Part shown: one piece after another, positions 1 to 64,000 of the stretch
How the letters are laid out: every line of letters begins with the position of its first letter
How positions within the stretch are numbered: the stretch's first letter is position 1
Origin: a virus
Strand: one strand, 5' to 3'
DNA: 64,000 nt
Virus record (IMG/VR): IMGVR_UViG_3300031787_000060
Span: 16,801-80,800 of that record
Translations under genes and position numbers: made by a program
Notes under the pieces: generated by a model
What the model was told of the DNA's origin: nothing
Database searches by the model: none
Seen by the model: the letters and a program-made list of their open reading frames with translations, nothing else

Positions 1-1
1 T

Positions 2-1531
2 GTAACAAGAACTTACACAGGTGCAAAATCACCATTCCAAATCTTCAAAACAAAATACGACTATCCTGGTGAAGTTATTTACAACCCACCATTTGGAACA
101 ACTTCTAACGGTTCTAACACTACTGCTAGTTCAGGTGATAACATAAGAAGAACTTATTTAGGTATTTCTTCAGCGGTAGCGTTCTCATCAGACGCACCAG
201 GTTATGACCCTGATTTCTTCCAATACAAAGGGATGCCAAATCCAAATTCGGCAACTTGTACACCACCTTCTCACGTATTTTGGCCAAATGTTACAAAAGG
301 TTTCCACATGGATTCAGGAGCGACTTCTATTGTTATAGCAAATGTTTACCAAAACAGTGGTCAAACAGCATTTGAAGTTGGAGCTGGTTCATTTAGTTCA
401 GAACCTACGTCACAAACAAGTCCATATTACTTCTTATATTCTCGTAAGTTTACATTCCTTGTTCAAGCAGGATTTGACGGATGGGATATATACAGAGAAT
501 ATAGAACAAACGCTGACAGATTCCGTTTAGGAAACACAGGATATAAACAAGGAGCTCTATCTTGTGCACCGTACACAGATGCTACAGGATGGGGAGCATT
601 TAAACAAATCACAGTTGGTGATAACACAGTTGATTACGCAAATACTGACTATTACGCATACTTGTTAGGTGTACAATCATTTGCAAATCCTGAAGTAACA
701 AACATCAATGTTCTTGTAACACCTGGTGTTGACTATGTTAACAATAGTGATTTAGTTTCTGCAACAATCGATATTGTTGAAAACGACAGAGCGGATTCAA
801 TCTACATCTGTACAACTCCTGACTTTAACTTATTACAACCATCAACTTCAATGGATAATTTAATTTACCCACAAGAAGCGGTTGATAATTTAGAAAATAC
901 AGGAATTGACTCTAATTACACAGCAACTTACTATCCATGGGTTCTTACTCGTGACACGGTAAACAATACTCAAATCTATATTCCATCAACTGCTGAAGTT
1001 ACAAGAAACTTAGCGTTAACTGACAATATAGCGTTCCCATGGTTCGCAACTGCGGGTTACACAAGAGGTATTGTAAATGCTATCAGAGCAAGAAAGAGAT
1101 TAACTCAAGAAGATAGAGATACTCTTTATAAGGGAAGAATTAACCCAATTGCAACTTTCAACGACGTTGGAACTGTAATTTGGGGTAACAAAACTCTTCA
1201 AATTAGAGAGTCAGCTCTTGACAGAATTAACGTAAGAAGATTGTTATTACAAGCTCGTAAGTTGATTTCAGCGGTAGCGGTAAGATTGTTGTTTGAACAA
1301 AACGACAACTTAGTAAGACAACAGTTCTTAGATTCAGTTAATCCAATCTTAGATTCGATTAGAAGAGACAGAGGTTTATATGACTTCAGAGTTACTGTTC
1401 AAAACACACCTGAAGACTTAGATGCTAACCAATTAGTAGGTAAGATTTATATCAAACCAACTAAAGCTCTTGAATTCATAGACATTGAGTTCTTAATTAC
1501 TCCAACAGGAGCATCGTTTGAAAATATTTAA
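2..1531 (+). CDS. 18: Contractile tail sheath protein (T4 gp18-like), 5' truncated by window edge
   Basis: The reading frame is open from base 2, so the gene begins before the window; the first internal ATG (233) is not the true start. About 509 residues are visible. The C-terminal half carries the typical sheath signature: YYPWVLTRD, a stretch ending in AGYTRG, then NPIATFNDVGTVIWGNKTL, SALDRINVRRLLL and GKIYIKPTKALEFIDIEFLI, ending in a short ITPTG tail. In this family the C-terminal domain forms the conserved inner layer that contacts the tail tube and neighbouring sheath subunits, and its contraction drives the tube into the host. The gene is followed by a strong terminator. The family call is very secure; only the N-terminal domain is missing. 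Confidence 0.96.
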   Translation, partial: VTRTYTGAKSPFQIFKTKYDYPGEVIYNPPFGTTSNGSNTTASSGDNIRRTYLGISSAVAFSSDAPGYDPDFFQYKGMPNPNSATCTPPSHVFWPNVTKGFHMDSGATSIVIANVYQNSGQTAFEVGAGSFSSEPTSQTSPYYFLYSRKFTFLVQAGFDGWDIYREYRTNADRFRLGNTGYKQGALSCAPYTDATGWGAFKQITVGDNTVDYANTDYYAYLLGVQSFANPEVTNINVLVTPGVDYVNNSDLVSATIDIVENDRADSIYICTTPDFNLLQPSTSMDNLIYPQEAVDNLENTGIDSNYTATYYPWVLTRDTVNNTQIYIPSTAEVTRNLALTDNIAFPWFATAGYTRGIVNAIRARKRLTQEDRDTLYKGRINPIATFNDVGTVIWGNKTLQIRESALDRINVRRLLLQARKLISAVAVRLLFEQNDNLVRQQFLDSVNPILDSIRRDRGLYDFRVTVQNTPEDLDANQLVGKIYIKPTKALEFIDIEFLITPTGASFENI

Positions 1532-1550
1532 TCAACGATAAAATAATTGA

Positions 1551-1580
1551 AAACCCTCACGAAAGTGGGGGTTTTTATTT
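1551..1580 (+). terminator. Rho-independent terminator after tail sheath gene
   Basis: A 9-bp stem (AACCCTCAC / GTGGGGGTT, one G-T pair) with a GAAA loop is followed by a T-rich tract, 20 bases after the sheath stop codon. It probably ends the major structural transcript. Confidence 0.9.
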
Positions 1581-1587
1581 TACATAA

Positions 1588-1595
1588 TATTTATA
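1588..1595 (+). promoter_or_regulatory. TATTTATA box upstream of HAD-like gene
   Basis: TATTTATA lies right after the sheath terminator and ends only 3 bases before the ATG at 1599. The same box recurs before most first genes of transcription units here. It could be a late -10 element or part of the translation start region. The very short gap would imply a leaderless transcript if it is a -10 box. Confidence 0.45.
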
Positions 1596-1598
1596 GAT

Positions 1599-2414
1599 AT
1601 GAAAATATTTTTAGTAGAAGAATTTAATGAAGAAATCACACCCGATTTAAAATATTATGCATTTGATTGGGATGATAATATTCTTACAATGCCGACACAA
1701 ATAATACTTCGTACAGAAGATGGTGAAGAAGTTGGTATGTCAACTGAAGACTTTGCGGAATATCGTGTAAAGGTTGGGGTTGAACCTTTTGAATATAAAA
1801 AGAAAACTGTTGTAGGATTTGCTGACGACCCATTCAGAAATTTTGGAACCAAAGGGGATAAGAGGTTCATTATTGATGCAATGATGGCGAAAGAAGGCCC
1901 AGCATGGGATGACTTTGTTGAGGCGATTAATGGGGGTTCAATTTTTTCAATAGTTACAGCAAGAGGACATTCACCATTGGCTTTACGTAGGGCAATTGAA
2001 AATATGATTGAAACTAATTTTAGAGGAATATCTAAAAAAGAATTGGTTAAAAATTTAAGAAAGTTTAGAAAGTTTGCCGGTGAAGAAGATATGACAGACA
2101 AAGAACTTATAAATGCTTATATGGATATGAATAAGTATTATCCTGTAACATTTGGAGCCGGTTCTGCTCAAAGTCCTGAAAAAGGAAAGGTTGAAGCTTT
2201 AAGAGAATTTCAACAATATGTAAAATATTTAGCAAATCTATTAAAGAAACCTGTAATGTTTAAAGATGATATTAGTAATAGATTCATACCTAAAATAGGT
2301 TTTTCAGATGATGATTTAAGAAATTTAGAAAAAGTTAAAGATGAATTATCAAAAGACCCGGAAAATATTATTCAAACAATATCAACACATGGAGGAGAAA
2401 AGAAATTATATTAA
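1599..2414 (+). CDS. HAD-superfamily hydrolase-like phage protein
   Basis: This 271-aa protein carries HAD (haloacid dehalogenase-fold) phosphatase-like motifs. Motif I is AFDWDDNIL with Asp23 and Asp25 (DxD, nucleophile and acid/base). Motif II is the Thr of SIVTARG near residue 120. A lysine candidate for motif III lies in SPEKGKVEAL near 195, and an acidic motif IV is GFSDDD near 234-239. The fold usually hydrolyses phosphate esters, including nucleotide or polynucleotide ends, with Mg2+. The substrate cannot be told from sequence. It stands alone between terminator and tail-tube gene, so it may be expressed late with the tail genes. Position between sheath and tube is not the T4 order. 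The N-terminus (MKIFLVEEFNEE) is short and acidic before the fold starts. Confidence 0.7.
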   Translation: MKIFLVEEFNEEITPDLKYYAFDWDDNILTMPTQIILRTEDGEEVGMSTEDFAEYRVKVGVEPFEYKKKTVVGFADDPFRNFGTKGDKRFIIDAMMAKEGPAWDDFVEAINGGSIFSIVTARGHSPLALRRAIENMIETNFRGISKKELVKNLRKFRKFAGEEDMTDKELINAYMDMNKYYPVTFGAGSAQSPEKGKVEALREFQQYVKYLANLLKKPVMFKDDISNRFIPKIGFSDDDLRNLEKVKDELSKDPENIIQTISTHGGEKKLY

Positions 2415-2489
2415 TATTTATAAACTGGACTTATAGCAAGTTTGACTGAAAAAAAGTTCAAAGTAAATAGAAAAATATTTAATTGACAC

Positions 2490-2497
2490 TATTTATA
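2490..2497 (+). promoter_or_regulatory. TATTTATA box upstream of tail tube gene
   Basis: TATTTATA sits 33 bases before the ATG of the tail tube gene in a 116-base intergenic region. A TTGACA hexamer (2483-2488) directly precedes it. A second copy of the box lies at 2415-2422, right behind the previous stop codon. This leader is the longest among the boxes found, fitting a highly expressed gene with its own promoter. Confidence 0.5.
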
Positions 2498-2530
2498 ATA
2501 AAATAAAAGAAAATTTAAAAACAAAATAAT

Positions 2531-3019
2531 ATGGCTGATTTGTTAACCAAAATGCCCTTTCCATATGAACCCAAAAAGAAAAACAGGTTCATTTTGAGAT
2601 TTCCTGATTCATTGGGAATAAACGAGTGGTTTGTTCAATCTGCTTCTCGACCTAAAATTACTATTAAATCAAATGATATTCCATTTTTGAATACCAAAAG
2701 ATATGTTGCGGGTATGTATGAGTGGAATACTATTCAGGTTAAACTTCTTGACCCAATCGGGCCATCAGCTGCTCAGGCTATGATGGAGTGGGTAAGATTA
2801 CACGCTGAAGAAGTAACAGGTCGTATGGGATATGCTGCGGGTTACAAAAAAGATGTGGAACTTGAAATGTTAGACCCAACAGGGGTTGTTATTGAAAAGT
2901 GGTCATTAATCCAATGTTTCTTAACTGACGTTGATTTTGGTTCAATTGCCTATACTGATGATGGTTTGGCAGATATTACTTTGACTCTTCGTCCTGACTA
3001 TTGTGTTTTACTTTACTAA
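2531..3019 (+). CDS. 19: Tail tube protein (T4 gp19-like)
   Basis: At 162 aa it is almost exactly the length of T4 gp19 (163 aa). Key features are the N-terminal MPFPYEPKKKNRFILRFP, the central YEWNTIQVKLLDPIGPSAAQ, the WVRLHAEEVTGRMGYAAGYK segment and the C-terminal ADITLTLRPDYCVL. Tail tube proteins stack as hexameric rings that form the inner conduit for DNA and are surrounded by the sheath. It is flanked by a long upstream intergenic region with two TATTTATA boxes and by a downstream terminator, so it forms its own unit, which is sensible for a protein needed in more than a hundred copies. Confidence 0.95.
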   Translation: MADLLTKMPFPYEPKKKNRFILRFPDSLGINEWFVQSASRPKITIKSNDIPFLNTKRYVAGMYEWNTIQVKLLDPIGPSAAQAMMEWVRLHAEEVTGRMGYAAGYKKDVELEMLDPTGVVIEKWSLIQCFLTDVDFGSIAYTDDGLADITLTLRPDYCVLLY

Positions 3020-3040
3020 TACAATTACAAATATTATATT

Positions 3041-3070
3041 AAGACCCACAGTAATGTGGGTTTTTTATTT
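3041..3070 (+). terminator. Rho-independent terminator after tail tube gene
   Basis: A 7-bp stem ACCCACA / TGTGGGT with a GTAA loop is followed by TTTTTTATTT, beginning 25 bases after the tail tube stop codon. Confidence 0.9.
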
Positions 3071-3090
3071 ACATAAAGATAATTTTAAAC

Positions 3091-3099
3091 TATTTTATA
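3091..3099 (+). promoter_or_regulatory. Variant TATTTTATA box upstream of gp26-like gene
   Basis: TATTTTATA, one T longer than the usual box, lies 10 bases before the ATG at 3110 and after the tail tube terminator. It is in the position expected for the start of a new unit. Confidence 0.35.
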
Positions 3100-3109
3100 A
3101 ACAAAAACT

Positions 3110-3862
3110 ATGGAAGACAATAGTGTAAATCAAATGAATTTCAATTTACCTCACGACGTAATCCAATTACCAAGTCAGGGAAAATTTTATAAAAATAAAA
3201 AGAAATCAGTTAAGGTTGGTTTTTTAACCGCTTCTGATGAAAATATATTATCAAGTGCGTCAAATATGGGTGGTGACCAGATTATTTATAATTTGGTTAG
3301 AAATAAAGTTTATGAACCTGATTTGAAAATTGAAGATATGTTAGACGGTGATATACAGGCAATTTTGTTGTTTTTAAGAAACACATCATTTACACCTGAA
3401 TATAAACTATCATTGGTTGACCCTGAAACAGGTAAAGAATTTGAACACACTGAAATTTTAGATGAGGTTGATTTTATTAAAACAAATGTTGAACCTGATG
3501 AAAATGGGTTTTTTGAAACGACATTACCTAAGTCAAATACTGTAGTTAAATTAAAAATACTTACTTTTGGGGATATTAAAGAATTAAATGAAAGAGAAGA
3601 GTCATATCCTAAAAATATGGTAGTACCGAAAGTAACATGGAGGTTATCAAAACAAATAGTTTCAATAAACGGAAGTACAGATAAAGGTGAAATTGTTAAG
3701 TTTATTGAAAAAATGCCAATCATGGATTCTAAATACATTACAAAATTTTTGTCGGATAATTCACCAGGTTTAGATTTAATAAGAGAAGTAACAGCCCCAT
3801 CCGGAAAAAAGGTACTCACACGTATTGCCTTTGGGGCGGAGTTTTTTCGTCCTTTCTTCTGA
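3110..3862 (+). CDS. 26: Baseplate/tail assembly chaperone (T4 gp26-like)
   Basis: The 250-aa protein opens with the diagnostic NLPHDVIQLPSQGKFY, followed by VGFLTASDENIL, matching the T4 gp26 baseplate family (T4 gp26 is 208 aa). In T4, gp26 is needed for hub assembly but is not retained in the mature baseplate, so it behaves as a chaperone. It is acidic in the middle and ends in AFGAEFFRPFF. Gene order here is tube, this gene, an overlapping +1-frame extension, then tape measure. This mirrors the lambda V-G-GT-H arrangement, where G and the frameshift product GT are tail assembly chaperones. The family call is good; the frameshift role is inference. Confidence 0.8.
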   Translation: MEDNSVNQMNFNLPHDVIQLPSQGKFYKNKKKSVKVGFLTASDENILSSASNMGGDQIIYNLVRNKVYEPDLKIEDMLDGDIQAILLFLRNTSFTPEYKLSLVDPETGKEFEHTEILDEVDFIKTNVEPDENGFFETTLPKSNTVVKLKILTFGDIKELNEREESYPKNMVVPKVTWRLSKQIVSINGSTDKGEIVKFIEKMPIMDSKYITKFLSDNSPGLDLIREVTAPSGKKVLTRIAFGAEFFRPFF

Positions 3863-4007
3863 GTATCTAAAATTTTTATTAGAAGAATATATTCTGTTGT
3901 CACGACAATTGCATATGTCGTATACCGATTTTTTAAAAATACCAACTTACCAGAGAAGATTTTTGGTTGATAGGATTATTGAATTAAATTCTAAAACAGA
4001 AAGTTGA
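3792..4007 (+). CDS. +1-frame extension of the gp26-like chaperone (probable frameshift product, GT-like)
   Basis: A frame open from 3792 to 4007 overlaps the end of the gp26-like gene by about 70 bases and is shifted by +1. It has no ATG; the only start-like codon is TTG at 3825. Downstream of the overlap it encodes about 50 residues: SEYLKFLLEEYILLSRQLHM, then SYTDFLKIPTYQRRFLVDRI. The helical segment plus the DFL-x-IP-x-x-x-RRF pattern resembles the C-terminal T extension of tail assembly chaperones. It lies directly before the tape measure gene. I favour synthesis as a fusion with the upstream protein by +1 frameshifting. Separate initiation at TTG, or a T4 gp51-like protein, is the alternative. 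Confidence 0.6.
   Translation, partial: QPHPEKRYSHVLPLGRSFFVLSSEYLKFLLEEYILLSRQLHMSYTDFLKIPTYQRRFLVDRIIELNSKTES
3840..3862 (+). promoter_or_regulatory. Candidate +1 programmed frameshift site
   Basis: In the gp26 frame this reads GAG TTT TTT CGT CCT TTC TTC TGA. Two +1 slips keep good codon-anticodon pairing: the second TTT slipping to TTC, or CCT slipping to CTT, shortly before the UGA stop. Either places the ribosome in the frame that stays open to 4007. Confidence 0.4.
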
Positions 4008-4008
4008 T

Positions 4009-4020
4009 TATTTATAAATA
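4009..4020 (+). promoter_or_regulatory. TATTTATAAATA box upstream of tape measure gene
   Basis: TATTTATA (4009-4016) overlaps TATAAATA (4013-4020), the latter being identical to the classical T4 late -10 element. It ends 6 bases before the ATG at 4027. Confidence 0.5.
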
Positions 4021-4026
4021 AAAAAC

Positions 4027-6042
4027 ATGCAAAACACTCCTCTGGATGCAAATGTCCCAAATCCTGAAAATATAACACTTGGTTATAAAGATTTGATATT
4101 ATATCAAACTGATGTTTTAAAAAATTCAGAATTAATTAAAAAATCTATTGAAGGGGGAGCAAATGCTTTAATTAATATGGATAAAAGTACCTCTTCATTA
4201 ATAAGAGGTATGGGTGTTACAAGTAGTTATGCTGAAATTTTAAAAAATCAATTAGGTAGAGCAAACACTGAAATCAGTTTAATGGGTGGTAATCAAGAGG
4301 CAATTAACACCCTTCAGAAAGAATTTAATGAAGTTACTAATAGAAATATTGTTTTAACAACTGAAAATATTACACAATTATATGCTGCTCAACAAGTAAC
4401 AGGTGTTGCTGCAAAAACATTAGAAAGTTCATTTAGAAATGCGGGTATGGAAACTACCCATATTAGTGATGAAATGACTAAAGTAGTATCAACCGCACAA
4501 AATATGGGTGTAAATGCCCAAGTAGTTTCAGCAATGGTAGTTACTAATTTAGACAAAATGAACAGGTACGGGTTTGGTACAGGTGTTGAAGGTATGGCAA
4601 AAATGGCGGCAAAAGCGGCGGCTATGAGAGTTGATATGGCTCAAACTCTTAATGTTGCTGACAAACTTTTTTCACCTGAGTCGGCAATAGACGTTGCTTC
4701 GACTTTACAAAGGTTAGGGGCGACATCAAGTGCGTTATTAGACCCATTAAAATTAATGGATTTAGCTCAAAATAATGTACCTGAGTTACAAAATCAATTA
4801 TCTGAACTATCTAAAACTTTTACAAAATTTGATGAAAAAACTGGTACGTTCCAAATCATGCCTGAAGCTAGAAGACAGTTAAAAGAAGTTGCTGACTCTT
4901 TAGGTATTGACAGAGCGGAGTTTGAAAAAATGGCAATTGAATCCGCTAAGATTGAAAAGAAAATGGGCGAGATTGATTTTAAAGGTCTTGAAAATGTTCC
5001 TGAAGACCAAAAAATGATGTTGGCAAATATTGCGGAATTTAATAAAAATAGTGGTAAATATGAAGTAACTTATAAAGATGCAAATGGTGCCGTTACAACA
5101 CAAGCTTTAAATAATTTACAAAAAGGTGATATTGACCTAATAGCTCAACAACAGGAGTTTCAAAAAAAAGATAGTGGTTCACAGATGGTTGATTTGGCTA
5201 AAGACCAACTTGGAGCTGCAAATACGTTAGTTGCTCAACAAAACGCTTTAACGTCTTTATTATCGACTCAATATGCAATTTCTAAAGAAGGTAATGAATT
5301 TTTAAGAAATGCTGTAAATGGGCAAACAGAAATTTTAAAAAGCGGATTTGAAACTTTTAGCCTAACAACCCAAAAAGGAAAAGACAACTCACAACAGTTG
5401 ATTGGGGATATACAAGGTCGTGTAAATAAAGTTGTATCAGGTGACATATCTATAACTGAAATTACATCATTATTAGCTGATTTTTCACAAGGATTTGAAA
5501 CTTTAAAACCAATAATGGATGATGCCGTTAAAATCGCAACCGAAAACACTACTAAAGTTGTAATTTCAGAAGCATTGAAAGCTTCAAGTTCATTTGAAGA
5601 AGGTGCTAAAAAATTTGGTATAAATGTAGGTGATTTTGGTAATGCGGTCACTAAACTTACAATACTTGGAAGTGCGGTTACTAATTGGGCTAAAGAAAAA
5701 CTTGGAATAACTGAAGAGAAAAAAGATATTGCGATTACTGCTGACGGAATGCATTATAGTTTAGATAAAGGGGATATGTTGATGGCGGTTAATCAAAAAG
5801 CCTTAGCATCTTCAATAGGTGGTAATGTAGGTCCGTTATTACCTTCAAATGAAGGACAAGCGGTAAATAATACAACATCAGGTAAAAAAGAATTGGTTTT
5901 AACATTAAATGTAAATGCTAATTCTAATGACCCTCAAATTAAAAATGCTATACTATCAGCGTTTAATAATGACGACACTTTAAGAACATTAAGAGAAAAA
6001 ATTGGAGTAGTTGGTTCTGATTATGGTCTAACTGCAACGTAA
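4027..6042 (+). CDS. Tail tape measure protein
   Basis: The 671-aa protein is rich in Ala, Lys, Asn and Glu, with long predicted helices such as MAKMAAKAAAMRVDMAQTLN and SLGIDRAEFEKMAIESAKI, and a hydrophobic Gly/Ala-containing stretch in the C-terminal third. These are general tape-measure properties. Position directly after the gp26-like chaperone and its extension supports the call, because tape measure follows the G/GT chaperones in most long-tailed phages. T4 gp29, the corresponding protein, is 590 aa; at roughly 0.15 nm per residue this protein suggests a tail of about 100 nm. The C-terminus (GKKELVLTLNVNANSNDPQI) looks globular and may anchor in the hub. No lytic domain was seen. Confidence 0.8.
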   Translation: MQNTPLDANVPNPENITLGYKDLILYQTDVLKNSELIKKSIEGGANALINMDKSTSSLIRGMGVTSSYAEILKNQLGRANTEISLMGGNQEAINTLQKEFNEVTNRNIVLTTENITQLYAAQQVTGVAAKTLESSFRNAGMETTHISDEMTKVVSTAQNMGVNAQVVSAMVVTNLDKMNRYGFGTGVEGMAKMAAKAAAMRVDMAQTLNVADKLFSPESAIDVASTLQRLGATSSALLDPLKLMDLAQNNVPELQNQLSELSKTFTKFDEKTGTFQIMPEARRQLKEVADSLGIDRAEFEKMAIESAKIEKKMGEIDFKGLENVPEDQKMMLANIAEFNKNSGKYEVTYKDANGAVTTQALNNLQKGDIDLIAQQQEFQKKDSGSQMVDLAKDQLGAANTLVAQQNALTSLLSTQYAISKEGNEFLRNAVNGQTEILKSGFETFSLTTQKGKDNSQQLIGDIQGRVNKVVSGDISITEITSLLADFSQGFETLKPIMDDAVKIATENTTKVVISEALKASSSFEEGAKKFGINVGDFGNAVTKLTILGSAVTNWAKEKLGITEEKKDIAITADGMHYSLDKGDMLMAVNQKALASSIGGNVGPLLPSNEGQAVNNTTSGKKELVLTLNVNANSNDPQIKNAILSAFNNDDTLRTLREKIGVVGSDYGLTAT

Positions 6043-6059
6043 TAAAATTATTTCTATTC

Positions 6060-6067
6060 TATTTATA
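6060..6067 (+). promoter_or_regulatory. TATTTATA box upstream of 1592-aa baseplate gene
   Basis: TATTTATA ends 13 bases before the ATG at 6081, in the 38-base gap after the tape measure gene. Confidence 0.45.
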
Positions 6068-6080
6068 GAAAAAAGTATAG

Positions 6081-9000
6081 ATGGCTGTAGAATTCTTATC
6101 ATTCAACAATTCGGAACAATTTAGAAAAGCATTAGTTGCAAGGAATTTAGCACCGTATAGTATTCAGGGTAATTTTACTTCACCCCAAGGGTTACAAAAC
6201 TATCCAATTAAATTACAAGACAATTCACCGGCAGATTCTGAAAGTGTAAGTTCAAACTTATATGTTGAACCTGCGTATAGTACAAGAATGAATTTGTATA
6301 GTCCCGCAGGTCAATTTTTTGATGGGGCATTAGTTGTTGATAATACGGTTCTTCCTGGTGGAGGAAGTACTGAAAATAACCCTTTAGGTACATCACAACC
6401 ATATGACTTACAAACATCAAGAATGGATTTATTCAATGAGGCATTTATTGATGATGCTGAAGTTGTTAATAGGTATTTACCACCTGATGGTTATGAGGAT
6501 TTATTCGTTACATCTGATTTAATTTTAGGTAAGTTACCTGCTGGTTCACAAATATATGGTGATGGTAAAGTTGCTCCAATCATATTTGTTCAGGGAGATT
6601 ATACTAATTACGAAATATTATTTGGTGACGCCGCATTAGCTAACGACTCATTTTTACAACAATTGGCGGCTCAAAGTTTGAGAGAAGCTACACAAGCCCG
6701 TATTGCTAGAGAAATTGAAAGAAATACTATTGGAGCAATTAATCTTGATACTTTAACTAATCCATTTAATGCGACGTTGTTAGCCACAGGTCAAGAACCT
6801 TTTGTTTATAGAGATTATACTATTACAAAACCTGACGGTCTATTAGATTACGCTGCGTTTTTCATACAAAAGTTAAGTGGTACTTATTTACCCGCTTCAC
6901 CTATTGAGGGAAGTTATTTTTCTGATACTGAAATATTAAGATTACGACCACTACAAGCTATTGGTAATTTGGGTGGTGGAAATATTACAAACAGACCAAA
7001 CCCGTCAATTAAATTTTTACAAAATACAGGTGCTGGTACAAAATCGGTTTTATTTAACGCACTTAACTACAATAGGTTTAAACCTAACTACGCTATAACA
7101 TCTACACAGGTTGGTAATTTTATTAATAATTTATTTGATAATTTTACTTCAATAGGTAACCTTTATGTTGGTAGACAAGAAACGGACATTACAAATGTTG
7201 TATCACCACCAAACGCTTCGCCTATAGACGCTTTTGGAATACCAACACAAGCTCCTGTATATGGGCCTGATAAGGTTGGTATATTATATGAAGGTGACCA
7301 AAATTTTCAGTTTGGATTAGCTGGATTAAATTACGAACAAAAACCTTCTTTTGATGGAGGATTTGTTTGGATTACAGAATTTACAAAACCTGAAGCTGGA
7401 AGAAATGTTGGACAAGGTGGACAGTTGTTAAGTAATAATCCAAATTTTACACCGTTAGCGTCTTCTTACAATCAAGTTTTATCTACTAACTATACATTTA
7501 GACCTGGTTCTATTTTAGATGTTACACAACGATTAATTAACTCAACACCTGCTCAAGGTGCTGATAGATTGGGACATGTTGGAAACGCAATTAATCAAGT
7601 GTCTAAAGTATTTTCAGATGGTTATAAAATATTAACCAAAGGTTCAAAAGTTAAAAAATATGTTAATAACTCAGGTACTGAGGTAGGACAAGAATATTGT
7701 AGAATCTTTACAAAAGATAAACCTTATTACACTTATGCTAATTTACAAAAAACAGTTGCTAATGACTCAGGTTTAGAAACTAATGGTAACATTAGAAGGT
7801 TTACTTATTCTGTTTTAGATAGTACCTACAATCTTAATATTACACCTTTTAAAAATGGTGGGACAAATGTCATTAACGGACAGGTAAAAAAATACATGTT
7901 GTCTTTAGAAAACTTAGCTTGGAAAGACACACCTGAATATAATCAACTTCCATCGGCAGAAAAAGGGCCTAATGGTGGTAGAATTATGTGGTTCCCTCCA
8001 TACGATTTAACTTTTGATGATAGTTCTACACCATCATTTAATGAAACTGATTTTATCGGTAGACCTGAACCAATATATACTTATAAAAATACTAAAAGGT
8101 CGGGTAGTATAAATTTTAAAATTATTGTTGACCATCCGTCCGTGTTAAATTTAATTGTTAATAAAGAATTACAAAATCAATCTAACTCAACTATAACATC
8201 GGTAGTTGATTCATTTTTTGCAGGATGTCAAAGGTATGATATATATGAATTAGCTCAGAAATTTAGTTCATTAAGTTTAGGTACTATTGACGAAGTTTAT
8301 CAACAGGTATTGGAAAGTTTAGATACGTCAGAAAGTGATAAAGTAGACGCTCTAACACAAATACCACAAGAGGATAATTCAGGGCCAAAAGAATTACCTA
8401 ATTTAAGTTCATATGTTGGTAACGGAATATATTTTAATGCTGATACTACAGAAAATAGTAACTATGACCAATCATATGAAAACATATATAACCAACTTGT
8501 CACAAATATAAACTCTGAATCTTTTGATGGTATTGATGCTTCTAAAAGTTTTTTAGAAAATACAATAACTCCAAATTACAATAATTTTATTGAATTAGCT
8601 CAAGAAATTGCGGATGCTTTAGTTAATAACAATGAGGTTAAAATAGATTTAAAGGCTACTAATTTTGGTGTTGGTGGTATTTCGGGGCCTGAATCACAAA
8701 ATTTAGGTGAAGATAGAAAACAAAGTATTATTGAATATTTTAATCAACTTGTATATCAAGGTACAAATATTTCAGAGTATGTTGACTCCAGAAGATTAAA
8801 AATTGATGTTAACTCTGGAACTATTGATAATTACAAACCTAAAGATAGTAGTCAAACTTATAATTGTAATGGTAATAATATTGCCGATGAATATAATGTA
8901 ATCCGTGTTGCTTGTAGTACTTTGGTTATCAGTAAAATTACTGTACAACCGTATACACCATTTGGTACAAAAGTTGCTAAATCGGTGAGTGAAGGTTATA

Positions 9001-10859
9001 ATAATACTTTTGGATTAAAACAAGTACCTGTTGCCGATTTTCAGAGTAAATTAAAAAATGTAACAAAAAGACTTATTAGAGAACTTTTAAATGAACAAAA
9101 TTATTTTGAAACGATAAAAAACTCTGACCCATTTTTATATGATGGTATTAAACAAAGAATTAAATTTTTTAATCCATTATTCCATTCTATAACACCTGAA
9201 GGTTTTAACTCAAGAATTACATTTTTAAATCAATGTGTAAGACCAGGTAGAACCATACCTACAACAACTGATAATCAAGGAGGTGTTAAAAACAAAGACG
9301 CATTTAATACTAATTTTGGTAGACCTCCAATTTTAATTTTAAGAGTTGGTGATTTTTATAATTGTAAAATTGTACCTGATACATTATCGTTTACTTATGA
9401 ACAATTAGATTTTAATCCTGAAGGAATTGGTGTGCAACCAGCGATTGTTAATGTTAAACTTGGTTTTAAAATGATTGGTGGTCACGGACTAAAAGAACCA
9501 ATTGAAAAACTTCAAAATGCTTTGAGTTTTAATTTTTATGCAAATACTGAAGTATACGATGAAAGAGCGGATGCAACTGATGATACTAATGTTGAATCTT
9601 TCATTTTAAGTAATCAACAATCAAGTAATATTAGTCAGGCAAATGCGGCATTTGCGAATTCAACACCTTCTATGAGTAATCAACTTAATACCCAAATAAC
9701 AAATAATGGGGGTACACAAGCTGGGAATATTACTAATTCACAAACTTCAGGTGGTGTTGAAACGGGTACATTATTATACGGTGGTTTGTTTGATAACACA
9801 GTTGTCTATACTCAAAACTATTTTAATAATATTGAAAGTTTTGTGACAAAAATTGTTCAAACCACAAACTATGGTGTTTATAAACAAGTAAGTTCTGAAA
9901 AACAGTTTGTAACAGGTTCATTGAATAGTTTAGATACACCCGTTACAAACGTTAAGATACTTGGTAAAATGGTTAATTACAACAATTATCTTTTAAATGT
10001 TGCAAATGAACTAAGTACTGAAATTACTAATGGAACTGATTTTTTAATTTCAGCATTAATTGTTAATAATGTATCAACATCGGACATTAGAGCGGTAAGG
10101 GCTAATTATATATCCCAAGTATCAAATCAGGTTAATAATATCATTTCTAAAATATCTAGTCAAATACAAAGTGTTTCTAATACACAAGTTGGAATATATC
10201 AAAATTATAGAAAACTTGATTTAATATGTTCAGCGACTGATGGTAAAATCACATCACTTGGAAGTCCTTATGTTTATACTCTTACAGGATTACCTGACGG
10301 GGCAAGTGATACACTAACCTCAATAAGAACTGACTATATTAAATTAGCCTCTGACGTTCAATCATACTATACATTATTGAATTCTAATGATATTATTATT
10401 GACGTGACAACTCCAAGTACAACATTTACACCTATATCAAGTCAAAATATTGCGGGTAATTTAAATAGATTTTTCACTCTTTTCTGTAATGAAATAATTG
10501 ATAACAATTCAAGGCAAAGTTTAATTAATAATTTAACTTTAAATTTAGTTTCAGATACTGTACAGTTAACAAAAAGTATTGTCGAAACTACAATTAATGG
10601 ATTAGTCTCAAGTTTTACAGTTGAAAAAAATGCACAAACAAATAAGGTTGACACTTTCTTTAATTCACCTGACTATTTAAGTTATAAAAATTATAATCCA
10701 CAAGTGTCAAACCAAAGTATTGTTGGAAAAACAAGAAATTTCTCTTATACAAGTGCAGGTGCGACTCCTACACAAAACGAAAATTTGAAAAATTTGTATT
10801 CGAATGTGAATGTTAATTTAGATAAAACGACCTTTAACGGAAAAATAATTTTTGACTGA
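6081..10859 (+). CDS. Giant baseplate/tube-cap structural protein with OmpA-like segment
   Basis: This 1592-aa protein has no single recognised full-length homologue to me. Two segments look like tail tube/baseplate initiator proteins: residues about 656-690 contain FIGRPEPIYTYKNTKRSGSI and IIVDHPSVLN, and residues about 1080-1165 contain ILRVGDFYNCKIV, LDFNPEGIGVQPAIVNVKLG and IGGHGLKEPIEKL. T4 gp48/gp54, which cap the tube at the baseplate, are the nearest functional comparison. Between them (about 835-960) is EVKIDLKATN... followed by NLGEDRKQSIIEYF, resembling the OmpA-like peptidoglycan-binding fold with its conserved Arg; the usual Asp partner is not evident. The stop codon overlaps the next ATG (TGATG), indicating translational coupling. 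Baseplate location is supported by context; exact role is inference. Confidence 0.6.
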   Translation: MAVEFLSFNNSEQFRKALVARNLAPYSIQGNFTSPQGLQNYPIKLQDNSPADSESVSSNLYVEPAYSTRMNLYSPAGQFFDGALVVDNTVLPGGGSTENNPLGTSQPYDLQTSRMDLFNEAFIDDAEVVNRYLPPDGYEDLFVTSDLILGKLPAGSQIYGDGKVAPIIFVQGDYTNYEILFGDAALANDSFLQQLAAQSLREATQARIAREIERNTIGAINLDTLTNPFNATLLATGQEPFVYRDYTITKPDGLLDYAAFFIQKLSGTYLPASPIEGSYFSDTEILRLRPLQAIGNLGGGNITNRPNPSIKFLQNTGAGTKSVLFNALNYNRFKPNYAITSTQVGNFINNLFDNFTSIGNLYVGRQETDITNVVSPPNASPIDAFGIPTQAPVYGPDKVGILYEGDQNFQFGLAGLNYEQKPSFDGGFVWITEFTKPEAGRNVGQGGQLLSNNPNFTPLASSYNQVLSTNYTFRPGSILDVTQRLINSTPAQGADRLGHVGNAINQVSKVFSDGYKILTKGSKVKKYVNNSGTEVGQEYCRIFTKDKPYYTYANLQKTVANDSGLETNGNIRRFTYSVLDSTYNLNITPFKNGGTNVINGQVKKYMLSLENLAWKDTPEYNQLPSAEKGPNGGRIMWFPPYDLTFDDSSTPSFNETDFIGRPEPIYTYKNTKRSGSINFKIIVDHPSVLNLIVNKELQNQSNSTITSVVDSFFAGCQRYDIYELAQKFSSLSLGTIDEVYQQVLESLDTSESDKVDALTQIPQEDNSGPKELPNLSSYVGNGIYFNADTTENSNYDQSYENIYNQLVTNINSESFDGIDASKSFLENTITPNYNNFIELAQEIADALVNNNEVKIDLKATNFGVGGISGPESQNLGEDRKQSIIEYFNQLVYQGTNISEYVDSRRLKIDVNSGTIDNYKPKDSSQTYNCNGNNIADEYNVIRVACSTLVISKITVQPYTPFGTKVAKSVSEGYNNTFGLKQVPVADFQSKLKNVTKRLIRELLNEQNYFETIKNSDPFLYDGIKQRIKFFNPLFHSITPEGFNSRITFLNQCVRPGRTIPTTTDNQGGVKNKDAFNTNFGRPPILILRVGDFYNCKIVPDTLSFTYEQLDFNPEGIGVQPAIVNVKLGFKMIGGHGLKEPIEKLQNALSFNFYANTEVYDERADATDDTNVESFILSNQQSSNISQANAAFANSTPSMSNQLNTQITNNGGTQAGNITNSQTSGGVETGTLLYGGLFDNTVVYTQNYFNNIESFVTKIVQTTNYGVYKQVSSEKQFVTGSLNSLDTPVTNVKILGKMVNYNNYLLNVANELSTEITNGTDFLISALIVNNVSTSDIRAVRANYISQVSNQVNNIISKISSQIQSVSNTQVGIYQNYRKLDLICSATDGKITSLGSPYVYTLTGLPDGASDTLTSIRTDYIKLASDVQSYYTLLNSNDIIIDVTTPSTTFTPISSQNIAGNLNRFFTLFCNEIIDNNSRQSLINNLTLNLVSDTVQLTKSIVETTINGLVSSFTVEKNAQTNKVDTFFNSPDYLSYKNYNPQVSNQSIVGKTRNFSYTSAGATPTQNENLKNLYSNVNVNLDKTTFNGKIIFD

Positions 10860-11182
10860 TGGCTAACGAATATTACAATAGATACCAAAATTTTACTGTT
10901 GATGGAACAACTACATATATCCCTTTTGTTAATATTCCATTAAAAACTACTGATAAGAAATACATCTATAAGTTAGGGGTATCAAGATTAGATAAAGTTT
11001 CTCAGTTATATTATAACTCACCATTTTATGGTTGGTTGATATTACAGTCAAATCCACAATATAGTGGTTCTGAATTAAATATTCCTGATAATGCCGTGCT
11101 GAATATACCATTCCCTTTATTGAGTTCTTTGTTAGATTATAAAACAGCAGTGAAAGAATATTTCTATTATTATGGACAGTGA
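10859..11182 (+). CDS. 53: Baseplate wedge protein, gp53/LysM-like
   Basis: The 107-aa protein follows the T4 gp53 and LysM-like pattern. An N-terminal YYNRYQNF segment leads into KLGVSRLDKVSQLYYNSPFY, GWLILQSNP and a final LNIPDNAVLNIPFP. This matches the plan 'defines which building block, works through the position, loads the next subunit, proline-containing exit strand' seen in gp53-type wedge proteins. T4 gp53 is 196 aa, so this is a short version with only the core fold. It overlaps both neighbours: TGATG with the upstream gene and 11 bases with the downstream hub gene. It is therefore co-translated with two giant baseplate proteins. Gene symbol is by family similarity and position. Confidence 0.7.
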   Translation: MANEYYNRYQNFTVDGTTTYIPFVNIPLKTTDKKYIYKLGVSRLDKVSQLYYNSPFYGWLILQSNPQYSGSELNIPDNAVLNIPFPLLSSLLDYKTAVKEYFYYYGQ

Positions 11183-14100
11183 GAATATATACGTTTTTCC
11201 AAGTACATGTGATAACATTTTTGTTATTAACCCAAATAAGGTTACTAACCAATATGGTAATGCGGAAGATAGAAATATAAAACAAGAAAACTTAATTTAT
11301 TACGCTAATTTAGAGTGTGACCTTGAACCAAGAAGTAGACTAATTTCAGGGGCGGACAAAACCACTGTAAAAACAGTTTCATTGGCAAGTATGAATTTTT
11401 TAAATCCTACAGGGACAGGTGCGTTAACTACTGAATGGACGGGAATACAAGACACAACTGCTAATCAAAACCAAATTGCTAATCAACTTCTTGGAATAAA
11501 AGGGATTTCATACCGAGTAGGTTTAAGTTATATCCCAACAATTACAATAAATTTAGAAGATATTAAAGGTAGAGCTCTATTTGAAAGTGGTGAAAATTCA
11601 CCATATTCTGCGTTTTTTAATTTACCATACCCAACATTTTATTTAACACTTAAAGGTTACTATGGTAAGGCGGTTAGATACCCATTAATTTTACAAAAAT
11701 TTACATCTTCATTTAATTCATCTACAGGTAATTTTGATATTAGTTTGGTAATGATTGGTTATAAGTTTAATGTGTTAACCGATATTACAATGGCGGAACT
11801 TTTTGCGGTTCCACAGATGTATCTTAAAAGAACTAATGTGTCACAAGGTGAAAATACTGGAAATCAAACACAAACTAATACCCAACAAATAACTCAACTT
11901 GGGTATGAAAAGATTAGAGATGTTTATACTGATTATAAAAACTTAGGATTAATTCCGAAAGATTTCCCCGAATTAACGGTACAACAGTTATCAACAAAAT
12001 TGGATAATTTTATCAATTATAGTTTAGCAAAATTTGGTCAATCAAATCTAACACCGCTTAATGATATTGATACATACTCACAAGATTTAACACAATATCG
12101 TGGAGAAATTTATAATTTTACTACTTCGTGGTTTAATCTAAATTTAGATGCTACGAATTTCTTTATTTCAAACCCAATCAATAATGTCAGATATAAAATC
12201 TACACTTATAAGTTATCAAATTTTCAAAAATTAGATACAGTTGCAATCAGTGATATTGATTCCCAATATTCTAAATTACAATCAATTATTACACAAAATA
12301 ATGAAAATTTAAAAAATAATACAACTTTTGGTTCAGGTGAATATAAAATTGAAAACCCAATAGATATTCAAAATATAAGAACTGATGATACTAATATTGA
12401 TTATGTTGAAACATATAAACAAAGAAATAATGTGGAAACAGTAAATCAAGACCAAGTCACATCAATTGTCAATGAGATTGATAATTTAAAAAATATTTTT
12501 AAAGAAAGTGAAGTTGGATTTTTATTTCAATTTGATGGGGCAAGTAGATTTTTAGATTTAACATATGAGTTAGATAAAATATTAAATGATAAAAAAACAT
12601 TAATTGAAGATAAACTTACTAAAGAATTATCAAGTTTTATACAAACAACAAGTGGATTAGGATTTTCACCAACAATAAGAAATGTAGTTGCGGTTATCAT
12701 GGCATCTGCAGAGGCCTTTTTAAGATTAATGCAAGATGTTCATAAAAAAGCATTTGATGTTAGAAACAGTGAAATAAAAAAGTTAGTAACTAAAAATGAT
12801 TCTGCATCACAGTTATCACCTGTATATCCTTGGCCTCAATTTGTAGTTGAAAAAAATATTGATGGTCAAGTGAAATTTGAAATACAATATCCTGGCGATA
12901 ATTCAGTTATATCGATAACTAAAGGAAATAATTATACTATTTGGCCTGAAGTCGAGTTTGTCGAAGAGTTTTTAAAAGGTTATTTACAAAGAGAAATACC
13001 CCCAATCCCACCAACACCGACTAATGAAGGTATTAATCGAATTTTAATTTCAGGGTTTGATACGTTACCAAGTAATGAGCCATATAGTAATTTAACTGAA
13101 AGTAAATTTTTATATGAAGTTTGGGAAAGAATTCAAACAATAACACAATATAACGGATTTCAAAAAAATAATGACAGTTCAACTAATCAAAATATATTAA
13201 ACTACTTAGCTGAAACAGAAAGTCTGAATGTATTTAACGCTTTAAATTCGGGTAATCGAGAAAATTCACCAAGATTAAATTTTCTTTTTAAAACATCGAA
13301 CTTTACTAAAGATTCTTATTTTTCTGAACTTGTTAATTTACAACAGGATTATTCAATTTATTCACAAGGGTATTTTGTAACTGATTATTTAAAAAGAGAA
13401 GTTAATGAAAATCCGAATAAAATTTTATTTGAAGATTTACCAACAATTCAAATAACCAATGACAAAGAAAAATACATGGTAAATTATTTAAATTCTAATG
13501 TCCATAATGACATTAGTTTTACTGATACATATCCATATATTGATTCAAATTGGAATTACGCTAATTTAGCTGCGGGACAAAATAATACAAAGTTTAAAAA
13601 CATAAACTCAACAGAGTTTTCAATTTATTATAACACATACTTTAAAAAAGTTACAAATTTTGAAGACTCTTCAGTTGTCGGTACTAATGGTAATAAAACA
13701 AAACTACGACCATATACTGATTATAATTGGAGGTCTAATGAAATAACACTACCTGTTGATTTACAAACTTTTTATAATAATAGAAAATCTACAGAATTTT
13801 TACCGACAGAAGGGTTTATTAATTACATTGACTCTGAATTAACCAATAAACAAACAACTTCAATTCTTAATACACCTTATTTTATTAACGCAATACAAAA
13901 AGGTATTAACGCAACTTTAAATGGTCAAAGTAGTGCCTATTTAGAAGCGTCTTATCTTTTCTTAAACAGTTTACCTTTATCAACATTAAAAGAAAGATAT
14001 TTGTCATTTGAAAATAATTTAAATACATATTCTGATTTTATTTTTGCTGGTTTAAAGAAATTTGGTGGTGTTCATAGGTTACCATACTTTTGGATTTTGA

Positions 14101-17100
14101 AATTAGGTTCAATTTGGAACCGATATAAAAATTATGTTAATGATGGGACTGATTATATTACACCTATTTGGACTAATTTTAATTATTTAAATAATTTTGA
14201 CCCGATTAACAATTTGGCATCAACTACTTATGTTTTGTCTTCAGAAACATTTAATACAACATCAATTACATTAGAAAATACCCAAACATCATCAATAAAT
14301 TATCATATTGGATTTTATCCAAAACTGGTAAATGATTTTTATTTTTTACATAATGGTTCTTATTTATATAACCCAAACTCAGTCACAACTTCATTAGATA
14401 TACAAAACGCATTACAAACCGCACTTGATAACCGAGAAATTATTTTATTTAATGCTGACCAATCAAATATCCAATCTTCAAACATTAATTTAAAAACTTG
14501 GACTGTTTTAATTAAAGTTAGTAATTCGGAAGGTGAGGAGTCTTATACAATATGTCCTTCTTTTGGTACAACAACTAATCAAATTAAAAAAGAATGTTTT
14601 GACGGCAATAATAATAACATAATCTCACTTTCAAACAATCCAAGTATTCATAACGGTTCGGTAAGGTTATTTTGGGGAGCACCTAACTATGGGTATTTTA
14701 ATACAACACCAATTAGAAAATCTAGTTATAATGAATATCTTAAAAAAGTTTATTCCGATAAACAAGAACAAGTAAGTTTTGAATTATTTTCTGAATTTAT
14801 TTATTCAAACATTGAAGAATTATTTTCTGTTTTTGATACTGAAGAATTAAATAATTTTGAAATTGAATTTTTAAAATTTGCAAATCAGGGAAGTTCAAGT
14901 GTTTATTCTTTTGAGTCAATACTTAAAAAAATAACATTCTATAATGAAAAATCTGAGAATATTATTGGAGTTAACTATAACGAAATTGTTAAAAGTATTG
15001 CCATTTCACAAAGTTATGATGTTAGTACAACAATAACAAACTCGTTACAATACGATATTTTAATTAAACGAGGAAATCCGACTGGGTTTGATAAAAATTT
15101 GTTTAATATACTCTCATCAAATCCGTCTCCTGAAATAGTAAATCGATATAATATCCCAAACTATGAGATAACGCCAAATTCAGTGCCGACTAACTTTGGT
15201 ATAACTTATAGTGAATCAAAGGCTCTATATCCAAACGAGTGGAATACTATGGAACTTTATGTCGGATTTTCAACAATTGATGGATTAAACTACGACGCTT
15301 CTGAAAATTATTTAACTAACTTCTTTAGAGTTTTCAATATAGGTTTTACAGTTGATAATATTAAATTATTTAGAAATTTAATTAAAATGTATGGAACAAC
15401 ATCAATTTTGGGTAATTCTGGAAATATTGATGTTTTTAAAAATAAAATAGACACTTATTTAAATATTACTGATAATTTATCGGGTGAAACTTTCACAAAT
15501 TTTATCACATCTTTACAAAAAAAATTAGGTGGTGGTAATACAAATACTGAAAAAATTGATTCGGTTTTAGAAGGGTTTCAAAGTAAAGTTGAATTATATG
15601 ATATGTTTAAAGCAATTAATGATAAATGGATTGCTGGAAATGATTATACAAAAATTGATGAAAACTCTGACGCTCCTTTATTTAAAGATTATTTATTTGT
15701 TGACAGAGCAAATAGAAATGTTGGTGATATATTTGTTGATATTACAAAAGTTAATTCGTATTTAAAAGGTGCAAATCTTAAATCAAACGTTTTTACAGTT
15801 GTCGGTTCAATAATAAAAGACCATAATTTTGTTAGTTTTTTAATGCCATCATACATTAATTTTTATGGAAGACAAACTCCAACTGGACAGGATGATACTT
15901 CAAAAAATACTGAACCAAATGAATTTGCGAACAATTTATTTGGAACATTTGATACTGTTGATTATCAAAGCTCAAAACCAAAAATGTTAAATATATTTGT
16001 TGATAAACCTTCACAACAAACGGATAACAAATCCAAACTTAATGGATATAAAGATGATGGTTTAGATATTACAATATGTGCTGAAAATTCTGTTGGGGTT
16101 GATGCGTCTCAAAAAAGAAACTTTTCTTTAGAAAATAGAATAGTTGGTTTTGCGGTTGACTTTGAATTACAAAATCAAGGAGTTTTCAAAAAAATAAATG
16201 TAAGTCAGGATTTAGGTAAGGCAACAAGTGAATCCTTAATGGCTGAGTATAATTTAGCTAACTCAAGTGCTGGAATTCAAACATCAACACAAAGTGTTAG
16301 TTTATATAACATTTATAAAACTAGAAGTTACGCTGCGTCTGTTGAATCAATGGGTAACGTAATGATTCAACCATCAATGTATTTTGTTTTAAGAAATATA
16401 CCATTATTTGCAGGGTCTTATTTTATTACTGAAGTGAACCATAGTATAGGATTAGATGATTTTACAACATCATTTACGGGTACAAGACAGGCGGTTGCTA
16501 CATTACCAAAAGTGGATACACTTTTCCAAACAATTAAAAAACAATTATTAACTAATTTAGGTAGTACATTTAAAAATCAAGGTGGGTCTACTACAGGTAT
16601 ACCAAACAATTCTGTACAAATAAAAAATAGTATAACTAATTCTATAATTGGTGGTAAAATAATGTCTAATACCCCAAATTGTAATAAAGATGAAGCTTAC
16701 TCTAATTATACAAAATACACAGGGCTTACTAAAAATGAAGGTGTTGATGTTATTGTTTCGGCAATTAAAGTATTGCCTACAACTGATAAAGTTCGACTTT
16801 GTATTTTTATTAGTTGTTGGATTGAATCAGGATTATCTATAAATGAAACAACAAATCGTTTGCAGTTTTTTGGTAATAATATCGCGGGAGTAACATTAGA
16901 TTACGATTACCATGGTGAACTTAAAAACTATATTACTTCAAATTTCATGTGTTTAACTAACACCAGCCAATATACACAAACATATGCAGTCTTTGAAAGA
17001 GAAAACAGTTTATATGATTTTATGATTGCGGCATACCCTGATTACATTAATAATAACGTAAATGATATAATAAACAAAGATACGTTTGCAAATGAATTTT

Positions 17101-17261
17101 CAAAATTTTGGATAGAATATTTCCCTTATAATAAAGTAGTTAATACTCCAACAATTTTTAATGACTATATACAAACCAATAACGAAAATTATCAAAAACT
17201 GTTAAGTAAAATTAAAAAAGGATTTGATATTTACCAAAGTATTATTCCTATTAGTGAGTAA
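11172..17261 (+). CDS. Giant baseplate hub protein with possible C-terminal cell-wall hydrolase domain
   Basis: The 2029-aa product has an N-terminal region (about 145-205) with FFNLPYPTFYLTLKGYYGKA and SLVMIGYKFNVLTDI, typical of hub or tube-attached baseplate proteins in related phages. Near residues 1745-1780 FAGSYFITEVNHSIGLDDF and TTSFTGTRQ resemble the late-control/gp27-type hub fold. After a Gly/Thr/Asn-rich linker, the last about 200 residues form a separate domain with TDKVRLCIFISCWIESGL and then FFGNNIAGVTLDY; a Glu in a helix followed by an N-N-x-G segment suggests a muramidase or glucosaminidase-like fold. T4 gp5 similarly carries a lysozyme in the hub. The middle about 1400 residues are unassigned Asn/Tyr-rich structural sequence. 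Hub role is likely; enzymatic activity is inference. Confidence 0.6.
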   Translation: MDSENIYVFPSTCDNIFVINPNKVTNQYGNAEDRNIKQENLIYYANLECDLEPRSRLISGADKTTVKTVSLASMNFLNPTGTGALTTEWTGIQDTTANQNQIANQLLGIKGISYRVGLSYIPTITINLEDIKGRALFESGENSPYSAFFNLPYPTFYLTLKGYYGKAVRYPLILQKFTSSFNSSTGNFDISLVMIGYKFNVLTDITMAELFAVPQMYLKRTNVSQGENTGNQTQTNTQQITQLGYEKIRDVYTDYKNLGLIPKDFPELTVQQLSTKLDNFINYSLAKFGQSNLTPLNDIDTYSQDLTQYRGEIYNFTTSWFNLNLDATNFFISNPINNVRYKIYTYKLSNFQKLDTVAISDIDSQYSKLQSIITQNNENLKNNTTFGSGEYKIENPIDIQNIRTDDTNIDYVETYKQRNNVETVNQDQVTSIVNEIDNLKNIFKESEVGFLFQFDGASRFLDLTYELDKILNDKKTLIEDKLTKELSSFIQTTSGLGFSPTIRNVVAVIMASAEAFLRLMQDVHKKAFDVRNSEIKKLVTKNDSASQLSPVYPWPQFVVEKNIDGQVKFEIQYPGDNSVISITKGNNYTIWPEVEFVEEFLKGYLQREIPPIPPTPTNEGINRILISGFDTLPSNEPYSNLTESKFLYEVWERIQTITQYNGFQKNNDSSTNQNILNYLAETESLNVFNALNSGNRENSPRLNFLFKTSNFTKDSYFSELVNLQQDYSIYSQGYFVTDYLKREVNENPNKILFEDLPTIQITNDKEKYMVNYLNSNVHNDISFTDTYPYIDSNWNYANLAAGQNNTKFKNINSTEFSIYYNTYFKKVTNFEDSSVVGTNGNKTKLRPYTDYNWRSNEITLPVDLQTFYNNRKSTEFLPTEGFINYIDSELTNKQTTSILNTPYFINAIQKGINATLNGQSSAYLEASYLFLNSLPLSTLKERYLSFENNLNTYSDFIFAGLKKFGGVHRLPYFWILKLGSIWNRYKNYVNDGTDYITPIWTNFNYLNNFDPINNLASTTYVLSSETFNTTSITLENTQTSSINYHIGFYPKLVNDFYFLHNGSYLYNPNSVTTSLDIQNALQTALDNREIILFNADQSNIQSSNINLKTWTVLIKVSNSEGEESYTICPSFGTTTNQIKKECFDGNNNNIISLSNNPSIHNGSVRLFWGAPNYGYFNTTPIRKSSYNEYLKKVYSDKQEQVSFELFSEFIYSNIEELFSVFDTEELNNFEIEFLKFANQGSSSVYSFESILKKITFYNEKSENIIGVNYNEIVKSIAISQSYDVSTTITNSLQYDILIKRGNPTGFDKNLFNILSSNPSPEIVNRYNIPNYEITPNSVPTNFGITYSESKALYPNEWNTMELYVGFSTIDGLNYDASENYLTNFFRVFNIGFTVDNIKLFRNLIKMYGTTSILGNSGNIDVFKNKIDTYLNITDNLSGETFTNFITSLQKKLGGGNTNTEKIDSVLEGFQSKVELYDMFKAINDKWIAGNDYTKIDENSDAPLFKDYLFVDRANRNVGDIFVDITKVNSYLKGANLKSNVFTVVGSIIKDHNFVSFLMPSYINFYGRQTPTGQDDTSKNTEPNEFANNLFGTFDTVDYQSSKPKMLNIFVDKPSQQTDNKSKLNGYKDDGLDITICAENSVGVDASQKRNFSLENRIVGFAVDFELQNQGVFKKINVSQDLGKATSESLMAEYNLANSSAGIQTSTQSVSLYNIYKTRSYAASVESMGNVMIQPSMYFVLRNIPLFAGSYFITEVNHSIGLDDFTTSFTGTRQAVATLPKVDTLFQTIKKQLLTNLGSTFKNQGGSTTGIPNNSVQIKNSITNSIIGGKIMSNTPNCNKDEAYSNYTKYTGLTKNEGVDVIVSAIKVLPTTDKVRLCIFISCWIESGLSINETTNRLQFFGNNIAGVTLDYDYHGELKNYITSNFMCLTNTSQYTQTYAVFERENSLYDFMIAAYPDYINNNVNDIINKDTFANEFSKFWIEYFPYNKVVNTPTIFNDYIQTNNENYQKLLSKIKKGFDIYQSIIPISE

Positions 17262-17277
17262 TTTCATTATTGACGAA

Positions 17278-17285
17278 TATTTATA
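17278..17285 (+). promoter_or_regulatory. TATTTATA box upstream of 74-aa gene
   Basis: TATTTATA ends 13 bases before the ATG at 17299, directly after the giant hub gene. Confidence 0.45.
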
Positions 17286-17298
17286 ATAAAATAATATT

Positions 17299-17523
17299 AT
17301 GAACACTAAACAAATTTTAGACAGATACTTAGGTAAGAGTACAAGAATTACTGAAACTGACAAAGGAAATGGTTTTAAAGAGGTGTGTGATTTAGATACT
17401 GGTGATTGTTATACAATCAGAATGAAAGATGGTTTAATTGAGAGAGTTAATAATACTCTTAATACTAATAAAAAAATAAACGTAGAAACAACTCAAGGTT
17501 TCAAACAATTATTAAATGGTTAA
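17299..17523 (+). CDS. Small protein of unknown function (74 aa)
   Basis: I do not recognise this protein. It is basic at the N-terminus (MNTKQILDRYLGKS), has a central Cys pair in EVCDLDTGDCYTIRMKDG, and ends in a short predicted helix. The central part reads like a small beta-hairpin domain. It starts 37 bases after the hub gene, has its own TATTTATA box, and its stop codon lies just before the next gene's start, so the two are probably co-expressed. No membrane segment or signal peptide is visible. Confidence 0.6.
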   Translation: MNTKQILDRYLGKSTRITETDKGNGFKEVCDLDTGDCYTIRMKDGLIERVNNTLNTNKKINVETTQGFKQLLNG

Positions 17524-17524
17524 A

Positions 17525-18181
17525 ATGGGAATTTCAGAAACAATTTTGGAAGAATTAAAAAGATATAATAAGATTAATAATTATATCACCGAACAAGAAG
17601 CGGGATTACCACCTGTACCTGGTGAAGACCCATTGGCGGCACCTGCAGCACCTGACGCTGGAGCTTTACCACCGGCACCTGAAGCGGGAGTGACACCTCC
17701 ACCGGCGGATGCTCAACCTATTGATGTTGCAAATGACCCTGATGTTGAAAAAGTAGGTGATGAAGGGGAATCTTCTGAAACTGAAGAATTAGAAATTACT
17801 GATTTAGTAAAATCACAACAAAATATTGAAACAAAACAAGAAGAATATTTTAATAACTTATTTAATCAATTAACTGATTTAGAAAGTAAGTTAAGTAATA
17901 TGGAAAATATTTTTACTAAATTAAATGATATCGAGGCTAAGATTGAAAAATACAGAGAAAAAACTCCACAAGAAAAACTTGAATTAAGAAGTTTAGACTC
18001 AGGGCCATTTAATCAAAAATTAACTGATTTTTTTGTTGACAAACAAGAAGATATTGAAAAATCAGGAAAAAATGAATATATTTTAACAACTGATGAAGTT
18101 GAAGATTTCACTCCTTCAGAAATTAAAACAACTTTTAACGATTACGGAGAAGAAACACAATACAAACCTTTGAAATTCTAA
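17525..18181 (+). CDS. Acidic coiled-coil protein, possible virion or prohead-core component
   Basis: The 218-aa protein starts MGISETILEELKRYNKINNY; an in-frame ATG nine bases earlier (17516) is possible but overlaps the upstream stop codon. After an amphipathic N-terminal helix it has a Pro/Ala-rich linker (about 27-65), an acidic segment (DEGESSETEELEITDL) and a coiled coil (about 95-145). The C-terminal part is LRSLDSGPFNQKL followed by a conserved-looking small domain. No enzyme motif is visible. The N-terminal helix followed by ITEQEAG is reminiscent of capsid-targeting peptides of T4 internal proteins, but this is only a resemblance. It closes the structural block before the replication module. 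Confidence 0.65.
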   Translation: MGISETILEELKRYNKINNYITEQEAGLPPVPGEDPLAAPAAPDAGALPPAPEAGVTPPPADAQPIDVANDPDVEKVGDEGESSETEELEITDLVKSQQNIETKQEEYFNNLFNQLTDLESKLSNMENIFTKLNDIEAKIEKYREKTPQEKLELRSLDSGPFNQKLTDFFVDKQEDIEKSGKNEYILTTDEVEDFTPSEIKTTFNDYGEETQYKPLKF

Positions 18182-18189
18182 ATTTCAAA

Positions 18190-18221
18190 TTTGATTATCA
18201 CGGCTGACACACTTATACTTG
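18190..18221 (+). promoter_or_regulatory. Bacteroidota-type promoter before gp32
   Basis: TTTG at 18190-18193 and TATACTTG at 18214-18221 are 20 bases apart, fitting the Bacteroidota primary-sigma consensus TTTG-N19-21-TAnnTTTG with one mismatch. Transcription would start around 18228, giving a leader of about 20 bases before the ATG at 18251. No TATTTATA box is present here, so gp32 seems to use the host-type signal. Confidence 0.5.
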
Positions 18222-18250
18222 AATATTAACTAATAAATTATATACACAAA

Positions 18251-19090
18251 ATGGCGACAAATTCCTTAGATGCTGTACTCGCTCAGTACGAAAAAGCGAA
18301 AAGTGGAGGTAACTCTGCAAACAAAATGTCTCAAGAAGACAGAATGAAAAAATATTTTGCAGCAATTTTAACGCAAAATGAGAACTCAGGACAGAAACGT
18401 CTTCGTATTCTACCTACACCTGATGGGTCATCACCTTTCAAAGAAGTATGGTATCACGAAGTACAAGTTGAGGGTAAATGGAATAAAATCTATGACCCAG
18501 GAAAGAACGACAACGAGCGTTCACCTTTGACTGAAATTCATGATGAATTAATGTCAACAGGTAAAGAGTCTGATAAAGAACTCGCAAAGTCTTACAAACC
18601 TCGTAAATTTTACATCGTTAAAGTAATTGACCGTGATAATGAAGCGGACGGAGTTAAGTTCTGGCGTTTTAAACACAATTACAAGAACGAAGGTATCCTT
18701 GACAAAATTATTCCGATTTGGAAAGCTAAAGGTGATATCACTGACCCTGTTAATGGACGTGACCTTATCATTGAGTTAACAAAGGCTAAGACTCCAAAAG
18801 GGGCAACTTATACAGTTATTCAAACAGTTATGCATGACGACCCATCACCTGTTCACACAGATGCTGAAACGGCTAAGTCATGGATTGAAGACCCACTTAC
18901 TTGGGCAGATGTTTACTCTAAAAAACCTGTTGAGTACTTGGAGGCAATTGCTCGTGGAGAAACTCCAAGATGGTCATCTGATTTAGGTAAATATGTTTAC
19001 GGTGATAGTTCATCTGATGAAGGTACTATCGGTGGTTCATATGTTGACCCACAGGCTGAGGCTGAGCCGGATGGTGATTTACCATTCTAA
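18251..19090 (+). CDS. 32: Single-stranded DNA-binding protein (T4 gp32-like)
   Basis: The 279-aa protein (T4 gp32: 301 aa) binds single-stranded DNA cooperatively during replication, recombination and repair. The N-terminal basic segment is followed by the OB-fold core, including QKRLRILPTPDGSSPFKEVW, a KPRKFYIVKVIDR strand and KFWRFKHNYKNEGI. The C-terminus is an acidic tail ending DGDLPF, the type of tip used by single-strand binding proteins to recruit partners. The protein contains no cysteine at all, so the zinc ribbon of T4 gp32 is absent. It stands alone between a host-type promoter and a strong terminator and precedes uvsX, its functional partner. Confidence 0.9.
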   Translation: MATNSLDAVLAQYEKAKSGGNSANKMSQEDRMKKYFAAILTQNENSGQKRLRILPTPDGSSPFKEVWYHEVQVEGKWNKIYDPGKNDNERSPLTEIHDELMSTGKESDKELAKSYKPRKFYIVKVIDRDNEADGVKFWRFKHNYKNEGILDKIIPIWKAKGDITDPVNGRDLIIELTKAKTPKGATYTVIQTVMHDDPSPVHTDAETAKSWIEDPLTWADVYSKKPVEYLEAIARGETPRWSSDLGKYVYGDSSSDEGTIGGSYVDPQAEAEPDGDLPF

Positions 19091-19096
19091 TTTATA

Positions 19097-19145
19097 AAAG
19101 GTTGGACACTAATATACACAAAGTGTCCAACCTTTGCTATTTTTA
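19097..19145 (+). terminator. Strong rho-independent terminator after gp32
   Basis: A perfect 14-bp stem AAAGGTTGGACACT / AGTGTCCAACCTTT with an 11-base loop is followed by GCTATTTTT. It is the strongest hairpin in the window and isolates the gp32 transcript from uvsX. Confidence 0.92.
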
Positions 19146-19176
19146 AACAACAAACAATTTAAACGCATAGACATTT

Positions 19177-20175
19177 ATGGCAATAAAGAAAAAAGAATTT
19201 TCGTTAGATGCAATCAAAGACAAATATTCAACCAAGACAAAATATAAAGAAACAGACTTTTATGAAGTCGGTGAAGCTTTCCATAATAGTTGCGGTTTAC
19301 CTGGCCCTGCTTTGGGTAACATCAACATGTTCTTGGGTCACTCGAACTCTTCAAAAACGACCGCGCTTGTCAAAGCCGCTGTGTCTACTCAGCAGAAGGG
19401 GCATTTGCCTGTTTTCATTATCACCGAGAAAAAATGGAGTTGGAACCACGCAGTAGAACTTGGTCTTAAGGCTGAGATGGTTGACGGTGAGTGGGACGGA
19501 CAATTTATTTTTAATGATAATTTTGATTACATCGAACAGGTTACAGACTACATCAACGAATTATTAGACGAACAAGAAAAAGGTAATATTCCTTATTCTC
19601 TTTGTTTCCTTTGGGATTCTGTTGGTTCAGTTCCTTGTAAGATGACCTTTGATGGTAAAGGTGGTAAACAACATAACGCATCTGTATTAGCAGATAAGAT
19701 TGGTATGGGTATCCAAGCTCGTATTACCAAATCTCGTAAAGAAGACTATCCATATACAAATACACTAGTGGTAGTTAATCAACCGTGGGTTGAATTACCT
19801 GACAATCCATTTGGACAACCAACAATTAAGGCAAAAGGTGGTGAGGCTCTTTGGTTGGCATCGGCTCTTGTATTCTTGTTTGGTAATCAGAAAAATGCTG
19901 GTATTAATCACATTACGGCAACTAAAAATGGTAGAACAGTATCTTATGCTATCAGAACAAAAATTTCTGTTTTAAAGAATCATATCAATGGATTAGGATA
20001 TAAAGATGGTAAGATTATTGCAACACCACAAGGATATATTGCTGACGATAAAGATGCTCTTGAAAAATATAAAAAAGAGTATTCACAATATTGGAACGCA
20101 ATTCTTTCAGGGACAGGGGAGTTAATCCTTGATGAGACTGAAGAAACTTTTGCAAACGAAAACGAACAATTTTAA
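19177..20175 (+). CDS. uvsX: UvsX RecA-like recombinase
   Basis: UvsX is the phage RecA/Rad51-type strand-exchange ATPase for recombination-dependent replication. At 332 aa it is shorter than T4 UvsX (391). The P-loop at 54-62 is GHSNSSKTT; the Gly normally before Lys is Ser, in keeping with the equally unusual T4 UvsX P-loop. A catalytic Glu lies at 84 in IITEKKWSWN, and Walker B is SLCFLWDSVGS with Asp147. A DNA-binding loop region follows around NQPWVELPDNPFGQPTIKAK-GGEALWLASALVF, and the C-terminus is acidic. The start ATG overlaps a TTTAT sequence but no good box. It begins a co-directional cluster with the exonuclease 9 bases downstream. Confidence 0.93.
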   Translation: MAIKKKEFSLDAIKDKYSTKTKYKETDFYEVGEAFHNSCGLPGPALGNINMFLGHSNSSKTTALVKAAVSTQQKGHLPVFIITEKKWSWNHAVELGLKAEMVDGEWDGQFIFNDNFDYIEQVTDYINELLDEQEKGNIPYSLCFLWDSVGSVPCKMTFDGKGGKQHNASVLADKIGMGIQARITKSRKEDYPYTNTLVVVNQPWVELPDNPFGQPTIKAKGGEALWLASALVFLFGNQKNAGINHITATKNGRTVSYAIRTKISVLKNHINGLGYKDGKIIATPQGYIADDKDALEKYKKEYSQYWNAILSGTGELILDETEETFANENEQF

Positions 20176-20184
20176 TTTTAGTTC

Positions 20185-21189
20185 GTGAAAAAAACACTAC
20201 TTGTTGACGGAAATAATCTGATGAAGATTGGATTTCATGGTGTGAAGGATTACTTCCACAATGGAGAACATATCGGAGCTTTGTATCATTTTATGAATAC
20301 ACTTCGTAAGTTTATCAGTGAGCATAACTTTGACAAGGTAGTAGTATTTTGGGATGGTGAAGATTCTACGAGTTTACGTGGAATTCTTTACCCCAAATAC
20401 AAACAAAACCGACGATTGGTTATGGAGGACGCAATCTTTATGTCTTACCTAAAACAAAAAAATCGTATCAAACAATATTTGGAAGAAGTCTATATAAGAC
20501 AATTAGAAATTAGTGGTAGAGAGGCCGATGATTTAATTGCTTATTATTGTCAAGTATCTGAAAATGAAGACAAATTAATTTTTTCGTCAGACAGAGATTT
20601 AACACAACTTATTTCTGAAAATGTATCCATATACTCACCATCAGTTAAAGCTACGTTTAAACACGGGGATAAGATTAAATTTGATAATTTTGAGTTCCCA
20701 CACTATAACGTAAAAACTTTAAAGATATTAACTGGTGATAAGTCAGATAATATTGAAGGTATCTATCTTTTGGGTGAAAAAACTTTAGTTAAATTTTTCC
20801 CTGAGATACTTGAAAAAGAAGTTTCTTATAACGATATTTTAACAAGAGCTGAAGATTTGTTAAAAGAACAAAAAGACAATCAAACTCTAAAGAATCTTTT
20901 AACAGGTAAAACAAAATCAGGCATCTTTGAACAAGAATTTTTCCAAGTTAATGAACAGATTGTGGACTTATCTAATCCTTTATTGAGGGATGAAGACAAA
21001 GAAGAAATACAGTCAATCGTTACTGAAAAATTGGATATCGAAGGTAGAAGTTACAAGAACTTAATTAAGTATATGGTTGAAGACGGGTTGTTCAAATACC
21101 TACCAAAAGGTGATGATGCTTGGACATACTTCATCCAACCATTTATGAAGTTAACAAGAAAAGAAAAAACAAAAACAAACAAAAAATAA
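20185..21189 (+). CDS. rnh: 5'-3' exonuclease / RNase H of the FEN family
   Basis: This 334-aa protein belongs to the flap-endonuclease/5'-3' exonuclease family, like T4 RNase H (305 aa), which removes RNA primers and short DNA flaps at the fork. The metal-binding acidic motifs are visible: LLVDGNNLM (6-14), FWDGEDSTSLRGILYPKYK (about 53-71), EADDLIAYY (about 113), SSDRDLTQL (about 135) and GDKSDNI (about 185, helix-hairpin-helix region). The start is GTG at 20185, the only suitable start in frame, 9 bases after the uvsX stop codon. The tail is Lys/Thr-rich (TRKEKTKTNKK). It shares an operon with uvsX and the next unknown gene. Confidence 0.88.
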   Translation: MKKTLLVDGNNLMKIGFHGVKDYFHNGEHIGALYHFMNTLRKFISEHNFDKVVVFWDGEDSTSLRGILYPKYKQNRRLVMEDAIFMSYLKQKNRIKQYLEEVYIRQLEISGREADDLIAYYCQVSENEDKLIFSSDRDLTQLISENVSIYSPSVKATFKHGDKIKFDNFEFPHYNVKTLKILTGDKSDNIEGIYLLGEKTLVKFFPEILEKEVSYNDILTRAEDLLKEQKDNQTLKNLLTGKTKSGIFEQEFFQVNEQIVDLSNPLLRDEDKEEIQSIVTEKLDIEGRSYKNLIKYMVEDGLFKYLPKGDDAWTYFIQPFMKLTRKEKTKTNKK

Positions 21190-21197
21190 AATAAATT

Positions 21198-21650
21198 ATG
21201 AAAGAACAAGACATTACCAAACTGGAATTCTTGATGACGGTAAATAACAATTTTATCGTACAACGTTTTTTTAACGTTAAAGGGTATAACCCAAAGGCTC
21301 AAAACTCAGCTGAGTTGATTGATTTGATGGATGGTTTCATTTCAGATTTGAAAGAAAATTTCAAGATGAAAACTGTAAACTACATGTTGGATAATCAATA
21401 TCAGATTAGTGAAGACCCTGAGGTGTTGAACACATCATTTACTGATGGGCCTGAGTCGTTTAACATCTATATCAAAAATGGTGATACGACAATGTGTCAT
21501 TATTCATTTGATGCTAAACTTTATCCACCGAAGGTGAGATACACCGTAGACATACGCCCGTTCCTAAAAGGTATCCTTTTTGGTCTTACTGACGTGTTGT
21601 CATCTAGAAATTTAACACACGAATACATGGGTTATCAGCTAGCTCGTTGA
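21198..21650 (+). CDS. Unknown protein in replication cluster (150 aa)
   Basis: I do not recognise this protein. It contains VQRFFNVKGYNPKAQNSAEL, a helical segment LIDLMDGFISDLKENF, and later SFDAKLYPPKVRYTVDIRPFL. There is one cysteine and no obvious catalytic motif or membrane segment. It starts 9 bases after the exonuclease gene and is followed by the gp41 helicase with a TATTTATT box between. In T4, small accessory proteins such as the helicase loader gp59, gp33 and DsbA lie in this region, so a helicase loader or transcription co-activator role is conceivable, but no sequence similarity supports one of these names. Confidence 0.75.
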   Translation: MKEQDITKLEFLMTVNNNFIVQRFFNVKGYNPKAQNSAELIDLMDGFISDLKENFKMKTVNYMLDNQYQISEDPEVLNTSFTDGPESFNIYIKNGDTTMCHYSFDAKLYPPKVRYTVDIRPFLKGILFGLTDVLSSRNLTHEYMGYQLAR

Positions 21651-21658
21651 TATTTATT
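21651..21658 (+). promoter_or_regulatory. TATTTATT box upstream of gp41 helicase
   Basis: TATTTATT starts right after the stop codon of the upstream gene and ends 17 bases before the ATG at 21676. It is the only clear box inside the replication module. Confidence 0.4.
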
Positions 21659-21675
21659 GAAAAAACAAACATAAT

Positions 21676-23046
21676 ATGGCTGACAAAAATTTTGATTATT
21701 TGGGAGAGACCTTCCAATTACAACTTCTTAATCAAATGATAGTTGATAAGGACTTTTCACACTCAATTATTGAGGTGATTGAACCTAACTATTTTGAAAA
21801 CAAATACTTCCGATTATTTGTTCAAATGGTTAAAGAATACTATTCAAAGTTTGAACACAGTCCTAGTTTTGAGACAATTCAACAAAAAGCTAAAAGTGAA
21901 ATTAGTCAGGAGTTATTATTAAAGATAACTCTTGACACTATTTCTGATATACAAAATGTTACCGAAGAGGGTACTCAGTTTGTTCAGGAAAAGGCTTTGA
22001 AGTTTTGTAAACAACAAGAACTTCAAAAGGTTATGGATAAAGCTAAAAAAATTATTGACCACGGTGAGTTTGAAAACTACGACACTTTGGAAGAAATGGT
22101 TAGAGAAGCTTTACAGGTTGGAAACGTGGATAGAGGAACAGGGGATGTGTTTCAAGACTTAGATGAGGTATTAGCGGATGATTACAGACATCCAATCCCA
22201 ATGGGAATACCGGGTATTGACAATCTTTTGAAAGGTGGTTTGGCAAAAGGAGAAATTGGTGTTATATTAGCACCCACAGGTGTTGGTAAATCAACATTAA
22301 CAACAAAGATTGCTAATCACGCTTTTAATTTAGGATTTAATGTTTTACAAATCTTCTTTGAGGATAATTATAAGATTATTCAAAGAAAACATTTTACATG
22401 TTGGACAGGTATTGCACCTGATGAATTAAGTAATCATAAAGAAACAGTGTTGGCAAAGGTTGCTGAAATTAAAGAAACAATGCCAAACAAATTAGTAATG
22501 AAGAAGTTACCTTCTGACACATTAACTATGAATCAGATTAAAAATCAGATTAGAAAAATGATTGCTGATGGGACAAAGATTGATATGGTTATTTTAGACT
22601 ATATTGATTGTGTTACACCTGAGAAAATGATGGAAGACGAATGGAAATCTGAAGGTTCAGTTATGAGAGCATTTGAATCAATGTGTCATGAATTGGACAT
22701 TGCAGGTTGGACAGCGACACAGGGTAATAGAAGTTCTATTTCATCTGATGTAGTAACAACTGACCAAATGGGTGGTTCTATTAAGAAAGCTCAAGTAGGA
22801 CACGTCATCATCACGGTGGCAAAATCACTACAACAAAAAGAATTGAATCTTGCGACTATTGCGATTACAAAGTCAAGAATTGGTAAAGACGGGGTGGTAT
22901 TTGAAAACTGTAAGTTCAATAATGAAATGTTAGAAATTGACACAGAAAGTACTACAACATTCTTAGGACTTGAGGAACAAAAGGAAGAAAGAAATAGAAA
23001 CAGGATTAAAGAAATTATGGAGAAAAGAAAACAACAAACAGTATAA
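21676..23046 (+). CDS. 41: Replicative DNA helicase (T4 gp41 / DnaB-like)
   Basis: The 456-aa protein is a DnaB-type hexameric 5'-3' helicase that unwinds the fork. An N-terminal helical domain (about 1-150) with GETFQLQLLNQMIVDKDF leads to the RecA-like core. Walker A is APTGVGKST (199-207), and Walker B is IDMVILDYIDCVT (about 302-312). MRAFESMCHELDIAGWTATQ and GSIKKAQVGHVI match the DnaB core, including the Gln sensor and arginine-finger region. Length is close to T4 gp41 (475 aa). It precedes nrdB by 13 bases. Its C-terminus is charged (KEERNRNRIKEIMEKRKQQ), like the tail that interacts with primase or loader. No primase gene is in the window. Confidence 0.93.
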   Translation: MADKNFDYLGETFQLQLLNQMIVDKDFSHSIIEVIEPNYFENKYFRLFVQMVKEYYSKFEHSPSFETIQQKAKSEISQELLLKITLDTISDIQNVTEEGTQFVQEKALKFCKQQELQKVMDKAKKIIDHGEFENYDTLEEMVREALQVGNVDRGTGDVFQDLDEVLADDYRHPIPMGIPGIDNLLKGGLAKGEIGVILAPTGVGKSTLTTKIANHAFNLGFNVLQIFFEDNYKIIQRKHFTCWTGIAPDELSNHKETVLAKVAEIKETMPNKLVMKKLPSDTLTMNQIKNQIRKMIADGTKIDMVILDYIDCVTPEKMMEDEWKSEGSVMRAFESMCHELDIAGWTATQGNRSSISSDVVTTDQMGGSIKKAQVGHVIITVAKSLQQKELNLATIAITKSRIGKDGVVFENCKFNNEMLEIDTESTTTFLGLEEQKEERNRNRIKEIMEKRKQQTV

Positions 23047-23059
23047 TTATTAAAACAAT

Positions 23060-24019
23060 ATGGAACAAAAAATGGAAAAAATTTTAGTAGAAAATCCAAA
23101 TCGTTTTGTAATCTTTCCAATACAATACAACGATATTTGGGAATATTATAAAATGCATCAAGCCGCGTTTTGGACGGCAGAAGAAATTGATTTAAGCGGT
23201 GACCTACGTGACTGGGAAAACTTATCAGAAAATGAACAATATTTTGTAAAAAATATTTTATCGTTTTTCGCAGCATCAGATGGTATCGTAAATGAAAACT
23301 TAGCTGAAAATTTCTATAGAGAAGTACAATATCCTGAAGCTAAATTTTTCTATGGTATGCAACTTGCTATGGAGAACATTCATAGTTTAATGTATTCTCT
23401 TCTTATTGATACTTACGTATCAAATGAAGAAGAAAAGAATAAATGTTTCACTGCGTTAGATAATTTACCTGCGGTTCAGAAAAAGGCTAAATGGGCTTTG
23501 GATTGGATTGAAAATGCATCGTTTCAAGAAAGATTGGTTGCGTTTGCGGCAGTTGAAGGTATCTTTTTTTCAGGTTCATTCTGTTCTATCTTTTGGTTAA
23601 AATCAAGAGGTATTATGCAAGGATTGTGTAATGCTAACGCTTTGATTTTCAAAGATGAAAACCTACACTGTGACTTCGCAATTCACTTGTTAAACAATCA
23701 CGTTGAAAACAAACCAAGTGAAAAAAGAATTAAAGAAATTCTACTTTCAGCTCTTGAGATTGAAAAAGAATTCATCACTGAATCACTACCTGTTTCTTTA
23801 ATTGGTATGAACCAAAACTTAATGAAACAATATCTTGAGTTTGTTGTTGATGGTCTATTGGTAAAGTTTGGATGTAAAAAACAATTTAATGTTGAACAAC
23901 CATTTAAGTTCATGGAACAAATTGCGGTTGAAACAAAAGGTAATTTCTTCGAGTCAAGAACTGTTGAATACCAAAAAGCTAAATTGAATGAAACATTGTC
24001 CTTTACTGACGATTTCTAA
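23060..24019 (+). CDS. nrdB: Ribonucleotide reductase class I beta subunit NrdB
   Basis: NrdB holds the di-iron/tyrosyl-radical cofactor that starts reduction of ribonucleotides by NrdA. In this 319-aa protein the metal ligands and radical site are in place: Asp74 in SDGIV, Glu105 and His108 followed by Tyr112 in [10 protein letters not shown] (E-x2-H-x3-Y spacing as in class Ia), then Glu in AAVEGIFF and Glu/His in KDENLHCDF. The C-terminal tail that docks in NrdA ends [10 protein letters not shown] second in-frame ATG at 23072 is an alternative start. It lies 20 bases before nrdA, so the enzyme is co-expressed. T4 has the same pair but in a different neighbourhood and with an intron; none is seen here. 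Confidence 0.94.
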
Positions 24020-24039
24020 TTTATTATTTTTATAGAACT

Positions 24040-26472
24040 ATGATGTCACTTAAAATTAAAAAGAGAGGTGGAGATGATGCGTCATTTAATCCACAAAAAA
24101 TTTATAACCGTATTAAAAGAGCTTCAAAGGGGTTGAGTGTCAACTCCGATGAAATCTTTATTAAAGTTATCACTTCAGTACCAACTGAAGGTATTATTAC
24201 AACAAAAGAATTAGATAAGTTAATCTATGAAATTGCTGCGGCATTTACAGGTAGTCATCACGATTACTCAAGATTAGCTTCTTCAGTTGCTATTTCATCT
24301 TATCATAAAGAAACTGACCCAAGTTTTTCAAACACAATGAATTTGTTACATGGTGAAGGTATCATCAATGATAAATTAATTGAAATTATTGAGTCTTACG
24401 GACCTGATAAAATTGATGGAGTTATCAATCACGATAATGATTATAACTTCGACTATTTTGCTTGGAGGTCACTTTCTGAAATGTATCTTTTGAAATTGTC
24501 GGAAGGTAAAGTAGTTGAAAGACCACAACACATGTATATGAGAGTTGCTCTTTGGGTAACTAATACATTTGAGGAAGCGGTTGAGTACTACCAAGCTTTA
24601 TCAACACAAAGAATATCTCCGGCAACACCAATCATGATTAACGCTGGTACTAAAACACCACAACTTGCTTCTTGTGTTCTTCATTACAATGATTCGGATT
24701 CAAGAGAAGGTTTGTTAAACACCATGAGAGATATCTCAACCTATTCATCTGACGCTGCGGGTATTGGACTATCAATGTCTAATATTCGTAGTAAGGAGAG
24801 TCGTATTTCATCTTCAGGTGGATATGCGGGTGGGCTTTTAAAGTATTTAAAAATTGTAAATGAGTCACTTCGTTTCTTTAATCAACAAGGACGTAGACCT
24901 GGTTCTGCGGCGATTTACTTAGAACCTTGGCATAAAGATATCTTTGACCTATTGGAGATTAAAAAGAACACAGGTGCTGAAGAATTAAGAGCTCGTGATT
25001 TGTTTACCGCACTTTGGATTCCTGACAACTTTATGAACGCAGTTAAGAACAATGACGATTGGTATTTGTTTTGTCCTAACGATATTATTAAGGCGGGTAT
25101 CAAACCATTACAAGAAAGTTATGGTGATGAGTACGAATCTAACTACAACAAAGCAGTTGAGTTAGGTCTTGGTAAGAAAGTTAAGGCTCAGGAAATTTGG
25201 AATAAGATTATTGAATCACAAGTTGAAACAGGTGTTCCATATCTATGTTCTAAAGATAGTGCTAACAGAAAGACAAACCATCAGAACATTGGTGTTATCA
25301 AACAATCAAATCTTTGTAATGAAATCTATCAATACACAGATGAGAAAACTACTGCTATTTGTACTTTATCATCTATGGTATTAAAGAACTATGTAAAAGA
25401 TGGTGAGTTTGATTTCCAAGGATTATATGACGAAACCCGTAAGGTTGTAAGAGCATTGAACAAAGTTGTTAATATCAATAATTACTCAACTGAAAAAGGT
25501 CATACTGGTGGATTACTACAAAGAGCAATCGCTATTGGTACACAAGGTCTTGCTGACGTATTTTATTTAATGGATTACATCTTCACATCTGAAGAAGCTC
25601 GTAAATTGAACAAAGAAATTTTTGAAACAATCTATTTTGCGGCAATCACTGAAAGTAACAGATTGTGTATGGATGGTAAGTATGAACCGTATGCTTACTT
25701 TAAAGGGTCACCAATGTCACAAGGAGTATTCCAATTTGATATGTGGGGATTAAACGAAAATGAATTATCAGGAAGATGGCCATGGTCAACTCTGAAAGAG
25801 AATGTTAGTAAGTATGGAGTTTGTAACTCATTATTTACCGCTCAAATGCCTGTGGCATCGTCGGCAAAGATTACAGGTTCATATGAAATGACAGAACCAG
25901 CTCACTCAGCAATCTTTAACAGACGTGTAGTTGGTGGTGAGATTATGATTGTTAACAAGTATTTGATTAGTGATTTTGAAAAGATTGGAATTTGGTCTGA
26001 GGACTTAAAGAATGAAATCATTATGAACGAAGGTTCAATTCAAAACATTAATTTCAATAACTACCTTGACCAAGAAGATAAGAGATATAACTTCAAAGTT
26101 AAAAGAACTGAACATTTAATTAAGAAATACAAAACAATTTGGGAGATTTCACAAAGAGAATTGATTGAGATGGCGGCAGATAGAGCTCCATTTATTGACC
26201 AATCACAATCAATGAATATATACATGTCAAACCCAACATTGTCTAAGATTTCATCATCACATTTTTACGGATGGGAAAAAGGATTGAAAACACTTTGTTA
26301 CTACGTTAGAACAAGAGCAATCTCAACGGGAGCTAAACACTTGGCTATGGACGTATCAAAAATTAACAAACCAAAACCAACCCCTGAACCTCCAAAAGTA
26401 GATTATAGTTATATGAATTTACCACCAAAACCTGAAAATAGTGAATTTGATTGTTTTGGTTGTTCATCATAA
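24040..26472 (+). CDS. nrdA: Ribonucleotide reductase class Ia alpha subunit NrdA
   Basis: The 810-aa protein reduces ribonucleoside diphosphates. An N-terminal ATP-cone allosteric domain (about 4-90, KIKKRGGDDASFNPQKIYNR) is followed by the catalytic barrel with QLASCVLHYNDSDSREGL (substrate-site Cys), GLSMSNIRS, SNLCNEIYQY and MPVASSAKITGSYEMTEP. The last residues FDCFGCSS carry the Cys pair (805 and 808) that is re-reduced by thioredoxin or glutaredoxin, typical of class Ia. ATG at 24040 is followed by a second ATG; either could be used. A T-stretched variant box (TATTTTTATA, 24025-24034) precedes it. The gene ends the replication module, 24 bases before a terminator stem. It is full-length and intact. 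Confidence 0.95.
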   Translation: MMSLKIKKRGGDDASFNPQKIYNRIKRASKGLSVNSDEIFIKVITSVPTEGIITTKELDKLIYEIAAAFTGSHHDYSRLASSVAISSYHKETDPSFSNTMNLLHGEGIINDKLIEIIESYGPDKIDGVINHDNDYNFDYFAWRSLSEMYLLKLSEGKVVERPQHMYMRVALWVTNTFEEAVEYYQALSTQRISPATPIMINAGTKTPQLASCVLHYNDSDSREGLLNTMRDISTYSSDAAGIGLSMSNIRSKESRISSSGGYAGGLLKYLKIVNESLRFFNQQGRRPGSAAIYLEPWHKDIFDLLEIKKNTGAEELRARDLFTALWIPDNFMNAVKNNDDWYLFCPNDIIKAGIKPLQESYGDEYESNYNKAVELGLGKKVKAQEIWNKIIESQVETGVPYLCSKDSANRKTNHQNIGVIKQSNLCNEIYQYTDEKTTAICTLSSMVLKNYVKDGEFDFQGLYDETRKVVRALNKVVNINNYSTEKGHTGGLLQRAIAIGTQGLADVFYLMDYIFTSEEARKLNKEIFETIYFAAITESNRLCMDGKYEPYAYFKGSPMSQGVFQFDMWGLNENELSGRWPWSTLKENVSKYGVCNSLFTAQMPVASSAKITGSYEMTEPAHSAIFNRRVVGGEIMIVNKYLISDFEKIGIWSEDLKNEIIMNEGSIQNINFNNYLDQEDKRYNFKVKRTEHLIKKYKTIWEISQRELIEMAADRAPFIDQSQSMNIYMSNPTLSKISSSHFYGWEKGLKTLCYYVRTRAISTGAKHLAMDVSKINKPKPTPEPPKVDYSYMNLPPKPENSEFDCFGCSS

Positions 26473-26495
26473 TAATTAACAATATCCGATGTGTT

Positions 26496-26524
26496 ATCCC
26501 GAGCTAGGTCGGGATTTTTTATTT
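26496..26524 (+). terminator. Rho-independent terminator after nrdA
   Basis: A 7-bp stem ATCCCGA / TCGGGAT with a 6-base loop is followed by TTTTTATTT. It ends the replication and nucleotide module. An upstream ATG at 26489 lies inside this hairpin and is therefore not used as a start for the next gene. Confidence 0.9.
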
Positions 26525-26531
26525 AAAGAGG

Positions 26532-26539
26532 TATTTATT
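26532..26539 (+). promoter_or_regulatory. TATTTATT box upstream of flavodoxin-like gene
   Basis: TATTTATT lies between the nrdA terminator and the ATG at 26543, with only 3 bases between box and start. An AGAGG sequence lies just upstream but is too far to act as a normal Shine-Dalgarno. Confidence 0.45.
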
Positions 26540-26542
26540 ATT

Positions 26543-27310
26543 ATGTCTAATATCATACAAGAAGAAATTCAAAAAATAAGAAAAATGATGCTCTCAGAGA
26601 ACATGGTTCAAGAGGGGGGTGAAAAAAAGTTAAAACAAACTTTAGACATTCTAAAAAAGAAAAAGAAAGTTTTATTATTAAGTTGTTCAAATAGATATAA
26701 TTGGGATGAGAAAAATATAGATGTTCCTAAATCTAAAATCTTAGCAATGTACTTAAATGAAGAACTTGGTGATAAGTCAGTTTTTATTGATGTTTCTGAA
26801 TTAAAAATATTTCCTTGTGAAGGGAATGTGTCAAGGGAAGAAGGTAATAGTTGTGGTATTTTAAAATCTTTACTTAAAGATGATAAAAAAAATCCTTCAG
26901 GATATCATAGATGTTGGGCTAGTTTAAATAATAAGACAGATGAACTTTGGAAAATTTCTAAAGAACTTTTTGAAGCAGACGCTGTAGTATTTTTTAGTTC
27001 TGTAAGATGGGGACAGGCAAATATGTTCTACCAAAATTTAATTGAAAGATTAACTTGGATTGAGAATAGACATGCTACTTTAGGTGAGAAAAATATTGTT
27101 GAAGGTATTGAGACAGGGTTTATCTGTGTTGGTCAGAACTGGAATGGTGAGGATGTAACTAAAACTCAAATGAAAGTACATGAGTTCTATGGATTTGAAC
27201 CTAATAAGAAACTATATTGGAATTGGCAGTACACTACTGATGTTTATGACGAAAGCAAATCTTCTTACAAAAAATCCCACAAAAAATTTATTGACGATAT
27301 GGGATTATGA
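26543..27310 (+). CDS. Flavodoxin-fold NAD(P)H-dependent reductase-like protein
   Basis: The 255-aa protein has the flavodoxin-like fold of NAD(P)H-dependent FMN reductases. After an N-terminal helix (IIQEEIQKIRKMMLSE) and a basic linker, the first strand and phosphate-binding loop are KKVLLLSCSNRYN. Later come KSVFIDVSELKIFPCEG, an AVVFFSSVRWGQANMFYQN strand/loop typical of the FMN-contacting region, and GIETGFICVGQNW. Such enzymes transfer electrons through FMN. It follows nrdAB but is separated by a terminator and has its own box, so a link to ribonucleotide reduction is only a suggestion. The start at 26543 was chosen because the longer frame from 26489 lies within the terminator. The N-terminal helix is unusual for this family. 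Confidence 0.7.
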   Translation: MSNIIQEEIQKIRKMMLSENMVQEGGEKKLKQTLDILKKKKKVLLLSCSNRYNWDEKNIDVPKSKILAMYLNEELGDKSVFIDVSELKIFPCEGNVSREEGNSCGILKSLLKDDKKNPSGYHRCWASLNNKTDELWKISKELFEADAVVFFSSVRWGQANMFYQNLIERLTWIENRHATLGEKNIVEGIETGFICVGQNWNGEDVTKTQMKVHEFYGFEPNKKLYWNWQYTTDVYDESKSSYKKSHKKFIDDMGL

Positions 27311-27482
27311 AATTGGTTATTATAGGTACTCCCCCAAAGGGAAACCAATAATTGATTGTATAAGTTATTACCCTATTAATGATTTTATAAACGAATATCT
27401 ACTTAAACAAGAATTTGTAGAATTTGAATATGATAATGAAACTCCAAAAACTATTGAGGGTAAAATTATTGTTTTGATATAA
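27291..27482 (+). CDS. Small protein of unknown function overlapping the reductase gene
   Basis: A short frame reads DYEIGYYRYSPKGKPIIDCI, then SYYPINDFINEYLLKQEFVE, and ends in GKIIVLI. Its composition (balanced, with alternating hydrophobic strands and acidic residues) looks like a real small protein and not a shadow. No ATG fits well: TTG at 27291 overlaps the upstream gene by 20 bases and gives 63 aa, whereas ATG at 27180 would need a 131-base overlap and an unnatural N-terminus. It is followed after 26 bases by the gp25 gene. Function unknown. Confidence 0.5.
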   Translation: MTIWDYEIGYYRYSPKGKPIIDCISYYPINDFINEYLLKQEFVEFEYDNETPKTIEGKIIVLI

Positions 27483-27496
27483 ATTTAATTTTTCAG

Positions 27497-27504
27497 TATT
27501 TATT
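27497..27504 (+). promoter_or_regulatory. TATTTATT box upstream of gp25
   Basis: TATTTATT ends 4 bases before the gp25 ATG at 27509. It probably starts the baseplate wedge unit gp25-gp6. Confidence 0.45.
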
Positions 27505-27508
27505 TGAT

Positions 27509-27961
27509 ATGGCAAATGGTGTAACATACGGTATTACTTTTCCTTTTAAAGATTCATTAAATGGTAAATTTTTGGATTTATCGGACACAAGTGAAGAAGA
27601 AATTAGAAGTAGTTTAATACATTTATTACTTACAAGAAAGGGTAGTAGATACTTTATGCCAAACTTTGGGACAAGATTATATGAGTTTATTTTTGAACCA
27701 CTTGATAGTCCTACTTTTGACCAAATAGAAACAGAAATAAAAGAAGCGGTTGAGACTTACATACCAGGATTAACTATTACTTCAGTTAAAATTGAACCTG
27801 CGGTCGCTACTCAAGATACTTTACAAATTAATAATGAGTCGGCGACTGAATTTAATTTTACTAACACTCCTGAAGTTGAGTACACTGCTAAAGTAAGAAT
27901 AAATTATAATATTACAAATAATGTATTTAATACACCGGGGTTTGTAATTATTAATATATAA
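27509..27961 (+). CDS. 25: Baseplate wedge protein gp25
   Basis: The 150-aa protein (T4 gp25: 132 aa) belongs to the gp25/W-like family, which forms the inner baseplate ring and the sheath-initiation platform. Diagnostic parts are FPFKDSLNGKFLDL, EEIRSSLIHLLLTRKGSRYF, and MPNFGTRLYEFIFEPLD, followed by EIKEAVETYIPGL. An insertion near residues 108-130 makes it longer than T4 gp25. It lies 4 bases before gp6, a gene pairing conserved across contractile tails (W-J in phage P2). This gives firm anchorage for calling the following genes baseplate or fibre proteins. Confidence 0.93.
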   Translation: MANGVTYGITFPFKDSLNGKFLDLSDTSEEEIRSSLIHLLLTRKGSRYFMPNFGTRLYEFIFEPLDSPTFDQIETEIKEAVETYIPGLTITSVKIEPAVATQDTLQINNESATEFNFTNTPEVEYTAKVRINYNITNNVFNTPGFVIINI

Positions 27962-27965
27962 AACT

Positions 27966-29837
27966 ATGATATCATATACTACAAGAGATTTTCAGGCAAT
28001 TAGATTAGAGTTAATAAACTATGTTAGAACTTATTATCCTGATTTAATTCAAAACGTAAATGATGCATCTGTTTTTTCTGTTTTACTTGATTTAAATGCT
28101 GCGGTTACCGATAACTTAAATTATCACATTGATAGAAGTTTACAAGAAACTGTTTTACAATTTGCACAACAACCAAGTTCACTTTATAATATTGCTCGAA
28201 CCTATGGTTTAAAAATTCCTGGAATGAGACCTTCAATTTCATTGGTTGATTTCTCAGTACAAGTTCCACCATTTGGTGACGCTCCGGCAGTACAATCTAG
28301 CACAGGTACATTACAACCACCAGACTCTGCTTATTTTGGAATTTTAGCTAAAGGTAGTCAGGTGATTGGTGCTGGACAAACTTTTGAAACTTTATACGAT
28401 GTTGATTTTGGTAATGACTTTAATAGTGAAGGGATTGTTAATAGAACTGTAATTCCTAACTTTGATGCTAACAATATATTAATTAACTATACAATTACAA
28501 AAAGAGAAGTTGTTATTAATGGTATTACAAAAGTATTCAAAAGAGTTATTAATACTCCTGAAACAAGACCATTTTTTGAATTTTTCTTACCTGAAAAAAA
28601 TGTATTAGGTGTAACAGGTGTTATTCTAAAAGATGGTACGAATTACAACAATATTCCTTCAGCTCAAGAGTTTATGGATACTACAAACTTAACTAACAAA
28701 TGGTTTGAAGTTGAAGCTTTAGCTCAAGATAGTATTTTTATTGAAGACCCAACAAAACCACAGGATGAAACAGGTGTTAAAGTTGGTCGTTATTATAAAA
28801 CAAATCAAAAGTTTATTACTGAATATACTCCACAAGGATTTTTAAAATTAACTTTTGGTGGAGGAAACACATCTTCAGATGAATTACTAAGACAATTTAC
28901 CACTAATGGAACTCCTTTAGATATTTCAAAATATCAAAATAACTATTCTTTAGGTTCAACTCTTAAAGGTAATTCCACATTATTTGTTCAGTATCGTGTT
29001 GGAGGTGGATTGGTGAGTAATCTTGGGCCAGGCTCAATTACTCAACTTGGAACTGTAAACTTTAATGTATATGGTAGTGACCAAAATAAAGTTACTGCGG
29101 TAATTAATTCTTTATCTTGTAATAATGTATTACCTGCGATTGGAGGGGCAAATTATCCAAGTATTGAAGAAATTAGAAATTTAATCACATTTAACTTTGC
29201 GGCACAAAACAGAGCAGTAACGATTAATGACTACGAGGCTATAATTAGAAAAATGCCTTCAAGATTTGGAGCACCTGCAAAAGTTGCGATTACTGAAGTC
29301 GATAATAAAATAAATGTTCAGATTTTATCCTATGATTCAAATGGAGCATTGACTGAAACAATTTCTAATACATTAAAAACTAACATTGCTACCTATTTGT
29401 CAAATTACAGAATGATGAATGATTATATTCAGGTTCTTCCGGCTCAAGTTATTGATTTAGCATTTGATATTTTTATTGTTCTTAATAGTTCACAAAATCA
29501 GGGCGTTGTAATTTCAAATATTATATCAAAGATTAATACCTATATGAGTCCAAGTAATCGAGGTATGGGTGAAAATCTTTATATATCACAATTGAGAGCA
29601 TTAATACAAAGTGAGGAAGGTGTTATTACTGTTGCATCTATAAATGTTTATAACCGAGTTGGTGGATTATATTCATCATCACAAGTTTCTCAATCATATT
29701 CTAATACAACAACAAAAGAAATTAAGGTTATAGAGGATACTATTTACGCTGAACCAAATCAGATTTTTAATGTTAGATTCCCTGATAAAGACATTAAAGT
29801 GTCGATTAAAAATCTAACAACAGTTAATTTCAGTTAA
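27966..29837 (+). CDS. 6: Baseplate wedge protein gp6 (J-like)
   Basis: The 623-aa protein (T4 gp6: 660 aa) is the central wedge protein of the inner baseplate ring. The N-terminus ISYTTRDFQAIRLELINYVR and the stretch NDASVFSVLLDLNAAVTDNL are typical of the family. The C-terminal half contains NRAVTINDYEAIIRKMPSRF and QVLPAQVIDLAFDIFIVLN, the conserved J-like core seen in P2 gpJ and T4 gp6. It lies 4 bases after gp25, with which it interacts in the assembled baseplate. It is complete and ends 51 bases before the next gene, with a TATTTATT box in between. Confidence 0.93.
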   Translation: MISYTTRDFQAIRLELINYVRTYYPDLIQNVNDASVFSVLLDLNAAVTDNLNYHIDRSLQETVLQFAQQPSSLYNIARTYGLKIPGMRPSISLVDFSVQVPPFGDAPAVQSSTGTLQPPDSAYFGILAKGSQVIGAGQTFETLYDVDFGNDFNSEGIVNRTVIPNFDANNILINYTITKREVVINGITKVFKRVINTPETRPFFEFFLPEKNVLGVTGVILKDGTNYNNIPSAQEFMDTTNLTNKWFEVEALAQDSIFIEDPTKPQDETGVKVGRYYKTNQKFITEYTPQGFLKLTFGGGNTSSDELLRQFTTNGTPLDISKYQNNYSLGSTLKGNSTLFVQYRVGGGLVSNLGPGSITQLGTVNFNVYGSDQNKVTAVINSLSCNNVLPAIGGANYPSIEEIRNLITFNFAAQNRAVTINDYEAIIRKMPSRFGAPAKVAITEVDNKINVQILSYDSNGALTETISNTLKTNIATYLSNYRMMNDYIQVLPAQVIDLAFDIFIVLNSSQNQGVVISNIISKINTYMSPSNRGMGENLYISQLRALIQSEEGVITVASINVYNRVGGLYSSSQVSQSYSNTTTKEIKVIEDTIYAEPNQIFNVRFPDKDIKVSIKNLTTVNFS

Positions 29838-29869
29838 CATCATTTATTTTTTGAAAATCGTGTGTAAAC

Positions 29870-29877
29870 TATTTATT
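29870..29877 (+). promoter_or_regulatory. TATTTATT box upstream of 1859-aa gene
   Basis: TATTTATT ends 11 bases before the ATG at 29889, at the head of a run of overlapping structural genes. Confidence 0.45.
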
Positions 29878-29888
29878 AAAAAACACAC

Positions 29889-32800
29889 ATGTCTTCATCT
29901 TATAGAATTAGAACAGAGTTAGGGATTGATAAAGTAATTCAGGTAAAACTTGAACAAAATTTTGATACACTTGAATTATTATCATTATCAATTAATCCAA
30001 ACGACACTTACATTAGAGCTTGTGCGGACTACGGAGTAGTTGTTGGTAGAGTTTTCTGTAATAACGGATTTGGTCTACCTAACGCTAAAATATCTATTTT
30101 TATTGCTTTAGATGAGGCAGACATCAATGATACTGTAATTAGTACATTATACCCATACAGAACAATTAATGACGTTAATGAAGATGGTTACAAATACAAT
30201 TTATTACCTTACACACCCTCTTACACAGGACACATTCCTGTTGGGACTTTTCCTGATAGAAATGATGCTTTAACTAATAAGTCAGTAATTCAGGTTTACG
30301 ACAAGTATTTTAAGTTTGTTGTTACCACAAATGGTTCAGGTGACTTTATGATTTTAGGTGTACCACCCGGACAACACACTTTATTCATGCAAGTTGACTT
30401 GTCTGATATTGGTGAGTTTTCATTTACACCGGCGGATTTAATTAGAATTGGTAGAGCAACCGAATCACAAGTCAACGGAGCACAGTTTAAGTTTTCTGAA
30501 AATTATAGTGAATTACCACAAATTGTAACAATATCAAAAACAGTACAAGTTGCACCATTTTATGGTGAACAAGAAACTTGTGATTATTATATTGCAAGAA
30601 CTGACTTTGACTTAACTGCTGAAGCTCAAGTTACTATTTCACCTACTGCAGTTTTTATGGGTTCATTGGTTTCTACAGTTGATGAAACTAAATTAGGTTA
30701 TAACAACGTTTACGACAAATGTAAAATCCCAAAAACTATGGGTGACTTGTGTGACTTAACTTCAGGGCCAGGACAAATATTGGCGATTAGACAAAGTTAT
30801 AGAACTGATAGTGATGGGTTACCTATATTAGAAACAGTTGAGTTAGAAAATGGAGGTAAAGTAATTGATGAGAATGGAACTTGGCTATTAGAGGTTCCAA
30901 TGAATCTTGACTATGTGTATACCGATGAAGAGGGTAATCAACAAATAACTCAAAATCCTGAAGTTGGTATACCGACAAAAGGTAAGTATAGATTTAAGGT
31001 AAAATGGGAACAAGGGCCTGAACTTTCTGAAAGTACTAAAAGAGCTTATTTCTTAGTTCCAAATATTAAAGAATATGGATGGACTAATTCAGACGACCCT
31101 TATTTAGATAGTAATTTTAATCAACAAATAGGAATACCTGTATCTGTAAATATCCCATCAAATTCCCCTAACGAAAATGGGGAATATGTTTACTTATCAG
31201 AATATTTAAATGAATTTGAAACTAATAAGGTGTATAGACTAACTAATACATTAAACGTCGAAAACTTCCAAATATTCTATTCAAACGGTACTCAATATCT
31301 TTCACAAAATATATATCCAGAAGATTTTGCATCTTTATATTTTGTTTATGATAGGATAGACAATGGCTCGGACGCTATTATTAACTTTTTGAAAATTGAT
31401 GAGGATAGATTTTTACTTGAACAATCATATGCATTTAGTTTAGATTGGACTGACTATGCGAATATATCAGCGGCAATAAATTGTGAAGACACATTTATGG
31501 AACTTCAGTATAATAAAGTTTATACTGTCAGTCAGTTGATGGATAGATATGTTTCGGAAAGGAGACCTTGGAATACAACAGGTATTAAAAATATTTTAGA
31601 TGATAAATGTACTGGGGAATATAATAAATTCCCAACTAATGATGCGTTTTTTAGAGTTAATTTTACATATATAGTATATAACATATTCTTTGAAATTTTT
31701 AGATATATTGCAATGATTTTAATGATTATTGCTCACATTTTAGGATTTTTATGGTTAGTTGTTGGCCCAATTTTGGCGGGTATTATCGTATTAATACAGA
31801 GTGTTGTACGTGGTATATGTATTGGATTAAATTGGATAAGACGAAGATTAGGTAGACCTGAAAGACCATGTTTAACACCTATAGATGTGTCTAGTTTATT
31901 TGCGGGTAATCCTTTTAAAAATCTTGGATTACCATTATTACTTTATACTGAAGATGGATGTGAAAGATGTAATTGTCGATTAGATGACCAAAGAGCCAAT
32001 TTTGATGCGATTGGACAACCTAATTTATTTACATTATTAAATACAAGTATTTTAATTGACTCAACAGATTTTAGTATATATCAAAGTGATAATATTGAAT
32101 CTGACTATGTTTCAGGGATTTATGCAGGAAATGTAAATCCAAATCAATACTTTTTATATGATAGATTTCCAATTGTGACCTCAGACATTGAGGTTGAAGT
32201 TGAGGTTAATAATAATGAAACTGACATTAAACAAATTTCAAACAACCATTTTTCAACTAATATACCTTTCTCTGAAGTTTTAAATTCTTGGAACAATAAG
32301 GGAAGATATTTTACGGGTATTGATATTGAAACTGATTTTGGTAATTTTAATCTGTTTTACGGCTCAACAAGAATGATAGTGTCAATTGAGCCTGATTTGA
32401 ACAATCCTCAAACAAAATACCATATGGATAATTTTACGGTATTGTTGATTGACCCGACAGCTTCTCCATTAGAAACTGGTAAAATAGTCTCATTCCAAGA
32501 TAGGGACATGTCTAATGACCCAAATTATTTTTCAGAACAAAGAGAGATATATGCGACTGGTACTACTAGTAATTTATCACATGTTAATATAAGATGGACA
32601 AATCCTCAAACGGCTGGTCAGATGATGACAACATATAATATATCAGGATTTGATAGTTTACCTAAAACGACAGGATTTCCATCAGATATTGAATACTATC
32701 AAGTAATAACAGGTTGGACAATTGGAGAATATAAACAAATTGCATCAGACGTACTTGGAAATAATAACGCTCCAAAATTTGCTGATTTTTGGAATTATAA

Positions 32801-35468
32801 TATGTCTCATTATGAATGGGCAACTATGGATGAAACATTTAGTTGTTATAGACAAAGAGTAAGGAGATTTGATAATCCTCAAAATATTGAGGGTATAAGT
32901 GATTTGATAACAAATATTGATGATTATCAAATTGTTATTTTAATGAGAGGTGTTGATGTCCATTCACCAAGAGTTAAACAAAGAATATATATGGAACCAT
33001 TTTTCCAAATCCAACCTTATGGAGGGGCTGGATATGTTAATGGTAATGGTTCTTTACCTACGATAAATCAAACTTTCAATAACCCTAATTTTTATATTGA
33101 GGGTTATTATAAATTAAATGTACCATTACAACCAAATTTATATTCAACTTATCATTGTGTGAGGCATAATCAATTGGGTACTAATAATGATGCTGACCAA
33201 TATGGTGGTACTGTGTTTTATGATAGTTACGCTTTTTCATATACTCAAAATTTATTTTCACCTTATACTACTAACATGATGAATTATTATTCATCATTTG
33301 ATAGAACAACATTTGGTCAAAGTGCTGCGGCGGGTCAAATACCTCCACAATTCTCAACAAATGATTATAATCCGTTATACCTAGATTTTTCGGCGGGTTA
33401 TGTTAGGAATAACTTGAACATTAATTTTATGGGTGGTTATTTTGATGTTAGTCATGATTGTCCTGGTAGTGGGCAAGGAAACTGTGTACTACCAAAACCT
33501 ACTACAACGGTTATTACTTTTAATAGATGGAATTTCCCCGATACAACATTTGCATATTATTCACCTTACTCAACCTTTGAAGGTCAATCATTTTACTTTT
33601 TAAATTTTGGAATTAGTGGACTTTATGATGATTCATGTGAATCATGTTCTAACGAACCTTGTAGTCGAGCGTTTTACTTATCTAATAAAGGTTTTATTTC
33701 ACCATCATACAATAGTACAAACTCATTTGCCAATTCAAATACTGATGGATACTCAATATTTACAAACATTAATATTGTTAATAAAAATAAAATTGTAGTT
33801 AGAACTGACAGGTTACCAACGTCAACATCTGAATCTATCAATGGTGGTAATAGTTATTTTATGCATCAAAACCCGACATTTGCAATTTTCCAATATGATG
33901 ATACTGGTGAACAATCAGAATTAACTAATGTAACACAACAGGCATTTTCAATTAATGACAGTACTAATCAATTTTTACCTTACGCTGAAGTTGCGGATTC
34001 ACTTGCTGATTGTGAAAAGGCGGTAATGTTAAAATGTTATGAGTTAATTAATGGTGTACCTACAATAAAACCTGATTGTGAAGAATTAATGAATCCAACT
34101 TCAAGTAATAAAAAATTCTTTAATTACGGTACAGGATGTTATAATTTGGTATCAAAATTAATTGCGACTATTCCTGACGATATAAGGTCAATTGTTGAAT
34201 GGTCACAAAGAGTTAAAGTTAATAATGCGGTATGTTTTAATGTGTTTTCACATTCATTTTCTAATCAGTGGATAAATGGTACATTATATGCGTATCCGTT
34301 TAATAATAAAAGAGTTTTTACAGGAACTGATAATAGACCGTACAGTATTTTTTGTAGAGATACAATATATTTCCATGAAACAAGTAATAACTTTTATTAT
34401 AGAAGTTCTCCTTGGTCGGTGACTGAAGGATTTATCGGTAAAAATAATACAACTTTTGGTAATACTATTGATTTTGGTAATTATAAATTTTTACAATCAC
34501 CTACAACAATTTTAGATTTAGGGCCAAAGGCTTACTTTATTCAGGAATTAGTTAATAACGATGATTATGATGGTTACATTGTTTCTAAAATTAAATCTAC
34601 GAGTTATAACAATGTTTCTGAAATTCTTAATTTGTTTATTTTAAGTCGTTTAGTAAATCCTAACTTTTTACAATTTTTAATACCGACAACTCCGGGTGTT
34701 AATGAAGGTACTGATGACCCAACTGTAAGAGGATTTTTTAAAAACAGACGATGGGAAAATAATAATAGTAGTACAGTACCTGCTTTAGTTGATGCCGATT
34801 ACGCTCAAATGATATCAGTAAATTCTGAGTTTGGAATTTCACCATTTAGTGTTTCAAACTACGCTCAACCTTTAACGTCTATTTATCAACCTGTAATTTT
34901 GGGGGATGAAAATAATTTCCCATTCTTTGGTTTGTTATTGACTGGAAATACTCAAGACAGGGATTACATCTCACCAAGAAGAACTATATGGAATCCACAG
35001 GCAACAATTGATACACCTCCACAATACAACTTTACGGAAATTCCTGTTAAGACACAAGAGGTACCATTTTATTTATGGAAATTAATTAAGATGAATAATG
35101 AAAACGGACAACCAATGGACTATGGGACAATTTTTGGTTCACAAAATAACAATTGGGTTACAAATTATCCTGACTCAACAGGTGAGTTTAATAACTCATT
35201 TTTCCAATATAAGTACCAAAAATTAGATAGATTTAATAACGCTAGTCGATATTTCCAAGTGGATGGTAACTTGGCGGCTAATTATAGAGGGACTTTAATA
35301 AACTTTGATTCAAATAATATACCGACAGATACGATACCGACACAAAACTTTAATCCTCAATTTTTAGTAGGTGCGCCAAACCACTTCTATTTTGGTTTAA
35401 AGAGAGGTGGAAGTGCGTTAGATAGATTTTTAATAAAATACGTAAATACAGAAGAAGTAATTGAATGA
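29889..35468 (+). CDS. Giant baseplate-associated protein with internal membrane-like segment
   Basis: This 1859-aa protein sits where T4 has gp7, just after gp6. The N-terminus SYRIRTELGIDKVIQVKLEQ leads to a carboxypeptidase-regulatory-like beta domain (about 45-180: GRVFCNNGFGLPNAKISIFI and FMILGVPPGQHTLFMQVDL). Residues about 591-647 form a very hydrophobic stretch, including EIFRYIAMILMIIAHILGFL and VVGPILAGIIVLIQSVV, ending in basic RRRLGRPER: two or three predicted membrane helices. Cys clusters follow (CERCNC near 689; CESCSNEPC near 1250), possibly metal sites or disulfides. The rest is Asn/Tyr/Thr-rich beta-type structural sequence. It overlaps the next gene by 8 bases. A baseplate role is inferred from context; a membrane-active role is speculation. 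Confidence 0.6.
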   Translation: MSSSYRIRTELGIDKVIQVKLEQNFDTLELLSLSINPNDTYIRACADYGVVVGRVFCNNGFGLPNAKISIFIALDEADINDTVISTLYPYRTINDVNEDGYKYNLLPYTPSYTGHIPVGTFPDRNDALTNKSVIQVYDKYFKFVVTTNGSGDFMILGVPPGQHTLFMQVDLSDIGEFSFTPADLIRIGRATESQVNGAQFKFSENYSELPQIVTISKTVQVAPFYGEQETCDYYIARTDFDLTAEAQVTISPTAVFMGSLVSTVDETKLGYNNVYDKCKIPKTMGDLCDLTSGPGQILAIRQSYRTDSDGLPILETVELENGGKVIDENGTWLLEVPMNLDYVYTDEEGNQQITQNPEVGIPTKGKYRFKVKWEQGPELSESTKRAYFLVPNIKEYGWTNSDDPYLDSNFNQQIGIPVSVNIPSNSPNENGEYVYLSEYLNEFETNKVYRLTNTLNVENFQIFYSNGTQYLSQNIYPEDFASLYFVYDRIDNGSDAIINFLKIDEDRFLLEQSYAFSLDWTDYANISAAINCEDTFMELQYNKVYTVSQLMDRYVSERRPWNTTGIKNILDDKCTGEYNKFPTNDAFFRVNFTYIVYNIFFEIFRYIAMILMIIAHILGFLWLVVGPILAGIIVLIQSVVRGICIGLNWIRRRLGRPERPCLTPIDVSSLFAGNPFKNLGLPLLLYTEDGCERCNCRLDDQRANFDAIGQPNLFTLLNTSILIDSTDFSIYQSDNIESDYVSGIYAGNVNPNQYFLYDRFPIVTSDIEVEVEVNNNETDIKQISNNHFSTNIPFSEVLNSWNNKGRYFTGIDIETDFGNFNLFYGSTRMIVSIEPDLNNPQTKYHMDNFTVLLIDPTASPLETGKIVSFQDRDMSNDPNYFSEQREIYATGTTSNLSHVNIRWTNPQTAGQMMTTYNISGFDSLPKTTGFPSDIEYYQVITGWTIGEYKQIASDVLGNNNAPKFADFWNYNMSHYEWATMDETFSCYRQRVRRFDNPQNIEGISDLITNIDDYQIVILMRGVDVHSPRVKQRIYMEPFFQIQPYGGAGYVNGNGSLPTINQTFNNPNFYIEGYYKLNVPLQPNLYSTYHCVRHNQLGTNNDADQYGGTVFYDSYAFSYTQNLFSPYTTNMMNYYSSFDRTTFGQSAAAGQIPPQFSTNDYNPLYLDFSAGYVRNNLNINFMGGYFDVSHDCPGSGQGNCVLPKPTTTVITFNRWNFPDTTFAYYSPYSTFEGQSFYFLNFGISGLYDDSCESCSNEPCSRAFYLSNKGFISPSYNSTNSFANSNTDGYSIFTNINIVNKNKIVVRTDRLPTSTSESINGGNSYFMHQNPTFAIFQYDDTGEQSELTNVTQQAFSINDSTNQFLPYAEVADSLADCEKAVMLKCYELINGVPTIKPDCEELMNPTSSNKKFFNYGTGCYNLVSKLIATIPDDIRSIVEWSQRVKVNNAVCFNVFSHSFSNQWINGTLYAYPFNNKRVFTGTDNRPYSIFCRDTIYFHETSNNFYYRSSPWSVTEGFIGKNNTTFGNTIDFGNYKFLQSPTTILDLGPKAYFIQELVNNDDYDGYIVSKIKSTSYNNVSEILNLFILSRLVNPNFLQFLIPTTPGVNEGTDDPTVRGFFKNRRWENNNSSTVPALVDADYAQMISVNSEFGISPFSVSNYAQPLTSIYQPVILGDENNFPFFGLLLTGNTQDRDYISPRRTIWNPQATIDTPPQYNFTEIPVKTQEVPFYLWKLIKMNNENGQPMDYGTIFGSQNNNWVTNYPDSTGEFNNSFFQYKYQKLDRFNNASRYFQVDGNLAANYRGTLINFDSNNIPTDTIPTQNFNPQFLVGAPNHFYFGLKRGGSALDRFLIKYVNTEEVIE

Positions 35469-37263
35469 TAATTTTCAAATATTAAAAGGTACTGCAAGAT
35501 ATGCAAGTGCTCCTGACATTGATACTAAAATTAATGTTACTTTGGATAGTACTCTAAAGGAACTCACCGAGTATGAAAGAAATTTAGGAATTGATTTGGC
35601 TTTAAGGTTTGACACCGAAAGGCAACAATCAACAATTTTTAATTTTACTTGTAAGTTTACCCTTCTTTTTGAAAATGCTTATTCTGGTTTAACACAACCA
35701 ATTACAAATCCGTATTCACCAATTAATAGGAACTTATATTATATAAGTCCTGAAACGTATAGAATTTTACAAAATAGTAATCCTGACCCTAGTTTTGAAA
35801 TTGCTTGGGCTGGTTTACCACAATATCATGAGTTTGAGTTTATAAGAACGGATTATAATGTTCCTGGATATACAACCATTCAAAATAACCAAACTCCACA
35901 TGTACCATTTAATACTTTAGAGGCAACGTTTTACAATTGGTTTTTTTATCTAACATATCCTTTTGAAAGTGATTATACAAAACAATTACAAATTTTATTA
36001 GATGATGGTAATACTTTTGATTGGATTATTGGGAATGGAATTCCATTTGTAGTAAGTAATGAATTTATAAATGGTAAACCTGTAATTCAATTTACGTGTC
36101 CATTTAATCATAATTTAAGTGAAGGTGATAGTGTTGAATTAACAATTTCTTGTAACACTAATAATACCTTTGATGTTTATACTTTAGGTGATTCATATGC
36201 GAATAATCAAGATAGAATATTCACAATATATAATTTAGGTTATGCTGATTGTGGTAATTTTTATGATGGTGCAATTGGATTAATGAAACGAATTACAACT
36301 AAAGGTAATCCTGAATCAAAATCAAAATATTACGTAAGAAGACACAAAGTTATTACAAGTTACAATGAATCAGAATTAACAAAAACAGGTTTTGAAAATA
36401 ATCCATTTGGTACAAATACAAAATATGAGTCAAAGGCATTAACTCCAAACTTGAGTCCAAGAATTTCAATAAAAGAGGGTTCACAAAGTTATAACTTATC
36501 ATTTAAAAACGATGTTGATATAAATAACCTTTTAGATAATTTAAATAGACCTGTCACTGAATTTTATACTACAGTAGTAAACAGAGGATATTTTGGATTT
36601 TTTAATAAACCAATTGTTAATGGGGTGGGGTTAAAACAGGGATGGGAGTTTAATCTCGGGCCAAATTTAAATACATGGTGGAACGATACAAACACGTTAG
36701 CGTTAACAAACGTTCAAACTAGTTTTTATGATAAAACATCACCTGGTGGTACCACTTTAAGATTTTATTACAATTTACCATATAATGTTGGAGATACTCT
36801 TGATGGGGATATTTGTGAATGGAATGATATGACACAAACTGAAACTGTTTTGTCTGAATATTACCAAAAAATAAATTTTAATCAAAAAATATTTAAAACA
36901 TCACCTATTGGTGAATCGAATCCAAATACTGAAGGTTATTACTATAAACCACATTATAAGTTTCAAATAAGAGTTTTTTCTGATTATGTAGAACAAAGTG
37001 ACGAAAGTAATCCTCAAAATTTTCCTTTAGTTAATTTACCTACTTACGCTTTCTTCTCAAGTTATAATAATGATTTCAGATGGAGAGATATATATCCTTA
37101 TGGTTTCATTGATGATATTGGACGAGGTGTTGATAGACCTTTTTTAAATAACAAACATTATGTGCATGAAAACTTCATTTTTAGATTAATACCTGAAGGA
37201 AGTAATGTTAATAATATAAACACTACACAAGTTAACGACCCAATTACAGATGGTTGTGAATAA
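35461..37263 (+). CDS. Baseplate/fibre-region structural protein (600 aa), unknown
   Basis: No family recognised. The start is TTG at 35461 (NDNFQILKGTARYASAPDID), overlapping the upstream stop codon by 8 bases; no ATG fits in frame. The opening phrase FQILKG recurs as FKILK in the next gene, suggesting the two share an N-terminal attachment motif. The remainder is rich in Asn, Tyr, Phe and Thr with beta-strand character, for example IQFTCPFNHNLSEGDSVELT, an Ig or jelly-roll-like phrase. No enzymatic motif seen. Tight coupling with neighbours suggests equimolar baseplate or fibre components. Confidence 0.7.
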   Translation: MNDNFQILKGTARYASAPDIDTKINVTLDSTLKELTEYERNLGIDLALRFDTERQQSTIFNFTCKFTLLFENAYSGLTQPITNPYSPINRNLYYISPETYRILQNSNPDPSFEIAWAGLPQYHEFEFIRTDYNVPGYTTIQNNQTPHVPFNTLEATFYNWFFYLTYPFESDYTKQLQILLDDGNTFDWIIGNGIPFVVSNEFINGKPVIQFTCPFNHNLSEGDSVELTISCNTNNTFDVYTLGDSYANNQDRIFTIYNLGYADCGNFYDGAIGLMKRITTKGNPESKSKYYVRRHKVITSYNESELTKTGFENNPFGTNTKYESKALTPNLSPRISIKEGSQSYNLSFKNDVDINNLLDNLNRPVTEFYTTVVNRGYFGFFNKPIVNGVGLKQGWEFNLGPNLNTWWNDTNTLALTNVQTSFYDKTSPGGTTLRFYYNLPYNVGDTLDGDICEWNDMTQTETVLSEYYQKINFNQKIFKTSPIGESNPNTEGYYYKPHYKFQIRVFSDYVEQSDESNPQNFPLVNLPTYAFFSSYNNDFRWRDIYPYGFIDDIGRGVDRPFLNNKHYVHENFIFRLIPEGSNVNNINTTQVNDPITDGCE

Positions 37264-38005
37264 TTTTAAAATATTAAAAACAAATATTGATAAGGGTATT
37301 AATATCCCAATCAATATGAATTGGGACTTTTTGGATAGAGAAGATGCTCTTAATTTGTATGAGGAACAAATTATTACTGAAATAATTGGTGAACCTGAAA
37401 ATTATGAAACCGCAAGATTTTCATATCCATATCCTTTTAAGTATGTTTTTAATTTTAAAAACAGTGGTGATACTGATTGGGTAAATAGTTATGTTGAATC
37501 AGGAAGATTTACACAACCTCAAGTTTTAAATAAGACAACTGCATTTATGAAATCATTTTTCAAGATTGATTTCTACGATAGTCAAAATACTTTAAGAAGA
37601 AGAAATTTTCTAACTGTTATTTTAAACAAAAAAAATGATACTACAGATGTTGATTTAGGAAATAATCAAGGAACGGGTAAACTATCAATACCTAGTTATA
37701 GTTTGAACCCATTAACTAATCCTGAAGGTTTTTACCTTTATTGGTTTGAAAATCCTGAAATATTAAATTTAACAAAATTGTATATGACTGTTAAATTTTT
37801 TGATGGTTCGGATGGAACTTTTACAACATTTACAACAAAAAAACAGACCGATTCATCGACACCATATCGATTGACGACTGATTATTTTATGAGAGAAGTT
37901 AATTTTAATTTTACTCAACAAACATATACAATAAATAATATTGATACACAAAATCCACTTTCAACGAATAATTGGTATGAGTATAAAAATCCACCTACAG
38001 TATAA
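37250..38005 (+). CDS. Baseplate/fibre-region structural protein (251 aa), unknown
   Basis: The 251-aa protein begins MVVNNFKILKTNIDKGINIP and overlaps the upstream gene by 14 bases; GTG at 37256 is an alternative start. Its N-terminus resembles that of the preceding 600-aa protein (F-x-ILK). The body has NWDFLDREDALNLYEEQIIT and later SYPYPFKYVFNF and SLNPLTNPEGFYLYWFENPE, beta-type sequence without an enzyme motif. It ends 2 bases before the next gene. Likely a small baseplate or fibre-adaptor component by context only. Confidence 0.7.
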   Translation: MVVNNFKILKTNIDKGINIPINMNWDFLDREDALNLYEEQIITEIIGEPENYETARFSYPYPFKYVFNFKNSGDTDWVNSYVESGRFTQPQVLNKTTAFMKSFFKIDFYDSQNTLRRRNFLTVILNKKNDTTDVDLGNNQGTGKLSIPSYSLNPLTNPEGFYLYWFENPEILNLTKLYMTVKFFDGSDGTFTTFTTKKQTDSSTPYRLTTDYFMREVNFNFTQQTYTINNIDTQNPLSTNNWYEYKNPPTV

Positions 38006-38007
38006 AA

Positions 38008-39093
38008 ATGGAAATAATTAAAATTAAAATATCTCCTGAATTTTTAGAATCAGATATTGTACAAGTAACATCTAGTGGGTATACTTTTGGAGTATATACT
38101 GGATTGACAAGTATATTACAAGGTAATACTGGTGGAACATCATTACTTACAGGACTTACATTTCCTATTTTATTAAAACAAAAGTATCAAGACATTGGTT
38201 ACTATGATGGATTTGATGGGAATATTACACAACAAGTTATTTCTGCAAACTTTTCATTTACTGCGTCAACTGAAAGTCCATACACTGTTAGTTTATTTAA
38301 TAACTCAAGTGAGGGTGCAGTTTATTTAATTGACTCAACATATACAATAGATTGGGGTGATGGGAGTTCACAAGTTATAAATTCTTTTTATCCTGAATTT
38401 ATAAATCACACTTATGCAAATCCTTTACCTAACCCAACAAGTTACACCATTACATTAAGACAAGAAAACATGTGGGGGACTGTTACGACAACAAAAACAG
38501 TTAATGTTCCTTATTCACCTGTGGACAACTCAAATCCATATGGAACTGTGACTTTTGCAAATACAAGTGGAAGTTGGAGTGCCAGTCCTCAAACATATAA
38601 TTTTATTTACACTGCGGATTCATATAATGAAATTGCGTATCAAATAGGTTCATACTATGGACAAGTACCTTATTTTATTACAGGGGTAACAACGTCAAGA
38701 TTAGAGGATTTATCATTGTATGGGCCGACACAATACCAAGTGGGGCAGACGGTTAATTTACCTGGAGGTGGGTATGGTGTTGTTAATTATTTAACGTCAC
38801 AACAAACAGGATATACTATAAACAATACTGACTATATTGACTTTTCGGGTGGGACATCAATTTTTGTTGTGGCTTCTTCAGGATTAACTTCAGATATGTT
38901 AGTTCAAAGTGCTATTACAAAGAATGAAGTTCTTATGAATGTAATAGACCAACCTCAATTATTTTCAAGTGTTTTTGTTGAACGAGGTAAAAACTCTGCG
39001 TTGGAAAACTTCAGAAGAATTGGTGAAGTTTCAACAATGTCGGATTTGGTAAATTACGGATATAATTTTTTCAACATACAAAACAGTCAATAA
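38008..39093 (+). CDS. Structural protein with PKD-like domain (361 aa)
   Basis: A PKD-like beta domain is recognisable at about residues 75-170: TYTIDWGDGSSQVI, then NHTYANPLPNPTSYTITL and a closing TTTKTVNV strand, matching the WDFGDG...HTY pattern of PKD folds. PKD domains are Ig-like modules common in surface adhesins and in fibres. The C-terminal part (VERGKNSALENFRRIGEVST and MSDLVNYGYNFFNI) looks like a conserved helical docking region. It lies in the wedge-to-fibre stretch and ends 36 bases before the next gene, with a TATTTATA box there. Confidence 0.7.
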   Translation: MEIIKIKISPEFLESDIVQVTSSGYTFGVYTGLTSILQGNTGGTSLLTGLTFPILLKQKYQDIGYYDGFDGNITQQVISANFSFTASTESPYTVSLFNNSSEGAVYLIDSTYTIDWGDGSSQVINSFYPEFINHTYANPLPNPTSYTITLRQENMWGTVTTTKTVNVPYSPVDNSNPYGTVTFANTSGSWSASPQTYNFIYTADSYNEIAYQIGSYYGQVPYFITGVTTSRLEDLSLYGPTQYQVGQTVNLPGGGYGVVNYLTSQQTGYTINNTDYIDFSGGTSIFVVASSGLTSDMLVQSAITKNEVLMNVIDQPQLFSSVFVERGKNSALENFRRIGEVSTMSDLVNYGYNFFNIQNSQ

Positions 39094-39106
39094 AATTAAA
39101 AATTAA

Positions 39107-39114
39107 TATTTATA
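39107..39114 (+). promoter_or_regulatory. TATTTATA box upstream of 301-aa gene
   Basis: TATTTATA ends 15 bases before the ATG at 39130; an AAGG (39120-39123) lies within ribosome-binding distance, one of the few Shine-Dalgarno-like sequences in the window. Confidence 0.45.
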
Positions 39115-39129
39115 CTAATAAGGTAAAAA

Positions 39130-40035
39130 ATGGCAACAGGTAATTATGGAACAGTAAGATTGGCGGATGTAAGTCCAGCTGATGTGGAAATAATAATGAA
39201 TTATACACCATCAAGAGATTTCACTAATAATTTCATCTTGAAAAAATTAGATGCTCTTGAGTTGTTACAACCTTATTTTAGTAATCCTGCGATTGGTGGG
39301 CAAACAAATGAAATTTTAGGTGGGATGTATAATTTAAAATTACCATCTTCAGAATTTAATAATCTTGGAATTTATAACCTATTAATTAGACCAGTTCAAA
39401 TTAGAACTGAAATTCTTGATTGTGGGGTATTACAAGCATTACCAAATGTTAAGGGTATTATTATCGATTTAACAAATGTACCCCAAGAATTTTTAAACAG
39501 GTTTGTTCCACAAGGATTGGTGGGTTATCGAATAGAATATTTGAATAGTGATGGTACAAAAAATACTAATTTTTTTAGAATAATTACTTCTTCATTTTAT
39601 TGTGAGGCGGTAGTTGCAAATACTAATAATACATCAGATAAAGCACAAAGATGGGTTTATAGTGATGGTGAAACTAATCTTTTATTTTGTACAGTTTCAC
39701 CAAGTTCATCACCCTCAAACAAACCAAATGCAACACCTTATATTGGAGCTGCGGGACAAAATATTATTTTAACAAATACTTTTTTTGACCCAATAATGAT
39801 TGAAGTTGAAATTGTTGAAAATGATATCTCAACATTGGCAATTGCTCTTTATGGTAATCAAACTAAATCTATTGAAGATGGTATATACACCATTTATGAC
39901 ACAAATAACAACATTTACAAACAATACAATTTGTATGAAATTAGAAGTCAATTTAATGAGTTGTTATATGAGGTTAGACAAAATAGAGGAAGTAATATTG
40001 ATACAACTAAAAATTTTGATAATATCACAGCTTAA
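39130..40035 (+). CDS. Structural protein of unknown family (301 aa)
   Basis: Not recognised. The protein begins MATGNYGTVRLADVSPADVE and contains YTPSRDFTNNFILKKLDALE, then a globular core with NVKGIIIDLTNVPQEFLN. The C-terminal third (SIEDGIYTIYDTNNNIYKQY and LYEIRSQFNELLYEVRQN) ends in a helix. The stop codon overlaps the next ATG (TAATG), so it is translationally coupled to the gpI-like protein. By context it is a baseplate or tail-fibre adaptor. Confidence 0.7.
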   Translation: MATGNYGTVRLADVSPADVEIIMNYTPSRDFTNNFILKKLDALELLQPYFSNPAIGGQTNEILGGMYNLKLPSSEFNNLGIYNLLIRPVQIRTEILDCGVLQALPNVKGIIIDLTNVPQEFLNRFVPQGLVGYRIEYLNSDGTKNTNFFRIITSSFYCEAVVANTNNTSDKAQRWVYSDGETNLLFCTVSPSSSPSNKPNATPYIGAAGQNIILTNTFFDPIMIEVEIVENDISTLAIALYGNQTKSIEDGIYTIYDTNNNIYKQYNLYEIRSQFNELLYEVRQNRGSNIDTTKNFDNITA

Positions 40036-42998
40036 TGGCGACTTATAAATGTCCACCACAAAATAGAAACTTTTCGGATAATCTTGTTGGTTTACAACTG
40101 ACTGATGGTGGGGGACTTACGCTTGGTACTTTTGAATTTTCAACAAGTATTACGGAAAAAGTTAATAGAAATTTTGAAACTGGTACATTTTCATCATTAT
40201 TTAATAATGATGATTTAAATTTAACACCTGAATTAGCGGCATCTGTTTATAACAATAATTTCAGATTATACCCAAATTTTGATGAAACTGATGTTACAAA
40301 TTTTGTATCCTATGGTTCATTAAGTAAACGATTAGAAGTTGCGATTAATAATGTCTTAAATTATTTTCCAGCGGCGTTAGAAATAAGAAATTATACATCA
40401 GGTTCAACAACTGCAAATACTGCGGTTAATATTAGTTATAATGGTAATTTAGATGAAACTGTATTAACTATTCCTTGGCAAACAATAAGTAATCCTTTTA
40501 ATATTGATTATAGAATTAATGCCACTGTTTTTATTAGTAGTTTAGGATTTCCTGTTTCAAAATATAGAAATTTAACAAATCAATTTAGAAGTTATTCATT
40601 ATTTCTTAGCGGGCAAAGTTATGAGTTAAATTATATTGATACAACCTCTGATTTTTCAACCGACCTAACAATATATGTTAAAGGTAACCCATTTAGTGGA
40701 TTAACAACATTTTCTCAAAATTTTGTTGTTAGACCAAATGATACTATAGTAAATGAAGTTTTTAATCTTGAGTTAGGAGAAATTGAAGAAGCGTTATTAA
40801 ATAGATACTCTAACCCAATATATACGTACCAATATCAAACACCATCTGAATCGGATGATGGTTACATTTCAAATGTTGTACGCTCAATTACTTGGCCATT
40901 AGGTGGTGTATGGAATATTGATATTAGTTCTTTTGGATATGAAAATTATATATCTGAATTACAGATATTAGGTGCAAGTTATGATGAAAATAAAACAAAT
41001 TTAGTATCTAGATTTTACACAACAAATGCGTTAAAGGAATTTGATACTGTAGATGAGAAGGTTGATAAGACTTTAAAAATTTATGGTAGAAGTTTCGATG
41101 AGACTAAAAAATATATTGATGGTATACAATATGTTAATTCCGTAAATTATAATATTGGAAATGACATACCTTCAGGTTTAGTAACTAATTTAGCCCAAAC
41201 ACTTGGTTGGTCAATCAGAATGTCACCGATTGCAAATGCTGACTTTTTAGAGTCGGTTTATGGTACAACTGATAATGCGTTTCCTGCTTACTCTACAAGT
41301 CAAACAAAACAAGATTTAAACAATCAATATTTTAGAAATTTAATTCTTAATTCATCTTATTTATATAGGTCTAAAGGTACAAGAAAGGCGATTGAATTTT
41401 TATTGGGTTTTATTGGAGCACCTAACGCTCTTGTTGAATTTAATGAAAACGTTTATTTGGCGGATACAAACATTAATATTGAAAGATTTAATTTATTGTA
41501 TTCCCAAATTTCAGGTGGAACATATACCCCACAGTTTACGGTTTTAAATAGTGGTAATACGTATAATTTCCAAGGGGTAACATATACCGCATTTACACAA
41601 TCAGGTGTTACAATTCCGACAAATACAACATTATCTGATTATCCTATTGACAGTGAGGGTTATCCTGTAAATCCTGCGTTTACTCAAGGAACAACAAGTA
41701 GACCAAGTTTTTATTTCCAAAAAGGTGCTGGTTGGATTGAATCTACAGTACAACATAGAGCACCTGAAGAAATTAATTATAATACAAGTGTATATACAGG
41801 ACAAAATGTTAACATTCAGACTAGCTTAGAACCATTCACATATGGTCAAAAATTCTTAGATAGATTTAGAAATTTCCCATTCATGGATATGGGATTTAAT
41901 CTTAAAAAAGTTCAGGATAATAAAAAGAGTTGGACTAATGAAGATGTTGGATTAAGAAAAAATATTGATAATTTGTTTAATGCTTATTACCCAATATCAA
42001 CTGATAGGTTATTACTTAATGTTAAGAATATTGAAATATTCTTAAATCCAGCTCAAGCTCTTGCTTATGATGTTTGGTATGTTTCGTCAACCAAAAATTA
42101 CCCAATACCTTACACAGGATTATCTACACCATATCCACAGATAGGTGGTATTGATTGGACTTTTATTAACCCACAACCACAAAATAAAACTTTTTATGAG
42201 TTTTATAAAACATTTTGGTTAAACATGATAAATGTTAGAAATCGACAATTTTCATCCGACGGAAAAACAAGTGGTTATCCAACATTACAATCACTATTTT
42301 GGAAATACCTTACAATGTATCAAGATACAGGATTAACTAATGATAATTTTGGTTATCAAAATATGATTGAGTATATTAATGGATTAGGTGATTTTTGGAT
42401 TAAATTAATTGAACAATTTGTCCCAGCAACAACTATTTGGAATACAGGAACAAAGTTTGAAAATTCAATATTCCATAGACAGAAGTTTATTTATCGAATG
42501 CAAAGAGGTTGTCAATTGGTATTACAAGAAGTTGTAGGGCCAGTTACAACGGGAACTTTACAAACTAATGGTTGTGACTCATATACGTTTAATATTGATA
42601 TACCATCAATTCAAAATATTGGGGATGGTTTAAATATTGTTGCACAACAGTTGGCTACTGAACAAGGGTTTACCGCAGGGTATACTATTGTTAGTGCAAC
42701 TTATGGATTTGGTTTTACATTAACTCACGTTGACACAGGTGAAGAATATACATTTGAGTATAATAATGGGCCAACCTACTATTACACTTCTATCCTACCA
42801 ACAGAAACACAATGGGTTAACACAATTAATCAAGGATTAGTATATTTTGCAAACAGTGGAATTAATAATGATGCTGGTGTACAAATAGTTTATGATAGTA
42901 ATACAAGTCAATTACAATTAATATCAACAATATGCGGATTTGATGATGTTGTTATAAGTGATATAAACATATTATATAATATACAGATACAAGGATAA
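40035..42998 (+). CDS. Large baseplate protein with P2 gpI-like motif (987 aa)
   Basis: Residues about 430-475 read LILNSSYLYRSKGTRKAIEF, LLGFIGAPNALVEF: the RSKGT-x-x-AIE-x-LL core of tail protein I (P2 gpI) type proteins, which attach fibres to the baseplate. T4 gp7 carries an equivalent region. The N-terminus has FETGTFSSLFNNDDLNL and the middle has YGRSFDETKKYIDGIQYVNS, also seen in such proteins. The C-terminal about 130 residues (from LQTNGCDSYTFNIDIPSIQ) look like a separate beta domain. It lies downstream of gp25 (W) and gp6 (J), so the order W-J-...-I is kept, with large insertions. It overlaps both neighbours by one base. Confidence 0.7.
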   Translation: MATYKCPPQNRNFSDNLVGLQLTDGGGLTLGTFEFSTSITEKVNRNFETGTFSSLFNNDDLNLTPELAASVYNNNFRLYPNFDETDVTNFVSYGSLSKRLEVAINNVLNYFPAALEIRNYTSGSTTANTAVNISYNGNLDETVLTIPWQTISNPFNIDYRINATVFISSLGFPVSKYRNLTNQFRSYSLFLSGQSYELNYIDTTSDFSTDLTIYVKGNPFSGLTTFSQNFVVRPNDTIVNEVFNLELGEIEEALLNRYSNPIYTYQYQTPSESDDGYISNVVRSITWPLGGVWNIDISSFGYENYISELQILGASYDENKTNLVSRFYTTNALKEFDTVDEKVDKTLKIYGRSFDETKKYIDGIQYVNSVNYNIGNDIPSGLVTNLAQTLGWSIRMSPIANADFLESVYGTTDNAFPAYSTSQTKQDLNNQYFRNLILNSSYLYRSKGTRKAIEFLLGFIGAPNALVEFNENVYLADTNINIERFNLLYSQISGGTYTPQFTVLNSGNTYNFQGVTYTAFTQSGVTIPTNTTLSDYPIDSEGYPVNPAFTQGTTSRPSFYFQKGAGWIESTVQHRAPEEINYNTSVYTGQNVNIQTSLEPFTYGQKFLDRFRNFPFMDMGFNLKKVQDNKKSWTNEDVGLRKNIDNLFNAYYPISTDRLLLNVKNIEIFLNPAQALAYDVWYVSSTKNYPIPYTGLSTPYPQIGGIDWTFINPQPQNKTFYEFYKTFWLNMINVRNRQFSSDGKTSGYPTLQSLFWKYLTMYQDTGLTNDNFGYQNMIEYINGLGDFWIKLIEQFVPATTIWNTGTKFENSIFHRQKFIYRMQRGCQLVLQEVVGPVTTGTLQTNGCDSYTFNIDIPSIQNIGDGLNIVAQQLATEQGFTAGYTIVSATYGFGFTLTHVDTGEEYTFEYNNGPTYYYTSILPTETQWVNTINQGLVYFANSGINNDAGVQIVYDSNTSQLQLISTICGFDDVVISDINILYNIQIQG

Positions 42999-45178
42999 TG
43001 GCAAATACTATTTATACAATAAATTTAACGGGAGATTGTTCAAACACATCATCAGGTTCCGCACTTATTAATTTAGTTGGTTCAAGTCCTTATACGATTG
43101 GTTGGGAAAATAACGTATTACCATCCTCAACTTTTTCTACGAGTTCTTATTCTGTTACAGGATTAAGCGCGGGTACTTATGGGTTTAGTATTACCGCTTC
43201 AACATTCCCGACAAATGAAGTTATTGGGCCAATATATTTTAATATTGTTTCTGCAAGTACTGCTTACATTGAAACTTCAGAATTTGTAACTTGTCAACCG
43301 GATAGTGCTTATTTAACAGTTATTACTACAGGTACCACAAATGGTGTGATTCAAAATCCATTGGGTACTTTTGTTGGTGCAACAATTAATTTATATAAAG
43401 ATTATGTTTATTATGCTTCAGCAACTTCAGTTAACACTTCATATTCTTTTTTAAATTTATCTGAAGGTATGTATTATGCTGAAGTTACAGGTGACGGTAA
43501 TTGTCCTTGTGAAACAGAGTCGGTCATAATACATACTAATCCAAATACATTAGATTTTGAATTTTATGTTATTAACAATCCATCTTGTTCACAACAAAGT
43601 GGTAAAATTTATGTCACAGGAATTACTGGAGTTTCACCATTTATATATGAGTGGTCACCTACTGTCGGTGGTACTGGTGATACATTTGTGACTGGATTAA
43701 CTCAAGGCTCGTACAATTTAACTGTAATAGACGCAAATGGATGTAGTTTAACTAAAACAACAACTATTACAAATGCTGAACCGATATCATTCATATCTTA
43801 TACTACTACACCACCGACTTGTTTTAATGCTGACGGGAGTATAACATTTAATATTACAGGTGGAACGGCTCCGTATTTTTACTTATTAAGTAATGGTGAT
43901 TCAGTTACAACATATGGTACATCTGTAACATTTAATAATATTGGGTCAGGAAGTTATACTCTAACAGTAACTGATGTTTCGTTATGTAGTTTTTCAACGG
44001 AGGTTGATTTTTTAGTCCCAAGAAGTTTTTCATTAGTTTCTGAAACAGTTTCAAACTCACAATGTTCATATAATAGTGGGTCAATAACTGTTACATTATT
44101 AGGTGGTACTCCTCCATTTATTTATTCTTTAAGTAATAATAGTGGTGTAACAACAACTAATACCTCGATACTTCAAACCAATACATTTAACAGTTTAGAA
44201 TCAGGTACATATACTTTAACAATTAATGATAGTAGTAGTGCTTGTACTTATACTAATAATATTACAGTATTAAATGATACATCATTTAATTTTTCTATTA
44301 CAGGAAACAGTACTTATTGTGGTCTTAATGATGGGTCTATTAATATATCAGTAACTCCAAGTTATACATCTTCAACATTTTATACGTATTCATTATCAAA
44401 TGGGGCTAGTTCATACCCAACAACGTCAACAACATACACCTTTACTAATTTACCTTCGGGTGATTACGACGTAACCATTCAAAATCTTTCAGGATGTACT
44501 CAAACTACATCAACTACAATTGATTATTTAGCTCCTTACCAATTTGCATTATACGGCACTGATTGTATAAATGGTAGTGGTGGGACAATAAGTGTGTTAT
44601 TGAATGAAAGTATTGGGCCTTTTAATTTTATTTGGAGTGATAATGTTAATGGTCAAAGTGGTACATATATTACAGGTTTAACTGCGGGTACTTATGTATT
44701 AACTGTTAGCGGTACAAGTAATTGTGAAACAACTAAATCAATTGATATTAGTTGTAACCCATTAAGAACCGCTAGTTCAACTTACAAATATACAATTGGT
44801 GATAAAACATATTTACCTTCATCAATATTTAATTTTACAAAAATGTTAAATGAGGGGTATTTGTCATTAACGACAGGACATGAAGATTGTAAACTTAAAT
44901 ACGCTAAATTTAATTGTGATATAGAACTTGCCGGAACGGTTTATTCCGGTACTTTCTTTACAACAACATCTTTATCTAATTCACCGACAGTAACAGTATT
45001 TAAAACGGCAATTGACGCTTTAATCAATACTATACCTGATATTAAATCTTACGAGGTTAATTTACTGACAAATACAATTAGTATTGAATCAGATGTTGTT
45101 GGTGGTGTTGAAGTTTATAAAGATGAAGTATTAACTATATCTGTAAGAATAGATTATAGTATATCTTGTCGTACTTAA
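42998..45178 (+). CDS. Fibre/adhesin protein with SprB-like repeats (726 aa)
   Basis: The protein is made of about six beta modules of 75-85 residues. Each contains a Cys near the start, a DGSI-x-x-x-x-GG-x-x-PY core and a GLPAGTY-like turn followed by a V-x-D-x-x-x-C ending. Examples are TCFNADGSITFNITGGTAPY, QCSYNSGSITVTLLGGTPPF, FVTGLTQGSYNLTVIDANGC and YITGLTAGTYVLTVSG. This is the SprB repeat pattern of Bacteroidota gliding and surface adhesins. The last about 140 residues (SSTYKYTIGDKTYLPSSIFN onward) form a different domain. It follows the gpI-like gene with a TAATG overlap, fitting a fibre or fibre-linked adhesin. No signal peptide is present, as expected for a virion protein. Confidence 0.75.
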   Translation: MANTIYTINLTGDCSNTSSGSALINLVGSSPYTIGWENNVLPSSTFSTSSYSVTGLSAGTYGFSITASTFPTNEVIGPIYFNIVSASTAYIETSEFVTCQPDSAYLTVITTGTTNGVIQNPLGTFVGATINLYKDYVYYASATSVNTSYSFLNLSEGMYYAEVTGDGNCPCETESVIIHTNPNTLDFEFYVINNPSCSQQSGKIYVTGITGVSPFIYEWSPTVGGTGDTFVTGLTQGSYNLTVIDANGCSLTKTTTITNAEPISFISYTTTPPTCFNADGSITFNITGGTAPYFYLLSNGDSVTTYGTSVTFNNIGSGSYTLTVTDVSLCSFSTEVDFLVPRSFSLVSETVSNSQCSYNSGSITVTLLGGTPPFIYSLSNNSGVTTTNTSILQTNTFNSLESGTYTLTINDSSSACTYTNNITVLNDTSFNFSITGNSTYCGLNDGSINISVTPSYTSSTFYTYSLSNGASSYPTTSTTYTFTNLPSGDYDVTIQNLSGCTQTTSTTIDYLAPYQFALYGTDCINGSGGTISVLLNESIGPFNFIWSDNVNGQSGTYITGLTAGTYVLTVSGTSNCETTKSIDISCNPLRTASSTYKYTIGDKTYLPSSIFNFTKMLNEGYLSLTTGHEDCKLKYAKFNCDIELAGTVYSGTFFTTTSLSNSPTVTVFKTAIDALINTIPDIKSYEVNLLTNTISIESDVVGGVEVYKDEVLTISVRIDYSISCRT
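43555..44760 (+). repeat. Five SprB-like beta repeats within the adhesin gene
   Basis: Five divergent units of about 240 bases encode Cys-containing SprB-like modules. Similarity is at the protein level; the DNA copies are strongly diverged. Confidence 0.65.
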
Positions 45179-45192
45179 AATAGTTGAAAAAC

Positions 45193-45200
45193 TATTTATC
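45193..45200 (+). promoter_or_regulatory. TATTTATC box inside a small hairpin
   Basis: A perfect 8-bp hairpin AAATAGTT-GAAA-AACTATTT (45178-45197) spans the gap after the SprB-like gene and overlaps the box TATTTATC, which ends 5 bases before the ATG at 45206. The hairpin is AU-rich and lacks a T tract, so it is a weak terminator at best; it could instead sequester or expose the start region. Confidence 0.4.
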
Positions 45201-45205
45201 ATTAA

Positions 45206-46210
45206 ATGAGTTTAGTAACAATAGATAGTTTGGGAGGAACACCTCCTTATGTTATTTCAGTTTGTGATATATTTCAATATTCTTGTCAAACTGTGACAAC
45301 TATATATGATTATATTCCACCATCTGTTAGTTTTAATATTCCGAGTCCATATTCATCGGCACCAAAAGTTTTAATTAAAATAGTTGATTCAACAGGATGT
45401 GTTTTTACACAAGAATATATATGTGTAACACCAACACCAACACCAAGTATTACTCCAAGTGTTACTCCAACAATTTCTTTAACTCCGTCAAATACTCCAA
45501 CACCAAGTATCACTCCATCATTTACACCGACACCGAGTATAACACCAAGTATTACACCTACACAAACAGTTACACCATCTCATACCCCAACTCAGACAAT
45601 TACTCCAACTGTTACAAGAACCCCTACTCCAACTGTGACACCTGAAACTCCTATTTACGCTTATTTATTCATTGAACCGTATTCAGGTTCATCAAGTATT
45701 GGTTCATACATGAACTCACTTGGCTCAAGTTTTTATGGGTTTACAAATACTACACAACCGAGTAGTTCAGCGAGTACATTTGATTTGGACATGAATAAAT
45801 ATGTTAATTTTTCGGGATGGACAACAGGATTGTTTCCAAGTATTATAAAACAAATTGTGCCAGGAACAAGTGGGGGATTTGATACATATGGTAATCCGTA
45901 TATTCGATATAATTTCCCAACAGTTAAAGTACCTGAAAATACTATTGGATGTAAAGCATGGTACACTTGGATAATACCGACTAATTTAACAAATAACCAA
46001 TATCAGATTGAGATTGATTTAGGAATTGTAAATCCAAATGTCTTTACAAGTGTAAAGATGGAACCGACAATTTATACTAATACATTTACTTATACGGGTA
46101 ATACTATTGCAAAAACAACTTATAGAGTTTATACTACATACCCATCAAATACATTTGAATTGGATAATACTTACGACCTTTATTTTAGAGGAAGTAAGGT
46201 TGATATATAA
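45206..46210 (+). CDS. Tail fibre protein with Pro-Thr linker, copy 1 (334 aa)
   Basis: Residues 1-73 resemble half of an SprB-like module ([31 protein letters not shown]). Residues about 75-147 are a Pro/Thr/Ser linker ([19 protein letters not shown] and similar). The C-terminal about 185 residues form a globular domain starting [20 protein letters not shown]. That domain and the linker are paralogous to the 401-aa protein at 58434 (YAYVFAEP, then a MNKY-x-x-x-SG pair in both: [12 protein letters not shown] and YMMNKYASYSG). It is followed by the collagen-like fibre gene in both places, so the pair forms a duplicated cassette. Pro-Thr linkers are extended and could be O-glycosylated. Confidence 0.75.
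45428..45650 (+). repeat. Pro-Thr-rich coding repeat (TPTPSITP type)
   Basis: About 74 codons of imperfect TPTPS/ITPT units. The same type of linker recurs at 51303-51460 and 58866-58998. The first and last share the 19-residue stretch [19 protein letters not shown] but with many synonymous differences. Confidence 0.8.
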
Positions 46211-46219
46211 TTATAGTAA

Positions 46220-49200
46220 ATGAGTTTCCCATATAAAAACCCAATATCATCTATCCAAGCAAATGGAACACAAACTGTACCAAGAAACAATACGTATGGT
46301 ACTACTTTCAGTGTTAATAATACGGGTGGTTACATGGAGGTGTTCAGTTTATCTGACCTCTATTATACAATACCATCAGGTACCACGGGAAGTATTGAAT
46401 ATTCGGGTAATACTATTCCTATTGAGTTTACAAAAGGAACGGGAGATGCTTGGTCACCTGATGTAATTACTTTGGCTTCAGATAACATCTCATCAGGTAG
46501 AAGACGACTTGGTATGTTGGCTTATGTTTATGAGGTTGACCAAGTTTATCAATACCATATTAATGATTACGAGACGTTATTTAATGCTGCGACTGCTAGT
46601 ACGGGATGTGCTCAGGTTTCTAATTTTGGAACAACAATAAATAATAAAACGGCTGCGGGTCAGTCGTTTATTAATTCTTGGACGGCTAACACTATTGAAG
46701 ATGTTAGTGGGGCAACATATACTACTGCGGTATGGAGAAAGTTTGTAACGGGTTCGTCAGGTGGTGTTACGGGAGCGAATGCTTATGGTTCATTCTATGA
46801 TACTTCAGGACAAACCGCTTCTTTGATTAATACCGCTTATCCAATGAGGTTAAATAGTGTCGCTGAGGCTAGTGGTATCACAATTGTTTCGGGTAGTCAG
46901 ATTACTTTCGCAAGTGCGGGAACATATGACATCCAATTTTCAGTTCAATTAAGTAATAATGGAGGTGGTGGTTCGGGTGAAGATGTTGATATATGGTTAA
47001 GGCAAAATGGTGTTGACGTTCCTTATACTGATACTCAAGTTACAGTTCAAACTAATAATAGATATGTTGTTGCGGCTTGGGACTTCTTGGTTACAGTTAC
47101 CGCTGGAACATATGTTGAATTAATGTGGGCGACAGATAATACTAATATATCTTTATATGCTCAGGCGGCAACTGCGTTACATCCGGCAATCCCTTCTTTG
47201 ATTGTTACAGTTATTCCTGTTAATGGTGGAGGTGGAGGTACTGGTACAAATGGTAGTTCAGGTTCATCAGGTAGTAGTGGGTCATCAGGAAGTTCTGGTA
47301 CATCGGGTACTTCAGGTCCAACAGGTTCTCCGGGTTCTTCTGGTAGTTCAGGAAGTAGTGGTATATCAGGAAACGCTATATCGATTTATAACGAAGGTAG
47401 TTTATTAACATCAGGGGTAACATCTATTGATTTTGTTGGCTCAGGTGTTAATGCAACAGGAGGTCCTGCGGTTACAGTTACCATACCAGGTGGTGGAGGT
47501 GTTAGTGGTGATTACTTACCATTAACTGGTGGAACTGTTTATGGTAATACTTATTTTACAAGCGGATTAACCGCTAGTACTTTAACTGTTACAGGTTTAA
47601 CTCAGACTAGTGGGATAACATCTACAGGTGGTATCACATTTCCTCAAAAAACCGTTACTAGTACATATAATATTACACCTTCAGATTATATGGTGGACAT
47701 TACTGGTGGTACCTTTAATGTACAATTACCAACCGCAGTTGGTATTCAAGGTCGACTATTAGCTATCAAAAATAATGGTGGAGGTGCGGTAACTATTCTA
47801 CCCTATGGGAGTGAAAAGATTGACGATAAAACTTTATTAATTCTAAGTGAAACAAACGCCGCACAACTTGTGAGTAATGGTTCTCAATGGGTAATTTTAG
47901 GACAAGATAGAAGTACTGTTAATAACTCAACAGGTGTATTTGTATTTACAGGATTATCAATTGTATCCACAACAACGTTTAGAGTTGCACCTGTTAAAGG
48001 GTGGATAGTTGATGATACAACAAATCCATTAAGTCCTCAAATCTATTATGTTGATTATAGTGGTGGTACTCATACTGCAATATATGTTAATACTGATACT
48101 GAGACTTGGGTATATCTTACAAGTGGGTCGACTATTGCTCAATCAAATATTGAACTAACGGAACAACAAAGAAGACAAAATATATTTTTAGGTAAATTAG
48201 GTCATGCAAACAAAACAAATATTATTAACGCGTTCAGTCAACCTGATTTTGTACTATCTCCATTAGCTCAACTCAGGGACATGTTTGTTCCTATTAATCT
48301 TATAAATGGTGGAATATATCCGTCAGCTAATGGTGTTAATTTAAGTTTTAATACAAGTGCAGGATATCTTTATGGTTTAGGTATTAATTTTGCGTCAAGT
48401 ACACTAACTCCAAACGCGTTATATGTTACAGGTACAAGTCCTTGTACTTTTCAATATCGAACACAAACAGGTGGTACCGCATCAAATACAACATTTATTG
48501 ACCCGTTAAATTATGATGTTGGTGGAGTTGTTACTCCTCTTACAGGAACAAAGGCAACCAACCAAAGAATTTATTTGGTTCAAAATGGTCAATTTAGAGT
48601 TCAATATGGTCAAACAGAATATAATCAGTTATCTGCAGCAATCGCTGGTCTTGCAACTGAACAATTTAATACGTTTAGTAATTTTACAAGTAATGGTATT
48701 TTAATTGGTGTTTTATCAGTTGTAAGTACTGCAACTGATTTAAGTGATTCATCTAAAGCTCAATTCTTTTTTGCATCAAAATTTGGTGAAACTGTAGGTT
48801 CTGCGGGAGGTGTTGCGACAACTACATTACAACAAGCATATAACAACTCATCTGAACCAGAAATAACAACTAACTCAACTCTTGATGGAATTACTTTTAG
48901 AAGAGGTAGTGCGTCGGATGCCGACAATGTGTTAGTTATTCAAGATGGTTCAGGTATTGATAGAATTCATTTTAATGGTTCAGGTAGAACAACAACAAGT
49001 AGTTTAACTGTTACAGGAATTACAAGTTCAACAGGAAATACTCGTTATGTTGTTGTTGATACTAGTGGTAATACATATTATCAGACAGGTGGTGTTAACG
49101 GAACTTCAGGTACATCTGGAACTAGTGGTTCTTCGGGAAGTTCGGGCTCAAGTGGAAGTAGTGGGACATCAGGGTCTTCGGGTAGTTCAGGTACTAGTGG

Positions 49201-50332
49201 TAGTAGTGGTTCATCGGGTTCTTCAGGAACGTCAGGAAGTAGTGGTACCTCAGGTAATGGTGGTTCATCGGGAACAAGTGGTTTAGATGGGATAAGTGGA
49301 ACATCAGGTTCTTCAGGGTCAAGTGGAAGTAGTGGTACATCAGGTTCAAGAGGTTCTTCGGGTACATCAGGAACGAGTGGTAGCTCTGGTACGTCAGGTA
49401 GTTCTGGTACATCAGGTTCATCGGGTAGTTCAGGTTCTGCTGGAACATCAGGTACTGGATTTACTACAATTACAAGTCCGGGTAGTAATAGAATATTAAC
49501 ATCTGATGGAACAGCTAACGCTGCGGTTGCTCAAGCTAAAATGACTTTTGATGGAATTAAACTGGCGGTAACAGGTGATACAACAATTATTGGTTCCACG
49601 ACTATTACTGGTAATATAAGTACTACAGGTGTAACCTCTCTTGGTAACGGAACATTTACAAGGGCGGGGTCAGCTACTGGTGATGTTATTCTTGATAATA
49701 ATAGTACAGATACTCCGGGTGTTTTGTTTTATTATGCTAATAATTCAAACTATGGTATTGATAGTTGGAACGGTTCATTTGATGTTTTAAGTGGACAGTT
49801 AGTTCGTATCACAAATAAATTAAATGAAACTGGTGGGGCTGTAAAGATGGCCGTAGACACTTCAGGTAATGTGGTATTTACAGGATTTATAAAGGCTAAT
49901 GCATGGAGAGCCGGTCAGGTAATTAACGATATTATTTTGAGTAATACTGAGGTAACTGTTAGTACTACAACTATTGCTACCAGTACTTCGGATACTGATT
50001 TTGTTACTTATAGTTATACACCATTAAGTTCTACAAGTTATTTAGTGATACATTATCATTTAGCGGATTATAGTTTTGCTAGTGGTACAGGTAATGACTC
50101 ATATTTTTCTAGAATAAAAATTGATGGTAGTGAAATAACATATTCAAAACAAAGTACTGTAAATGGTAATCGTAGTGGTGTATTGTTTCCATTAACGGGA
50201 AGATATACTAACTCTAACACTACTGCAAAATCAGTAGTTGTTGCGTGTCGTAGAGATTCTGCGGATGATAGTATTACAATAGTAAATGGGGCTACATCAA
50301 TGTGGTTAAGAATAACAGAAGTTGCAAGATAA
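46220..50332 (+). CDS. Long tail fibre protein with Gly-Ser-Ser collagen-like shafts, copy 1 (1370 aa)
   Basis: The N-terminal domain (1-175: FPYKNPISSIQANGTQTVPR, SDNISSGRRRLGMLAYVYEV) is paralogous to that of the fibre at 59668 and probably attaches to the baseplate or adaptor. A beta domain follows (about 185-335, TNF/C1q-like appearance: AGTYDIQFSVQLSNNGGGGS). Then come a Gly-x-y repeat (345-385), a long beta-rich region with ITPSDYMVDITGGTFNVQLP, a second Gly-Ser/Thr-Ser repeat (961-1080), and a C-terminal domain with NVVFTGFIKANAWRAG and a final SMWLRITEVAR. Gly at every third position is collagen-like, but Pro is almost absent, while Ser and Thr fill the other positions. It overlaps the next gene by one base (TAATG). 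Confidence 0.8.
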   Translation: MSFPYKNPISSIQANGTQTVPRNNTYGTTFSVNNTGGYMEVFSLSDLYYTIPSGTTGSIEYSGNTIPIEFTKGTGDAWSPDVITLASDNISSGRRRLGMLAYVYEVDQVYQYHINDYETLFNAATASTGCAQVSNFGTTINNKTAAGQSFINSWTANTIEDVSGATYTTAVWRKFVTGSSGGVTGANAYGSFYDTSGQTASLINTAYPMRLNSVAEASGITIVSGSQITFASAGTYDIQFSVQLSNNGGGGSGEDVDIWLRQNGVDVPYTDTQVTVQTNNRYVVAAWDFLVTVTAGTYVELMWATDNTNISLYAQAATALHPAIPSLIVTVIPVNGGGGGTGTNGSSGSSGSSGSSGSSGTSGTSGPTGSPGSSGSSGSSGISGNAISIYNEGSLLTSGVTSIDFVGSGVNATGGPAVTVTIPGGGGVSGDYLPLTGGTVYGNTYFTSGLTASTLTVTGLTQTSGITSTGGITFPQKTVTSTYNITPSDYMVDITGGTFNVQLPTAVGIQGRLLAIKNNGGGAVTILPYGSEKIDDKTLLILSETNAAQLVSNGSQWVILGQDRSTVNNSTGVFVFTGLSIVSTTTFRVAPVKGWIVDDTTNPLSPQIYYVDYSGGTHTAIYVNTDTETWVYLTSGSTIAQSNIELTEQQRRQNIFLGKLGHANKTNIINAFSQPDFVLSPLAQLRDMFVPINLINGGIYPSANGVNLSFNTSAGYLYGLGINFASSTLTPNALYVTGTSPCTFQYRTQTGGTASNTTFIDPLNYDVGGVVTPLTGTKATNQRIYLVQNGQFRVQYGQTEYNQLSAAIAGLATEQFNTFSNFTSNGILIGVLSVVSTATDLSDSSKAQFFFASKFGETVGSAGGVATTTLQQAYNNSSEPEITTNSTLDGITFRRGSASDADNVLVIQDGSGIDRIHFNGSGRTTTSSLTVTGITSSTGNTRYVVVDTSGNTYYQTGGVNGTSGTSGTSGSSGSSGSSGSSGTSGSSGSSGTSGSSGSSGSSGTSGSSGTSGNGGSSGTSGLDGISGTSGSSGSSGSSGTSGSRGSSGTSGTSGSSGTSGSSGTSGSSGSSGSAGTSGTGFTTITSPGSNRILTSDGTANAAVAQAKMTFDGIKLAVTGDTTIIGSTTITGNISTTGVTSLGNGTFTRAGSATGDVILDNNSTDTPGVLFYYANNSNYGIDSWNGSFDVLSGQLVRITNKLNETGGAVKMAVDTSGNVVFTGFIKANAWRAGQVINDIILSNTEVTVSTTTIATSTSDTDFVTYSYTPLSSTSYLVIHYHLADYSFASGTGNDSYFSRIKIDGSEITYSKQSTVNGNRSGVLFPLTGRYTNSNTTAKSVVVACRRDSADDSITIVNGATSMWLRITEVAR
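47252..47373 (+). repeat. Gly-Ser-Ser triplet coding repeat, short
   Basis: About 40 codons of Gly-x-y triplets (GSSGSSGTSGTSGPTGSPG and similar) in the fibre gene; a 9-base periodicity with mixed synonymous codons. Confidence 0.85.
49100..49457 (+). repeat. Gly-Ser/Thr-Ser triplet coding repeat
   Basis: About 119 codons of Gly-x-y triplets, mostly GSS and GTS, with rare N, D, R and I substitutions, in the same fibre gene. Confidence 0.88.
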
Positions 50333-52149
50333 TGCCAATACCACCAAATAAAATAAAATACTCAACGTCCTTTCATCCTAATACGATTAAAGTTAAGGAT
50401 TGGGTTTTAGGTATTAATGAAGGTGCGGAATACGGGCCAACAAGTGTTACAGGATTTTGGAATTCTATTATACCACCATCAGGTGGTTATACCATGTATG
50501 GAAACAAGGCTGTTGCCGGACCATCCATAGTGGTTGCTCAAAACGACTCAGAACTTATTGGGTTTACTCAAGGATTTGCAGGTCAAACATTTAGTACCGC
50601 TAACGAAGCGTTAGGATGGTATACAGGTCAAACAGGACTTATTTGTGTTAACCTTGATTATCCTGATATTGTAACTAATGGATTAACATTATTACTTGAT
50701 GCTGGTTATGTTTCATCATATCCAAGAAGTGGTTCACGATGGGATGATTTAAGTTTTAGTGGTAACAACGGAACATTAATTAATACTCCGACATTCAGTT
50801 CAAGTAATAATGGATACCTTACATTTAACGGAAGTAATCAATATGTTAACGTTGCAGGTACTCCTGTTGGAATAACAGCATATACTAAAAACGTTTGGTT
50901 TTACCTAAACTCAACTGCTGATAACAACTTATTAAGTAGCGATACGGGTGGACACTTTATGTATTTTGCAGGTTCAAATAAATTATACTGTGGACACTCA
51001 AATTGGGGTAATTATGGTGTTTATCCCTCAACAACAAGTTTTAGTAATGGTGTTTGGTATAATGCATGTCTTACTTTTGACACAACAAATGGTTTCATTC
51101 TATATGTTAATGGTGTTCAGGATAGTACATATACTGCTCAAAAAACACCTGTAAGTGGTAATGGTTCTACAAGGATTGGTTCTTATGGCGCAGGAGGTAA
51201 TTTATTAAATGGTAGAGTTTCAATTGCAATGACTTACAATAGAGTTTTAAGTTCAACAGAAGTGTTAACAAACTTTAATTCATTTTCATCAAGATTTATT
51301 TCACCATCACCTACTCCAACTCCAACTAATACTCAAACTCCAACACCTTCAATAACACCAACAATTACACCTACTAACACTCAAACTAATACTCCAACAC
51401 CAACACAAACCCCAACAAATACAATTACACCAACACCAACAATTACTCCGTCATCAACAAGTGAGGGTGGGGTAATTAGTAGTAATTTATTTATGAAGTT
51501 AGATGCAACTAATTATGTTAGTGGTACTTGGACTGATGAAACGGGGAATGGGAATAACGCAACTATAAATGGTGCCACTTGGTTGTCTACTGACGGAGGT
51601 ATTTTTGATTTAAATGGGACTAGTAATACAATAAGTATACCTCATACTGCTAATCTTAGTTTAAATACTACAACCCAAAGAACAATACAAGTTTGGGTTA
51701 AATTTGACGTTTTACCTAGTTCAGGTCAACAAGTTCCGGTCTTTGGAAAACTATCCAGTTCATTTGGATTTGATGGGTATTGGGGTGGGTTATTCTCGAA
51801 TGCTGGCGTTGTGAGGGTAGTTACAAATGGAACGGGGGTTCAAAAAATATCCGACTCTACGTTAACCGTTTCAATTAATACTTGGTATTTATTTACATTT
51901 GTTTCACGAATTACCTCAACTGCTAATACCACCAAAGTGTATATTAATAATACCGAATATATAACAACCGCTCATGGTACTGATACATATAGTGAAACTA
52001 ACCCTCTTTATTTGGGTTACATTGGTACTGGTATATCATCACTTTATTTAAATGGTAAAATAGGTGCCTGTTATTTTTATACCACAGGATTAACCGCCAG
52101 TGATGTAACAACAAACTATAATAATACTAAATCAAAATATGGATTATAA
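50332..52149 (+). CDS. Fibre protein with two LamG/lectin-like domains (605 aa)
   Basis: The start at 50332 overlaps the upstream stop codon (TAATG); an ATG 30 bases earlier is not preferred. An N-terminal domain (about 1-110: VKDWVLGINEGAEYGPTSVT, NEALGWYTGQTGLICVN) is followed by two concanavalin-A/LamG-like beta-sandwiches. The first (about 120-320) has GLTLLLDAGYVSSYPRSGSR, WDDLSFSGNNGTL and GRVSIAMTYNRVLSSTEV. The second (about 380-605) has FMKLDATNYVSGTWTDETGN and GKIGACYFYTTGLTASDV. They are joined by a Pro-Thr linker (324-376). Such domains bind carbohydrates, so this is a likely receptor-binding tip component. Confidence 0.8.
   Translation: MPIPPNKIKYSTSFHPNTIKVKDWVLGINEGAEYGPTSVTGFWNSIIPPSGGYTMYGNKAVAGPSIVVAQNDSELIGFTQGFAGQTFSTANEALGWYTGQTGLICVNLDYPDIVTNGLTLLLDAGYVSSYPRSGSRWDDLSFSGNNGTLINTPTFSSSNNGYLTFNGSNQYVNVAGTPVGITAYTKNVWFYLNSTADNNLLSSDTGGHFMYFAGSNKLYCGHSNWGNYGVYPSTTSFSNGVWYNACLTFDTTNGFILYVNGVQDSTYTAQKTPVSGNGSTRIGSYGAGGNLLNGRVSIAMTYNRVLSSTEVLTNFNSFSSRFISPSPTPTPTNTQTPTPSITPTITPTNTQTNTPTPTQTPTNTITPTPTITPSSTSEGGVISSNLFMKLDATNYVSGTWTDETGNGNNATINGATWLSTDGGIFDLNGTSNTISIPHTANLSLNTTTQRTIQVWVKFDVLPSSGQQVPVFGKLSSSFGFDGYWGGLFSNAGVVRVVTNGTGVQKISDSTLTVSINTWYLFTFVSRITSTANTTKVYINNTEYITTAHGTDTYSETNPLYLGYIGTGISSLYLNGKIGACYFYTTGLTASDVTTNYNNTKSKYGL
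51303..51460 (+). repeat. Pro-Thr-rich coding repeat between two LamG-like domains
   Basis: About 52 codons of [17 protein letters not shown]-type sequence separate the two lectin-like domains. Confidence 0.8.
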
Positions 52150-52154
52150 ATAAA

Positions 52155-52961
52155 ATGGCAACATCAAGACCCTTCGCATATAACACAGGTTCAACAATAT
52201 CAGGGACAGAACAAGTCGGAAGTATTGCTATTGGTACACCAACAAGTGGGTTTACATCCACAGGTTTAAGATGGTGGAATGGGCCTGATGAAGATTTGGG
52301 TTATGTGATTGCTCATACTGTTCCATCAGGAACACAACCAAATCCTGTTGGAGTTCCTGCTTATATTGGTTTTTGGAGAACATCAGGTAAGACAGATAAT
52401 AACTTTATTAGTTTGTCTCAGTACGTATCAAGTTTTACGGGAACACCACAAACATTTGCAAGTGCATCCGCGGCTAAAACATGGTTGAACTCATCAGGAT
52501 ATTGGACATCTTATGTTAGTTCATTTACTTATTATAGATGGCAAATAACTCAAACAAAGACATCGCCACCTGATGCTAATGCTGTACAGGCTGCTGAATT
52601 TGTTTTTAGGTTAAATGGTGTTGACCAAAGTATGACGGGTGTTACCGTTACAAATCCTGGTGGTAGTAATCCTGTAGGTGAAGAACCCTCAAAATTAATT
52701 GATGGTAATTTGGCAACAAAAGGATTAGATTTAAACTTTGTCTCAAACGGAAATGTTACTAATTTTATATTTCAGTTCTCAACTGCTAAAACATTTAATG
52801 GATATAGATGGGCTACCGCAAATGATGCTGAAAGTAGAGACCCTAAATCATGGACTATTGCGGGTAGTAATAATGGAACAACATGGACTACGCTACATAC
52901 TGTAAATAACTTTACTGCAACTGTTGCAAGACAAACATATCAAACTGCTCAAACTTATTAA
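52155..52961 (+). CDS. Fibre-tip protein with discoidin-like C-terminal domain (268 aa)
   Basis: The N-terminal half (RPFAYNTGSTISGTEQVGSI, RWWNGPDEDLGYVIAHTVPS) resembles a phage fibre-tip domain; a related phrase occurs in the preceding gene. The C-terminal half, from about residue 125, follows the discoidin/F5-8 type C pattern: SKLIDGNLATKGLDLNF, FIFQFSTAKTFNGYRWATAN, DAESRDPKSWTIAGSNNGT, TWTTLHTV. These jelly-roll domains bind sugars or lipid head groups. It lies 5 bases after the LamG-like gene and closes the first fibre set. The 53 bases after it contain no clear terminator. Confidence 0.75.
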   Translation: MATSRPFAYNTGSTISGTEQVGSIAIGTPTSGFTSTGLRWWNGPDEDLGYVIAHTVPSGTQPNPVGVPAYIGFWRTSGKTDNNFISLSQYVSSFTGTPQTFASASAAKTWLNSSGYWTSYVSSFTYYRWQITQTKTSPPDANAVQAAEFVFRLNGVDQSMTGVTVTNPGGSNPVGEEPSKLIDGNLATKGLDLNFVSNGNVTNFIFQFSTAKTFNGYRWATANDAESRDPKSWTIAGSNNGTTWTTLHTVNNFTATVARQTYQTAQTY

Positions 52962-53014
52962 TTTATTTCTTTAATTTTTATTTAAAATTAATACATTTTG
53001 GGTAAAACGTTTAC

Positions 53015-54259
53015 ATGAAAATTTTTATACAAGTTGCGTCTTATAGAGACCCACAGTTAATCCCAACTATAAAATCTGCATTAGAAAATGCTAAACGACC
53101 TGAAAACTTAGTTTTCGGTATTGCTCGTCAGTATCATCGCGATGATAATTTTGATAATTTAGATGAATATAGAGATGATGAAAGATTTAGAATAATTGAT
53201 ATTCCTTATTATGAATCTAGAGGAGCATGTTGGGCGAGAAATCAAATACAACAAGTGTATGATAAGGAAAATTACACTCTTCAAATTGACTCACACATGA
53301 GGTTTGCTGAAGATTGGGATGATGAGATGATTAAGATGATTAAACAACTTCAAAAGAAAGGATATAAGAAACCTTTATTGACAGGATATGTTTCATCATT
53401 TGACCCTGACAATGACCCAAGTTTACGTGTTAACGAGCCGTGGAGAATGGCGTTTGATAGATTTATTCCTGAAGGTGCGGTTTTCTTTTTACCTGAAACA
53501 ATTCCTGGTTGGCAAAATCTAACTGAACCTGTTACCGCAAGATTTTATTCCGCTCACTTCTGTTTTACTCTTGGTAAGTTCGCTAAAGAAGTTCAACACG
53601 ACCCTGAGTTTTATTTTCACGGAGAAGAGATTTCAATTGCCGCAAGAGCTTACACTCACGGATATGATTTATTCCACCCACACAAAGTTTTGATTTGGCA
53701 TGAATATACTCGCAAAGGTAGAACCAAACAATGGGACGACGATAAACAATGGGTGGATAAGAATAATTTTGCTCACAAGAAAAATCGTTCTCTATTTGGT
53801 ATGGATGGTGAGGAAAATATGAATCACGGAAAATATGGTTTTGGTAAAGTTAGAAGTTTAAGAGATTATGAAAAATATTCAGGACTACTCTTTTCAAAGA
53901 GAGCCGTTCAACAATATACATTAGATAAAGGTTATCCACCTAATCCAAATAACTTCAATTCAGAAGAAGAATGGTTAAAATCATTTACATCAGTATTCAA
54001 ACATTGTATTGATATTGGGTTTACTCAAGTACCTGAAAAGGATTATGACTTTTGGGTTGTTGCGTTCCATAATGAATTAGATGAAACCATTTACAGACAA
54101 GATGCTGATAAAGGTGAAGTTGATAGAATGCTAAGAGACCCTGATGGTTATTGTAAAGTTTGGAGAGAGTTCTTAACTGATTCAAAACCTAAATATTGGG
54201 TGGTTTGGCCACACTCGGAATCTAAAGGATGGTGTGATAGAATAACAGGAAATTTATAA
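53015..54259 (+). CDS. GlcNAc-transferase-like glycosyltransferase (Gnt1 family type, 414 aa)
   Basis: The protein matches the [Skp1-protein]-hydroxyproline GlcNAc-transferase family (Gnt1-like, GT-A fold). Signatures are FIQVASYRDPQLIPTIKSAL (4-23), YYESRGACWARNQIQQVYDK (65-84) and TLQIDSHMRFAEDWDDEM (88-105), with the DxH metal/nucleotide motif Asp92-Ser-His94. Later FYFHGEEISIAARAYTHGYD and VLIWHEYTR complete the core. Family members transfer GlcNAc from UDP-GlcNAc to protein hydroxyl groups. It is the first of five consecutive glycosyltransferase-like genes and follows the fibre genes, suggesting fibre or capsid protein glycosylation. The acceptor is not known. Confidence 0.85.
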   Translation: MKIFIQVASYRDPQLIPTIKSALENAKRPENLVFGIARQYHRDDNFDNLDEYRDDERFRIIDIPYYESRGACWARNQIQQVYDKENYTLQIDSHMRFAEDWDDEMIKMIKQLQKKGYKKPLLTGYVSSFDPDNDPSLRVNEPWRMAFDRFIPEGAVFFLPETIPGWQNLTEPVTARFYSAHFCFTLGKFAKEVQHDPEFYFHGEEISIAARAYTHGYDLFHPHKVLIWHEYTRKGRTKQWDDDKQWVDKNNFAHKKNRSLFGMDGEENMNHGKYGFGKVRSLRDYEKYSGLLFSKRAVQQYTLDKGYPPNPNNFNSEEEWLKSFTSVFKHCIDIGFTQVPEKDYDFWVVAFHNELDETIYRQDADKGEVDRMLRDPDGYCKVWREFLTDSKPKYWVVWPHSESKGWCDRITGNL

Positions 54260-54262
54260 GAT

Positions 54263-54973
54263 ATGAAATTTACATTTGCTACTTTTTGTTTTGGTGAAAG
54301 ATATTATAACCAAGTTAATAGATTTATTGGTGATATCATAGAATCAGATTATAAAACAAATTTGGTTGTCATTACTGATGACCCAAGTAAGATTAATAAT
54401 CAAGAATTTGTCCACACTTTTAACATTAATGATTTTAATCCAAATTATTTGGAGTATGCTAAAAACTACTATGACTTTGATTTTTCAGTTAAAAGATATT
54501 CGTTAAGAGCTGCTTTAAGTATTGGTTTTACTAAAATCATATTAGTTGATTGTGATATGAGAGTTAACCCATCTTTTTTTAATCAAGAAAAGATTTTGGG
54601 GGCGTTTGATGAAAATTGTTTATCAGGGCCTGTAACATATAATTTTAACGAACAAGTTCATACCAATAGTGAATTAGGTAGACGATTACTTGAGTATGAA
54701 AAGTATTTCAATCATGAGGTTGATAAAGATAAGTTGGAGGTTATGCCTGAAGATTGTATTCAATACTTGAGTATTGATGAAGATAAGTTTAATAGTTTTT
54801 TAGATACTTGGGACAAGTGTATTGAATATAAAAAAGAAAAAGGTTTAAGAAACATACCCGCTGGTAACATAGATGAGATGTGTTTCTCGGCATTATTGAA
54901 TGGAATTGAAATAAAAAATAATGCTTATAAAGCATCAAATATAATATATGCAGAACATGACAAATGGTACTAA
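54263..54973 (+). CDS. GT-A-like glycosyltransferase (236 aa)
   Basis: The start FTFATFCFGERYYNQVNRFI, then TNLVVITDDPSKI and RYSLRAALSIGFTKIILVDC-DMRVN with a DxD motif (Asp96-Cys-Asp98), follow the plan of GT-A-fold nucleotide-sugar transferases (strand, helix, strand, DxD). Near the end, IPAGNIDEMCFSALLNGIE resembles the acceptor-side acidic motif of such enzymes. It lies 3 bases after the Gnt1-like gene and overlaps the next gene by 17 or 26 bases. Sugar donor and acceptor unknown. Confidence 0.65.
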   Translation: MKFTFATFCFGERYYNQVNRFIGDIIESDYKTNLVVITDDPSKINNQEFVHTFNINDFNPNYLEYAKNYYDFDFSVKRYSLRAALSIGFTKIILVDCDMRVNPSFFNQEKILGAFDENCLSGPVTYNFNEQVHTNSELGRRLLEYEKYFNHEVDKDKLEVMPEDCIQYLSIDEDKFNSFLDTWDKCIEYKKEKGLRNIPAGNIDEMCFSALLNGIEIKNNAYKASNIIYAEHDKWY

Positions 54974-55811
54974 AATAATTTCGGCGATTTATGAATTAAA
55001 ATATGTTGAAGGAATTAATAGTGAGAGATATAAAAATTTTTCATTATTGGTTGCAACAATTAAAAACATAATTTATCCTGAATATCGTTACGTAATTTAT
55101 ACTGACCAAAATTCATATGATAAGTTCAATTTAAAGTATGAATTTAATTTTCCAAATGTTGAATTTAAATTTAAAGAATTAAATACTTCTGAAACTTGTG
55201 AATTAATTGATAGAATTAGAACTCAAGAATTATCGGGTGGAATTAACTATGATAGAATTTATTGTGTTAACAATTATTTAGAAGTTGTTTTAAATAAACT
55301 TAAATTCTTAATTGATGAATCACATGATTGTGATAATATCTTTTGGATTGATGCTGGTTTGATTGGAACGTCTTGTCATGATGGGTGGAGAGATTATATG
55401 GCTCCACTAATTAATTCAAAAAACTTTTTGGATAAGGTGGTTGATAAAATAAACCAACACGGGTTTATTCATTTGAAAGGTAATTCAATTGTGATGAACT
55501 ATGAAACAGTTTCTAAATTCAATCAACTATTTGGTGTTGAATTAAAGGTTGTTCCTGGATGTCTATTCGGTGGAACATCAGAAAAAGTTAGACATATTTT
55601 AAATGGATATTTAGACATTTTTAATCAATACTTAACAACACATAACCAACTTATTAGTGAACAAGAAGTTCTCACGGCTATTACAGGTAAACATTCGGAT
55701 GAATGTCACGCTTTTGAATTTGGTGATTGGTTAGACTTACAAAAAGCGTTTTTAGAAATTTTAGACATTTATGATGAAACAAAATATGTAAGGGAGAAAT
55801 GTTATGTTTAG
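54957..55811 (+). CDS. HtrL/YibB-family glycosyltransferase-like protein (284 aa)
   Basis: The pattern ISAIYELKYV...RYKNFSLLVATI...YRYVIYTD, then NIFWIDAGLIG near residue 130 and VPGCLFGGTSEKV, matches the HtrL/YibB family, whose genes are often in LPS or capsule loci. WIDAG takes the place of the DxD motif. The start at 54957 was chosen over ATG at 54948 because its N-terminus begins directly with the first strand; both overlap the upstream gene. It overlaps the next gene by 8 bases. A partner domain of the same family forms the N-terminal half of the 556-aa protein two genes on. Confidence 0.7.
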   Translation: MTNGTKIISAIYELKYVEGINSERYKNFSLLVATIKNIIYPEYRYVIYTDQNSYDKFNLKYEFNFPNVEFKFKELNTSETCELIDRIRTQELSGGINYDRIYCVNNYLEVVLNKLKFLIDESHDCDNIFWIDAGLIGTSCHDGWRDYMAPLINSKNFLDKVVDKINQHGFIHLKGNSIVMNYETVSKFNQLFGVELKVVPGCLFGGTSEKVRHILNGYLDIFNQYLTTHNQLISEQEVLTAITGKHSDECHAFEFGDWLDLQKAFLEILDIYDETKYVREKCYV

Positions 55812-56367
55812 TCTTAATATTGTTTGTACTTCAATCGGGAGAGAAACACTGCCAAGATTAATTGAGTCATTCAAAGACCAATTAGACCCAACAGATATTT
55901 TTACAATAATCTCTGATATTAATCACGACTTTGTTTCAGAAGTATTATCAAGATATGAGTTTAAATTCAAAGTTAATCATATATTAAATCAAGGGGAACA
56001 AAAGTGGAAATACGGACATCCATTAATTAATGAGAACATTAATTCATTAGAAGGTGATTTTATAATGTTTGCCGATGATGATGATAGATACACTGAAGAA
56101 GCATTCAAAGTAATTAAAGAAAGTGTTAAAGATAAAAACAAGTTATACATATTCAAACACAATTGGTTAGGTGATGTTAATTGGAAATTAAAAGATTTCA
56201 CAAGAGGTAATGTAGGTAAATGTATGGGTGTGATTCCAAACACACATAATTTACCGATGTTTCAAGAAGATGTTTTTGGAGATGTTATTTTTTATGAAGA
56301 GATAGGACAAATGTTTGAAAGTGAATTTGTTGATTATATAATCTATAAAGTTAGAGATACAGAATGA
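55804..56367 (+). CDS. Small GT2-like glycosyltransferase (187 aa)
   Basis: A minimal GT2 (GT-A) domain: FSLNIVCTSIGRETLPRLIE at the N-terminus, a central NENINSLEGDFIMFADDDDR with the metal-binding acidic run near residues 89-92, and a short C-terminal region. At 187 aa it lacks the usual C-terminal acceptor half, so it may act with a partner. It overlaps the upstream gene by 8 bases and the downstream gene by 4 (ATGA). Confidence 0.7.
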   Translation: MFSLNIVCTSIGRETLPRLIESFKDQLDPTDIFTIISDINHDFVSEVLSRYEFKFKVNHILNQGEQKWKYGHPLINENINSLEGDFIMFADDDDRYTEEAFKVIKESVKDKNKLYIFKHNWLGDVNWKLKDFTRGNVGKCMGVIPNTHNLPMFQEDVFGDVIFYEEIGQMFESEFVDYIIYKVRDTE

Positions 56368-58034
56368 GTAATATTACATTAGTTACAGGATTGTGGAATA
56401 TTGGTAGAGAAAACCTTGAAGAAGGTTGGTCTCGTTCTTTTTCACATTATTTAGAAAAATTTGAACAACTATTAAAGGTTGAGGAAAACTTAATAATTTT
56501 TGGTGAAAAAGAATTAGAGGATTTTGTTTGGGAAAGAAGAGACCAAAGTAATACTCAATTTATTTTAAGAGATAAGAGTTGGTTTGTTGAAAATGACTTT
56601 TATAATAAGATACAAGAAATTAGAAATAACCCTGAATGGTATAATCAATCAGGTTGGTTAAAAGAATCGACACAAGGTAGATTAGAAATGTATAATCCTC
56701 TTGTTATGTCTAAAATGTTTTTGTTAAACGACGCAAGGATTTTTGACAGATTTAATTCAGAGTTTTTATTTTGGATTGATGCTGGACTTACAAATACAGT
56801 TCATCCAGGATATTTCACACACGATAAGGTTTTAAATAATTTAAGTAAGTATATTGATAAGTTTACATTCGTTTGTTTCCCATATGACGCTAATAATGAG
56901 ATACACGGATTTTCATACCCAAAGATTAACGAATGGGCTGAAGATGATGTAAAGAAAGTTGCTCGTGGAGGATTTTTTGGTGGACCGAAAGAAACCATAT
57001 CACAGATGAATGGTGAATATTATAATCTATTGAATGATACACTATCGAGTGGGTACATGGGAACTGAGGAATCAATATTTTCAATAATGGTTTATAAGTT
57101 AAAAGAATATATAAATTATTTTGAAATCGATTATAACGGTTTATTTGGAAAATTCTTCGAAAATTTAAAAGATGATGTTTTAGTTAAAAAGACAGAGTTT
57201 GTTAAAATCCAAAACGATTTAGATATTGATAAAGTTGCGTTATATGTAATAACATTTAATTCACCAAAACAATTTGAAACATTAATTCAATCCATGATTG
57301 AATACGATAGAGATTTTTTAGATAAACCAAAAAAGTTTTTATTGGATAACTCAACCGACCTATCAACAACCGAAGAATATTTAAGACTTTGTAAAGAATA
57401 TGATTTTGAACATATTAAAAAAGATAATATAGGTATTACAGGTGGAAGACAATGGATTGCTGAACATTTTGATGAAACAGGGTTGGACTATATGTTATTT
57501 TTTGAGGACGACATGTTTTTTTACTCACAAAAAAATGAAGTGTGTAGAAATGGGTTTAATAGATATGTAAGTAATCTATATCAGAAAAGTTTAGAGATAG
57601 TTAATAAAGAAAACTTTGATTTCCTAAAATTAAATTTCACAGAATTTTATGGTGATAATAGTACACAATGGAGTTGGTATAATGTCCCACAAAATTTCAG
57701 AGAACAACATTGGCCAAAAAACCCAAGATTACCACAACATGGTTTAGACCCAAACGCACCAAAAACAAAGTTCAACGAGATAAAAACACATAAGGGTATT
57801 CCATATGCGTCAGGGGAAATTTATTTATGTAACTGGCCAATTATTCTTTCTAAAAGTGGGAGTTATAAATGTTATTTGGAGACAAAATATCAACACCCAT
57901 ATGAACAAACTTTGATGTCTCACAACTTCCAAAACACAATTAAAGGTAAGTTAAAACCTGGTATTTTACTACTCACACCTACCGAACATGATAGATTTGA
58001 ACATTATGATAGTAATTTAAGGAAAGAATGTTGA
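56364..58034 (+). CDS. Bifunctional glycosyltransferase: HtrL/YibB-like plus GT2-like domain (556 aa)
   Basis: Two domains are fused. Residues 1-280 are HtrL/YibB-like: TLVTGLWNIGRENLEEGWSR, NPLVMSKMFLLNDARIFDRF, LFWIDAGLTNTVHPGYF near 135, and GGFFGGPKETIS. Residues about 288-556 are GT2-like: DKVALYVITFNSPKQFETLI, then HIKKDNIGITGGRQWIAEHF and YMLFFEDDMFF with the EDD motif near 380. Later ASGEIYLCNWPIIL and a conserved HPYEQTLMSHNF region follow. The combination suggests sequential addition of two sugars. It ends the glycosyltransferase block, 29 bases before the second fibre set. Confidence 0.75.
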   Translation: MSNITLVTGLWNIGRENLEEGWSRSFSHYLEKFEQLLKVEENLIIFGEKELEDFVWERRDQSNTQFILRDKSWFVENDFYNKIQEIRNNPEWYNQSGWLKESTQGRLEMYNPLVMSKMFLLNDARIFDRFNSEFLFWIDAGLTNTVHPGYFTHDKVLNNLSKYIDKFTFVCFPYDANNEIHGFSYPKINEWAEDDVKKVARGGFFGGPKETISQMNGEYYNLLNDTLSSGYMGTEESIFSIMVYKLKEYINYFEIDYNGLFGKFFENLKDDVLVKKTEFVKIQNDLDIDKVALYVITFNSPKQFETLIQSMIEYDRDFLDKPKKFLLDNSTDLSTTEEYLRLCKEYDFEHIKKDNIGITGGRQWIAEHFDETGLDYMLFFEDDMFFYSQKNEVCRNGFNRYVSNLYQKSLEIVNKENFDFLKLNFTEFYGDNSTQWSWYNVPQNFREQHWPKNPRLPQHGLDPNAPKTKFNEIKTHKGIPYASGEIYLCNWPIILSKSGSYKCYLETKYQHPYEQTLMSHNFQNTIKGKLKPGILLLTPTEHDRFEHYDSNLRKEC

Positions 58035-58042
58035 TTTTTTGA

Positions 58043-58050
58043 TATTTATT
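58043..58050 (+). promoter_or_regulatory. TATTTATT box upstream of second fibre set
   Basis: TATTTATT ends 13 bases before the ATG at 58064, after the last glycosyltransferase gene. Confidence 0.45.
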
Positions 58051-58063
58051 TAAAAAACTATTA

Positions 58064-58432
58064 ATGGAATTTTTTATTAACAAAGGTGCAACACTACCTG
58101 TTCTTAAAATGCAAGTGGTTAAAGATGGTATTGCTGACATAACAGAGTTCATGTCAATAATCGAAAACTCGTTGATTTACTTTTCCATGATAGATGTTAA
58201 AACGGGAGCATATAAGATTCTGAATAAGAAAGGAGGGTTTGTTGAGAAGACATTTGTTGACCCAAACGCTGAGACAGAATATTATGTTTATTATAAATTC
58301 ACTTCAAGTGATACAAGTAGAGAAGGTCTTTATGAAGGGGAGTTTGTTTTTATTACTGATACAGGAACTTACATTTTACCAATCAGAGAAAAACTAACGA
58401 TAAAAATTGGTAATAGTTACGTATCTATCTAA
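58064..58432 (+). CDS. BppU-like N-terminal baseplate/fibre-attachment domain protein (122 aa)
   Basis: The whole protein is one domain of the type found at the N-terminus of baseplate upper proteins (BppU): FINKGATLPVLKMQVVKDG, a central YFSMIDVKTGAYKILNKKGG, and YYKFTSSDTSREGLYEGEF with a closing ILPIREKLTIKI. The next protein begins with a diverged copy of the same domain (FIKKNSTLPVFQVEVSKNG ... PLPEKLYISV). The two are tandem paralogues separated by one base. A role as fibre-to-baseplate adaptor is inferred from the domain. Confidence 0.7.
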   Translation: MEFFINKGATLPVLKMQVVKDGIADITEFMSIIENSLIYFSMIDVKTGAYKILNKKGGFVEKTFVDPNAETEYYVYYKFTSSDTSREGLYEGEFVFITDTGTYILPIREKLTIKIGNSYVSI

Positions 58433-58433
58433 T

Positions 58434-59639
58434 ATGGAATGGTTTATTAAGAAAAATTCAACGTTACCAGTTTTCCAAGTTGAGGTATCAAAAAACGGAA
58501 GAAGTGATTTTGGTTTAGATGAAAATATTTCGGGTAATACAATTTTAATTTCGGTATATGACGAAGTTAATAAAAAATATATTGTTGCATCCAAAGAATG
58601 TTATATTACAACAAGTGCGTCTACAGTAAATCCTTTAGATATTACTTATTATGTGAATTATCAATTCACAAGTAGAGAAACAAAAAATGAAGGTAAGTTT
58701 TTAGTTCAGTTTTTAAAACAGTCATCTCAGGGGATTGTTATCATACCGTTACCTGAAAAATTATATATAAGTGTTTTAAGTAGTTTTAGTTTAAATTCTT
58801 ACTCTTATCCGACTAATAATCCTTACATTATTGATAGACCATGTTGTAATGCGCCGGCTCTACCAGCGACACCAACACCGACACCATCAATTACCCCAAG
58901 TGTTACACCAACAATATCTCTTACACCAAGTGTTACACAAACTGTTACACCAACAGTTACTACAACACCAACATTTACTCCAACACCATCTATTACAAAA
59001 CCTTTGTATTATGCTTACGTATTTGCAGAACCTCAAGATTCTTCTGCAGGTGGTTCGTTGTTTGGATTAGGAAGTTATATGTATTACTTAGCGGATGGTG
59101 TAACACCTGACACTAATGTTAGTTGGTACGGATGGGGTAATTCAGGAGCGCTTCCATTACCAACAAGTCCAAATTACAGTTATATGATGAACAAATACGC
59201 ATCATACTCAGGATTTACAGGTGGAACAGGAAACTTTGTACAACCTACAAACTTAAAAGGTGCTTTAAATCAGTTCCCAAGTACGATTAAAGATAGTTTT
59301 GGATGTTTGATTAACCAATACACATTTGAAACTATTGAAGTTAATAATAGTGATATTAATACTAGTTTACAGTACATGTATACGATTTGGATACCACTTG
59401 ATGGTGTCGGAGGAACTTTGAATAATATGAGTGTAAATGTGGGCTATCAGTCACAACCTTGTGACTTTGACATTTTAGCAACTCCTGACCCTAAAATTTC
59501 GGTTGGGGATGTTATAACCTCAGGTGGTTCAATACCTGCGGGAACATATAGAATTTTATACTTATCTAATGACGGATTGTTACCACCAAAACTTCCTGAT
59601 AAAAATAATTACTACTTCAAAGGGGTATATAAAACCTAA
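58434..59639 (+). CDS. Tail fibre protein with BppU-like domain and Pro-Thr linker, copy 2 (401 aa)
   Basis: The start at 58434 follows the previous stop codon by one base; the ATG at 58407 would overlap the upstream gene and is rejected. Residues 1-120 are BppU-like, residues about 144-188 a Pro-Thr linker ([19 protein letters not shown], identical to 19 residues of copy 1), and the C-terminal about 210 residues a domain starting YAYVFAEPQDSSAGGSLFGL, paralogous to the end of the 334-aa protein at 45206. The N-terminal domains of the two copies differ (SprB-like there, BppU-like here), a clear sign of module exchange. It precedes the second collagen-like fibre gene. Confidence 0.75.
   Translation: MEWFIKKNSTLPVFQVEVSKNGRSDFGLDENISGNTILISVYDEVNKKYIVASKECYITTSASTVNPLDITYYVNYQFTSRETKNEGKFLVQFLKQSSQGIVIIPLPEKLYISVLSSFSLNSYSYPTNNPYIIDRPCCNAPALPATPTPTPSITPSVTPTISLTPSVTQTVTPTVTTTPTFTPTPSITKPLYYAYVFAEPQDSSAGGSLFGLGSYMYYLADGVTPDTNVSWYGWGNSGALPLPTSPNYSYMMNKYASYSGFTGGTGNFVQPTNLKGALNQFPSTIKDSFGCLINQYTFETIEVNNSDINTSLQYMYTIWIPLDGVGGTLNNMSVNVGYQSQPCDFDILATPDPKISVGDVITSGGSIPAGTYRILYLSNDGLLPPKLPDKNNYYFKGVYKT
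58866..58998 (+). repeat. Pro-Thr-rich coding repeat, copy 2
   Basis: About 44 codons of [12 protein letters not shown]-type sequence, protein-identical over 19 residues to the linker at 45428-45650 but synonymously diverged. Confidence 0.8.
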
Positions 59640-59667
59640 AAAAAGATAATTATTAGTAAGTAACAAA

Positions 59668-62600
59668 ATGGCAATACCGTATCAAAATCCAATAAGTGCG
59701 TCCCAAATAACAGGACCTTTCAGTGTAGCAAGAACAAGTCCATACGGAACCAACTTTAACGTCTTAAATGTTGGGGGTTGGCAAGAAGCCGCTTACCTTA
59801 CTAATTTAGGGTTGTCATTTAGTGGGAAGGGACAACAACAACTTAGTGCAAATACTATCCCAATTAATATCACAATTGGTAATGGTACATTTATGCCGAC
59901 TTATTTAACCCTTAACTCTGATAATTTTTCATCAGGTAGAAGAAGGTTAGGTATGATTGTTTGGGTTAATGAAACTGAAACGGCATACCAATTTCAAATA
60001 GACAACTATAACGATTTATGGGACGCTGCGGTAAGTGCTAATTCTGTTACTCAATTATCTTATGAGACAATTGTAAAAAATAATACACCTGAAGGACAGG
60101 CATTTATTAACGCTTGGACAGGTTCAACAATTGAAGGTGTTAGTGGAACATCAAGAAATGATGCGAGATGGAGAGTTTTTGCTCAAGGAACAGAATTAAC
60201 TGGTGGTACGTTCTTTTCAGGTACAAGCACTTTAGAATTATATAATAGTGATGGTACCGTTGTAAGTGTTACAGGTATTACCGTTTCAGGTGGTGATGGT
60301 ACTAGCGGTACGTCAGGGAGTTCAGGTTCCGCCGGTTCTTCAGGAAGTTCGGGTACATCGGGTAGCTCTGGCTCAAGTGGTAGTGCTGGAACAAGTGGTA
60401 TAAACGGTGTTGATGGTGCTAGTGGGACATCTGGTACATCTGGCTCAAGTGGATATAGTGGTAATGACGGTGCTAATAGCGGTAGATGGTTATGGACATC
60501 ATCTATAGTTACCCCAAATGACCCTAACCAAGGGTTTTTTGCAACAAACATTAATGAGTTATGTTCAGTAAATTATATATCTATTGCAGATAATGATGTT
60601 TATAATATTAATTATGATAATTGGTTAACCGCAATTCAAGATTCTATCAATTTAAGTCAAGAAGTTTATTTACAGATTGAAGAAGTTGGTAATTTTCCTA
60701 TATTAGGTATTTACAAAATTTTAACTATAGTTAATAATGGACCTTATTGGGATATTACTTTAGACATACCTTTTACTTGTAATGGTAATTTAACAAGTGG
60801 TAGCACATATACATTTTCTTGGATTCATAATGGAGCGGATGGTTCTTCAGGAAGTTCTGGTTCATCAGGTGAATCAGGAAGTTCTGGTACAAGTGGTAGT
60901 TCAGGAACATCAGGAAGTAGTGGTAGTGCTGGAACCTCAGGTTCAAGTGGTACCTCAGGTTCATCAGGAACAAGTGGTTCTTCAGGTAGCTCAGGTTCAT
61001 CTGGAACTTCAGGTACGTCTGGCTCATCAGGTAGTTCAGGCTCAAGTGGCTCATCGGGCTCAAGTGGTTCTTCGGGAAGTGTTGGAACTTCAGGAACATC
61101 TGGTTCTTCAGGTTCAAGTGGTTCTTCGGGAAGTGTTGGAACTTCAGGAACATCAGGGTCTTCAGGCTCTAGTGGTACATCAGGCTCTTCAGGTTCTAGT
61201 GGGTCAAGTGGTATTACTGGTAGTTCAGGTACATCAGGAAGTTCGGGCTCAAGTGGTTCTTCAGGAAGTACAGGTTCAAGTGGTACATCGGGTTCTTCGG
61301 GTTCTTCGGGTTCTTCGGGTTCTTCAGGCTCATCAGGGTCATCAGGTTCAAGTGGGTTAACAGGTTCTTCTGGTACATCAGGTAGTGCTGGTTCGTCAGG
61401 TTCAAGTGGAAGTACGGGTTCATCAGGAAGTTCAGGAATATCAGGTTCAAGTGGAAGTTCTGGAAGTAGTGGATTAACTGGAAGTTCAGGTACTAGCGGA
61501 ACGTCAGGTAGCACAGGTTCTTCAGGCACTAGTGGTAGTTCAGGAACGTCAGGTAGCACAGGTTCTTCGGGTTCATCGGGTAGTTCAGGTTTAACAGGTT
61601 CATCTGGAACATCTGGAAGTTCTGGTTCAAGTGGAAGTACGGGGTCATCAGGTAGTACAGGAACATCAGGTTCATCAGGCTCAAGTGGCAGTGCTGGTTC
61701 ATCAGGCTCAAGTGGAATAAGCGGTAGCTCAGGAACATCAGGTTCAAGCGGAAGTGCTGGTAGCTCAGGTTCAAGTGGTAGCTCTGGCTCTGCTGGAACT
61801 TCAGGTTCAAGTGGAACTTCAGGTTCAAGTGGGACATCAGGAAGTAGTGGAAGTACAGGTTCATCAGGAAGTTCTGGTGTTAATGGTTCTTCAGGGACAT
61901 CAGGTAGTACTGGTACATCTGGAACTTCTGGTAGTTCAGGTTCTTCAGGAAGTACAGGGTCTAGTGGTAGTAGTGGAAGTTCAGGACTAACTGGCTCTTC
62001 GGGAACATCAGGTTCTTCTGGTTCCTCAGGAAGTTCAGGTTCAAGTGGTATAACAGGTAGTTCAGGAACATCAGGTTCAAGTGGAAGCACAGGCTCTTCA
62101 GGAAGTTCTGGTTCTGCAGGAACATCAGGTTCAAGTGGAAGTACAGGCTCTTCAGGAAGTTCTGGTAGTGTTGGAACATCAGGTTCTTCGGGTTCAAGTG
62201 GTAGTTCTGGTTCTGTTGGTACTTCAGGAACTGCTGGTACAAGTGGCTCTTCAGGAAGTGCGGGGTCAAGTGGTAGTAGTGGTAGTTCAGGTAGTGTTGG
62301 AACATCGGGTTCTTCAGGTTTGAGTGGTGTTGACGGTACTAATGGTACTAGCGGAACTTCAGGTAATAGTGGTAGCTCAGGTACATCGGGGACAAGTGGT
62401 TCTTCAGGTTCTGCGGGTACATCAGGTAGTTCAGGTAGTTCAGGAACATCAGGTTCTGTGGGTACCTCAGGTAGTTCAGGTTCATCCGGAAGTACAGGTT
62501 CAAGTGGAACGTCTGGTTCTAGTGGTAGTGTCGGTACATCAGGGTCTTCAGGCTCGTCAGGTTCAAGTGGAAGTTCTGGAATAACAGGTTCTTCTGGTAC

Positions 62601-63555
62601 ATCTGGAACTTCAGGTTCTAGTGGTTCATCAGGAAGTTCAGGTTCTAGTGGTAGTTCAGGTAGTGTTGGTACATCGGGTTCTTCTGGTTCAAGTGGAAGT
62701 TCTGGCTCAACAGGTACTAGTGGAAGTTCTGGCTCAAGTGGAAGTACAGGTTCTAGTGGTACAAGTGGTTCATCTGGTAGTGTAGGAACTAGTGGTAGTA
62801 GTGGTTCTTCTGGTTCATCAGGAAGTTCAGGTTCTAGTGGTAGTTCTGGTTCTTCAGGTACATCAGGTAGTGTTGGTACTTCAGGGTCAAGTGGTTCTTC
62901 GGGTTTAACAGGGTCTTCAGGAACATCAGGTTCTAGCGGTTCATCTGGTTCAAGTGGAAGTGTTGGAACTTCTGGTACAAGTGGTTCATCAGGTAGTTCA
63001 GGTTCATCGGGTTCTACAGGAAGTTCTGGAACATCAGGAAGTAGCGGAAGTTCAGGCTCTTCAGGTCTAACTGGTTCTTCGGGAACAAGTGGAAGCTCAG
63101 GTAGTAGTGGTTCTGTTGGTACTTCAGGAAGTTCTGGTTCATCTGGTAGTGTTGGAACATCAGGTTCTTCAGGTTCAAGTGGTTCATCGGGTTCGGTTGG
63201 GACTTCAGGAAGTGCTGGTACAAGTGGCTCATCGGGTAGTTCAGGTTCATCGGGTTCTACAGGAAGTTCTGGAACATCTGGGTCAACAGGTACTTCAGGA
63301 AGTTCTGGTTCAAGTGGAAGTTCAGGTTCATCTGGAAGTAGCGGTAGTGTTGGGACTTCTGGCTCAAGTGGGTCTAGTGGTACTTCAGGTAGCACTGGGT
63401 CAAGTGGTTCATCGGGTTCTAGTGGAACATCAGGTTCATCAGGTAGTGCAGGCTCAAGTGGAAGTTCGGGGAGTACTGGAACATCAGGTAGTAGTGGTTC
63501 GGTAGGAACTTCAGGTTCTTGGGTAGTAGTGGAAGTTCTGGGTCTTCAGGTTTAA
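59668..63555 (+). CDS. Long tail fibre protein with giant Gly-Ser/Thr-Ser shaft, copy 2 (frame interrupted)
   Basis: Residues 1-180 (IPYQNPISASQITGPFSVAR, SDNFSSGRRRLGMIVWVNET) are paralogous to the N-terminal domain of the fibre at 46220. A Gly-x-y repeat (210-266) leads to a compact domain (about 270-389, SGRWLWTSSIVTPNDPNQGF, NGPYWDITLDIPFTC). From residue 392 the sequence is an almost unbroken Gly-Ser-Ser/Gly-Thr-Ser triplet repeat of about 890 residues. At 63520 the frame is lost: TCT TGG GTA replaces the expected TCT TCG GGT, giving a short aberrant tail and a stop codon at 63553. Restoring one C continues the repeat to the window end. The gene therefore probably extends beyond the window; whether the lesion is real or a sequence error is open. 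Confidence 0.75.
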   Translation: MAIPYQNPISASQITGPFSVARTSPYGTNFNVLNVGGWQEAAYLTNLGLSFSGKGQQQLSANTIPINITIGNGTFMPTYLTLNSDNFSSGRRRLGMIVWVNETETAYQFQIDNYNDLWDAAVSANSVTQLSYETIVKNNTPEGQAFINAWTGSTIEGVSGTSRNDARWRVFAQGTELTGGTFFSGTSTLELYNSDGTVVSVTGITVSGGDGTSGTSGSSGSAGSSGSSGTSGSSGSSGSAGTSGINGVDGASGTSGTSGSSGYSGNDGANSGRWLWTSSIVTPNDPNQGFFATNINELCSVNYISIADNDVYNINYDNWLTAIQDSINLSQEVYLQIEEVGNFPILGIYKILTIVNNGPYWDITLDIPFTCNGNLTSGSTYTFSWIHNGADGSSGSSGSSGESGSSGTSGSSGTSGSSGSAGTSGSSGTSGSSGTSGSSGSSGSSGTSGTSGSSGSSGSSGSSGSSGSSGSVGTSGTSGSSGSSGSSGSVGTSGTSGSSGSSGTSGSSGSSGSSGITGSSGTSGSSGSSGSSGSTGSSGTSGSSGSSGSSGSSGSSGSSGSSGLTGSSGTSGSAGSSGSSGSTGSSGSSGISGSSGSSGSSGLTGSSGTSGTSGSTGSSGTSGSSGTSGSTGSSGSSGSSGLTGSSGTSGSSGSSGSTGSSGSTGTSGSSGSSGSAGSSGSSGISGSSGTSGSSGSAGSSGSSGSSGSAGTSGSSGTSGSSGTSGSSGSTGSSGSSGVNGSSGTSGSTGTSGTSGSSGSSGSTGSSGSSGSSGLTGSSGTSGSSGSSGSSGSSGITGSSGTSGSSGSTGSSGSSGSAGTSGSSGSTGSSGSSGSVGTSGSSGSSGSSGSVGTSGTAGTSGSSGSAGSSGSSGSSGSVGTSGSSGLSGVDGTNGTSGTSGNSGSSGTSGTSGSSGSAGTSGSSGSSGTSGSVGTSGSSGSSGSTGSSGTSGSSGSVGTSGSSGSSGSSGSSGITGSSGTSGTSGSSGSSGSSGSSGSSGSVGTSGSSGSSGSSGSTGTSGSSGSSGSTGSSGTSGSSGSVGTSGSSGSSGSSGSSGSSGSSGSSGTSGSVGTSGSSGSSGLTGSSGTSGSSGSSGSSGSVGTSGTSGSSGSSGSSGSTGSSGTSGSSGSSGSSGLTGSSGTSGSSGSSGSVGTSGSSGSSGSVGTSGSSGSSGSSGSVGTSGSAGTSGSSGSSGSSGSTGSSGTSGSTGTSGSSGSSGSSGSSGSSGSVGTSGSSGSSGTSGSTGSSGSSGSSGTSGSSGSAGSSGSSGSTGTSGSSGSVGTSGSWVVVEVLGLQV
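60298..60465 (+). repeat. Gly-Ser/Thr-Ser triplet coding repeat, short proximal block
   Basis: About 56 codons of Gly-x-y triplets in the second fibre gene, before the globular insert at about 60476-60834. Confidence 0.85.
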
Positions 63556-64000
63556 CTGGCTCTTCTGGAACAAGTGGTAGTAGTGGAAGTTCAGGGTCAA
63601 CAGGTTCTTCAGGTTCAAGTGGCACATCAGGTAGTAGTGGTTCTTCGGGCTCTAGTGGTTCATCGGGTTCGGTTGGAACTTCGGGAAGTGCTGGTACAAG
63701 TGGTTCATCAGGAACTTCAGGGTCATCTGGGTCAACAGGTACTTCAGGAAGTTCTGGTTCAAGTGGTAGTGTAGGTACTTCTGGCTCAAGTGGAAGTAGC
63801 GGTAGTGTTGGAACTTCTGGCTCAAGTGGGTCTAGTGGAAGTTCAGGCTCTTCGGGATTAACTGGTTCATCAGGAACTTCAGGGTCATCAGGTTCAAGTG
63901 GAAGTAGCGGTTCTTCGGGTAGTACAGGAACATCTGGGTCAACTGGTACATCAGGTTCTTCTGGTTCAAGTGGAAGTAGTGGTAGTGTTGGTACAAGTGG
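60841..64000 (+). repeat. Giant Gly-x-y coding repeat (more than 3.1 kb) with 54-base higher-order units
   Basis: Over 1,050 codons of Gly triplets, mainly GSS and GTS with scattered GST, GSA, GSV, GLT and GIT. The basic period is 9 bases. Local tandem copies 54 bases apart (six triplets) are visible, for example starts at 61066 and 61120, and at 62065, 62119 and 62173. Larger near-duplicates link 63181-63380 with 63657-63840. Codons are mixed (TCA, TCT, AGT, TCG; GGT, GGA, GGC, GGG). The repeat runs off the window. Confidence 0.92.
63522..64000 (+). CDS. Continuation of the Gly-Ser/Thr-Ser fibre shaft in the shifted frame (partial)
   Basis: From 63522 the frame shifted by one base carries the same Gly-x-y repeat (GSSGSSGLTGSSGTSGSSG) without a stop codon to the last base of the window, about 159 codons. 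It has no start codon or initiation region of its own. It is best read as the rest of the fibre gene at 59668 after a one-base deletion near 63520. The C-terminal tip domain must lie outside the window. Confidence 0.7.

What the first reader, a model, noticed from the sequence alone, without database searches (positions are those of the whole stretch)
45206..64000. Glycosyltransferase block embedded between two Ser/Thr-rich fibre cassettes: possible self-glycosylating fibre system
Five consecutive glycosyltransferase-like genes (53015-58034) lie between two paralogous fibre sets. The fibre shafts are Gly-Ser/Thr-Ser repeats (over 1,000 residues in the second) plus Pro-Thr linkers, that is, long arrays of hydroxyl residues with almost no charge. 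The first enzyme is of the Gnt1 type, whose known members add GlcNAc to a protein hydroxyl. The simplest reading is that the phage O-glycosylates its own fibres, making a mucin-like shaft, to stiffen it, protect it from proteases or vary adsorption. The alternative is modification of host surface polysaccharide.
Basis: partly seen in the sequence, partly recalled or inferred. Interest (0 to 1): 0.82.

Follow-up and report, generated by a model that had tools for sequence, protein, structure and literature searches.

The report
Swappable virion sugar-coating gene cassette
A large phage carries, inside its tail-fibre genes, a set of sugar-adding enzymes whose first member looks like the enzymes that start mucin sugar coats in animals; it most likely sugar-coats threonine-proline stretches of the phage's own tail proteins, and near-identical phages swap the middle enzymes as a block, which would change the coat.

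Summary
The gene block is real. Five genes (53015-58034) sit between two fibre sets of a T4-like phage contig. Relatives show a fixed plan: the first enzyme (GT1, Pfam PF11397) and the last (GT5, HtrL_YibB plus a second GT-A domain) stay, the genes between change: 29 line-ups in 50 non-redundant loci. Near-identical phages swap this interior cleanly at gene ends.

Gly-X-X shafts lie near GT1 in 12 of 80 relatives; 0 of 38 Gly-Ser-Ser records hold PF11397. Thr-Pro linkers fit better: near GT1 in 70 of 80 loci, beside GT1 in some bacteria, and in 3 of 3 cultured phages with GT1 but 0 of 12 without. Against this, 13 of 13 cassette-free relatives have such linkers too.

GT1's predicted fold is closest to polypeptide GalNAc-transferases, which start mucin-type O-glycosylation. 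Its nearest cultured relative is in phage XacN1, which also has GT5, Thr-Pro proteins and reported virion glycoproteins (PMC5852040, passages).

Best reading: a modular, mucin-like O-glycosylation system for virion proteins. Acceptor and sugar are inferred, not shown.

The parts
45206..46210 (+). fibA1: fibre protein with Thr-Pro tract (residues 74-125, about 45425-45580); candidate acceptor
46220..50332 (+). fibA2: fibre with 162 residues of Gly-X-X shaft
50302..52149 (+). Laminin_G_3/ConA-like lectin-domain protein with Thr-Pro tract (residues 321-387, about 51262-51462); candidate acceptor
   Evidence: Pfam E 4.7e-26
52155..52961 (+). tip protein: N-terminal 120 residues conserved, C-terminal domain (F5/8 type C, 26.9 bits, under the cut-off of 28.2) swapped in near relatives
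53015..54259 (+). GT1: PF11397 glycosyltransferase, predicted fold closest to polypeptide GalNAc-transferases; proposed initiating enzyme, conserved left bookend
54263..54973 (+). interior cassette gene GT2: family unassigned, DxD-like motif by eye
54948..55811 (+). interior cassette gene GT3: HtrL-like by profile comparison
55804..56367 (+). interior cassette gene GT4: GT family 2, marginal
56364..58034 (+). GT5: HtrL_YibB half plus second GT-A-like half; conserved right bookend
58064..58432 (+). small gene found in 61 of 80 GT1 loci, downstream of GT5; function unknown
58407..59639 (+). fibB1: paralogous fibre protein with Thr-Pro tract (residues 148-200, about 58848-59006); candidate acceptor
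59668..64000 (+). fibB2: Gly-X-X shaft (957 residues in the first open frame), cut by the contig end and by a frame break near 63520

Best explanation
The block is a phage-encoded, mucin-like O-glycosylation system for the phage's own tail proteins. GT1, which has the predicted fold of polypeptide GalNAc-transferases, puts the first sugar (identity unknown) on Thr/Ser of Thr-Pro linkers as tail proteins accumulate in the host cytoplasm. The interior enzymes extend or cap the glycan. GT5, with two GT-A domains, adds a conserved step. Swapping the interior as a block changes the glycan without touching the start and the conserved step, much as capsule or O-antigen loci change serotype. Shown here: gene plan, conserved bookends, clean interior swaps, fold similarity, and Thr-Pro proteins beside or together with GT1 in other lineages. 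Reported by others: glycoproteins in XacN1 virions. Inferred: acceptor, sugar, order of action, benefit.
For: GT1 model (pLDDT 82.5): the first 22 Foldseek PDB hits are all polypeptide GalNAc-transferases, best E 7e-11; VIA ranks 1-29 are all of that family at Z 19.0-22.2, the next chain at 16.7. D92, H94, E205 and H229 are invariant in 25 homologues; D-S-H at 92-94 resembles that family's DxH motif (recalled). GT5 lies downstream in 76 of 80 GT1 loci. After removing near-duplicates, 50 loci show 29 interior line-ups; GT1 and GT5 identities correlate at r 0.69, GT1 identity and interior sharing at 0.32. L006 against the window: 94.6% up to 54259, then 92.1% from 56361, with no blastn match to the window's interior in L005, L006 or L007. 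Interior families with a Pfam name include fucosyltransferases GT10 and GT11, GT25, sugar-type methyltransferases, UDP-GlcNAc 2-epimerase, DegT aminotransferase and UDP-galactopyranose mutase. Thr-Pro tracts: 70 of 80 GT1 loci, and 7 of the 9 further records searched whole. PF11397 in 16 of 43 Thr-Pro records, 0 of 38 Gly-Ser-Ser records. A Thr-Pro protein directly beside GT1 in 6 of 78 bacterial-genome loci (L423, L430, L441, L451, L478, L479) and, by other scans, in L424 and L481; in L423, L424, L430 and L441 it carries a twin-arginine-like leader by eye. XacN1 has GT1 (47%), GT5 (42%) and 13 Thr-Pro CDS in the 250 of 385 kb scanned. TPTxTPT pattern in 3 of 3 cultured phages with GT1, 0 of 12 large phages without (GT1 status). 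Virion glycoproteins of XacN1: PMC5852040, passages read.
Against: Thr-Pro linkers do not need the cassette: with the second marker all 23 of 23 records have them, 10 with and 13 without PF11397; with the wedge marker 8 of 8 with and 7 of 11 without. In G088 (185 kb, no PF11397) the fibre cluster has Thr-Pro tracts but no enzyme block. So within the T4-like lineage the link could be shared ancestry. In the bacterial set 72 of 78 loci have no Thr-Pro neighbour by the automatic test (p 0.015 against genes farther off), and L451's tract is Pro-Glu rich in a GC-rich frame. The three cultured GT1 phages are related, so they count as one case, and the 12 controls are remote (terminase 32-38% identical) and partly of the same genera. 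The four interior families I call c0, c1, c3 and c4, among the largest, have no Pfam match, so not every interior gene is shown to be a sugar enzyme. No sequence-level hit links GT1 to GalNAc-transferases. The XacN1 passages do not say which proteins are glycosylated. A fold does not show the acceptor.
Confidence: 0.6

Rival explanations
1. The enzymes glycosylate the Gly-Ser/Thr-Ser (Gly-X-X) shafts.
For: The shafts are long, flank the block, and hold 95 + 577 Ser/Thr in Gly-X-X runs. GT5's two-domain Foldseek hits include the collagen enzymes LH3 and COLGALT1, and mimivirus R699.
Against: Shafts near GT1 in 12 of 80 loci only, 11 of them with GT1 at least 96% identical to the window's; PF11397 in 0 of 38 Gly-Ser-Ser records (no control genome rang in that call, but the same query found matches) and no GT1-GT5 relative in any of 80 Gly-Ser-Ser loci. 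The LH3/R699 alignments have rmsd 16-17 A over both domains and no lead over generic GT-A enzymes.
Confidence: 0.12
2. The enzymes alter host surface polysaccharide, for example to block superinfection or help release.
For: HtrL_YibB is named from an LPS-core gene region (recalled); GT25 (described in Pfam as LPS biosynthesis), fucosyltransferase and sugar-nucleotide genes in the interiors also fit surface polysaccharide; a cell homologue of GT1 sits in a glycan gene cluster.
Against: The block lies inside the tail-fibre gene run, all on one strand; Thr-Pro proteins recur beside GT1 in some cells. Flippases, ligases and membrane segments were not searched for.
Confidence: 0.17
3. The enzymes glycosylate phage DNA.
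For: GT5's C-terminal half has weak TAGT (E 0.0027, under cut-off) and phrog_842 HMC-glucosyltransferase hits (E 2e-5).
Against: No Tet_JBP gene in 18 large GT1 records (the control genomes were silent too, so weak). dCMP hydroxymethylase was not searched. Location in the tail block and sugar-type methyltransferases in the interiors do not suggest DNA.
Confidence: 0.04

Closest known systems
Polypeptide GalNAc-transferases (mucin-type O-glycosylation initiators, GT27)
   Same: Predicted fold of GT1 (Z 19.0-22.2); D-S-H motif (family motif recalled); Thr-Pro-rich partner proteins
   Different: About 10-14% identity over the aligned part, no sequence hit; donor and acceptor untested; C-terminal part not compared in detail
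Pfam GlcNAc family PF11397 (Skp1 Gnt1 type)
   Same: GT1 is a member by score (231.4 bits, cut-off 21)
   Different: Gnt1 modifies hydroxyproline (recalled); a 2OG-Fe oxygenase of the PF13640 family was found in 1 of 19 records
Virion glycoproteins of phage XacN1
   Same: Same GT1-GT5 pair and Thr-Pro proteins; at least two glycoproteins reported by proteomics (PMC5852040, passages read)
   Different: The block is not inside a fibre gene run; the passages name two glycosyltransferases (ORF328, ORF334) and mention neither Thr-Pro tracts nor the GT5 homologue
Mycobacteriophage capsid and tail-tube glycosylation
   Same: Glycans on virion proteins of phages with own glycosyltransferases (as cited in PMC12619734, passages read; the primary paper was not held); an F1 phage genome table lists an HtrL/YibB protein (PMC10453261, passages read)
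   Different: Other phages and virion parts; no Thr-Pro partner or swappable interior known to me
Moraphages (jumbo phages with predicted Bacteroidota hosts)
   Same: Four core gene families are putative glycosyltransferases (PMC12619734, passages read)
   Different: Target not determined in the passages; homology to this block not tested; host of the window's phage not determined here
Recombining gene variants in cryoconite phage pan-genomes
   Same: Near-identical phages exchange gene variants, tail fibres above all, with glycosyltransferases among the listed types (6 hits; PMC7468147, passages read)
   Different: There read as superimmunity or anti-restriction; no conserved pair of enzymes around a swapped block in the passages

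Membership tests
Pfam PF11397 (GlcNAc) | Score above curated cut-off | tested here: met
   GT1: 231.4 bits against 21
GT27 polypeptide GalNAc-transferase | GT-A catalytic fold of this family | tested here: met
   Ranks 1-29 in VIA, clear gap to the next; predicted model
GT27 polypeptide GalNAc-transferase | Sequence homology to known members | tested here: not met
   No PDB sequence at E up to 10 with the 25-row profile
GT27 polypeptide GalNAc-transferase | DxH metal-binding motif | tested here: met
   D92 and H94 invariant in 25 homologues; family motif recalled, structural equivalence of the residues not checked
GT27 polypeptide GalNAc-transferase | C-terminal ricin-type lectin domain | tested here: inconclusive
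   GT1 residues 324-414 are strand-rich in the model; not folded or searched alone
GT27 polypeptide GalNAc-transferase | Transfers GalNAc to peptide Thr/Ser | not testable with these tools
   Needs enzyme assay
HtrL_YibB (PF09612) | Score above curated cut-off | tested here: met
   GT5 N-terminal half: 50.6 bits against 24.1
TAGT / phage DNA glucosyltransferase | Score above curated cut-off | tested here: not met
   GT5: 18.1 bits against 27.5
TAGT / phage DNA glucosyltransferase | Tet/JBP oxygenase in the genome | tested here: inconclusive
   0 of 18 large records, but control genomes silent
Collagen-like Gly-X-X fibre | Runs of eight or more Gly-X-X triplets | tested here: met
   fibA2 162 and fibB2 957 residues
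Phage virion glycosylation system | Glycans on virion proteins made by phage enzymes | not testable with these tools
   Glycoproteins reported for relative XacN1, maker not shown (PMC5852040, passages read)

The most novel reading that the evidence does not exclude
Phages of at least two unrelated lineages, and some bacteria, share a mucin-like O-glycosylation system: a GalNAc-transferase-like initiator and a conserved HtrL double enzyme act on Thr-Pro tracts, and phages exchange the enzymes between them as a block, giving virions a switchable glycan 'serotype'.
Probability: 0.5. Interest if true: 0.86.

Novelty: new variant of a known kind. Interest (0 to 1): 0.74.

Why it matters
Virion glycosylation is described as rarely identified in phages (PMC5852040, passages read). 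If this reading holds, the capacity is common in one large viral-contig collection (400 relatives of GT1), begins with an enzyme shaped like those that start animal mucins, and is modular, so virion surface sugars could be exchanged like capsule types. That would bear on phage adsorption, evasion of surface defences, antibody recognition of phages, and enzymes for making O-glycosylated proteins in bacteria.

Tried and rejected
Gly-Ser-Ser shaft as acceptor: rejected as the main one. Thr-Pro co-occurrence inside the T4-like lineage as proof: rejected as a test, since cassette-free relatives have the linkers too. Collagen-type acceptor from GT5's LH3/R699 hits: rejected, no lead over generic GT-A folds. 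Hydroxyproline acceptor as in Gnt1: PF13640 in 1 of 19 records, so not favoured. PDB sequence search for GT1 found nothing. GT2 profile against GT5 found nothing. Scan of 395 genomes of one class: six match at E 0.001 or better, four over the cut-off, only the centre genome strongly, so the gene is rare in those cells. Literature: ten searches, judged by titles and abstract starts, listed no paper on Thr-Pro linker glycosylation in phages or on this cassette; the library holds open-licence papers only.

Rows dropped before counts: Thr-Pro and Gly-Ser-Ser samples were cut to records of 30 kb or more (43 and 38 of 80 loci each; L132 shares a record with L115; L089, found by both scans, was counted with Thr-Pro only). 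Wedge-marker records: 19 of 80 loci tested. Second marker: 23 of 80 loci, those with about 19 kb or more downstream, 8 of them the window's own close relatives. Control phages: 12 picked by hand from 40 listed rows of 2489 matching records; three are Asteriusvirus and two Wroclawvirus. The 80 GT1 loci hold near-duplicates, so counts over 80 are not independent; many are fragments, so absences there are weak. Only the first 25 of 65 Pfam families matched by the interior genes were shown.
Full report
WHAT IS THERE. The window is bases 16801-80800 of an 80.8-kb viral contig classed as linear. It encodes a T4-like myovirus: tail sheath, tube, baseplate parts, UvsX-like recombinase, DnaB-like helicase and ribonucleotide reductase. 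GT1 (53015-54259) is a PF11397 glycosyltransferase at 231 bits, and matches phrog_24687. GT5 (56364-58034) is HtrL_YibB plus a second GT-A-like half. Between them, GT4 is a marginal GT2-family protein, GT3 is HtrL-like by profile comparison, and GT2 stays unassigned. On both sides are fibre proteins with Gly-X-X shafts and with Thr-Pro tracts of 52-67 residues.

A FIXED FRAME WITH A CHANGING MIDDLE. GT1 relatives are common in viral contigs: 400 found, the best 80 kept, all at least 76% identical. These 80 include near-duplicates. In 76 of 80 loci GT5 follows on the same strand, and 61 of 80 also have the small gene 58064-58432. What lies between GT1 and GT5 varies. Of the 76 loci, 50 remain after near-duplicates are removed, with 29 line-ups; 73 protein families occur in all. 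Among pairs with GT1 at 95% identity or more, 17 of 31 have the same interior families and 7 share none. Families with a Pfam name include GT25, GT10/GT11 fucosyltransferases, FkbM and other methyltransferases, UDP-GlcNAc 2-epimerase, a DegT aminotransferase and UDP-galactopyranose mutase. This is what a glycan-building cassette would hold. But c0, c1, c3 and c4, among the largest families, have no Pfam match; c4 is the GT3 type, which is HtrL-like by profile.

CLEAN SWAPS. Between the window and L006, DNA identity is 94.6% from 52155 to 54259 (the end of GT1), then 92.1% from 56361 (just before the start of GT5). The window's interior has no blastn match in L005, L006 or L007, and in L005 and L007 the break points fall within a few bases of the same places. 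The tip protein just upstream (52155-52961) also swaps its C-terminal domain. Tip type A occurs with interior type A (window, L004) and B (L006); tip type B with interior A (L008, L010, L014) and B (L005, L007). All four combinations exist, so tip and glycan cassette recombine independently.

WHAT GT1 LOOKS LIKE. An AlphaFold2 model from a 25-row alignment (mean pLDDT 82.5) was compared with the PDB. The first 22 Foldseek hits are polypeptide GalNAc-transferases, the best at E 7e-11. With VIA-align the first 29 entries are of that family, Z 19.0-22.2 over 261-311 residues at rmsd 3.2-6.6 A, and the next is at 16.7. Several of these structures hold peptides such as EA2 or Muc5AC (titles; that these are Thr-Pro rich is recalled). 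There is no sequence-level match, so this is likeness of fold, not family membership. GT5's model gives no such lead: its VIA hits are a mix of GT-A enzymes, and the LH3 and R699 alignments over two domains have rmsd of 16-17 A.

WHICH PROTEIN IS THE ACCEPTOR? (1) Gly-X-X shafts are near GT1 in 12 of 80 loci, 11 of which have GT1 at least 96% identical to the window's. In a scan for Gly-Ser-Ser shafts made without regard to enzymes, none of 80 loci has a GT1-GT5 relative and none of 38 records of 30 kb or more has PF11397 (no control genome rang there, but the same query finds matches). (2) Thr-Pro tracts are within the held flanks in 70 of 80 GT1 loci; of the other ten, nine records were searched whole and seven are positive, the two misses being 24- and 20-kb fragments; the tenth is a 7.8-kb fragment that was not searched. 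In the matching Thr-Pro scan, 7 of 80 loci hold GT1 or GT5 relatives and 16 of 43 records hold PF11397. In the phage loci the gene directly left of GT1 has a Thr-Pro tract in 37 of 78 cases, the gene directly right in 0 of 80; adjacent genes overall 37 of 158, against 62 of 731 for genes three to eight places away.

A CONTROL THAT WENT AGAINST ME. Records picked by a neutral marker of the same phage lineage show Thr-Pro tracts with or without the cassette. With the wedge gene: 8 of 8 with PF11397, 7 of 11 without. With gene 39130 and enough downstream DNA: 10 of 10 with, 13 of 13 without. In 20-kb stretches of the fibre region fetched from cassette-free records, tblastn with the window and cassette proteins found fibre genes but no cassette gene, and the 16 proteins scanned from G088, G126, G131 and G133 gave no glycosyltransferase family. 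So Thr-Pro linkers are general in this lineage, and co-occurrence within it proves nothing.

INDEPENDENT LINEAGES. Two comparisons escape that problem. First, bacteria: 78 genome loci encode GT1 relatives; some may be viral contigs binned with bacteria. By the automatic test 6 of 78 have a Thr-Pro protein as direct neighbour (L423, L430, L441, L451, L478, L479); adjacent genes 6 of 148, against 5 of 544 farther off (p 0.015). L451's tract is Pro-Glu rich and the least clear; L479's is a long Thr-Pro repeat. L424 and L481 were missed by that test and do have one. In Jiulongibacter sediminis (record titled as a strain), the Thr-Pro protein is about 150-200 bases from GT1, in a stretch with UDP-glucose dehydrogenase, an epimerase, a carbamoyltransferase, a FkbM methyltransferase fused to HtrL, and a second PF11397 gene. 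In four loci (L423, L424, L430, L441) the Thr-Pro protein starts with a twin-arginine-like leader, judged by eye. Such proteins are exported after folding (general knowledge), which would fit glycosylation in the cytoplasm.

Second, cultured phages. Of 50,697 phage records only three have a GT1 relative at E 0.001: Xanthomonas phage XacN1 and Stenotrophomonas phages CM1 and RAS14. XacN1 has GT1 (ORF334), a carbamoyltransferase like that of Jiulongibacter (48%), two genes related to interior families c0 and c1 (33% and 31%), and GT5 (ORF330, 42% over 555 residues). RAS14 has the same set without the c1-like gene. In the 250 of 385 kb of XacN1 that I read, 13 annotated CDS have strong Thr-Pro tracts; several lie next to baseplate, sheath or other structural genes. 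The TPTxTPT pattern occurs 51, 22 and 22 times in the three phages with GT1 and not once in 12 large phages picked from the terminase matches. These three are related, so they are one independent case, and the 12 are remote relatives (terminase 32-38% identical). The XacN1 paper reports at least two glycoproteins by proteomic analysis and suggests the phage's own glycosyltransferases may have made them (PMC5852040, passages read). The passages do not say which proteins, and the supplementary figure was not seen.

VERDICT. The most likely function is O-glycosylation of virion proteins, with Thr-Pro linkers as the main acceptor (0.6). Host surface modification remains possible (0.17), the Gly-Ser shaft as acceptor 0.12, DNA 0.04. 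Glycosylated phage virions are known, and exchange of gene variants between near-identical phages is known (PMC7468147, passages read), so this is a new variant of a known kind. What is new, as far as the ten searches show, is the GalNAc-transferase-like initiator, the Thr-Pro partner across lineages, and the swappable interior between two conserved enzymes.

Noticed in passing
window 63480-63555: The open frame of the second Gly-X-X shaft breaks here by a one-base length difference; two near-identical records (L002, L003) have an unbroken frame. Assembly error or real frameshift not decided.
   Followed up: partly
window 52155-52961: Tip protein with conserved first 120 residues and at least three dissimilar C-terminal domains among near-identical phages; one looks PA14-like by eye.
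   Followed up: partly
L021, L041, L049, L067, L078: GT5 is about 780-795 residues here, with an extra N-terminal part; in Jiulongibacter (L430) the matching protein is a FkbM methyltransferase fused to HtrL.
   Followed up: no
L430 2943-13139: Jiulongibacter sediminis: a compact glycan cluster around a Thr-Pro protein and two PF11397 genes; possible cellular version of the system.
   Followed up: partly
L601-L605 (phage XacN1): 13 CDS with long Thr-Pro tracts, including the 3313-residue ORF325 and ORF384; the paper reports no tail fibres.
   Followed up: partly
L417 (G088) 18443-19696: Divergent beta-propeller (DUF5122) gene after the fibre cluster in a cassette-free relative, with Thr-Pro pattern hits on that strand in and beside it.
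   Followed up: no
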